A stretch of DNA of 32,929 bases from an uncultured Deinococcales bacterium (GTDB taxonomy: Bacteria > Deinococcota > Deinococci > Deinococcales > Trueperaceae): contig CALHRJ010000137.1 in assembly GCA_938038395.1 (NCBI GenBank), positions 1 to 32,929 on the forward strand. Reading direction: 5' to 3'. This document shows positions 1 to 32,929 of this stretch, in pieces (position 1 is the first letter of the stretch; each line of letters begins with the position of its first letter). The translations under genes and the position numbers were made by a program. The notes under the pieces are model-generated. The model saw only the letters and a list, made by a program, of their open reading frames with translations, did no database searches and was not told where the DNA came from.

Positions 1-477
1 TGGACTATACCACTGTTGAGCACGGTCACCTTGTTCATCTAAAAAGTCTTTGTCCGCTTTTAGTGTTTGTAAATCATAGGTAGAAAGTTCGAAATCTTGA
101 ACAGTTACAATTGCACTGACTGGGCAAGCTTCTACACAAGCTGCACAGTACATACAATTGACTAAATCTATATCAAAGCGCTCTAAAATAAAGCCTTTGC
201 CTTCAGGGTTGCGACCACGTTCAATCGTAATTACCTGAGAAGGGCAAACCTTTTCACAGGCGAGACAGGATACACATCTATCTGTGCCATCTTCTTCACG
301 AATGAGGGCGAGACTCTGGCAGGAAACCGCTGGGATGTCAGGCATTTCATAGGGGTAGAGCATGGCAAAGTTGCCATGCTTTGGTGCGTCATTGACGACC
401 TTCATGCCTTTGGCAATGCCGCTAAGGTCATTGCCCATAGATTTGAGTGCTTGTGTGGCTTGTTTTAATATGCTCAA
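1..477 (-). CDS. nuoI: NADH-quinone oxidoreductase subunit I, 3' part outside window
   Basis: This is the ferredoxin-like subunit of complex I that carries clusters N6a and N6b and passes electrons along the peripheral arm. The first 159 codons are visible and the gene runs off the left edge. Two 4Fe-4S motifs can be read, CVSCLACEKVCP and CMYCAACVEACP, spaced as in NuoI. I place the start at a TTG (base 477) because AAAGGAA lies 7 bases upstream. The next in-frame ATG (base 438) has no ribosome binding site. It is last in a minus-strand nuo series but is separated from nuoH by two envelope-protein genes, with only 32 bases to the nearer one, so it is probably cotranscribed with them. Function is certain from the motifs; the TTG start is likely but unproven. 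Confidence 0.93.
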   Translation of the reverse strand, partial: MSILKQATQALKSMGNDLSGIAKGMKVVNDAPKHGNFAMLYPYEMPDIPAVSCQSLALIREEDGTDRCVSCLACEKVCPSQVITIERGRNPEGKGFILERFDIDLVNCMYCAACVEACPVSAIVTVQDFELSTYDLQTLKADKDFLDEQGDRAQQWYSP

Positions 478-509
478 GATTCTGTTCCTTTATCAAAAAG
501 TTTCTAAAA

Positions 510-2159
510 CTAAAAATTCAAAGGTAGTAGTGGAACTGATACGAAACCGTGATAGCTTCCTTCATTTTTTCCAAGATTGACAAGAATTCCATCCAATTCG
601 GCCATGCTAGAAATATTTAAAAATGGATTAGTACTTGGTGGCTTTGTTAGAACTATAGCGAATACTTCAACAAGAGCACCATTAATCTTGAAGGAACTCA
701 TGTTAGCAAAATAGGGTATTTCTATTTGATCGTAAACACTAACATATGGTGGAACAGGTGGGTTATTCCAAAATTCAGAACCGACTGAATGTAGTTGTTG
801 TATTTTTCCATCTGTGGTTTTTCCAAAGAAATATGGACCACCGCTAAAAGGGCTGCGGAAGACAAAACTAATATCCTGATTTGCTCTATGAATAGCTATT
901 GGAGCATTAGCTGGGTATGCATTGGGATATGTAAAATATATTGGTGAACAAGCTCTTGTAACTGTTGCTCGATCTGAATTTGATCTTCGCAGAGTTTGAC
1001 AATCAGAATTTTCAGGTGGTAGTGGTAAGGCAAAATCAGATTCATCAACACAATCAATACCAGGCATACCATCTGTATCTATCGGACACGGCGGTGGTGG
1101 AGGTGGTATGTGATTAGGGTCAAATGGTGGTGTGACTTGTATGTCTGGAACGCATCCTAAAGGCATTGGGGCTGGCATAAATCCTGGAGGGCAAATTGGT
1201 GTTTGTGGTATCGGAGAGGTATTACATAAAGGATCAAAAGTACCAACTATGCAGGGACGAGGTGGTTGGATACAATTTATGGGTGGATAGTTCGGATCAC
1301 AGATAGTGGGTGGTGTTGGAATGTATGGCGGTGTTGGCACAAATGGCGGTTGTATATACGGTGGAAATTGTGGCGTACATAAAGGGTCATAAGGTCCAGC
1401 ACACGGACGAGGTTCTGGAATACAGAATGGATCAAAAACACCTGGCGGACAGAATTGTGGGGGTCTAGGTTGTGGATAGTTTGGCGTAACCTGAATCATG
1501 CATTCAGGACGTAATTGAGCGGATGGAGCTTGACAATAAGATGGAAAAATTTGAACAGGTGTTGAAGGTTCAGGTAGGAAAGGTTGATTTGTAAAAAATT
1601 CTTGGCACAAGGGTGTTCGAAAATTGCTTGGGTCAGAACAAATCAATTGTATTGGCGGACTTGGTGGTCTGTTTAAGACAATAGGATTACATTCTGCTAA
1701 ATGTTGATATTGACTGGAGCGACAATAATCTGGTCGAGGTGCATTTACAGGCCCGATTGGTGTTACAGAGTTGGTTGAATATTGACTACACTCAGGACGA
1801 CTTTGATTAACAGGTGTTATACAGTAAGCAGGATAGTAACCGTTTGATTGAGTATTGATTGGTTGACCAGTAGTTGTAGGTGTTACTTGGCATTCAGGAC
1901 GACTTTGGTTTGCTGGTGTTTGACAATAGTCAGGTGCATTTGTTTGAGCATAACTATTGTTTTGCGGTTGTAGATTGTTATTTATAGTCGTTGTAGCTGC
2001 TGTACTATTGTTTGTTGTAGCTGCTGGCGTTGCCCCAGCAACAAAAATATTGTTTTGGGCAAGACCAAAACTAAATAAAATAATAATTAAAAAAGATAGA
2101 GCAGGAGTTGCCCCATAGTGGGCAACTCCGTTCTTTTTGATAGGATTTAACTTATGCAT
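510..2159 (-). CDS. secreted Cys/Pro-rich repeat protein with DUF4384-like C-terminus (paralogue 2)
   Basis: I do not recognise a named gene. The 549-residue protein starts with a signal peptide (hydrophobic stretch at about residues 20-35, likely cut after GLAQ). A low-complexity Thr/Asn segment follows, then about five repeats of the form P-x-Y-C-x10-C such as PDYCQTPANQSRPEC. A Pro-rich region then has shorter C-x7/8-C units, for example CIVGTFDPLC. The last ~150 residues have the pattern of DUF4384 (strand, turn with TTDGKIQQL, then a VEVFAIV strand). It is a paralogue of the next gene upstream, from which it is separated by 35 bases; both have the same AGGAGAAG ribosome binding site. It is presumably exported and may be disulfide-linked in the envelope. 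Its place between nuoH and nuoI is odd. A structural or surface role is inference only. Confidence 0.85.
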   Translation of the reverse strand: MHKLNPIKKNGVAHYGATPALSFLIIILFSFGLAQNNIFVAGATPAATTNNSTAATTTINNNLQPQNNSYAQTNAPDYCQTPANQSRPECQVTPTTTGQPINTQSNGYYPAYCITPVNQSRPECSQYSTNSVTPIGPVNAPRPDYCRSSQYQHLAECNPIVLNRPPSPPIQLICSDPSNFRTPLCQEFFTNQPFLPEPSTPVQIFPSYCQAPSAQLRPECMIQVTPNYPQPRPPQFCPPGVFDPFCIPEPRPCAGPYDPLCTPQFPPYIQPPFVPTPPYIPTPPTICDPNYPPINCIQPPRPCIVGTFDPLCNTSPIPQTPICPPGFMPAPMPLGCVPDIQVTPPFDPNHIPPPPPPCPIDTDGMPGIDCVDESDFALPLPPENSDCQTLRRSNSDRATVTRACSPIYFTYPNAYPANAPIAIHRANQDISFVFRSPFSGGPYFFGKTTDGKIQQLHSVGSEFWNNPPVPPYVSVYDQIEIPYFANMSSFKINGALVEVFAIVLTKPPSTNPFLNISSMAELDGILVNLGKNEGSYHGFVSVPLLPLNF

Positions 2160-2194
2160 AGCTTCTCCTAAAATTCTTAATGCAAGTGTTTCTT

Positions 2195-3922
2195 TTAGTT
2201 ACCTGTGATTACAGGAGATCCTGCAATTCCGTGGTAAATACCGTTGACTAAGCCAAGGTTTAACAATGATGTTTGCAAATCCTGATCGCTTCTTACGTTA
2301 GCGAAAAAGTTTGGATTAGGTGCTGGCTGTGATAGCACTACATAGAAAACTTCAATAATTGGTGAGTTCATTGTAAAGCTATAATTGGTACCTAAAGTAT
2401 TTACATCGTTTGGTATATGGACTTGATCGTACAGCTTTACACTAACAGTTTGAGGTATTTGCTGATTTGGTAGAAGTGCTTGAATGCTGCCATCCGCAGA
2501 TCTTGAAAAGATGTAGGCATGACCTGCATAAGGGCTACGAATTAAGAAGCTAAATTGCTGGAATGGACGCAATGTCGCAATTGCACTGTTGCCTGTATAG
2601 GCTGCTGAATGGGTGAAGTAAATCGCTGAGCAAAAATCACGAATTGTTTGTTGAGTGTTGCCAGCGCTTTGTTGACAGTTCATTGGTGCTGGTGGAATTG
2701 GTAATGCAAAATCGCTTGCATCGACGCAATTTTCACCACTTACACCAGGTGGGCAACTGATTGGTGCAACTGGTGCTGGTGGAAGCGCAATTGTAAGAGG
2801 GGCTGGGGTTACAGGGTTTGTAACAGTTGGGTTACATAGTGGATCGTAAATACCTACGATGCATGGACGTGACACAGTTTGTGTTGGAATAGTTACGTTT
2901 ACACAGTTAGGAATATAGTACCCAGCTTGGCACGGTTGTGGCGTTACTGTTGATACTGTTGGTGTTGAGACAGTACCTAGACATTCAGGACGATTTTGGT
3001 TGGCTGGTGTTTGACAGTAGGTTGGCGCACCTGTGGTTGGCGCAGTCACTGTTGTGTTTTGTTGGCAAGCAACTAGGAACTGGTTCGCAGGGTTTGTACA
3101 ATAAGCAGGCACCTGGTTGTTTGGGTTAAGAATAGTCACTTGATTAACTTGTGTTTGACACTCTGCTCTAAATTGATATTCTGGATAGCTACAATAGTTT
3201 GGTACTGTTTGTGTCACAGGGGTTGTAGCTATAGGAGCATATAAACCTTGGCATTCAGTGCGGGTACTGTACTCGACTTGATAGCAGTAACTTGGGTAGC
3301 CAGTTGTTGTAGGTTGTTGATAGCTAGTTGTGGTTGGTTGATAGCTCTGGCCCTGACACTCAGAACGACTTTGGTTGGCTGGTGTTTGACAGTAAGCAGG
3401 AACTTGACCAGTATTAACTTGACCAGTGTTAACTTGAGTTGTTTGTTGAGTTGTTTGTTGAGTAGGTTGCTGATAGACCTGTGTTGTTCCAACCTGACAT
3501 TCTGGTCTATTCGCATTTGCTGGGTTTGAACAGTAATCTGGTAAGCCATTATTTGTATAGGTGGTTGTATAATTAGTGTTTGTGTAAGTGTTGTTGACAG
3601 CGCCTTGACACTCAGGACGACTTTGATTCGCTGGTGTTTGGCAGTAGTCTGGTGCAGCACTTGTTGTGGCTTGGTTACTAACTTGATTAGTATTGTAATT
3701 GTAGGTTTGGGTATAGCCTACAGTTGTGGCAGTTGGTGTTGTATAGACATTGTTTAGTCCATTATTTATGGTGCCGTTATAAGCCGAGGTTCCACCTGTG
3801 ACAAAAATATTGCTCGAGCCCTGAGCTGTGCCCAAGCTAAACAACATAAACAGCAACGATAGGGTCATGATTGCTACCGCATAAGCAGTAGCTTTCCTGT
3901 TAGTTTGATAAAACGATTTCAT
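2195..3922 (-). CDS. secreted Cys-repeat protein with DUF4384-like C-terminus (paralogue 1)
   Basis: No named gene is recognised. The 575-residue protein has a signal peptide (about residues 14-33, likely cut after GTAQ) and a mature start, NIFVTGG, close to that of its neighbour (NIFVAGA). It then has seven units of the form Y-C-x10-C, most ending RPECQ or similar, separated by Thr/Gln/Asn-rich linkers with short internal duplications (QVNTG twice, QQTT twice). Three C-x8-C units come next. The C-terminal ~160 residues look like DUF4384 (SFLIRSPYAG, SADGSIQALLP, IIEVFYVVLS). The ATG at 3922 has AGGAG 6 to 7 bases upstream. It follows nuoH by 40 bases on the same strand, so transcription from the nuo promoter is likely. 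The Cys count is even within each repeat, which suits disulfides; metal binding is an alternative. Confidence 0.85.
   Translation of the reverse strand: MKSFYQTNRKATAYAVAIMTLSLLFMLFSLGTAQGSSNIFVTGGTSAYNGTINNGLNNVYTTPTATTVGYTQTYNYNTNQVSNQATTSAAPDYCQTPANQSRPECQGAVNNTYTNTNYTTTYTNNGLPDYCSNPANANRPECQVGTTQVYQQPTQQTTQQTTQVNTGQVNTGQVPAYCQTPANQSRSECQGQSYQPTTTSYQQPTTTGYPSYCYQVEYSTRTECQGLYAPIATTPVTQTVPNYCSYPEYQFRAECQTQVNQVTILNPNNQVPAYCTNPANQFLVACQQNTTVTAPTTGAPTYCQTPANQNRPECLGTVSTPTVSTVTPQPCQAGYYIPNCVNVTIPTQTVSRPCIVGIYDPLCNPTVTNPVTPAPLTIALPPAPVAPISCPPGVSGENCVDASDFALPIPPAPMNCQQSAGNTQQTIRDFCSAIYFTHSAAYTGNSAIATLRPFQQFSFLIRSPYAGHAYIFSRSADGSIQALLPNQQIPQTVSVKLYDQVHIPNDVNTLGTNYSFTMNSPIIEVFYVVLSQPAPNPNFFANVRSDQDLQTSLLNLGLVNGIYHGIAGSPVITGN
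2981..3660 (-). repeat. degenerate ~50-base coding repeats (C-x10-C units)
   Basis: Near-identical DNA blocks encoding the PAYCQTPANQSRPEC-type unit recur at about 2981, 3358, 3480 and 3603, with more diverged ones at about 3080, 3150 and 3250. The same block recurs in the paralogue at about 1785 and 1890. Most copies read on the plus strand as a CA-TTCAGGACGACTTTGG core followed by a GCTGGTGTTTG core. Spacers differ in length and sequence, so this is a coding repeat that expands by slippage or recombination, not a CRISPR array. Confidence 0.8.
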
Positions 3923-3962
3923 CTTCTTCTCCTAAGAAAATTATTATTTTTTGAAATTGCGA

Positions 3963-5264
3963 TTACTTAAAAACTAAACGTAAAATAATTGCAATGAACA
4001 AACCAAAAATTGATAGTGGAATTAAAACTTTCCAACATAATTCCATAAGTTGGTCATCCCTAAAGCGTGGCAATGTTGCACGAATCCACATGATGAGCCA
4101 AGAAACAATTGCAGTCTTAGCTAAGAACCAAAACAGACCGTAGCTATTGGCAAGTAAACGACTGAATTGATGTAGCACACTACCTTCAGCACCAATGGAG
4201 CCAATGATTGCACCAAAGTCTACTAAGAAAGCCAACGGTTGCTGATAGCCTCCAAAAAACAGCACAACAGCAATGGCAGGTAGTAAGAACAGTTCTGCGA
4301 ATTCAGCTACAAAGAAAAATCCAAAACGCATACCTGAGTACTCCGTATGGAATCCTGCAATAAGTTCGGATTCTGCTTCGGGTAAATCAAATGGCGTCAT
4401 TTTAATTTCTGCCAGACTTGCAATAAGGTAAACAACTGCAGAAATAAAGAGTGGGATAAAACACCACCAGTTGCGCTGCGCTTCAACGATATCAGCGAGG
4501 TTGAGACTACCTACCCATATACCAACCGATAAAAGTGATATGGCCAAGGGAATTTCATAGCTCACGAGCTGCGCAGTAGCACGGAGTCCACCTAAGAGGC
4601 TAAATTTATTATTAACACTCCAGCCAGCTACAAGAACACCATAGGCACCTAAAGTGCCAGCAGCAATGATAAACAGTAGACCTACATTAATGTCAGCCAA
4701 AACCCAGTCAGGTCCAAAGGGAATAACGGCCATGAGCAAAAATGCAGAAACAAAAACCATGACAGGTGCAAGCGTAAAGACCCAAGGGTCAGCATCGCCC
4801 GGCATAAAGTCCTCTTTAGATACTAGTTTGAATGCATCAGCAATTGTTTGAAATGCACCACCTGGACCATTGTGAACAGGACCGTAACGGTTCTGTACTA
4901 CTGCTAGATATTTTCTAAGCAACAAAATTAATATAAGTGCAGCAACAGCTACGGCTAAAAAGGCAAAAACTGAAGCGGTTATTGCATAGATTATGCTTCC
5001 AGCTACAGTAAACTGACCATGAACTGCAAGGGGAGAGCCTTCCATACGAAAGAGCCATGGCACTGTAGAAAACATTGCAGCAATCATGCTGAACATCAAT
5101 AAAAAGAGCGCACCATAGCTAAGGATTTTTGCAAGCAAGTTTGGCTTGTTAGGATTATAGCCGCCTAGTTTTGGTCTAAAGTGACGGTCTTTTGGCAATG
5201 CCCGATTTAGAAATGGCCTATCGGAAGGTGCTTTAATAGAGTTCTTAGATGAGATGTTACTCAT
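3963..5264 (-). CDS. nuoH: NADH-quinone oxidoreductase subunit H
   Basis: NuoH is the membrane subunit that forms the quinone chamber between the peripheral and membrane arms. Family signatures are clear: the PFDLPEAESELIAGFHTEYSGMRF loop (read in part), VAEFAELFLLPAI, and IRATLPRFRDDQLMELCWK near the C-terminus, with about eight hydrophobic helices. At 433 residues it is longer than the usual 320-350, through an N-terminal extension of about 50 residues and one extra hydrophobic segment at about 47-70. Its start overlaps the nuoD stop by one base (TAATG), which indicates translational coupling. The 40-base gap downstream leads into the Cys-repeat gene instead of nuoI. Confidence 0.97.
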   Translation of the reverse strand: MSNISSKNSIKAPSDRPFLNRALPKDRHFRPKLGGYNPNKPNLLAKILSYGALFLLMFSMIAAMFSTVPWLFRMEGSPLAVHGQFTVAGSIIYAITASVFAFLAVAVAALILILLLRKYLAVVQNRYGPVHNGPGGAFQTIADAFKLVSKEDFMPGDADPWVFTLAPVMVFVSAFLLMAVIPFGPDWVLADINVGLLFIIAAGTLGAYGVLVAGWSVNNKFSLLGGLRATAQLVSYEIPLAISLLSVGIWVGSLNLADIVEAQRNWWCFIPLFISAVVYLIASLAEIKMTPFDLPEAESELIAGFHTEYSGMRFGFFFVAEFAELFLLPAIAVVLFFGGYQQPLAFLVDFGAIIGSIGAEGSVLHQFSRLLANSYGLFWFLAKTAIVSWLIMWIRATLPRFRDDQLMELCWKVLIPLSIFGLFIAIILRLVFK

Positions 5265-6433
5265 TATCTATCTACCTCACCAAGAACGATATCTATAGAT
5301 CCTAAAATGGCGATGACATCAGCAAATTTTTGACCAATAAACAAATCAGGAATGACTTGTAAGTTGGTGAAACTAGGACTGCGGTGTTTAGAACGATATG
5401 GCCCAGTGCCACCATCAGAAGCTACAAAAACACCAAGTTGACCACGACTGGCTTCAACAGCTTTATAGCGTTGTTGGTATTCTTCTATTTTGACTCTGCC
5501 TTTACCTTTAAAGGCGCCTGAACGTGGAGCCTTTTCGATGCACTGACGAATCAAGCTTAGGCTTTGATAGAACTCCTCAAAACGTACTTTAGAACGTGCG
5601 TATGCATCTCCACGCTCTAAGGTTATAACATCAAAATCCAATTCAGGATAAGCATCATAAGGTTGGTCTTTTCTTAAATCATGTGCTACGCCTGCAGCTC
5701 TAAGGTTTGGACCTGTAATACCGTGGTTGATTGCAGTTGCTGCATTTAAAAAACCCACATCTATAGTTCTTGCTTGAAAGATAGGTGCGTCAATCGTAAG
5801 TGCCGCATATTCAGGAATAACAGTCTCAAAATAGTCACAGAATTCACCTAAGTTTTGCCAGAACAATGGATGGATGTCTCGGCGTACACCACCAAAGGTG
5901 TAGTAATTCGGTAGGAGTCTCGCCCCTGCTGTTTTCTCGATGATATCAAGTGCAAGTTCTCTATCTCTAAAAGCATAAAGGAAGGGGGTAATGGCACCTA
6001 AATCAAGCAGATAGGTACCTAGCCAAACGAGGTGGCTTATAACTCGGTTTAGTTCAAAGAGTGCTGTGCGTATATATTTTGCACGTTCAGGTACTTCTAT
6101 ACCACTGAGTTCTTCAATCGCTAAAATATAGGGGAGCTCATTTTGTAGACCAGATACATAATCCATACGGTCTAGGTAAGGAATGACCTGCTCGTAGGTT
6201 CTCGCTTCTTCGATCTTTTCGTGGTTACGGTGTAAAAAGCCTATATGAGGTGTGGCAGATGTTACGCGTTCACCATCTATACCTAAGACAATCTGCAAAA
6301 CACCGTGTGTGGCTGGGTGTTGTGGTCCAAGGTTAACGATCATTTCGTCACTGCGACTTTGGACCAAGCCTGTTGGCGAACTACCAACGGCTGGATTTGT
6401 TAGTACGGTGTCAAGAACAGTTGAATCGCTCAT
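5264..6433 (-). CDS. nuoD: NADH-quinone oxidoreductase subunit D
   Basis: This is the 49-kDa-type subunit that forms the quinone-reduction site with NuoB. The 389 residues include the signatures NLGPQHPATHG, YLDRMDYVSG, ASRGQLGVFV and, near the end, GSIDIVLGEVDR. Length matches the stand-alone NuoD family, so NuoC and NuoD are not fused here. An N-terminal lead of about 28 residues precedes the conserved core. The start overlaps nuoC by four bases (ATGA) and the stop overlaps nuoH by one, so B-C-D-H form a tightly coupled unit. The usual next genes, nuoE, nuoF and nuoG, are missing at this position. Confidence 0.97.
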   Translation of the reverse strand: MSDSTVLDTVLTNPAVGSSPTGLVQSRSDEMIVNLGPQHPATHGVLQIVLGIDGERVTSATPHIGFLHRNHEKIEEARTYEQVIPYLDRMDYVSGLQNELPYILAIEELSGIEVPERAKYIRTALFELNRVISHLVWLGTYLLDLGAITPFLYAFRDRELALDIIEKTAGARLLPNYYTFGGVRRDIHPLFWQNLGEFCDYFETVIPEYAALTIDAPIFQARTIDVGFLNAATAINHGITGPNLRAAGVAHDLRKDQPYDAYPELDFDVITLERGDAYARSKVRFEEFYQSLSLIRQCIEKAPRSGAFKGKGRVKIEEYQQRYKAVEASRGQLGVFVASDGGTGPYRSKHRSPSFTNLQVIPDLFIGQKFADVIAILGSIDIVLGEVDR

Positions 6434-7050
6434 GCATCACCTTCTTTAGCAGCATCTTCTGCATCTTTGGCAGCTTTTGCCGCTGCTGCTTTAGCTTTGG
6501 CTTCCTCAGCACGTTTTTTGGCAGCTTCCGCAGCTTTTTTGGCTTCTTCTTCTTTTAACCTTGCCATTTCTTCCCAGTTGGGCCATGCTTGTGCTTCCCA
6601 ACTTGGAATCAGATAGCCACCAGTGTCATAGCGACGTTGTAAGGGGTGAATGGTCCAGTGGTCTTCAAGCAAAATTCGGCGCAAATCTGGATGACCTGTA
6701 TAGATAATGCCTAAAAGGTCGTAGGCTTCTCGTTCGTGCCATTCAACCCCGCCCCAAATATCTGTAACTGAAGGTACATGTGGTGCATCGTAAGGTACAT
6801 CCATCCAAATAGTAATTTCAGAAAAATCATCTAGATTGCGTAGGTTAAGTACTGACCGTAAGCCATAGCCCATATCTAAACCTGTGAGGCAATTTGGGAA
6901 GTTATAGCCTTTTGCAAAAGCTCTTTCGCAGAAACTGCGATAAGCTGCGGCATCTTCAAAGCTGTAGACTGTTTCGCCTCCTACGCTAGCTGCTTCAGGT
7001 ATTCTGCGAACTTGAATGTCACTGGTGTCAATAGAATTTGCGTCAGCCAT
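6430..7050 (-). CDS. nuoC: NADH-quinone oxidoreductase subunit C with charged helical tail
   Basis: This is the 30-kDa-type subunit of the complex I peripheral arm. The conserved core reads GGVEWHEREAYDLLGI, then GHPDLRRILLEDHW and HPLQRRYDTGG. The protein is 206 residues and ends in a segment of about 45 residues (from roughly residue 160) made almost only of Ala, Lys and Glu. This should form a long helix or coiled coil and is not part of the NuoC core. It begins with TAATG overlap to nuoB and ends with ATGA overlap to nuoD. The tail could be a contact to another protein or simply a low-complexity addition; sequence alone cannot tell. Confidence 0.96.
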   Translation of the reverse strand: MADANSIDTSDIQVRRIPEAASVGGETVYSFEDAAAYRSFCERAFAKGYNFPNCLTGLDMGYGLRSVLNLRNLDDFSEITIWMDVPYDAPHVPSVTDIWGGVEWHEREAYDLLGIIYTGHPDLRRILLEDHWTIHPLQRRYDTGGYLIPSWEAQAWPNWEEMARLKEEEAKKAAEAAKKRAEEAKAKAAAAKAAKDAEDAAKEGDA

Positions 7051-7601
7051 TACAAATGCTCACGTCCATCCTTGCCGGGTTCTGCCAATACATCAAAGTC
7101 AGCTTCCATTTGTGTGCCAGGAATGTAGCGCATATCTGGGTCAGCCACTTTATCTCTTAAAAGCAAGAGTGCTTGCAAAAGTGCTTCTGGTCTTGGTGGG
7201 CAACCCGGAACATAGACATCCACAGGCACAATTTTATCAACGCCCTCTACGACGCTATAACCTTGTCTAAAAGGACCACCTTGGTTTGCACATGCACCCA
7301 TAGAAATGACCCAACGTGGTTCTGCCATTTGGTCATAAAGGACACGGAGGCGTTTGCCTAGTTTTTTGTTTACAGTACCAGACACAATCATTACATCTGC
7401 CTGACGGGGTGTATTTCTATAAAAAAAGCCGAAACGGTCTGCGTCGTATCTTGTTGCTGACGAGTTCATCATTTCGATAGCACAGCAAGCAATGCCAAAG
7501 GTTAAGGGCCACATGCTGCGACTTCTGGCTAAATTGATCAGGTCATCAAGTGTACCTAAGACAATATTTTCTGGACGACGTTCATTACCTAAAAGTGCCA
7601 T
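7050..7601 (-). CDS. nuoB: NADH-quinone oxidoreductase subunit B
   Basis: NuoB carries the terminal 4Fe-4S cluster N2 that reduces quinone. All four ligands are present: Cys39 and Cys40 in [10 protein letters not shown], Cys104 in [10 protein letters not shown] and Cys134 in [10 protein letters not shown]. The length of 183 residues is typical. The ATG has GAGG about 7 bases upstream, so it is translated independently although it lies 91 bases after nuoA. The stop overlaps the nuoC start by one base. Confidence 0.98.
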
Positions 7602-7692
7602 GTTAAAACCTCATTTTTCTTTTGACCTATCATAAGTTGAAAATTGATGACACGGTACTGAGTACAAATATGTTTGTAAGGTGGCAAGTTTT

Positions 7693-8094
7693 TTAATACA
7701 CCCATTTAAGGACTCCTTTGCTCCATGCGTAGGCCAAACCGTCCAAAAGTAAAATCATAAAAATAAATACTGAAATAACCCCGTACCACCCAAGTGCATC
7801 GAATGCGACTGCCCAAGGGAAGAAAAAGGCAACTTCCACATCAAAAATAACGAACATAATCGCAAATAGATAGTAGTTGACATTGAACTTTACATCTGTA
7901 CTACCAATCGTGGGTTCACCACACTCGTAGACTGCTAGTTTTTGAGGATTAAGATTGTGGGGTGCAATGAGTCTGGAAATGCCTAGCGTAGCTAGTACGA
8001 TGACAACACCCATCAAGGCAAAAATGCCTATCATGAGGGCTCCGTTGAGCTCGAGCCCGTAGTTCATAAAATTGTTATAGCCGACAGCATCCAT
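7693..8094 (-). CDS. nuoA: NADH-quinone oxidoreductase subunit A
   Basis: This is a small membrane subunit near the quinone site. The 133 residues hold three hydrophobic helices (about 18-40, 72-95 and 100-122) with the family motif KLAVYECGEPTIGS and FNVNYYLFAIMFVIFDVE. The ATG at 8094 is preceded by AGGAG at good spacing. It is the first gene of the minus-strand nuo series, and a promoter-like pair lies about 125 bases upstream. The 91 bases between it and nuoB contain no gene. Confidence 0.97.
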   Translation of the reverse strand: MDAVGYNNFMNYGLELNGALMIGIFALMGVVIVLATLGISRLIAPHNLNPQKLAVYECGEPTIGSTDVKFNVNYYLFAIMFVIFDVEVAFFFPWAVAFDALGWYGVISVFIFMILLLDGLAYAWSKGVLKWVY

Positions 8095-8455
8095 GGCTAC
8101 TCCTAAATCCGCTCAATACCTTATTAAGCATCATTTAAGTTGTCTTTTGGCTCAAAAGAACGTGCGCAAAATACTTTACTCAAATGATTGAGATATCAAA
8201 ATTAAAATTCAAAGCAGTTTATTCTACGTTTAAGTTGTACGGAGGGTCAACAGTAGTTTATGTATATTAGGTCAATTTTTGAAAGCTAAATAACTTAATA
8301 GTGCAGTGTGAACTTGCTAGTGGTAGCTTGCTTGATGAGATTTGGGACTATTTATGTTCATAAATTGGCTAAAAAATGATTGCTGCATTCATGATGTTCA
8401 TGCATACATCATCATCAGATTCATGTGATGTTACGTGCTCTAATTTTGGGTATAT
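8095..8455. other. divergent intergenic region, nuoA / FIST gene
   Basis: These 361 bases separate the minus-strand nuo genes from the plus-strand FIST operon. I see one promoter candidate for nuo (listed separately). Near 8385-8430 there is a run of short ATG/CAT-rich near-repeats (atgttcatg, attcatg, atcatcat) just ahead of the FIST gene, which could be an operator. I see no open frame or RNA gene. Confidence 0.6.
8221..8250 (-). promoter_or_regulatory. candidate sigma-70-type promoter for nuoABCDH
   Basis: On the minus strand, TTGACC (bases 8250-8245) is followed 18 bases later by TAGAAT (8226-8221), about 125 bases before the nuoA start. A second TTGACC lies 26 bases further upstream (8276-8271). 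The match is decent but such pairs are common in A+T-rich DNA. Confidence 0.4.
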
Positions 8456-9661
8456 ATGGGGACACAAGCAGATATTCTTTTTCAAACTGAACAGTTTTGT
8501 TATCAAGGTGGTGAATGGACTGTTGATTCATTTCCTATACTTGATTCTGAGCAAACACTTGTTATTATTTTTGGGGCACCGTCTTTTGGGACGCAACCTT
8601 TAGCCATTCAGCAACTTATAGATGCCTATCCTAAGGCTCATATTATTGGTTGTTCAACTGCTGGAGAAATCTTTAATAGACAACTTTTGGATGAAAGTTT
8701 GTCAGTTGCAGTGCTGCGTTTTGGCAAAACAGACTTACGCACTGCTTACGCAGAAGTAAGTAGTGCGGGCGAATCCTTTGAAGCTGGTATTGAGCTTGCG
8801 AACAAACTGAATTCACAGAACTTAAAAGGCATATTCTTATTGTCAGATGGGTTACAGGTTAACGGCAGTGAGCTTGTTAGTGGTCTTAACACACGTATTG
8901 ACGCATCTGTGGTTATAACGGGTGGCTTAGCAGCTGACGGTGACCGATTTGAATCAACTTGGATTATCAAAGAAGGTCAGCTCGAACAAGGCTATGTTAG
9001 TGCGCTGGGGTTTTATGGTGATCATGTTGAGCTTAATTATGGCGTTAAAGGCGGTTGGGATATTTTTGGACCTGAACGCCGTGTAAGTAAATCTAAAGGC
9101 AATGTTGTTTATGAAATAGACGACAAACCTGCCCTAGAGTTGTATAAGCGTTACCTTGGTGATCTCTCTGAAAAACTGCCAAGCTCAGCACTTAGATTCC
9201 CACTTGCAATGCGTAATAAAAACAATCCCAAGGTACCATTGGTAAGAACTATTTTGGCGATTGATGAAGAAACACAATCGATGACTTTTGCTGGTGATGT
9301 ACCAGAAAACGCCACAGTTCAGCTTATGAAAGCAAATGTTGATAGGCTTATTGATGGTGCAGCTGAAGCCGCTATGCAAGCCTTAAGGGGCAAGGAAAGT
9401 CAATCATCTAGTAGTGAGGCTAATCAGGTAAGTGGGCAATCGTCTAGCACTGAAGCATTATGCATTGCTATTAGCTGTGTAGGTAGACGTCTTGTATTAG
9501 GGGAGTACAGCGAAGAAGAGCTTGAGGCTAGTTTGGATGTTTTACCTAAAGAAACCAAACAAATCGGGTTTTACTCTTATGGTGAACTATCACCTTCTGT
9601 AACAGGAACCTGTGAACTTCATAATCAAACAATGACACTGACTGTCATCAACGAAAAATAA
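8456..9661 (+). CDS. FIST domain sensory protein
   Basis: FIST proteins (FIST_N plus FIST_C) are sensory input modules, thought to bind small ligands; some (NosP) bind heme and sense nitric oxide. The 401 residues show the FIST_N hallmark IIGCSTAGEIF (residues 63-73), the stretch GGLAADGDRFESTWI, and the FIST_C part GVKGGWDIFGPERRVSK through FYSYGELSP near the C-terminus. There is no signal peptide or membrane segment, so it is cytoplasmic. The ATG at 8456 is the only usable start after an in-frame stop, but its ribosome binding site (TTGGG) is weak. Its stop is one base before the next ATG, so it is cotranscribed with a PAS-GGDEF-EAL enzyme, a common FIST pairing. Ligand unknown. Confidence 0.93.
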   Translation: MGTQADILFQTEQFCYQGGEWTVDSFPILDSEQTLVIIFGAPSFGTQPLAIQQLIDAYPKAHIIGCSTAGEIFNRQLLDESLSVAVLRFGKTDLRTAYAEVSSAGESFEAGIELANKLNSQNLKGIFLLSDGLQVNGSELVSGLNTRIDASVVITGGLAADGDRFESTWIIKEGQLEQGYVSALGFYGDHVELNYGVKGGWDIFGPERRVSKSKGNVVYEIDDKPALELYKRYLGDLSEKLPSSALRFPLAMRNKNNPKVPLVRTILAIDEETQSMTFAGDVPENATVQLMKANVDRLIDGAAEAAMQALRGKESQSSSSEANQVSGQSSSTEALCIAISCVGRRLVLGEYSEEELEASLDVLPKETKQIGFYSYGELSPSVTGTCELHNQTMTLTVINEK

Positions 9662-9662
9662 A

Positions 9663-11672
9663 ATGGCTGAACATCGTCTATTGTCTCGACAGCTCAAGCG
9701 CTTAAAGTTAAGTGAGGATAATTCTCCTGATAGAGAACAATGGCAGCGTTTCTTAAGCCATGTTCAAAATTCTTATGAGGACAATGATACAGATCGCGAG
9801 TTACTTGAGCGTTCTTTAGCTATCTCTTCTGAAGAAATGCAAGCCCTATATAATGATTTACAAAAAAGTACAGCATCAAAGTTAGGTCAAGAACGAAATA
9901 AGTTGCAAACCATCATTACCTCTTTGAGTGAAGGTCTTTGTATTTTTAGTGCGGATGGTAAACTTGACTTTGCAAATAATGAAGCTAAAAAACTATTTGG
10001 CTGGCAGCTAGATAAAAACCGAACGTTAGAGCAACTATTTTCATCAACAAATGCTTCTGAAAAAGTGCTAACTGCATTTAAGCAGGGGCAAGATGTCCAA
10101 TCTGAAGAAGATTCTTTTTGTGACGACCAAGGTCGGGTTTTTCTTGTGGCTTATACTTTTACCCCTCTGGACACTGGTGAAGCCATCCTTGTATTTAGAG
10201 ATATTACTGAGCGTAAACAGGCTGAAATTTCTCTAAAAGAAAGCCATGATGAACTCGAGCAACGTGTTCAAGTACGGACTGCCGAGCTCGAGCAAGTGAA
10301 TCAACAACTGCAACACGAAGTCTTCCATGATGGGTTGACAGGTATTGCAAATAGGGCTTTGTTTAGCCATCGTTTAGAACAAGCAATTCAGTGGCAAAGT
10401 CGATACAAAAGAGAAAATTTTGCAGTTTTGTTTCTCGACTTGGACCGCTTTAAGGTTGTTAATGATAGTTTGGGTCATTTAGCTGGCGATAAGCTTCTTT
10501 GCATCGTTGCTGAGCGCCTTCAAGATGAAGTGCGAGCGGTTGACACAGTAGCAAGATTAGGTGGCGACGAATTTACGATTCTGCTCGAGCGCTTAACATC
10601 AAATGAAGAAGCACTTGAAATTGCAAGGCGCGTATTAAAAAGTCTGTTAAAACCTATTGTTCTGAAAGATCAAGAAGTGCTTGTTTCTTCTAGTATAGGG
10701 ATTGTATTTAGTGAAAATAAGTATGTTTCAGCTGAGGATATTTTACGAGATGCTGATATTGCAATGTACCGTGCCAAAACAAAAGGCAAAGCCCAATATC
10801 AAGTATTTGATGAAAGTATGCGTGAAAAGGCGGTGGCACAGTTAGAAGTTGAAACCGAATTGCGTAAAGCGCTTGAACAAGAAGCTTTTAGTGTTAATTA
10901 TCAACCAATTGTTTCAGTTACGACGCAGGAACTCGTAGGTTTTGAGGCTTTATGTCGTTGGGAACATCCTACTAAAGGCTTTATTGCTCCAGATGAATTT
11001 ATTCCCATAGCCGAAGAAGCAAACCTAATTATTCAGCTAGATATGCAGGTTCTCAAACAAGCCTGTAATTTTATGTCTACATTGAATTTAAATATTGAGA
11101 GTTCAAGTACCGATTTGAAGTCTGAGATTAGAAATCATCCCTTGAGTTTAAGTGTCAATTTTTCAAGTCAACATTTTCTTCAAGCCAATTTTGCAGAACA
11201 ACTTTTGAAGGTACTTAACAGTATCGATTTTGATCCAAAGCAGCTTAATATTGAAATTACTGAAGGTATCTTACTTAATTCGGATGGTATGGTTGCTAAG
11301 AATTTAGAGACCTTACGTGCAATCGGTATTAAAATTCAGATTGATGATTTTGGCACAGGTTACTCTTCGTTAAGTTATTTGCATCGCTTTCCGATTGATA
11401 CTTTAAAAATAGACCGTTCCTTTATTACGCATTTGCTTGAAAATAATGAAAGCTTAGAGTTGGTAAAGACCATCATATTAATGTCGCAGAATCTGGGCTT
11501 AAATGTGATTGCTGAAGGTGTTGAAGAACTTGACCAGTTCCTAAAACTTCAGTCGCTTGAGTGTGCTTTTGTTCAGGGGTATTATTTCGCAAAACCCATG
11601 CCAGCAGAGGATATAGAAGCTTATATCAGCGAACATGCTATAGCTCAGGAGTTGTCTGAAACCATAGCCTAA
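9663..11672 (+). CDS. PAS-GGDEF-EAL cyclic-di-GMP enzyme
   Basis: This is a predicted cytoplasmic dual-domain c-di-GMP synthase/phosphodiesterase of 669 residues. Residues 1-75 form the helical N-terminus often seen in FIST-associated signalling proteins (LSRQLKRLKLSE... LLERSLAISSEEM). A PAS domain follows (about 80-185), then a coiled coil (190-215), GGDEF (about 220-375) and EAL (about 395-655). The GGDEF motif is intact at 300-304, with a product-inhibition I-site RAVD at 291-294. The EAL domain keeps E428-A429-L430, ITEG, DDFGTGYSS (D561, D562), the K of LKIDRSF and the E of IAEGVEE, so both activities look possible. It starts one base after the FIST gene, which implies that FIST tunes its output. 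Confidence 0.94.
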   Translation: MAEHRLLSRQLKRLKLSEDNSPDREQWQRFLSHVQNSYEDNDTDRELLERSLAISSEEMQALYNDLQKSTASKLGQERNKLQTIITSLSEGLCIFSADGKLDFANNEAKKLFGWQLDKNRTLEQLFSSTNASEKVLTAFKQGQDVQSEEDSFCDDQGRVFLVAYTFTPLDTGEAILVFRDITERKQAEISLKESHDELEQRVQVRTAELEQVNQQLQHEVFHDGLTGIANRALFSHRLEQAIQWQSRYKRENFAVLFLDLDRFKVVNDSLGHLAGDKLLCIVAERLQDEVRAVDTVARLGGDEFTILLERLTSNEEALEIARRVLKSLLKPIVLKDQEVLVSSSIGIVFSENKYVSAEDILRDADIAMYRAKTKGKAQYQVFDESMREKAVAQLEVETELRKALEQEAFSVNYQPIVSVTTQELVGFEALCRWEHPTKGFIAPDEFIPIAEEANLIIQLDMQVLKQACNFMSTLNLNIESSSTDLKSEIRNHPLSLSVNFSSQHFLQANFAEQLLKVLNSIDFDPKQLNIEITEGILLNSDGMVAKNLETLRAIGIKIQIDDFGTGYSSLSYLHRFPIDTLKIDRSFITHLLENNESLELVKTIILMSQNLGLNVIAEGVEELDQFLKLQSLECAFVQGYYFAKPMPAEDIEAYISEHAIAQELSETIA

Positions 11673-11745
11673 TAGCTTGGACATAACGCACAGGCTTTCA
11701 TGAAGTGGTTTGTATATAGAACTGCGATCTACAAAGAACTGCTTT

Positions 11746-12384
11746 CTAAATACGTTCTGCGGTCAACCAAAAAATAATATGTTCATTCATGTTTTCAATA
11801 TGGTCTCCAGCACGTTCTAAGTGCCTTGCCATGCTGAGTAGTTTGGACGCTTTTGTAATCGTTCTAGGGTCTTCTAGCATGTATGTTAGCAATTCACGCT
11901 GAATCTGTTCATGCAATTGATCAATCTCACTGTCCATTGCATGTGCTTCTTTTGCAGCTTCAAGATTACCTTCAGCCAGCGCTTTGATGGTTGTTTCAAT
12001 CATGGTATCCAAGACAACTAAGCTACGCTCACTATCAAGATACTTTTTTAAAGGTGCTTCCTGGGCAAGGTCTGCTGCAATTCTTGCTACATGAACAGTA
12101 TTGTCGCCAGCTCGCTCAATATCAATAAGTGCCCAGTGCATGCCTCCAAGAAAACGTAAATCTGTTGCAGCAGGTTGTCTACGAGCAATCACAGTTAGGA
12201 TGCGCTGTTCTAGTTCTTCTTGAAGGTCATCTACTTTTTTATCTAGTTCAATACATTCTTCAGCAGCAGGGATGTCCGCATTTATGAGTGCCCGTTTTGC
12301 CAGCTCTACTTCTTCACGGACTAAGCTCAGCATGCGAACAAGCGAAGCATTAATCCCATTTAAATCTCGATCTAAAATACTCAT
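11746..12384 (-). CDS. phoU: phosphate transport/signalling regulator PhoU
   Basis: PhoU links the Pst transporter to the phosphate sensor system and dampens Pho signalling. The 212-residue helical protein has both PhoU repeats with the metal-binding patterns (ELDKKVDDLQEE, DIERAGDNTVHVARIA in repeat 1; AMDSEIDQLHEQI, HLERAGDHIENMNEH in repeat 2). I use the ATG at 12384, six bases after AAAGGA. An in-frame TTG at 12390 touches that ribosome binding site and is not usable. The gene is convergent with the GGDEF-EAL gene and divergent from the M20 gene. A phased TGACA array lies about 60-100 bases upstream, so it is likely phosphate-regulated. It is unlinked in transcription from pstSCAB, which lies 2.2 kb away on the other strand. 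Confidence 0.96.
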   Translation of the reverse strand: MSILDRDLNGINASLVRMLSLVREEVELAKRALINADIPAAEECIELDKKVDDLQEELEQRILTVIARRQPAATDLRFLGGMHWALIDIERAGDNTVHVARIAADLAQEAPLKKYLDSERSLVVLDTMIETTIKALAEGNLEAAKEAHAMDSEIDQLHEQIQRELLTYMLEDPRTITKASKLLSMARHLERAGDHIENMNEHIIFWLTAERI

Positions 12385-12390
12385 GTTCAA

Positions 12391-12396
12391 TCCTTT
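12391..12396 (-). promoter_or_regulatory. phoU ribosome binding site (decides start)
   Basis: AAAGGA on the minus strand lies six bases before the ATG at 12384 and abuts the competing TTG at 12390, which rules the TTG out. Confidence 0.7.
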
Positions 12397-12445
12397 ACAT
12401 GTTGTGTTTAAGAATAGCTACTTCATTTCTATAAGGCTAGCATAT

Positions 12446-12484
12446 TGTCTTTTAGCTTGTAGCAAGAGTGTCATCATTGTGTCA
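12446..12484 (-). promoter_or_regulatory. Pho-box-like array upstream of phoU
   Basis: Read on the plus strand there is TGTCT (12446), TGTAG (12458), TGTCA (12469) and TGTCA (12480): spacings 12, 11 and 11. In the sense of phoU these are TGACA units, the core being TGACACAATGATGACA. Direct heptamer repeats with 11-base period are the form of PhoB/PhoP-type operators, and the same unit in the same gene-relative orientation lies ahead of pstS. A TATGCT -10-like element follows directly on the minus strand. The array could also serve the divergent M20 gene. Confidence 0.65.
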
Positions 12485-12615
12485 GATAGCTTTCCTTTTT
12501 TAGGATGTATGGGTTTATCTGAACAGACATCACACTTTTTAGGTTGCAGAGTTTTGGTAAGTTTTGTGTCAAAAAATGTGTTGATAGCTTTAATCCATAT
12601 AGTGTACTGTCACTT

Positions 12616-13791
12616 ATGAACGAGATAATGACTAAAGATGAAATTCTATTGGCTCAAAGCTTAATACAAGCATTTAGCCCGTCAGGTGCGGAATCGCCTG
12701 CTGCGAAGGTATTGTGTGATGCTTTTGCGGCTTTAGGCTTTGATGAAAGTTACATTGATGATGCTGGTAACGCAGTTGGCATATTTAAGCGTGGTGACGG
12801 TCCGCACATCATGCTTAATGGGCACATAGATACCGTTCCACTAGGCGATGAATCAATTTGGCCCTACCACCCTTTGTCAGGTGAAATTGTAGGTGATCGA
12901 ATGTGGGGGAGAGGTGCTTGCGATATGAAGTCAGCACTGGCTTGCATGGCTTTCGCTGCTAAAGATGCTGTTGAACAAGGGTTTCAAGGAACGCTTTCTG
13001 TGACAGGTGTAACGCTTGAAGAAGTGGGTGGTTTGGGTGCGTGGCATTTAGCGAAAGAGCAAACTGCAGATGTGATTGTTTTGGGTGAACCTAGTAAGTT
13101 AAAGCTTATGCTTGGACACCGGGGTCGGGTTGAGGTACATGTTAAGTCAAAAGGTGCAATTGCACACGCTGCGAAAAGTGAGTTGGGCAAGAATGCACTC
13201 TATCCAGTGGCGAAGTTATTGGCGCAGCTCGAGCACCTAGAACTCCCAAGCGGTGGCATCCTTAAGGGGTCAACCCTTACACCAAGCTTCTTAGAATCTC
13301 ACCCTAAAAGTACGAATGTTGTACCAGGCGAAGCACATTTGGTCATTGATTACCGCAATATTCCAGGTGATGATGATGAGCATATTCTTGAGCGTTTACG
13401 TGCTTTAGCGCCTGAACTTGAATTTGAAATTCCGAATGAGGCACTAACATCTGAGAATGGCAAGGTTGTGTTGGAGGGGCGCTCGAGCCGTCAACCTTTC
13501 CTTACACCAGGCGAAAATGCCTTGGTCAATTTAGCAAGGCAGACGATTAAAGAAGGTCTTTCTGGCTTTGGACATGCTTTTGAAGAAGACTGTTGGTGGT
13601 TTGCTACAGATGCTCCTTGGTTAGCCGAAATGCCAAATACTAAAGGGGGTAAAGCTTTGGTTGTTGGATTTGGTCCTGGCGAAGAAGAATTGGCACATAC
13701 GACCAATGAAAGTGTACCTTTAGCCCATTTGCCGATAGCTCGAAAAGTATATTGTGATTTGGCAATGGCATTTGCTAAAACTATGTCTTGA
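12616..13791 (+). CDS. M20 family zinc hydrolase (ArgE/DapE/LysK/YgeY-like)
   Basis: This is a cytoplasmic metallohydrolase that cleaves an amide bond of an acylated amino acid or short peptide; which substrate cannot be read from sequence. With the ATG at 12616 it is 391 residues. Metal and catalytic residues are in place: H70 and D72 in GHIDTVP, D103 in GRGACDMK, the pair E135-E136 in TLEEVGG, and H361 in LAHTTNE. The dimerisation lid lies between, with LGEPSKLKLMLGHRGRVEV at its start. The frame extends further upstream to a TTG at 12544, but those residues look non-coding. ATG 12628 is an equally possible start. Candidates are a LysK-like desacylase of lysine/arginine synthesis or the YgeY subgroup. 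Divergent from phoU. Confidence 0.88.
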   Translation: MNEIMTKDEILLAQSLIQAFSPSGAESPAAKVLCDAFAALGFDESYIDDAGNAVGIFKRGDGPHIMLNGHIDTVPLGDESIWPYHPLSGEIVGDRMWGRGACDMKSALACMAFAAKDAVEQGFQGTLSVTGVTLEEVGGLGAWHLAKEQTADVIVLGEPSKLKLMLGHRGRVEVHVKSKGAIAHAAKSELGKNALYPVAKLLAQLEHLELPSGGILKGSTLTPSFLESHPKSTNVVPGEAHLVIDYRNIPGDDDEHILERLRALAPELEFEIPNEALTSENGKVVLEGRSSRQPFLTPGENALVNLARQTIKEGLSGFGHAFEEDCWWFATDAPWLAEMPNTKGGKALVVGFGPGEEELAHTTNESVPLAHLPIARKVYCDLAMAFAKTMS

Positions 13792-13900
13792 AAAACTAGA
13801 TAATCAGCCAACTTTGGCGCTTTGTAAGTGCTTCTTAAGAGAAGAAAGTCAAAACTAGTAGATAAGTTGTTTTGTAACGTAAAGTTGAGAAAGTAAAACT

Positions 13901-14275
13901 ATGAATCAAAAAGGTGATTCCCTACGCATCAATGGTGATATTTGGACAATTGTTGATGTCGCGCCAGCTGCTGAACTTGCAGAAATGGTAGCAGTAATTT
14001 TAGAAGAAGAAGGCTTGCGACCAAGAGTTGAGGGCCTAGGTATAGGCGCTGGTATTATTCAAGCGTTAGGTGCTAACTTTATTGGTACGAGTTTTGTATT
14101 AGTACCAAAACATGAGGCTGAAGAAGCGTTAAAGATAATTGAGGAATGTGTTACGGATTATACAGGTGAAGATATTGATCGCCTTATGGATACGATGAGT
14201 GAAGAAGACCATGAAAAAGCAAATGAAGCTGCTTCAGAAGCATTTAACGAACCTGAAGATGAAGAAACTGCATAA
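13901..14275 (+). CDS. DUF2007-like signal-transducing protein (putative)
   Basis: A 124-residue cytoplasmic protein. The first ~90 residues fit the DUF2007 pattern: a strand (WTIVDVAP), a helix that aligns the entry AELAEMVAVILEEEGLRP, a Gly-rich turn, a strand (TSFVLVPKH) and a helix (AEEALKIIEE). The last ~35 residues are very acidic. DUF2007 proteins are small and of unknown role, sometimes likened to PII-like signalling folds. It sits alone between the M20 gene and pstS on the same strand; a tie to phosphate control is possible but unsupported. The 109 bases before it hold only a small hairpin (about 13829-13843). Confidence 0.7.
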   Translation: MNQKGDSLRINGDIWTIVDVAPAAELAEMVAVILEEEGLRPRVEGLGIGAGIIQALGANFIGTSFVLVPKHEAEEALKIIEECVTDYTGEDIDRLMDTMSEEDHEKANEAASEAFNEPEDEETA

Positions 14276-14301
14276 ATTGAGCTAGCCTCCTGAGCTAATG
14301 T

Positions 14302-14320
14302 TTAAGCTATGTCAGCTTAA
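14302..14320. other. short hairpin after the DUF2007 gene
   Basis: TTAAGCT, a five-base loop, then AGCTTAA form a perfect 7-base-pair stem 27 bases after the stop codon. There is no T tract, so it is not a standard intrinsic terminator; it may stabilise the transcript end or be incidental. Confidence 0.3.
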
Positions 14321-14399
14321 CAGCTATCCCGCAATTACTAAAAAATGATAGACACAAGTATGTGTTTAAAAGCCTTTTATGAAGAAACTTTTAGACAGA

Positions 14400-14432
14400 T
14401 AACATATCTATGACAATTACCTGACAATATAA
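14400..14432 (+). promoter_or_regulatory. Pho-box-like array upstream of pstS
   Basis: Three units with exact 11-base period read TAACATATCTA, TGACAATTACC and TGACAATATAA (starting at 14400, 14411 and 14422). On the opposite strand the last two read TTGTCAGGTAATTGTCAT, close to the enteric Pho box (two CTGTCAT-type heptamers with a 4-base A+T spacer). It lies about 105-135 bases before the pstS ATG. This is the expected site for phosphate-starvation control of pstS. A -10 element is not obvious; TAAAGT (14436) and TATAAG (14449) are candidates. Confidence 0.7.
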
Positions 14433-14521
14433 CTCTAAAGTAAAGATGTATAAGTTGATTTACTCTTGCAGTTAAATTACAAAGGCTCGTTTCCTAATTG
14501 AAACTTGGCCAAATATGTCTT

Positions 14522-14526
14522 GGAGG
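14522..14526 (+). promoter_or_regulatory. pstS ribosome binding site (decides start)
   Basis: GGAGG lies nine bases before the ATG at 14536. It falls inside the reading frame that opens at ATG 14515, which therefore is not the start; the 14536 start also gives a clean signal peptide. Confidence 0.85.
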
Positions 14527-14535
14527 CATTTCCTA

Positions 14536-15447
14536 ATGAAAAAAATTGCATTCCTACTATGTCTAGTTCTGTCTGCTGTTGTCACACCAGCGTCTGCACA
14601 GGGTGTGAATATAACAGGCTCTTCAACTGTTTACCCCATTGCGGTTGCAATGGCGGATGAGTTCAATATCGAAACTGGCATTGAAGTTTCTGTAGTTTCA
14701 AGTGGTAGCTCAACAGGGCTCAAAGCACTTTGCTCAGGTGATGTGCCAATTGCAAATGCAAGCCGTCATATTAAAGAAAAAGATTATCTAATTTGTGATG
14801 AAAATGATATTTCACGTGATGACATTATTGAATTGCCAATTGGTCTTGATGCACTAACTGTTGCTGTCAACCCAGATAATGAAGTTACTACTTGTTTAGA
14901 TTATGAGCAACTAGCTTCAATTTGGCAAAACGAATCAGGTATCAAAAATTGGATTGATATCATAGATGATGCACCTGAAAAGTCTGAAATAAAACTTTAT
15001 GGTCCTAGCACTGCAAGTGGTACCTATGGCTTTTTTGTAGAAGAAGTGCTTGAGGGTGTTTACGGTGAAGATGCAAGTCACACAATTGACTACTTCCCAA
15101 CAGAAGATGACGCAGTAATTGTCGAACTTGTATCTGAAAATAAATATTCACTATTGTATGTAGGCCTTGCCTATTACTTAGAAAATGATGATTCTCTAAA
15201 AGCACTAGAAATTGATGGTGGTGAAGGTTGTGTTGCGCCATCAGGAGAATCTGCAACTGATGGCTCTTATCCGCTTAGTCGTCCACTGTTTATGTATGTT
15301 AACAAAACCATGTTGGCTGACGAAGGTGTATATGAATTCCTTGAATTTGTTCTGAGTGAAGACTTCCGTGACATCATTACAGAAGTTGGTTATGCAACTT
15401 TAAGTGAGGAAATGTACGAAGCAGCACTAGAATCGATTGAACAATAA
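14536..15447 (+). CDS. pstS: periplasmic phosphate-binding protein PstS
   Basis: This is the solute-binding component of the high-affinity phosphate ABC transporter. The 303-residue precursor has a signal peptide MKKIAFLLCLVLSAVVTPASA cut before QGVNITGSS (no lipobox, so soluble in the periplasm). Phosphate-binding loops are visible: GSSTVYPIA, VSSGSSTGLKAL, IANASRHIK and GPSTASGTYGFF. The protein is Asp/Glu-rich, as expected for a marine or halotolerant PstS. Pho-box-like repeats lie upstream and a terminator-like hairpin follows the stop, so pstS is probably made in excess over the membrane parts. Confidence 0.96.
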   Translation: MKKIAFLLCLVLSAVVTPASAQGVNITGSSTVYPIAVAMADEFNIETGIEVSVVSSGSSTGLKALCSGDVPIANASRHIKEKDYLICDENDISRDDIIELPIGLDALTVAVNPDNEVTTCLDYEQLASIWQNESGIKNWIDIIDDAPEKSEIKLYGPSTASGTYGFFVEEVLEGVYGEDASHTIDYFPTEDDAVIVELVSENKYSLLYVGLAYYLENDDSLKALEIDGGEGCVAPSGESATDGSYPLSRPLFMYVNKTMLADEGVYEFLEFVLSEDFRDIITEVGYATLSEEMYEAALESIEQ

Positions 15448-15464
15448 ATCACTGAATGCACTAA

Positions 15465-15502
15465 GTTGGAATCTATTTGTAAAAATAGTTTCCAGCTTTT
15501 TT
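15465..15502 (+). terminator. intrinsic terminator or attenuator between pstS and pstC
   Basis: GTTGGAA...CTATTT pairs with AAATAG...TTCCAGC around a GTAA loop (one T-T mismatch, one G-T pair), followed by six T. It begins 17 bases after the pstS stop. Partial termination here would give more PstS than PstCAB, a known arrangement in pst operons. Confidence 0.75.
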
Positions 15503-15658
15503 CGCTGTAGCTCAGATTTTGATTTGGTTGCAACAAGTTAGTATCTTCTAGAGCGTAATTGTTCAAGAAAGATTTCCGCTAAGGGTTGGTTTGCGAAAAT
15601 TAAGTTTGGGCATGGTATAGCTTATTAGCCACTATATAAGAACTGGAAACTGTGAATA

Positions 15659-16588
15659 ATGACGAATAGAGACCAGATGAAAAGCATTGGGCTTGCTAAA
15701 AAAGCAAGACCACAAGAAGAGATTGTTAGATTTGCTTTATTGGCCTGTGCGCTGATTTCAATTGCAACAACGATTGGTGTTATATATTCGCTGAGTGTTG
15801 AAACCTTTCAATTTTTCACACATCCTGCAGTATCTGTAAAAGAGTTTTTTACAGGACGACAGTGGTCACCAAATTTTCAAAACAATCAACATTTTGGTAT
15901 TGCACCCTTGGTTGCAGGTACTTTGGTGATTACAGGCATTGCATTGCTTGTGGGAATTCCACTTGGTGTGGGGTCGGCAATTTATTTGTCTGAGTTTGCT
16001 AGCAATAGAACACGCCGCATCATCATGCCAATTCTTGAAATTCTTGCAGGTATACCTACAGTTGTTTTAGGCTTTTTTGCGATTTTTACCCTGACGCCCA
16101 TCCTACGGTCATTTATTCCTGGCATGGAGCCAACGAATGCGATGTCAGCAGGCATCATTATGGGTTTTATGCTTTTACCAACAGTCAGTAGTATCTCGGT
16201 TGATTCGATGCGTGCTGTGCCTCAGAGATTGCGTGAAGCAGCTTACGGACTCGGGGCAACAGAAGCTGAGGTAGTGATGAAGGTTATTGTTCCTGCTGCC
16301 TTGTCAGGTATTGTTGCAGCTATTATTTTAGCTATGTCTAGAGCAATTGGTGAAACGATGATTGTGGTTTTGGCGGCTGGTCAAAAGCCGAACTTAAGTA
16401 TTGATCCACGTGAAACATTTCAAACGATGACCGCTTATATTGTCAGTGCAGCAACAGGTGATTTAGAACCTGGCACGCCACCCGCTTTAGCACTTTATGC
16501 AGTTGGTATGATGCTTTTTTTGATTACCTTAGTGTTGAATATTATTTCGCACTATGTAGTGAATCGCTTTAGCGAGAAATACGATTAA
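15659..16588 (+). CDS. pstC: phosphate ABC transporter permease PstC
   Basis: One of the two inner-membrane permeases of the Pst system. The 309-residue protein has about six helices and the ABC coupling (EAA) loop REAAYGLGATEAEVVMKVIVP at about 192-212 (read in part), followed by MSRAIGETM, a family signature. The start at ATG 15659 is chosen for length; ATG 15677 (seven codons on) is a possible alternative because neither has a strong ribosome binding site. The gene follows pstS by 211 bases that contain the terminator-like hairpin. Its stop is one base before the pstA ATG. Confidence 0.96.
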   Translation: MTNRDQMKSIGLAKKARPQEEIVRFALLACALISIATTIGVIYSLSVETFQFFTHPAVSVKEFFTGRQWSPNFQNNQHFGIAPLVAGTLVITGIALLVGIPLGVGSAIYLSEFASNRTRRIIMPILEILAGIPTVVLGFFAIFTLTPILRSFIPGMEPTNAMSAGIIMGFMLLPTVSSISVDSMRAVPQRLREAAYGLGATEAEVVMKVIVPAALSGIVAAIILAMSRAIGETMIVVLAAGQKPNLSIDPRETFQTMTAYIVSAATGDLEPGTPPALALYAVGMMLFLITLVLNIISHYVVNRFSEKYD

Positions 16589-16589
16589 T

Positions 16590-17822
16590 ATGTCCAATTT
16601 GACACAGAACACCTTATTAACACCAGAAGAACGCAAAAGGCTAAAGGCAAGACAGCGCACTGGCGGCATTCTGAAATTCTTAACGGTATTGCCAATCGTT
16701 TTGGCAATATTACTTATTTTATTTGTGTTTTTGAGCAATATAAACAATGCTTTTGTTTGGCAGACCATTAAACGTACGGGTAGTAGTAGTGGCATGCTAT
16801 TTGATAAAAAAGAGGTAACGTCGCAGGAGAAAGGGTTTGAGCTCGAGCTCGAAGCCAGAGGCGACGACCCAGCTGAAACCTTGAGTGACGAAGAAAATCG
16901 AAGAAAATTTCTGTTGCGTAGCCGAATTGACCACTTGCCAGAAGCCAATGGCGAAAAAGATAAAGTTATTGTTTGGACAAGTCGAGATAAAATTGTAGAT
17001 CAGCGTCCCTATCTTGAAGGTCGAAGGCTAAAATCTGAATTGGCCGCAGAAGCTGCTGAAGAAGGCTATGATTTTGCGCTCAATCCCTTACTAGATAAAG
17101 CATTCTTAACTCGAAATGGTTCTTCACGGCCACACTTGGCGGGGTTTAGAACTGCTATTGTCGGCACGCTTTGGGTAATTATGCTGGTGATTTTACTGTC
17201 TACAGTTGTTGGTGTCGGAACGGCAGTGTATTTGGAAGAATATGCACCCAAAAATTGGTTTAGTGCAGTTTTAGAAGTGAACTTGCGAAATCTTGCAGGT
17301 GTACCGAGTATTGTTTACGGGCTGCTCGGTGCCTATACCTTTGTACGAAGTTGGCAGATGGGAAGCAGTATTTTGGCTGCTGCACTCACCTTAAGCTTGT
17401 TGATTTTGCCAGTGGTAGTCATTGCTTCACGCGAAGCAATTCGTGCTGTGCCCAGTTCACTGCGTCAAGCTAGCTATGGTTTAGGTGCAACCAAGTTGCA
17501 AACCGTTAACAATGTGGTGTTACCAAATGCAGTTACTGGCATTGTAACGGGTGTTATCTTGGCGATAGCGCGGGCTATTGGGGAAACTGCTCCGTTGGTC
17601 ATGATTGGTGGCGCAGGTTTTATATCAACTATTCCTGGTGGTTGGGATGTACTTTTCGATAGATTCTCGGTTATGCCGCTACAAATTTATTCTTACTTTA
17701 TTGTTCCCGATGGCAATTTCCGTGAAGTGGCATCTGCTGGTATTTTGATACTACTTAGCCTGCTCATAGCGATCTATTTTGTTGCATTTTTAATCCGCTT
17801 GCGTTTTGAGCGCAAATGGTAA
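16590..17822 (+). CDS. pstA: phosphate ABC transporter permease PstA with large insert
   Basis: The second Pst permease. It is 410 residues against the usual 280-300. Residues 1-27 are charged, 28-50 form the first helix, and about 55-182 form a hydrophilic, charged insert (including a run of Glu-rich residues at 83-103) before the permease core begins at AGFRTAIVGTLW. The core has the coupling loop REAIRAVPSSLRQASYGLG and ARAIGETAPLVMIGGAGF. By topology the insert should lie in the periplasm. PstA proteins with a long loop after helix 1 are known in some proteobacteria, so this is a variant of an existing theme. It starts one base after pstC, so the two are translationally coupled. Confidence 0.95.
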   Translation: MSNLTQNTLLTPEERKRLKARQRTGGILKFLTVLPIVLAILLILFVFLSNINNAFVWQTIKRTGSSSGMLFDKKEVTSQEKGFELELEARGDDPAETLSDEENRRKFLLRSRIDHLPEANGEKDKVIVWTSRDKIVDQRPYLEGRRLKSELAAEAAEEGYDFALNPLLDKAFLTRNGSSRPHLAGFRTAIVGTLWVIMLVILLSTVVGVGTAVYLEEYAPKNWFSAVLEVNLRNLAGVPSIVYGLLGAYTFVRSWQMGSSILAAALTLSLLILPVVVIASREAIRAVPSSLRQASYGLGATKLQTVNNVVLPNAVTGIVTGVILAIARAIGETAPLVMIGGAGFISTIPGGWDVLFDRFSVMPLQIYSYFIVPDGNFREVASAGILILLSLLIAIYFVAFLIRLRFERKW

Positions 17823-17985
17823 GTGGAGGCTAGATGCGAGGTTGTGGCATAGTCACTCGGAAGTTTAACAGAAATCAGTTTTGTTTAGCTTTTTCAAATA
17901 TCGCATTTTGGCAGTTTTTCGTTATGCTTAAAACACGCTCTATTCAGTTTGAGGATAAAGGACCAATCCTTGGAGGAAACTTTAA

Positions 17986-18795
17986 ATGGCTCACGTAGTT
18001 GTTCCAGAAAATCATGTAACAGTTAGAACAGACTCTATTGCTCCAGAAGATGCAATTGTAAATGCTGAGGATATCAAGCTTTGGTATGGAGACTTCCAAG
18101 CCCTGCATGGCTGTAGTATTGCTATTCCTAAAAACCAAGTTACTGCCTTAATTGGTGCATCTGGGTGTGGTAAGTCAACCTTCCTCAAGACTATCAATCG
18201 TATGAATGATCTTATTCAGACTGTAAAGATTGAAGGCTCCATGCATTACAACGGCATAGACCTTTATGACAAAGCGATTGATCCAGTAGAAGTGCGTCGG
18301 AAGATTGGCATGGTTTTTCAAAAGCCTAATCCCTTCCCTAAAAGCATTTATGACAATGTTGCTTTTGGTCCAAGATTAAATGGGTTTAAGGGTGATATGG
18401 ACGCACTGGTAGAAAAATCATTGCGAAGTGCTGCCTTGTGGGATGAAGTCGAGGATAAACTCAAGCAGTCTGGTTTAAGTCTGTCAGGCGGGCAGCAGCA
18501 GCGTTTGTGTATTGCTAGGGCTATGGCTACTGAACCAGAAGTCATTCTAATGGATGAACCAACAAGTGCACTTGATCCGATTGCAACTGACAAAATTGAA
18601 GAATTGATTCATGAAATTAAGAAAGAGTATACTGTTGTGATTGTGACGCACAGCATGCAACAAGCGGGTCGTGTCAGTGATCGTACTGTCTTTATGCATC
18701 TTGGTCATATCATCGAAGAAGGTCCAACTGATTTGATTTTCACGAATCCACAGCACGAGATGACGGAAAAGTATATTTCAGGTCGCTTTGGTTAA
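17986..18795 (+). CDS. pstB: phosphate ABC transporter ATP-binding protein PstB
   Basis: The ATPase of the Pst transporter. The 269 residues show Walker [10 protein letters not shown] (57-65), the Q-loop in [21 protein letters not shown], the signature [14 protein letters not shown], Walker [14 protein letters not shown] and the switch His in VIVTHSM, and end in the typical [11 protein letters not shown]. The ATG is nine bases after GGAGG. A 163-base gap separates it from pstA with no clear terminator or Pho box. The last 53 bases of the gene, including the stop, are repeated 68 bases further on. Confidence 0.98.
18743..18795 (+). repeat. direct repeat copy 1: 3' end of pstB
   Basis: These 53 bases encode the last PstB residues ([16 protein letters not shown]) and the TAA stop. 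They are identical to 18811-18863. Confidence 0.97.
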
Positions 18796-19168
18796 GACTA
18801 TGATTCGTGCCGAATCCACAGCACGAGATGACGGAAAAGTATATTTCAGGTCGCTTTGGTTAAAGCTTTACTTCCTGAGATATCCAAAGTATCAACTGAA
18901 AAAAACTATTCGGACGGTTTGGTTAGTACTCGCTAAGATAAATAAATTTGTATTTTTCTAATCACTTAAAGGTCAAATGCTTGCCATTTAGAGTGTAAAC
19001 AGCACAATCTATAGTGGAGAATGTTAAAGAATTTAGGTTACACGGTAGTTCGATTTTATTTGTGCTGAAGTCAGTGTTAAATGATAAAAAAACGTATAGC
19101 TTGTTGTTTTGGATAATTGTATTTCCTGTCAAATCAACAGTACGACATGACAGAATGGGACTAGCTAT
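18796..19168. other. intergenic region pstB to DUF3810 gene
   Basis: These 373 bases hold a 15-base spacer, the second 53-base repeat copy (18811-18863) and about 305 further bases. Those include no clear intrinsic terminator. A minus-strand reading frame (18962 up to about 19246) is described separately as a doubtful small gene. Confidence 0.7.
18811..18863 (+). pseudogene. direct repeat copy 2: non-coding remnant of pstB 3' end
   Basis: A perfect 53-base copy of the pstB 3' end including the stop codon, 15 bases after the real stop. The spacer contains GATTCGTG, the reverse complement of CACGAATC at the start of copy 1 (18741-18748), and GATTCG-tgc-CGAATC forms a hairpin across the spacer/copy-2 junction (18802-18816). 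This suggests a replication template-switch origin. The remnant has no start and no ribosome binding site. An assembly error is a possible alternative. Confidence 0.9.
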
Positions 19169-19246
19169 TTGAGTAACCAAAATCGCTATCGCAACAGAGG
19201 AAAAGTTGATCGAAGTCACCCTTATGGAGGTTGGCTGAAAACGCAA
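18962..19246 (-). CDS. doubtful small Cys-containing exported protein
   Basis: A minus-strand frame of up to 94 residues begins at a TTG inside the 5' end of the divergent DUF3810 gene. It has a hydrophobic N-terminal stretch (SSVAIAILVTQIASPILSC, lipobox-like ILSC) followed by a beta-type segment with two more Cys and ends LNGKHLTFK. That is more protein-like than the usual shadow frame, and most of it occupies otherwise empty sequence. Against it: no good ribosome binding site, TTG start, and a 78-base overlap with another gene. Confidence 0.22.
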   Translation of the reverse strand: MRFQPTSIRVTSINFSSVAIAILVTQIASPILSCRTVDLTGNTIIQNNKLYVFLSFNTDFSTNKIELPCNLNSLTFSTIDCAVYTLNGKHLTFK

Positions 19247-20278
19247 CTTGTGCTTAGTTTTGTATTGTTTGGATTGGTGACCCTGTGGTTGCTTTTTCCC
19301 TTAAAGCCTTCTTTGGTCGAAGACTATTACGCTCAAACCATATTTCCTTTTATTAGTCAGTTTATTGTTCCTTTAAATTCACTTATTGCTTTTCCACTAG
19401 CGTTAGTCGTACTCGGGCTAATCATCCTTATTGCAATTACTAACCTTATTAGGGCTATTATTTTTGGAGGTTTTGTAAGATGGTTGGTTGGGTCTATATT
19501 TATGCTGAGTATCGTTGCTTGCTGGTTCTTAATATCCTGGGGAGCAAATTATCAACGCTTGCCAGTAACTGACCTACTTAAACTAGATGCTATTCAAGCT
19601 GAAGAACAACAGATGCAGCTCGAAAACCTTGCAAATTATCTTTTAGATATTATTGAACTTGATCAAAGTCAAATTGGTGATTATCGCGATAACCAAAGAG
19701 CTATACAGGCTATTTCAGACTCTCTTACTAAGGTGTTGGAACAACAAAACATCAATCCTCCAAAGCTAGCTGATGATGTTAAATACTGGCCTAAAGGCAG
19801 TTTACTCAAAGGCTTTAGTGCTTCAGGTGTAATGTTACCGTGGTTTATAGAACCAACGGTTGATGCTGGTTTGCCAGATTCAGAAGTGGTTGCGATTGCG
19901 GCTCATGAGTTAGCACATGCGGCAGGTTTTGCTACAGAAGGTGATGCAGATTTTATTGGCACACTTGCTGCATTATCTTCTGATAGTCCCTATGGACGCT
20001 ATTCAGCAGCACTGAGAAGCTACCGATTGATTAGCTCAGACTTACCCAAGGATTTAAAAAGTCAGCTTGATCTTCGTTTGCCTGAGATTGCAAAAGCGGA
20101 TTGGAATGATACCTATTATGCTTATTTACAATACCAAGCCCCAAAATGGCTTGAGCAAAGCAATGAAACGATTTATGATTCCTATTTGCAAAGTCAGGGT
20201 ATTGAGGAGGGTATTCGGGATTATTCAAGGTCTACCCAGCTTTTAATACAAGCAATGCAGAAAGGCTTGTTACCGTAG
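19169..20278 (+). CDS. DUF3810-family membrane protein, zinc-peptidase-like
   Basis: A 369-residue protein. After a basic N-terminus there are three membrane helices (about 25-46, 66-97 and 102-125), then a soluble domain with HELAH (the HExxH zinc motif) followed by AGFATEGDADFIG, which supplies the third ligand in the manner of gluzincins (HELAHAAGF...EGDAD). This arrangement is typical of DUF3810, a family of predicted membrane-anchored metallopeptidases of unknown substrate. The start is a TTG at 19169 with only a weak GGGA upstream; no ATG occurs before the second helix. A start further inside is possible. The gene is followed by 287 bases before the response regulator. Confidence 0.82.
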   Translation: MSNQNRYRNRGKVDRSHPYGGWLKTQLVLSFVLFGLVTLWLLFPLKPSLVEDYYAQTIFPFISQFIVPLNSLIAFPLALVVLGLIILIAITNLIRAIIFGGFVRWLVGSIFMLSIVACWFLISWGANYQRLPVTDLLKLDAIQAEEQQMQLENLANYLLDIIELDQSQIGDYRDNQRAIQAISDSLTKVLEQQNINPPKLADDVKYWPKGSLLKGFSASGVMLPWFIEPTVDAGLPDSEVVAIAAHELAHAAGFATEGDADFIGTLAALSSDSPYGRYSAALRSYRLISSDLPKDLKSQLDLRLPEIAKADWNDTYYAYLQYQAPKWLEQSNETIYDSYLQSQGIEEGIRDYSRSTQLLIQAMQKGLLP

Positions 20279-20317
20279 CAGTAAGTCTTATTAGCAGTAA
20301 GTAAAAGGAGTAAGTAG

Positions 20318-20325
20318 GCTCGAGC
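20318..20325. repeat. intergenic copy of the GCTCGAGC palindrome
   Basis: The only one of the 17 copies of the octamer that lies outside coding sequence, 40 bases after the DUF3810 stop in the context GGCTCGAGCC. Its presence between genes shows that the motif is not a by-product of a codon pair. Confidence 0.9.
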
Positions 20326-20478
20326 CCTGACCTGCTGTTTCAATAACTGACTCTCATGAATTCCTTCACCGTAGTACAGAAAGGCTTAATCATTAGCCAT
20401 TTTGACGTGACGACACAAGAAAAGTATGATATACCTAAGTGTTTGGTCACAAATCACTTTTTAGCTACTTATTTTTTG

Positions 20479-20510
20479 TGACAATTTTTGACGATAAGGT
20501 ATGACAATGT
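20479..20510 (+). promoter_or_regulatory. TGAC(A/G)AT repeats upstream of the response regulator
   Basis: TGACAAT (20479), TGACGAT (20489) and TGACAAT (20502) lie 56-87 bases before the start codon. The unit matches those ahead of pstS (TGACAAT twice), in the same gene-relative orientation, but spacing is 10 and 13 instead of 11. Two more TGACG units lie at 20403 and 20408. This suggests autoregulation or membership of the same regulon, with less support than at pstS. Confidence 0.4.
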
Positions 20511-20565
20511 CTGGCTCTTGGAGTTAAGACATAATTTTCTAGAACGTGAATATTAAAGGCTAGGG

Positions 20566-21507
20566 ATGAAGAGAGCAACTATTGTTATCATCGATGACGA
20601 ACCCAACATGTTGGAGCTTGTTACCGATGCACTGCAGAGCGAATACAAAATTAAAAGCTATCAGCAACCACGAGAAGCGATTTCTGATTTCGATAAAGGT
20701 TTAGTTCCAGATTTGATTATCTGTGATGTAATGATGCCTAATATTACTGGCTTTGATTTACATCAATTGGTCCGTGGTATGCCTGATTTACTTCATATAC
20801 CTTTTTTATACCTAACTGCTTTGGACGACGAAGAGCATTTTCGTAAGGGTATGAGTATAGGTGCAGATGACTATATTGGTAAGCCATTTTCTGCACAGGA
20901 ACTGCGTCAATCTGTAGCAGTAAGGCTCGAGCGCAGCCAATTTCTCCAAGAGAATGATGTTATTCCTTCTAGCCAGCGTATTTTAAAGATTCATAGTATG
21001 GGTGGTTTTGAGGCGAGCATGGCAGGACGCCGTGTTCAGTGGGGCATCAAGAAGTCTGCTGCTGCCTTTTTATTTTTGCTACATAGCAACAAAGATATTC
21101 CAATTGAAATTGTTAAAAAAGAACTTTGGTGGGAGCCAGTAGTTGACAATACGGTCCATGTATTGAATTTGCGTCTACGGAAAATCATCAAAGATTTTGC
21201 CGAACTCAAAGTTCGCAAAGGCAATATGTCGTTAACTGTGGATTGTCCAATTGAATGGGATATTGTTGAATTTGAAACCTTAGCAAAAAAAGCAATTGAA
21301 TCGCAAAGTTATAAAGATTCTGAACTTGCAATTAAAGGCTATGGTGGAGAATTTTTGCCAAATTTCGATGTTCCTTGGACAGAACGCCACCGTTTACACT
21401 TTGACGAATTGTACATGCAGCTTTTAGAGTTAAGTGTTGAAACGGCACCAAATGACACAAGTCGCTCTATGGTTGAAGGGCGACTTGATAGGTACTTGAA
21501 CGGCTAG
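20566..21507 (+). CDS. response regulator with SARP-like winged helix and BTAD-like output
   Basis: A 313-residue two-component response regulator. The receiver domain (about 5-118) has D10, D11, phospho-acceptor D54 (ICDVMMP), T84 and K106 (GKPF). A winged-helix DNA-binding region follows (about 140-225: KKSAAAFLFLLHS, KELWWEPVVDNTVHVLNLRLRK), then a helical segment of BTAD type (about 232-300: FETLAKKAIES, YGGEFLPNFDVPWTERHRLHF). This is the receiver-SARP architecture, not the OmpR/PhoB one. No sensor kinase is adjacent. The position after pstSCAB and the TGACAAT repeats in its own promoter make it a candidate phosphate-response regulator. The gene ends in a strong terminator. Confidence 0.88.
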   Translation: MKRATIVIIDDEPNMLELVTDALQSEYKIKSYQQPREAISDFDKGLVPDLIICDVMMPNITGFDLHQLVRGMPDLLHIPFLYLTALDDEEHFRKGMSIGADDYIGKPFSAQELRQSVAVRLERSQFLQENDVIPSSQRILKIHSMGGFEASMAGRRVQWGIKKSAAAFLFLLHSNKDIPIEIVKKELWWEPVVDNTVHVLNLRLRKIIKDFAELKVRKGNMSLTVDCPIEWDIVEFETLAKKAIESQSYKDSELAIKGYGGEFLPNFDVPWTERHRLHFDELYMQLLELSVETAPNDTSRSMVEGRLDRYLNG

Positions 21508-21532
21508 TTTCAATAGCATTAAGGCTAATATC

Positions 21533-21567
21533 AAAAAGGGATAGCTTTAGATGCTATCCCTTTTTTT
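21533..21567. terminator. bidirectional intrinsic terminator
   Basis: GGGATAGC pairs perfectly with GCTATCCC around a TTTAGAT loop, flanked by AAAAA on the left and seven T on the right. It therefore can end both the plus-strand response regulator transcript and the minus-strand DUF4384 lipoprotein transcript. It is the clearest terminator in the window. Confidence 0.95.
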
Positions 21568-21587
21568 GTTTTTGATATCAAGGTTTT

Positions 21588-22178
21588 TTAACGGAGATAG
21601 AAATAGCTTTCTAGAACGATATTGGCTTCTGCTTTAACCTGATTAGCGCTTGTTGCACCATTTGGTTGCTCAACTTGAAAAACTGAACCATTTTGGTCAA
21701 CGTAGTAGATAGTGTTTGTATTTGTAATAGGTTGTGCTGAAAAAGCAGCTTGTATACGATGCAAACCTACAGGAGGTGTCAATGAGAGTCCAGACACTGA
21801 ATAGCTTTGACCTGCTCTAACAGGAATATTTGTATACGGGGTTGCTGTTCCTTCTCCAATAATGTAACTTCTGCCGTCTGGGTCGATAACGGTTAAGGTC
21901 ATGTATCCAGATTGTGGACTTCGGACCTCAAGCTGAATAGATTCTCCTACTAAGTAGCTCGAGCCTGTACCTCTAGTTGGTACAAAGAAGCTGTTACCGT
22001 AGTTTGTGCTATAGGCTTGAGAGCCTGTTGGTGTGGTGTAACTACTAACACTGTACTGATTGGGGCTTACTAGGTAAGTACAACCACTTAAGCTGATGCT
22101 TATGAATAAAGTTAAAATTGAGTAAACTATAGCCTTGCTAGGCTTTATTAAGGTTGTTTTGCTTCTTACTGTATGCAT
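21588..22178 (-). CDS. DUF4384-like lipoprotein
   Basis: A 196-residue envelope lipoprotein. The signal peptide ends in the lipobox LSGC (Cys about 33), so the mature protein should be lipid-anchored. After a Ser/Tyr/Thr-rich linker, the domain from about 90 onward has the DUF4384 pattern: YLVGESIQLEVRSPQSGY, then MTLTVIDPDGRSY, then IPVRAGQSYSVSG. It is the third DUF4384-like protein in this window, but it lacks the Cys repeats of the two in the nuo operon. It stands alone, convergent with the response regulator and divergent from smpB. A minus-strand TATACT (22246-22241) lies about 65 bases upstream as a possible -10. Function unknown; surface-layer or envelope assembly is a guess. Confidence 0.8.
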   Translation of the reverse strand: MHTVRSKTTLIKPSKAIVYSILTLFISISLSGCTYLVSPNQYSVSSYTTPTGSQAYSTNYGNSFFVPTRGTGSSYLVGESIQLEVRSPQSGYMTLTVIDPDGRSYIIGEGTATPYTNIPVRAGQSYSVSGLSLTPPVGLHRIQAAFSAQPITNTNTIYYVDQNGSVFQVEQPNGATSANQVKAEANIVLESYFYLR

Positions 22179-22216
22179 AAATATATCAAATCCTAAGGTC
22201 TAAATTTAAAAAACAT

Positions 22217-22245
22217 TTGAGCTTATAACATCCCTCATATAGTAT
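22217..22245 (+). promoter_or_regulatory. candidate promoter toward smpB
   Basis: TTGAGC (22217-22222), a 17-base spacer and TAGTAT (22240-22245), about 220 bases before smpB in the 287-base divergent region. The match is moderate. The long leader shows no riboswitch or RNA gene that I recognise. Confidence 0.3.
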
Positions 22246-22465
22246 ATGGCAAAATAGCAAGCAGTATTTACATTGATGAAGAGAAAGGTGTTTGACTCAA
22301 GTAGTATCAGTTTAGCAAATGAATCTTAAACATTATGAAATCCTAAATGTGTCTTTGTGGTGCATGTTAAACTAGCAGCTACAGTCGAAGAAGACAACCT
22401 ACAGCTCATTAGCTTTTGGATTGTTTTAAATACCTAAATCGTGAATTTATTGGACAAACATTTAA

Positions 22466-22921
22466 ATGGCAAAAAAAGAAATAGCAAGAGACATTACAAT
22501 AAATAATCGCCGTGCCAGATACGACTATGAACTGCTCGAAATGTATGAAGCAGGTATGGTTTTGATGGGCAGTGAAGTCAAAAGCTTACGCACTGGTCAA
22601 GCGACATTGGGTGAAGCCTTTGCACGTTTGAAAAACGGTGAACTTTGGTTAGAAGGTATGCATATACCTATCTACAACGATGCTAGTTACAACAATCATG
22701 ACCCTTTACGCAGTCGTAAGTTGCTTTTGAATAAACGGGAACTAAGCCAATTGAAAAAAGATGTTGAACGTAAAGGATTGACCATTGTGCCAGTGAAGCT
22801 TTATTTTAAAGCTGGTTGGGTTAAGCTACAGATTGCAGTAGGTCGTGGTAAGAAAAACTACGATAAGCGCAAGGATGAAGCCAAACGAGATGCAAAACGT
22901 CAAATGGAGTCTTACCGCTAG
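22466..22921 (+). CDS. smpB: SsrA-binding protein SmpB
   Basis: SmpB binds tmRNA and delivers it to stalled ribosomes for trans-translation. The 151 residues match the family throughout: the N-terminal INNRRARYDYELLE, then EAGMVLMGSEVKSLRTGQA, the HDPLRSRKLLLNKREL segment, the core KLYFKAGWVKLQIAVGRGKK and the basic C-terminal tail YDKRKDEAKRDAKRQM. Its TAG stop overlaps a GTG that may start the next gene, so the two are coupled. No tmRNA gene is visible in this window. Confidence 0.98.
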   Translation: MAKKEIARDITINNRRARYDYELLEMYEAGMVLMGSEVKSLRTGQATLGEAFARLKNGELWLEGMHIPIYNDASYNNHDPLRSRKLLLNKRELSQLKKDVERKGLTIVPVKLYFKAGWVKLQIAVGRGKKNYDKRKDEAKRDAKRQMESYR

Positions 22922-24699
22922 TGGGTAGCTTTGCAAACTTTAGGCTCATGAAGTGTCGTAGCAGCAGTGTGCGACCTAATAGGGCATTTTCCTTGTGCAT
23001 ATTGGCCATTTGTTTGATCATTTGTTTAATCGTGTCTATAAGCTATGCTCAGCCCACTGTGTTGGTGAATGGGGTACAGCTCGAGCAGGTCGATAACACT
23101 ACTGTCAACGGAATTGATTATGTCGGAGCAAGTGAACTCAGTTCAGTTTTAGGCGCAACTTACAATACCTCTGCATCTGGTGACAGCTTGCAAATTGAAT
23201 TAGCTGGTCAGTTTATTTTGATGCCAGTATTTTCAACAGTGCAAGAAGCTCAAGAAGCCGAACAAGCTTTAGAGCTGAGGCGCTTTGGTACAAGTGAGTT
23301 TGTTGCAAGTACTAGTGCATTAAAGATAGGCGACGAAATACTAGTGCCGCTAAAACCCATAATTACAGCATTTGGCGGAAGTGTTGATTATGTTGCGGAA
23401 GTAAATTCGGTGATTGCAGTATTTGAACGAGCTGAACTTATCGTTTTAGCCTATCCCCAACCTAATAGTAGTGTCGAACGATTTGTTCTTAATTTGTCAG
23501 TGCCAGTGAATTATAAAATTCAGGATATGAAGAGTTTGTCTGTTTTGAATCTGCTTTTTTCACAGACAAACAGTCAATTGGGTTCCCAAAACTTAACAGG
23601 CCGTGGGTTTCAAAAAGCCATGTTTCGTAACTTTGCAGGTGATGTTGAATTTAGGCTTGAGTTGCGTGAAGGGTACAAGGCTGATATTTTTAGCAGCCCT
23701 CCAGATGGTGCCTATGCAAATTACAATGGTGTCAATGTAATTGTTGACGTCTTAGCAGAAACAGCATTTGAGCAGCGTTACGCCGTAGCCGAGGCAAACG
23801 AAGCAGCTTTAGAGGCTTCAAACAGTGTCGGTAGTATGTTGGTGAATACTATTGGTGGTCAAGTTGGCGCACCCCAAGCTATTGCTGAAACCGTTGTCCC
23901 TGATATTCCAATTGTGGAAATAGACCAGCTAGCTGGGCAGCAGGGACCTGTTACAACCACAGCAGTGTCAAGCATTGGTAGTACCCCACCTACAGTTGTA
24001 AGTTCTATTGGCTCAAATACTCCAACTTCTGCGCCAGCAACTGTAAATGTTGCCGATATAGGTGATCCAGTTACGATAGCGGCACGCTCGAGCCATATTG
24101 TGTTGGATCCTGCGCCCGTGAGTGGGGCAAATTTAGCAACCTCTGATACCAGTTTTGATTTTGTTGCGAGTGTTGCAGCTGGGCTTCAACGCTATGGACT
24201 TTCAAGTTCTATTACACGTATGAAAGGTGATTTAGGCCAAGCAGAAAGTCGTAGGAATGCAGGCGTTGGTGCAGCAGCTTTTATTTCAATTAATCAGGCT
24301 GATATTCCAGTAGGTACCTATAATTTGTATTACTTAGGTGAAGTTGACGATGAAGCTACCCTTGATTTAGCTGTTCGGCGCAATGCTGCAAATGCACTGC
24401 GAAGTGGTGCAGCAACTACCAATTCAATTGATCAAGAAGATGAAACCGCTGCACTCAGAAGGAAAGTACTGTTGAATTTGAGTAGTGGTCCAGATGAAGC
24501 TGCTACCTTTGCACAATCTATGCAACGAAACTTGTCCACAAAAGGCTATGCACTAAATAATATTCAAGCTTTACCATTATATATTTTAGGTGGTGCGGTA
24601 GGCCAAGGTATTGTGGTTGAATTTAGTCAGCAAGATATTGCAACACCAGCTTTACAAACTGCTTTACTAGAAGCAATTCTCCAACTTAACTTACAGTAA
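22921..24699 (+). CDS. catalytically degenerate N-acetylmuramoyl-L-alanine amidase homologue
   Basis: An exported envelope protein of 592 residues. A signal peptide or anchor (about 24-43, SISYA/QPT) is followed by a copper-amine-oxidase-N-like domain (about 46-175), an AMIN-like segment (about 175-275), a Thr/Ser/Pro linker (285-385) and a C-terminal region with the full outline of amidase_3. In active amidase_3 enzymes the first strand ends DPGHGG; here it is DPAPVSG (from D396), so the zinc His is gone. The second zinc His of S-I-H-A-N is Asn458 (FISINQAD). The late Glu of VVEF is kept (E567). Cell-wall binding without cleavage is therefore likely. The GTG at 22921 overlaps the smpB stop; ATG 22948 is an alternative giving a more typical signal peptide. 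Confidence 0.82.
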   Translation: MGSFANFRLMKCRSSSVRPNRAFSLCILAICLIICLIVSISYAQPTVLVNGVQLEQVDNTTVNGIDYVGASELSSVLGATYNTSASGDSLQIELAGQFILMPVFSTVQEAQEAEQALELRRFGTSEFVASTSALKIGDEILVPLKPIITAFGGSVDYVAEVNSVIAVFERAELIVLAYPQPNSSVERFVLNLSVPVNYKIQDMKSLSVLNLLFSQTNSQLGSQNLTGRGFQKAMFRNFAGDVEFRLELREGYKADIFSSPPDGAYANYNGVNVIVDVLAETAFEQRYAVAEANEAALEASNSVGSMLVNTIGGQVGAPQAIAETVVPDIPIVEIDQLAGQQGPVTTTAVSSIGSTPPTVVSSIGSNTPTSAPATVNVADIGDPVTIAARSSHIVLDPAPVSGANLATSDTSFDFVASVAAGLQRYGLSSSITRMKGDLGQAESRRNAGVGAAAFISINQADIPVGTYNLYYLGEVDDEATLDLAVRRNAANALRSGAATTNSIDQEDETAALRRKVLLNLSSGPDEAATFAQSMQRNLSTKGYALNNIQALPLYILGGAVGQGIVVEFSQQDIATPALQTALLEAILQLNLQ

Positions 24700-24733
24700 G
24701 TTAAGGCTTAGATTAGATTATGGATATATTCTT

Positions 24734-25354
24734 ATGATGTCACGCCGTTTAGTGATGAGTGCATTAAATATAACTGCATTAACCGCCTTGTTAATTACGG
24801 CTGCTGCTTACGTTTATGTGCAGCCAAGACTAAAAGCTGCACCTGAAAGCTATGAAAAAACAATCTTGCAAGATAATAGCGCAGATGAATTGGTTGAATC
24901 TCGACCTTGGTTAGTGGTGTATCAATTAAATCCTAGCCCAGTATTTAGTGATAATCAGCAGCGCTTAGCTATAGACTCTCAGCAAGTTGACCTTAGCTTA
25001 CCCAAAGATGAAGGCAAAAAAATTCAGGCTATTTTAGCAGCTTTGAAAGAGCGTATGCGCCTTCAGACTTCGGTAAATTCTAGTGTGAATGGCATGAGTC
25101 AAAGTTTTTGGCCAGATGCTTTGGGAATACCAGAAGTATTTCTAAGTGATCTTGGTAGTGGTAAGGATACTGTAATTTTTGATTTTCCACTTCAAGAAGA
25201 TGTACAGATAACTATTCATCAAGAAGAAGCCTTAAAGGCATCAATTTTAGAAACAATGAGTAGGAACAATATCAATAATAGTTTGTGGCTAATGAATTCT
25301 GAAGCGCGACCAATATTCTTGCGTCATATTACTTTGCAGACAGACCTAGATTAG
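24734..25354 (+). CDS. membrane-anchored GerMN-like protein (putative)
   Basis: A 206-residue protein with an N-terminal hydrophobic segment (about 10-28) that acts as an anchor or uncleaved signal, and an outside domain. The region from about 95 has the order seen in GerMN domains: a helix with AILAALKERM, SFWPDALGI, a strand VIFDFPLQ, a helix EEALKASILETM, and a closing strand. The match is by pattern and is not strong. It begins 34 bases after the degenerate amidase, so the pair are probably cotranscribed and act together at the cell wall. Confidence 0.6.
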   Translation: MMSRRLVMSALNITALTALLITAAAYVYVQPRLKAAPESYEKTILQDNSADELVESRPWLVVYQLNPSPVFSDNQQRLAIDSQQVDLSLPKDEGKKIQAILAALKERMRLQTSVNSSVNGMSQSFWPDALGIPEVFLSDLGSGKDTVIFDFPLQEDVQITIHQEEALKASILETMSRNNINNSLWLMNSEARPIFLRHITLQTDLD

Positions 25355-25403
25355 TTGCGTTTTGGGCATTCTGTGTCGCTGTAGATGATAATTTATAGGA
25401 CCT

Positions 25404-26693
25404 ATGGATAGAGAATTTAGAGTTCTACAAACCAAGGCTGACTGTTTAGGAAAATCCAGTTATTTTGAAATGTTTGAAATGAGTTTTGCAATCAGCTTTG
25501 TAAAGAGATTATTTGTGGTACTGCTGTTCTTATACATTGGTCAATATGGTGTGTCGCAAGACCGAATTGATAGCCTTTCACCCTTTATACAGCTTGCACC
25601 TGGCATTGCCGTACAAGTTGGTATAATTGGCACTGATCCAGACCATGATGCCGAACCCGTGAGTGTTTTTAAGCTCAATCGACAAGGTATAAATACAACC
25701 TTTGGTAAAAGTAAAGATGGCGTTCTATTCGACTTTAGAGTCACTAGACCCATTATGAATGGACTTGCCTATAGTCTTGCTACACGAAATCATGCTTGGG
25801 CAAGCCAGGGATTTTTTACTGATAATAAAGTCAGTGTTAACGGGAATTATGGAGTCTTAGATTTCGAAACTACAAAGTTTCGTGTTCGTCCAGAAGTTTT
25901 CTATGCATATTCAAGTCAACGGTTATCTGTTCCTAGTGTTGTGGATTCTAGACTAGGTGCTTCGTTCACTACTGACTTAAATCAAAACTTACAGGACTAT
26001 GGCAGTTTTCAGCTTAGGAATGTTGCGGCTTTAACATATTATCCTTCAATCGGCGAATGGCAGTATGCAATTAGACTAATCCCTAGTTGGACACTAACTC
26101 TATTTGAAAACCGATTTGTTATGGGGTACGACTTTCAGCTTGCCAATGCAGCTTCACCCTTTGATGGGCATGTTGACCGACAAGGTTATATCAATCGAAT
26201 TAATGCTGTTTGGCACTATGAACCAAGTTCATTTTTATCAGGTACTTTGAAAAATAGTTTGGGTGTGTCTTTTGATTGGCGAAAAGATGTTGAAAAGAAT
26301 CAGTCACCTTTGCGCAGTGCTTTTTGGGTTTTAGATACGAGGCAAGTGTTTGATACGCTTGTGTGGGAGTTGAGGCTCGAGCTGCAAGCTGCCGCACTCT
26401 TAGCTGATTTATTGTTACCAGTTGATGACTCAGATTTACGAGCATCTTTTAGTCTAAATACTGACCTGTATCATCATGATTGGCACTATCACTTCAAAGG
26501 TGAATATAAATTTGTTCATCCAGACAAAGAAAATGATATTGACATTTTTGAATTTGGTTTAGGTCCAGTTGTTGAATTAGAGGGTCAAAACTTTCGACCC
26601 TATGTTGCTCTAGATTTAGCTGAAGCACTATTTAATGACGGTGCCATTGACAAAATTAAGCTTGTTGCTATTGGGTTTGAGGTATTGCAATAA
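25404..26693 (+). CDS. predicted outer-membrane beta-barrel protein
   Basis: No named family is recognised. The 429-residue frame has a signal peptide about 25-50 residues in (KRLFVVLLFLYIGQYGVSQ), so the true start may be the ATG at 25470 or 25479, although AGGA sits just before the ATG at 25404. The mature part has many alternating hydrophobic strands with aromatic girdle residues and polar turns (WQYAIRLIPSWTLTL, WHYHFKGEYKFVH, FRPYVALDLAEALF), as in a 10-16-strand barrel. There are no Cys in the mature part. It follows the GerMN-like gene by 49 bases and may share its transcript. A transport or structural role cannot be told from sequence. Confidence 0.65.
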   Translation: MDREFRVLQTKADCLGKSSYFEMFEMSFAISFVKRLFVVLLFLYIGQYGVSQDRIDSLSPFIQLAPGIAVQVGIIGTDPDHDAEPVSVFKLNRQGINTTFGKSKDGVLFDFRVTRPIMNGLAYSLATRNHAWASQGFFTDNKVSVNGNYGVLDFETTKFRVRPEVFYAYSSQRLSVPSVVDSRLGASFTTDLNQNLQDYGSFQLRNVAALTYYPSIGEWQYAIRLIPSWTLTLFENRFVMGYDFQLANAASPFDGHVDRQGYINRINAVWHYEPSSFLSGTLKNSLGVSFDWRKDVEKNQSPLRSAFWVLDTRQVFDTLVWELRLELQAAALLADLLLPVDDSDLRASFSLNTDLYHHDWHYHFKGEYKFVHPDKENDIDIFEFGLGPVVELEGQNFRPYVALDLAEALFNDGAIDKIKLVAIGFEVLQ

Positions 26694-26788
26694 GTGTTCT
26701 ATATCTTTTTTGCCTAAAACACACAAACAGATTTCGAAGTTCTTAATCAATTCACCTCATTCTCAAAACCATCAAAATCCTTTCATGC

Positions 26789-26817
26789 TTGACAGTTACA
26801 CTTAAATTACTTATTGA
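26789..26817 (+). promoter_or_regulatory. candidate promoter for the protease-beta-helix gene
   Basis: A consensus TTGACA (26789-26794) is followed after 17 bases by TATTGA (26812-26817), a poor -10. The start codon is about 112 bases downstream. Modest support only. Confidence 0.3.
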
Positions 26818-26929
26818 ATACTGCTCGTTTTAGATGCCGAAATGTGTTTGTAATAAACGTGAATTCTAAAATTTAATGAGCAAAACCTAGATTAGGTCAA
26901 CTGTATATTATGGTCGGGATTATTATCGA

Positions 26930-29818
26930 ATGCTAAATATTATTTTAAAACTCTTTAGAACTATTAGGCTATGTCAATCTGACGTTTATAATGTGAGTCT
27001 TGTCGTGACATACGATAGGCAACCTAGTGTCATAAAGTTTGCCTCTGTAATTTTGGTGATACTTGTTAGCGGACTGAATGTACAAGCGCAAAACTTTTAT
27101 GGTTTTCCAAGCTACGAAGATAGCACCCAAAGCTTTCAGCCTTTTGCTTATTTTGGCAGTGAGCCTCTTTGGGAAGACTTTCGCAATTTTGAAGGTCATC
27201 AAGTTTATGGTCAGATTGGTTCTGCGATTGGGCAACTTGAAACAATTCTTGAAGTTGATGGTAAACGCCTTTCAGGCGCATATGGCTGTACTGCAACCTT
27301 AATTGCAGAAGATATTATTATTACGAATTACCATTGTGTGCCAAATGGCGAAAGCCGAATAGAATTGGTTAACGCATTTTTACGCATGGACTTTTTGACA
27401 GCTGGTGAAACAGGTGATTTGTACCCTGTAGATATTCGTGTTTTGGAAAGTAATGAAAGTCTAGATTACGCGATCTTACGTGTAGAGAATGCACCTGGCA
27501 GAACTTATGGTTTTGTGCCTTTGCGCTACCGAAGTGCAGTTGAGAGTGAAGAGCTATTTATGATTCATCACTCAAAAGCAAAGCCGAAGCAGATTACAAG
27601 GCGAAACTGTACTCTATTAAGAGCGGATCAGCTCGAGCAACTTCCTATAGAAATGGTTGGGGAATTTAGACAATTCAATAGTGAAACCGATCGTCCACAC
27701 AGATGCGATTCAGAAGAAGGCAGCTCAGGTGCACTTGTTTTTGCCTATAGTGATGGTGCAATAGTGGGTTTACATTTTGCTGGAACCAGCAGTCAACTAC
27801 CTGTGCAACAGAGAGCTAATATCTTTATAGATATGACAACACTGGTAGAACAAAGCACACAGCTTCGCAGCTTAGCGCAGCGAATAACAAATAGTGCTGA
27901 CAGGCCTCAAGGTAATTCTCAAACGCCAAACGGCTCAGGGTTAAGTAGTCAGATATCTTTAATTGAAGATGCACCTTCAGCGGTTGCTAGCACAAGACCC
28001 AGACCAGAAGTTACGGCAGAAAGTGGGTTTCTAAATTTACTTACAGAACCACTTGGCGCAGACGTCTATATTAATCAAGAATTTATAGGTCAAACACCGA
28101 TTGAACAATACCCACTTACAAAAGGACGTTACGACTTACGTATTTCTCGAAGTGGTTATGATGTTATTGATGGTTACTTCCAAGTAATTGCAGGACAATC
28201 TACAGATGGCGATATTTCTTTAGTAGCTCAAGAAGGTACTGTTGTTGCTGATGAGACTTCTTCAACTAATCAAGTAGATGAATCACAAGTAATTACTCCT
28301 TTCCCAACAACAGCACCAGAAACTCAATCGAATGATGTGGAGAACCCTCTAGATATTTCAGACGAATCAACTCAACATAGTTTAGGTAATGGGGATGTTC
28401 GAGAAAACTTTGGTAGTATCACAGTCTATAGTGAGCCAATTGGTGCAGAAGTATTTGTCAATGAAAAGCTTATAGGTATGACACCCTTAATTGCGTATGC
28501 ACTTGATTTAGGTGTCTATGACATAACTTTAAATAAAGAGGGTTATGAGATCTATAGGGATAGAGCGTCTATAGCGCGTAGTAGAAATACGGATGTGACA
28601 GTTCGATTGACTGAAGTTGAGGCTTTGCCAGACCCGAATTTCAATCAACCCGCAAGTATCACTGATTCAGAAGAACAAAATCCTGAAGTTCAAGAACAGA
28701 CTGATGCATCTAGCACTGTTGCTATAAACGCGAATCAAGCAGTAACTAGGGAAGAGGAAGTTGTAGCTGATAGCGATACTACGCCGCTAACCTTTGCTAC
28801 ACCAACTGAAGATCAGGCAACGGGTGGACTACCCAAAAATGAACAAGCTGCCATTACATCTGTTGAGGAATTTATTCGTCAAGCTCGAGCAGGGGGAGTG
28901 ATTCGTTTAGGTGAAGGTCGCTTCGACATAAACGATGCTTTGAGCCTTAACAATGATCTAGAAATAATTGGTTCTGGAGCAGATAAAACGATTATCAGCT
29001 CTTCTGCTGAAGGGTATGTTTTTAGAACGAGTAATATGAAGTTTAAGGCTAGCGGATTATCTATAGTGCATACGAGTGGTCGTTGGGGCAATGTTTTAGT
29101 TGGACACGATAGTCAAGTTGATATCCAACAGGTCAACGTTTCTGGGGCTATATGGGATAGTACTATTAATCAAGGTGGTATGGGGTTGTGGCTGACAGGC
29201 TCGAGCGCTGGTATCATTAAACAAAGTACTTTTGAGAATAATCAATTGCATGGCATTTACTTAAGCGATGCGTCAGAACCTGTTTTAGAAAGTAATCTAA
29301 TTCGTAACAATGGTCAGAATGGTGTGCTCTATTTGGGCTCGAGCTCAGGTCTTGCTACAGCTAATGTTCTTGAATCTAACGGTCTACATGGAATCAGTGT
29401 GGGCGGCCAGGCTAGACCAAGCATAGAAAACAATACACTCCGTAATAATGGCGAAACAGGTATCACCTATTTTGAAAATGCACGGGGTATTGCTTTAGCC
29501 AATCTCAGTGAAACTAATGGAACCTATGGTATTTCAGTTGTTGGTAGTTCAGAAGCGCGAATCGAACAAAATACAATTCGCAGTAATACAATAACTGGTC
29601 TTCTTTATGCAGGACAGAGTCGTAGCCTTGCAAAAGGTAATTTGATTTCTGCGAATACTATTAATGGTATCACTATAAATGAAGGTGCACAGCTAGAATT
29701 GGTAGATAACCGAATTGATGGAAATTTTTGGTATGGTGTATATTTTGATGGTAGCGCTCAAACTAGCTTAGAAAACAATACAATTGAGAATAATAGGGCT
29801 GGTAGAAGCAATCGATAA
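26930..29818 (+). CDS. secreted trypsin-like protease / PEGA x2 / parallel beta-helix fusion
   Basis: A 962-residue exported protein. A hydrophobic segment at about 37-53 (ILVILVSGLNVQA/Q) is the signal, so the frame may start later than the ATG used. A trypsin-like serine protease domain follows (about 70-310), with catalytic H135 (ITNYHC), D179 (SLDYAIL) and S266 (EEGSSGAL); all three are present. Two PEGA domains come next (about 362-427 and 497-562; LLTEPLGADVYIN and VYSEPIGAEVFVN), then an acidic linker. The C-terminus (about 640-962) is a right-handed parallel beta-helix with repeated N-x-x-x-x-N-x-x-x-G-I/V units of about 23 residues. The beta-helix and PEGA modules probably bind glycan or surface polymer and position the protease. 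It is a stand-alone gene. Confidence 0.88.
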   Translation: MLNIILKLFRTIRLCQSDVYNVSLVVTYDRQPSVIKFASVILVILVSGLNVQAQNFYGFPSYEDSTQSFQPFAYFGSEPLWEDFRNFEGHQVYGQIGSAIGQLETILEVDGKRLSGAYGCTATLIAEDIIITNYHCVPNGESRIELVNAFLRMDFLTAGETGDLYPVDIRVLESNESLDYAILRVENAPGRTYGFVPLRYRSAVESEELFMIHHSKAKPKQITRRNCTLLRADQLEQLPIEMVGEFRQFNSETDRPHRCDSEEGSSGALVFAYSDGAIVGLHFAGTSSQLPVQQRANIFIDMTTLVEQSTQLRSLAQRITNSADRPQGNSQTPNGSGLSSQISLIEDAPSAVASTRPRPEVTAESGFLNLLTEPLGADVYINQEFIGQTPIEQYPLTKGRYDLRISRSGYDVIDGYFQVIAGQSTDGDISLVAQEGTVVADETSSTNQVDESQVITPFPTTAPETQSNDVENPLDISDESTQHSLGNGDVRENFGSITVYSEPIGAEVFVNEKLIGMTPLIAYALDLGVYDITLNKEGYEIYRDRASIARSRNTDVTVRLTEVEALPDPNFNQPASITDSEEQNPEVQEQTDASSTVAINANQAVTREEEVVADSDTTPLTFATPTEDQATGGLPKNEQAAITSVEEFIRQARAGGVIRLGEGRFDINDALSLNNDLEIIGSGADKTIISSSAEGYVFRTSNMKFKASGLSIVHTSGRWGNVLVGHDSQVDIQQVNVSGAIWDSTINQGGMGLWLTGSSAGIIKQSTFENNQLHGIYLSDASEPVLESNLIRNNGQNGVLYLGSSSGLATANVLESNGLHGISVGGQARPSIENNTLRNNGETGITYFENARGIALANLSETNGTYGISVVGSSEARIEQNTIRSNTITGLLYAGQSRSLAKGNLISANTINGITINEGAQLELVDNRIDGNFWYGVYFDGSAQTSLENNTIENNRAGRSNR

Positions 29819-30084
29819 AGTTAGTTGCTAAGGTAGTGTGATTTAGTTAGCAGTTAGTTTAAACAAAAAACGTGTGTCAATGTGATTCAAGTCGCAAATG
29901 GCTGCGTCCTGCTAAAGGTTGAATGCCTATTTAAGCTTATAATCAGATAAGTCAGTTCACAAAGACGCACTTTGGAGGTTTTTTCAAAAGCAAAAAAACT
30001 TCTATTTGTGATGAATTCATTTTCAACTTTGGATGGACGTATTTGTCGCAAGCTTCAGAACTAATGTACCAACCCTAACCCCAT

Positions 30085-32103
30085 TTATAATTGAGCAGTT
30101 AAATTTGAGCTTGACACATCTGAATGGTCTGGGATTGCATTTTGAGCAGATAACATAGTTACAAAGTGTGGTATTTGTTCGGCAGCTAAGGCTTTAGAAA
30201 ATAAAAAGCCTTGACCATAGGTACATTCTAAGTCTTTTAGTTTTTCGAGTTGCTTAGGAGATTCAATCCCTTCTGCAATTAGATGCATGCCTAAGCTTTT
30301 TCCTAAAGTTATGATTGTTTCAATAATATTTTGGTTTTTTCCTTCTTCATCCATACCGATAACAAAAGACTTGTCAATTTTCATATTATCCAAAGGTAGT
30401 TTGTGTAAGTAACTCAGTGAAGAATAACCTGTACCAAAGTCATCTATACTTATATGAATGCCTTTTGCCTGTAAGCTTTCTAAGACTTGTATATTTCTTT
30501 CGAGATTGTCAATTAAAACACCTTCGGTAATTTCTAAGGTTAAGCAATTAGGATCGAAACCCACTTCGTCCATTAGGCTACTAACTCTTTTAGCGTAAGA
30601 TTGAATATCTAAACAGGTAGCTGAGATGTTAATACTAAGATAGGCTTCTTCATCTAGAATTTTACTTTCTTTCCAGAGTTGAAATTGTTTAGCTGCAGTT
30701 TGCATGATGTACTGATTGAGATCCCGAATAATACCTGTTTCTTCGGCAATAGGAATAAAGACATCTGGACTAATGAGTCCTTTTTCAGGGTGTTGCCAGC
30801 GAACTAAAGCTTCTAAACCTGCCATTGAATTACTTGGTAGATGCAAAATAGGTTGGTAGTTCACAATGAATTCTTGATTTTTAAGCGCTAAGTGGAAGTC
30901 ATTTTCCAACTCTAGTCTGAAGAGCGCTTGTTTCTGAATTGCATCATCAAAAATAGTGAATTTATTTTTACCAGTTCCTTTAGATTGGTACATCGCAATG
31001 TCAGCATCGCGTAGCATATCATCTGCATTCTTATAGTCTGCTTTACTGAAAGCGATGCCAATGCTTGTACCAACTGATAAACTTTTTCCGTCTATCAAAA
31101 TGGGTTGACTAAGGTTATCTAATATTCGGTTTGCAATTGTAATTGCTTGTTGATAGTCAGTGATATCATTCAGCAAGATTACAAACTCATCACCACCAAG
31201 ACGAGCTGCTAAATCAATGTCTCTCAGGAGAGCTTGTAAACTCTCTGCAAAGCTCCTAAGTAGTTTATCGCCAACATTATGCCCAAGGCTATCGTTAATG
31301 ACTTTGAAGCGGTCAAGGTCTAAGTAGAGAAGTGCAAAATTCCTTTTTGGATGGCGTTTAAGTTGCTTAATGGACAAGTCAATTCTGTTTTTTAATAAGC
31401 TGCGATTAGGTAGTTGAGTTAGAGAGTCGTGTAAAGCTGTATGGCTAAGCGCTTGCTCGGTCTCTTCTCGTTTTGTCAGTTCAGACTGTAAACGTGAAAG
31501 TGTTGTTCTAAGCTTTTTACGGTTGATATTCTCCATCTGAAAAATGATAGTTGTTAGTATCAAGATAATAACAAAGAGAGTGAATTGGTTTGCCGCACTT
31601 GGCGGACTTTGTTGCGGTAATTTACCTGCTTGTTCTAGCAAAAAGAGTGTAAAATAACCAATAAAGGATAAGCCTGAAAAAAGCAAACTCATACGTAAGT
31701 TTAGTAAAAAAGCTGAAATAATTATACTAATAATATAGAAACCAGTAAAAACATTTCGGATCGAGCCTATGAAATAGAGCATAATGGTTGGAAAGACAAC
31801 AAACATTGCTGCTAGTATTGCGCCTACCAAAGCTAAACGTCCATGTCTAAGTGGTATACGGAGACACAGTAAAGTTACACAGCCAAATAGTCCTATATAT
31901 AGGTTTTGTCGTATGCCAGGTGTTATAACAAATAGGAAGCTACTTAGCGGTACCATGATCAAGACAACTGTTAAAATAAAGCGGTCGAGAACTTGGGCTA
32001 CCATTGCATCAGTTGTCTCATTGAGCTCTGGTTTTTTTAGAAACCAGTTCAAAAAAGTTTGCGTAGCAGTTGTGAATTTAGACTTTAGATGTTCAAATTT
32101 CAT
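30085..32103 (-). CDS. membrane GGDEF-EAL cyclic-di-GMP enzyme
   Basis: A 672-residue inner-membrane signalling protein. About six helices occupy residues 35-195 and form an uncharacterised membrane sensor; a coiled coil leads into GGDEF (about 220-385) and EAL (about 400-650). GGDEF is intact at 303-307, with an I-site RDID at 294-297. The EAL domain has E431-A432-L433, SINIS, EITEGV, DDFGTGYSS, MKIDKSF and IAEGIES, so both activities look possible. The two catalytic domains resemble those of the FIST-linked enzyme at 9663 closely, but the input half is unrelated. The ATG at 32103 has GGGG about 10 bases upstream. It is convergent with the protease gene, with 266 bases between them that hold only an A+T-rich hairpin near 29976-29998. 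Confidence 0.94.
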   Translation of the reverse strand: MKFEHLKSKFTTATQTFLNWFLKKPELNETTDAMVAQVLDRFILTVVLIMVPLSSFLFVITPGIRQNLYIGLFGCVTLLCLRIPLRHGRLALVGAILAAMFVVFPTIMLYFIGSIRNVFTGFYIISIIISAFLLNLRMSLLFSGLSFIGYFTLFLLEQAGKLPQQSPPSAANQFTLFVIILILTTIIFQMENINRKKLRTTLSRLQSELTKREETEQALSHTALHDSLTQLPNRSLLKNRIDLSIKQLKRHPKRNFALLYLDLDRFKVINDSLGHNVGDKLLRSFAESLQALLRDIDLAARLGGDEFVILLNDITDYQQAITIANRILDNLSQPILIDGKSLSVGTSIGIAFSKADYKNADDMLRDADIAMYQSKGTGKNKFTIFDDAIQKQALFRLELENDFHLALKNQEFIVNYQPILHLPSNSMAGLEALVRWQHPEKGLISPDVFIPIAEETGIIRDLNQYIMQTAAKQFQLWKESKILDEEAYLSINISATCLDIQSYAKRVSSLMDEVGFDPNCLTLEITEGVLIDNLERNIQVLESLQAKGIHISIDDFGTGYSSLSYLHKLPLDNMKIDKSFVIGMDEEGKNQNIIETIITLGKSLGMHLIAEGIESPKQLEKLKDLECTYGQGFLFSKALAAEQIPHFVTMLSAQNAIPDHSDVSSSNLTAQL

Positions 32104-32788
32104 AATAACAGTAAAACCCCATAGAACCCTTTATACTGTTGATAGGTCCTTTAAATAAAGTTTAAGATTTTGTGTTAGAGAAAGTTAATTATCGTCCTAA
32201 GTAGTAGGTCCGAATATGAGAATTAAACGCACTCATTAGTTAGTGGCTTAAATCTTCTAAAAAACGATAAATAAACTTAAAGTGAAAAGTGACTTGGGTA
32301 ACTAAGTGAATTCCATCTTATATGCGCGTTTGTCAATAAGATACAAAGTACATCATGGATTTGCCTACTTACAAACATTATCTAACTATTACTAAATAGC
32401 TCAACCTTCATAGAATGTTTAAGATTGAGTCGCTCTGATACGTTGCTCTGATACATAGTGCCCTGTAATCTATTGAAGGTTGGAAATTCAAAAGTGCAAT
32501 TGTCAGTGGTTTAGTCAATAGTTAAAAACAACCTCCCAAATGTATTTTTGCAGCTATTGACCAAGCAAACTTTTTGTGGCATACTCGGTCGAGCAAAGTT
32601 GCACGATGTGAAACGGGTTGCGTAATGCGCAACTAAACGCCATACTTAAGATTCACTATTAACTGGTTTATCAGATTCTTGATATCAACCTTTCGGTAGT
32701 GTTTTCTTGCAATAGATTGCTAGTTTGGTAACTGTAAGTTGTCAGTATGATAAGCTTTTCGCTGACATTGATGTGTTATAGGTGAATT
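32104..32788. other. 685-base gene-free region
   Basis: I see no credible reading frame here. It contains a long-range inverted repeat (32402-32482, listed separately), a GTTGCG-taatg-CGCAAC hairpin (32617-32633) without a T tract, and the divergent promoters expected for the flanking genes. Its length is well above the other gaps in the window, which points to an unrecognised RNA, a leader or a decayed gene. Confidence 0.55.
32402..32482. other. inverted repeat enclosing a tandem decamer; possible structured RNA
   Basis: CAACCTTCA (32402-32410) pairs perfectly with TGAAGGTTG (32474-32482), and TAG/CTA can extend the stem past one bulged T. The 63-base interior contains GCTCTGATAC twice (32432-32441 and 32445-32454, 13-base period). 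The whole could fold as an ~80-base stem-loop or be a protein-binding site. No T tract follows, so it is not a terminator. Confidence 0.35.
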
Positions 32789-32929
32789 ATGGTAATTATT
32801 ACCTGTGGGGCAATTGCGAAAGAAGTCCTGTTGATTGCAAATCAACTAGGCCAGAAAGACACAATCGATGTTGTGTGTATTTCTGCTGTTTTGCACAACT
32901 ATCCTAAAAAAATTCCAGCAGCAGTTGAA
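32789..32929 (+). CDS. DUF1638 protein, 5' part only
   Basis: The first 47 codons of a gene that leaves the right edge. They read MVIITCGAIAKEVLL and then LHNYPKKIPAAVE, the pattern at the start of DUF1638 (a C-G-A-L/I-A motif, then LHN-x-P-x-K-I-P-x-A-V). AGGTG lies six bases before the ATG. DUF1638 proteins have no settled function and are often found near corrinoid or methyltransferase genes; whether that holds here depends on the next genes, which are not in view. Confidence 0.75.
   Translation, partial: MVIITCGAIAKEVLLIANQLGQKDTIDVVCISAVLHNYPKKIPAAVE

Follow-up and report, generated by a model that had tools for sequence, protein, structure and literature searches.

An abundant palindromic octamer in a Trueperaceae genome and its CTCGAG core among related Deinococcota: a candidate HIP-type motif

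The DNA analysed here, a 32,929-nucleotide stretch referred to throughout as the window, belongs to an uncultured Trueperaceae bacterium (phylum Deinococcota) and is dense in copies of one palindromic octamer, GCTCGAGC, raising the question of whether a motif comparable to the highly iterated palindrome HIP1 (GCGATCGC, accompanied by alternate HIPs in cyanobacteria; Elhai 2015, PMC4390886) has arisen in another lineage and of what maintains it there. HIP1 has gone without an explanation since its description in 1995, in part due to its study in a single phylum (within the searchable literature), and no earlier report of an over-representation of GCTCGAGC or CTCGAG in the Deinococcota was found in the open-licence literature.

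Octamer abundance and placement

The genome from which the window derives (G000) is available as a fragmented assembly of 3,767,309 bases that is 68% complete, with a NuoD 77% identical to that of the Trueperaceae MAG BWSM_7 and 62–65% identical to those of Thermaceae MAGs. The window contains exactly 17 copies of GCTCGAGC, the first starting at 3812 and the last ending at 29344, whereas dinucleotide shuffles of the window average 0.22 copies and never exceed 2, which agrees with the original count of 17 copies against an expected ~0.2. A recount of the hexamer agrees as well, with 17 of the 18 CTCGAG sites in the window falling within the octamer and a single exception at 10254..10259. Rather than being limited to the window, an outcome that had been named as contrary to a HIP1-like motif, the excess extends across this genome of the Trueperaceae, with 1,724 copies (458/Mb) compared to 44 of the reversed control octamer (CGAGCTCG; octamer/control ratios below compare GCTCGAGC to CGAGCTCG), and a HIP1-like octamer in a different lineage, as had been proposed, is thus present genome-wide. 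GCTCGAGC accounts for 90–93% of the CTCGAG sites in G000 (1,724/1,923, or 90%, genome-wide).

Within a 191 kb sample of G000, no octamer is more frequent than GCTCGAGC, which has 93 sites compared to 20 for the next palindromic one and O/E values of 107, 75, 77, and 45 at Markov orders 0, 1, 2, and 3, respectively. At orders 5 and 6, which had been suggested for this comparison, the unmasked O/E values are only 1.8 and 1.0, because models of these orders already contain the motif, and this form was rejected as uninformative since it would hide an excess; with the motif masked, orders 2–5 expect 0.5–0.9 sites against the 93 observed. The octamer is a perfect palindrome and cannot be oriented. 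The base preceding it is a purine in 146 of 186 cases in the G000 sample, giving RGCTCGAGCY as a raw count.

Nine of the window copies are in phase 2, encoding Leu-Glu, and are located in a nuoA-like coding sequence (CDS) on the minus strand (8049..8056; Gly-Leu-Glu-Leu), a GGDEF/EAL-type CDS at 9663-11672 (10286..10293 and 10583..10590), an M20-peptidase-like CDS (13227..13234), a pstA-like CDS (16841..16848), a response-regulator CDS (20925..20932), the CDS at 22921-24699 (23079..23086), the CDS at 25404-26693 (26375..26382), and a trypsin/PEGA/beta-helix CDS (27631..27638). Six copies are in phase 1 and encode Ser-Ser, occurring in the minus-strand CDS at 2195-3922 (3812..3819; Gly-Ser-Ser), the M20-peptidase-like CDS (13481..13488), a minus-strand DUF4384 CDS (21957..21964), the CDS at 22921-24699 (24086..24093), and the trypsin/PEGA/beta-helix CDS (29199..29206 and 29337..29344), which also carries the only phase 0 copy (28883..28890; Ala-Arg-Ala). 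The remaining copy is intergenic (20318..20325, between 20278 and 20566). The CDS at 2195-3922 is adjacent to one at 510-2159, the product of which has no Pfam match, and the two seemingly paralogous, secreted-looking proteins have a high content of Pro/Thr/Gln and contain 'PDYC..PANQSRPECQ' repeats.

The G000 sample has 53, 16, and 15 sites in phases 2, 1, and 0, respectively, and among Ala-Arg-Ala tripeptides the share encoded by the octamer is 48% for G000 and 68% for the relative G011. Leu-Glu is encoded as CTCGAG in 13% of cases in G000, compared to 2.4% predicted from codon usage, and only 6% of Glu-Leu is encoded as GAGCTC, with Leu-Glu not significantly more common than Glu-Leu. The excess of GCTCGAGC acts on the DNA, independent of reading frame and protein, as had been claimed from the three phases and the intergenic copy in the window.

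The 12 distinct single-mismatch classes of GCTCGAGC total 34 sites in the 191 kb sample, where 33 are expected, with every position near background. Near-misses with CTCGAA, originally read as possible decayed copies, do occur in the window (at positions corrected to 8981, 16848, and 22535), but their origin by decay is rejected, as near-misses are not in excess as a class. Near-misses at background level indicate either that the sites are strongly kept or that near-misses are quickly converted.

When conservation at orthologous sites was checked, as had been recommended, recurrence was above controls and the excess is partly maintained there. In codon-aligned genes, three of six G000 octamers are identical in G011 (GC-matched control octamers, 3.5%; p = 8e-4, like the other p values from the several motif, spacing, and conservation tests without multiple-test correction), in genes with proteins 47%, 72%, and 38% identical, and 4 of 13 octamers in G009 are kept in G011 (control, 6.2%; p = 0.007). 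The copy in the nuoA-like CDS of the window is kept at the orthologous place in both G011 (Trueperaceae) and G009. Since 22% of Leu-Glu in G011 carries the octamer, part of this recurrence is saturation; at Leu-Glu positions shared between G000 and G011, three of four have the octamer compared to that 22% (p about 0.03). Orthologous conservation beyond independent saturation is weak.

CTCGAG in related genomes

The comparison set consisted of 111 relatives under the same phylum label, all from one order and with no sign of Deinococcus among them. In most of the lineages sampled, no palindromic hexamer is as over-represented as CTCGAG, the exceptions being G016 and, narrowly, G021. The site is flanked by G...C in 93% of cases in G000 (background 8%), 80% in G011, and 77% in G009, with GCTCGAGC reaching 875/Mb in G011 and 870/Mb in G001. 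Amongst the Thermus-like genomes, C...G flanks are present at 89–98% of sites (background 27–33%), such that CTCGAG there is nearly always CCTCGAGG (39/45 on pTT27 of Thermus thermophilus HB8, L277, and 53/54), and family f5 (G042, G046, G050, and G054) and genus g24 of family f2 (G047 and G051) possess bare CTCGAG at 6–9 per kb. What the relatives have in common is thus the CTCGAG unit, with flanks that differ by lineage, and not GCTCGAGC itself; the octamer as the unit, as initially described, applies within the Trueperaceae but not across the relatives. The first 50 kb of Thermus phage P23-45 (L278) avoids the host motif, with 6 CTCGAG compared to 48 GAGCTC and no CCTCGAGG. An effect of XhoI in lowering CTCGAG in genus g23 does not follow from the counts, as the three XhoI carriers have less CTCGAG per Mb but GAGCTC falls too. 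No excess is seen in two 50 kb samples of Deinococcus plasmids, and so no claim is made for the phylum as a whole.

Each f5 genome has about 27,000 CTCGAG compared to 4–15 GAGCTC, with strong avoidance of nearly all remaining palindromic hexamers. In the f5 samples (L111, L112, L114, L116, and others), AGGCCT, CCGCGG, and GAGCTC have 0 occurrences, CTCGAG being excepted from the avoidance. Across f5 and g24, 69–87% of Leu-Glu is encoded as CTCGAG (codon usage predicts 6–15%) and 0 of 430 Glu-Leu as GAGCTC. The same proteins contain 973 Leu-Glu compared to 430 Glu-Leu (2.3x; p about 1e-48), and therefore the DNA pressure appears to extend to protein composition. Site conservation in the closest f5 pair (15/19 compared to 39%) was rejected as a sign of site-by-site selection, because it equals the local saturation, with 70–75% of f5 Leu-Glu being CTCGAG.

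Gaps between CTCGAG hexamers vary slightly less than expected at random in G011 (CV 0.86 compared to 0.98 ± 0.04) and G017 (0.70 compared to 0.99 ± 0.10), a weak signal (2–3 SD) that is suggestive of a process of limited reach; even spacing is not seen in f5, g24, or Thermus. Clustering at oriC, as in Nocardia, was not seen in the regions examined around the methyltransferase genes of the Meiothermus-like genomes.

Candidate methyltransferases

For METHYLTRANSFERASES, three enzyme groups were distinguished: (i) the PaeR7I type, (ii) an Eco57I-like type, and (iii) PF01555 enzymes with a TSPPYW motif. Cytosine-5 (PF00145) and PF01555 methyltransferases are both missing from G000, G011, G017, G016, and G021, and with five genomes possessing neither, these families were rejected as the enzyme common to the octamer-rich Trueperaceae.

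The search for a CTCGAG methyltransferase, also suggested at the outset, returned a candidate of group (i) in G000, a 380-aa N-terminal methyltransferase fragment (contig C149; PF07669 and PF02384) that is cut by the contig end, has an intact GNPPY (NPPY) motif, and is located on a 4 kb contig bearing four octamers. It is 39.9% identical over 361 aa (E 5e-90) to the annotated PaeR7IM methylase on pRSB105; its relatives are 46–61% identical over most of their length, with one at 71% over 354 aa. By this similarity, the enzyme is a member of the PaeR7I methyltransferase family. PaeR7I recognises CTCGAG and its modification is adenine methylation; CTCGAG in these genomes is probably the methylation target of a DNA-methylating enzyme. 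There is no match to the PF04555 endonuclease in the 68% complete G000 assembly, where the gene neighbour of the enzyme is off-contig, and the G000 methyltransferase is apparently an orphan. In G012, the gene immediately following a PaeR7I-type methyltransferase (L195:3788-5581) is an endonuclease of the XhoI/PaeR7I family interrupted by stops (L195:5569-6287), the intact and broken pair apparently representing an orphan in the making.

The Eco57I-like enzyme (alignment A1; PF02384 and PF22837) is present in 9 Trueperaceae and 14 Meiothermus-like genomes. Based on neighbouring gene names read from translated sequence, it adjoins dnaG or sits one to two genes away in G011 (L138:4474-6150), G001, G016, and G021, neighbours V-ATPase genes in G017, and is near dnaA-dnaN-eno-pyk in most of the Meiothermus-like loci examined; the dnaG/V-ATPase setting is missing at the genes of G009 and G012. 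No obvious endonuclease is located beside the gene in most of the Trueperaceae members examined, and the enzyme was not found in G000, the assembly of which misses the dnaG locus. Plasmid relatives (35–40% identity) gave no indication of its specificity, as the adjacent genes included no recognised endonuclease. The PF01555 enzyme with TSPPYW is located beside the XhoI endonuclease genes of G052, G069, and G073 and is conserved across most of the Thermus-like genomes; its predicted chemistry is m4C, while the candidate enzymes of the octamer-rich genomes are predicted to be of adenine type. In f5 and g24, the groups richest in CTCGAG, the search for the three families yielded no more than a weak relative of the PaeR7I type, in G050.

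Amongst the Trueperaceae, the median octamer/control ratio is 10.6 with (i) or (ii) and 0.89 without, an association with a genus-level p of 0.0035 (phylogeny not corrected for) and one clear exception, G008 (1,592 octamers compared to 41 controls, ratio 39, in a 35% GC sample). This 92% complete genome has only other Eco57I-type or fragmentary enzymes, with neither (i) nor (ii) found. Several enzyme-bearing genomes have little excess (ratios: G014, 1.3; G012, 1.4; G005, 2.1; G016, 2.4). In the Meiothermus-like genus g25 (18 genomes), the Eco57I-like enzyme is present in 14 genomes and the PaeR7I type in precisely the remaining 4, a complementarity with a chance of 1/3060 if the two were independent (phylogeny not corrected for), which suggests that the Eco57I-like enzyme may also target CTCGAG.

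Discussion

The interpretation preferred here, held with about even confidence, is that GCTCGAGC is a HIP-type motif that is linked to methylation, under active maintenance, and separate from HIP1. The octamer would have evolved as a highly iterated palindrome separately from that of the cyanobacteria, with its CTCGAG core the putative target of an orphan adenine-type methyltransferase, of the PaeR7I family in G000 and, in the majority of sister genera that show an excess, Eco57I-like and encoded next to dnaG. Methylated or hemimethylated sites would provide a spaced-out strand mark for a process, in repair or replication, that operates over a limited distance. A copy about every 1–2 kb would therefore be advantageous and be retained at any place compatible with the encoded protein, and the G...C flanks may reflect the preference of a lineage-specific reader or enzyme. 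We infer that the site is methylated, that both enzymes target CTCGAG, and that a reader exists. Evidence against this interpretation includes the strong excess in G008 with neither enzyme, the little excess in several enzyme-bearing genomes, the near-lack of the three enzyme families in f5 and g24, and the weakness of the spacing and orthologous-conservation signals. Mismatch repair is the leading candidate for the process using the mark, although this is speculative and rather doubtful, and since the candidate enzymes appear to be of adenine type, the model proposed for HIP1, mismatch repair at G-methyl-C (PMC4390886), is not directly transferable.

It is conceivable, if on balance unlikely, that the motif is instead a neutral by-product, with methylation-guided or otherwise biased repair converting near-matches to functionless sites, in effect the ratchet of Elhai (PMC4390886) without selection on the site. 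Conversion of this kind would account for the excess in every codon phase and explain the Leu-Glu shift in f5 and g24, where a DNA force seemingly overrides protein preference, and the background-level single-mismatch neighbours fit fast conversion. The mildly even spacing in G011 and G017 and the recurrence at orthologous sites between genera, however, favour selection on the sites, and the G-methyl-C version of the ratchet would not be predicted with enzymes that, judging from their motifs, methylate adenine.

A binding site for a nucleoid, segregation, or chromosome-organising protein, with methylation incidental, is an improbable explanation, though a palindrome dispersed genome-wide would fit a dimeric protein and the lineage-specific flanks (GCTCGAGC, CCTCGAGG) look like a shifting binding preference. 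Xu et al. reportedly proposed a chromosome-structure role for HIP1. Under such a role, it would be by coincidence that these relatives carry two or three families of CTCGAG methyltransferases that are unrelated to one another. A DNA uptake signal for natural transformation is highly improbable; the density of 0.5–1 per kb resembles that of uptake sequences and the related genus Thermus has naturally competent members (PMC3235269). The 6 per kb of f5 and the variation in form between close genera argue against such a signal. Further, to our knowledge, no uptake motif is palindromic or tied to a methyltransferase. A codon- or peptide-level effect, to which the encoding of Leu-Glu by most copies could point, is almost certainly wrong and is refuted by the use of all three phases, the intergenic copies, and the Leu-Glu and Glu-Leu comparisons to codon usage and to each other.

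Returning to a maintained, methylation-linked motif, its extension to a HIP system across several Deinococcota families (the Trueperaceae, the Thermaceae, and two more) has slightly less than an even chance of being correct. Unrelated CTCGAG methyltransferases would have been swapped while the dependence on the site was kept, the flanks (GCTCGAGC, CCTCGAGG, or bare CTCGAG) rewritten, and protein composition changed in some lineages. If true, HIP would have originated twice, the second time independently and in groups that include the genetically tractable Thermus. Such a case differs from the first in its core and its predicted methylation chemistry and is graded in intensity (about 0.3 to 9 sites per kb); its natural gains, losses, and enzyme replacements would make the accumulation of methyltransferase targets a comparative question. 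Named, tractable relatives (Thermus and Allomeiothermus) open the motif to direct study.

Comparison with known systems

Chi/KOPS-type polar motifs are non-palindromic and strand-biased, unlike the palindromic GCTCGAGC. The methyltransferase in G000 and its relatives share the PaeR7I methylase family of the PaeR7I/XhoI systems (40–61% identity, up to 71%), but no intact endonuclease gene was detected in G000 and the site is enriched, not avoided. The orphan CTCGAG methyltransferase of Nocardia (Blow 2016, PMC4752239) has the same core and a link to replication, whereas its sites cluster between dnaA and dna polIII and those described here are dispersed.

The closest resemblance is to HIP1, also a GC-rich palindromic octamer that is the top octamer of its genome, occurs in any reading phase, and changes to other versions in close relatives. 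The architecture is the same, a G, a palindromic methyltransferase-type hexamer, and a C, with a methyltransferase predicted for the inner hexamer, for which G000 has a truncated candidate. The density is taken to be of HIP type (about 500–2500 copies per Mb; Elhai 2015, PMC4390886), with G000 (458/Mb) slightly below this range and G011 (875/Mb) and G001 (870/Mb) within it. The sequence and the phylum differ (GCTCGAGC in the Deinococcota, not GCGATCGC in a cyanobacterium), as does the predicted chemistry, with CGATCG enzymes being m5C or m4C and the Trueperaceae candidates, from their motifs, adenine type. One-off variants, the enrichment of which is a typical but not a defining HIP feature (PMC4390886), occur frequently in cyanobacteria, with a bias towards positions 1 and 8, but are at background around GCTCGAGC. 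Finally, unlike HIP1, the CTCGAG core is common to several families, including bare-hexamer relatives at 6–9 per kb.
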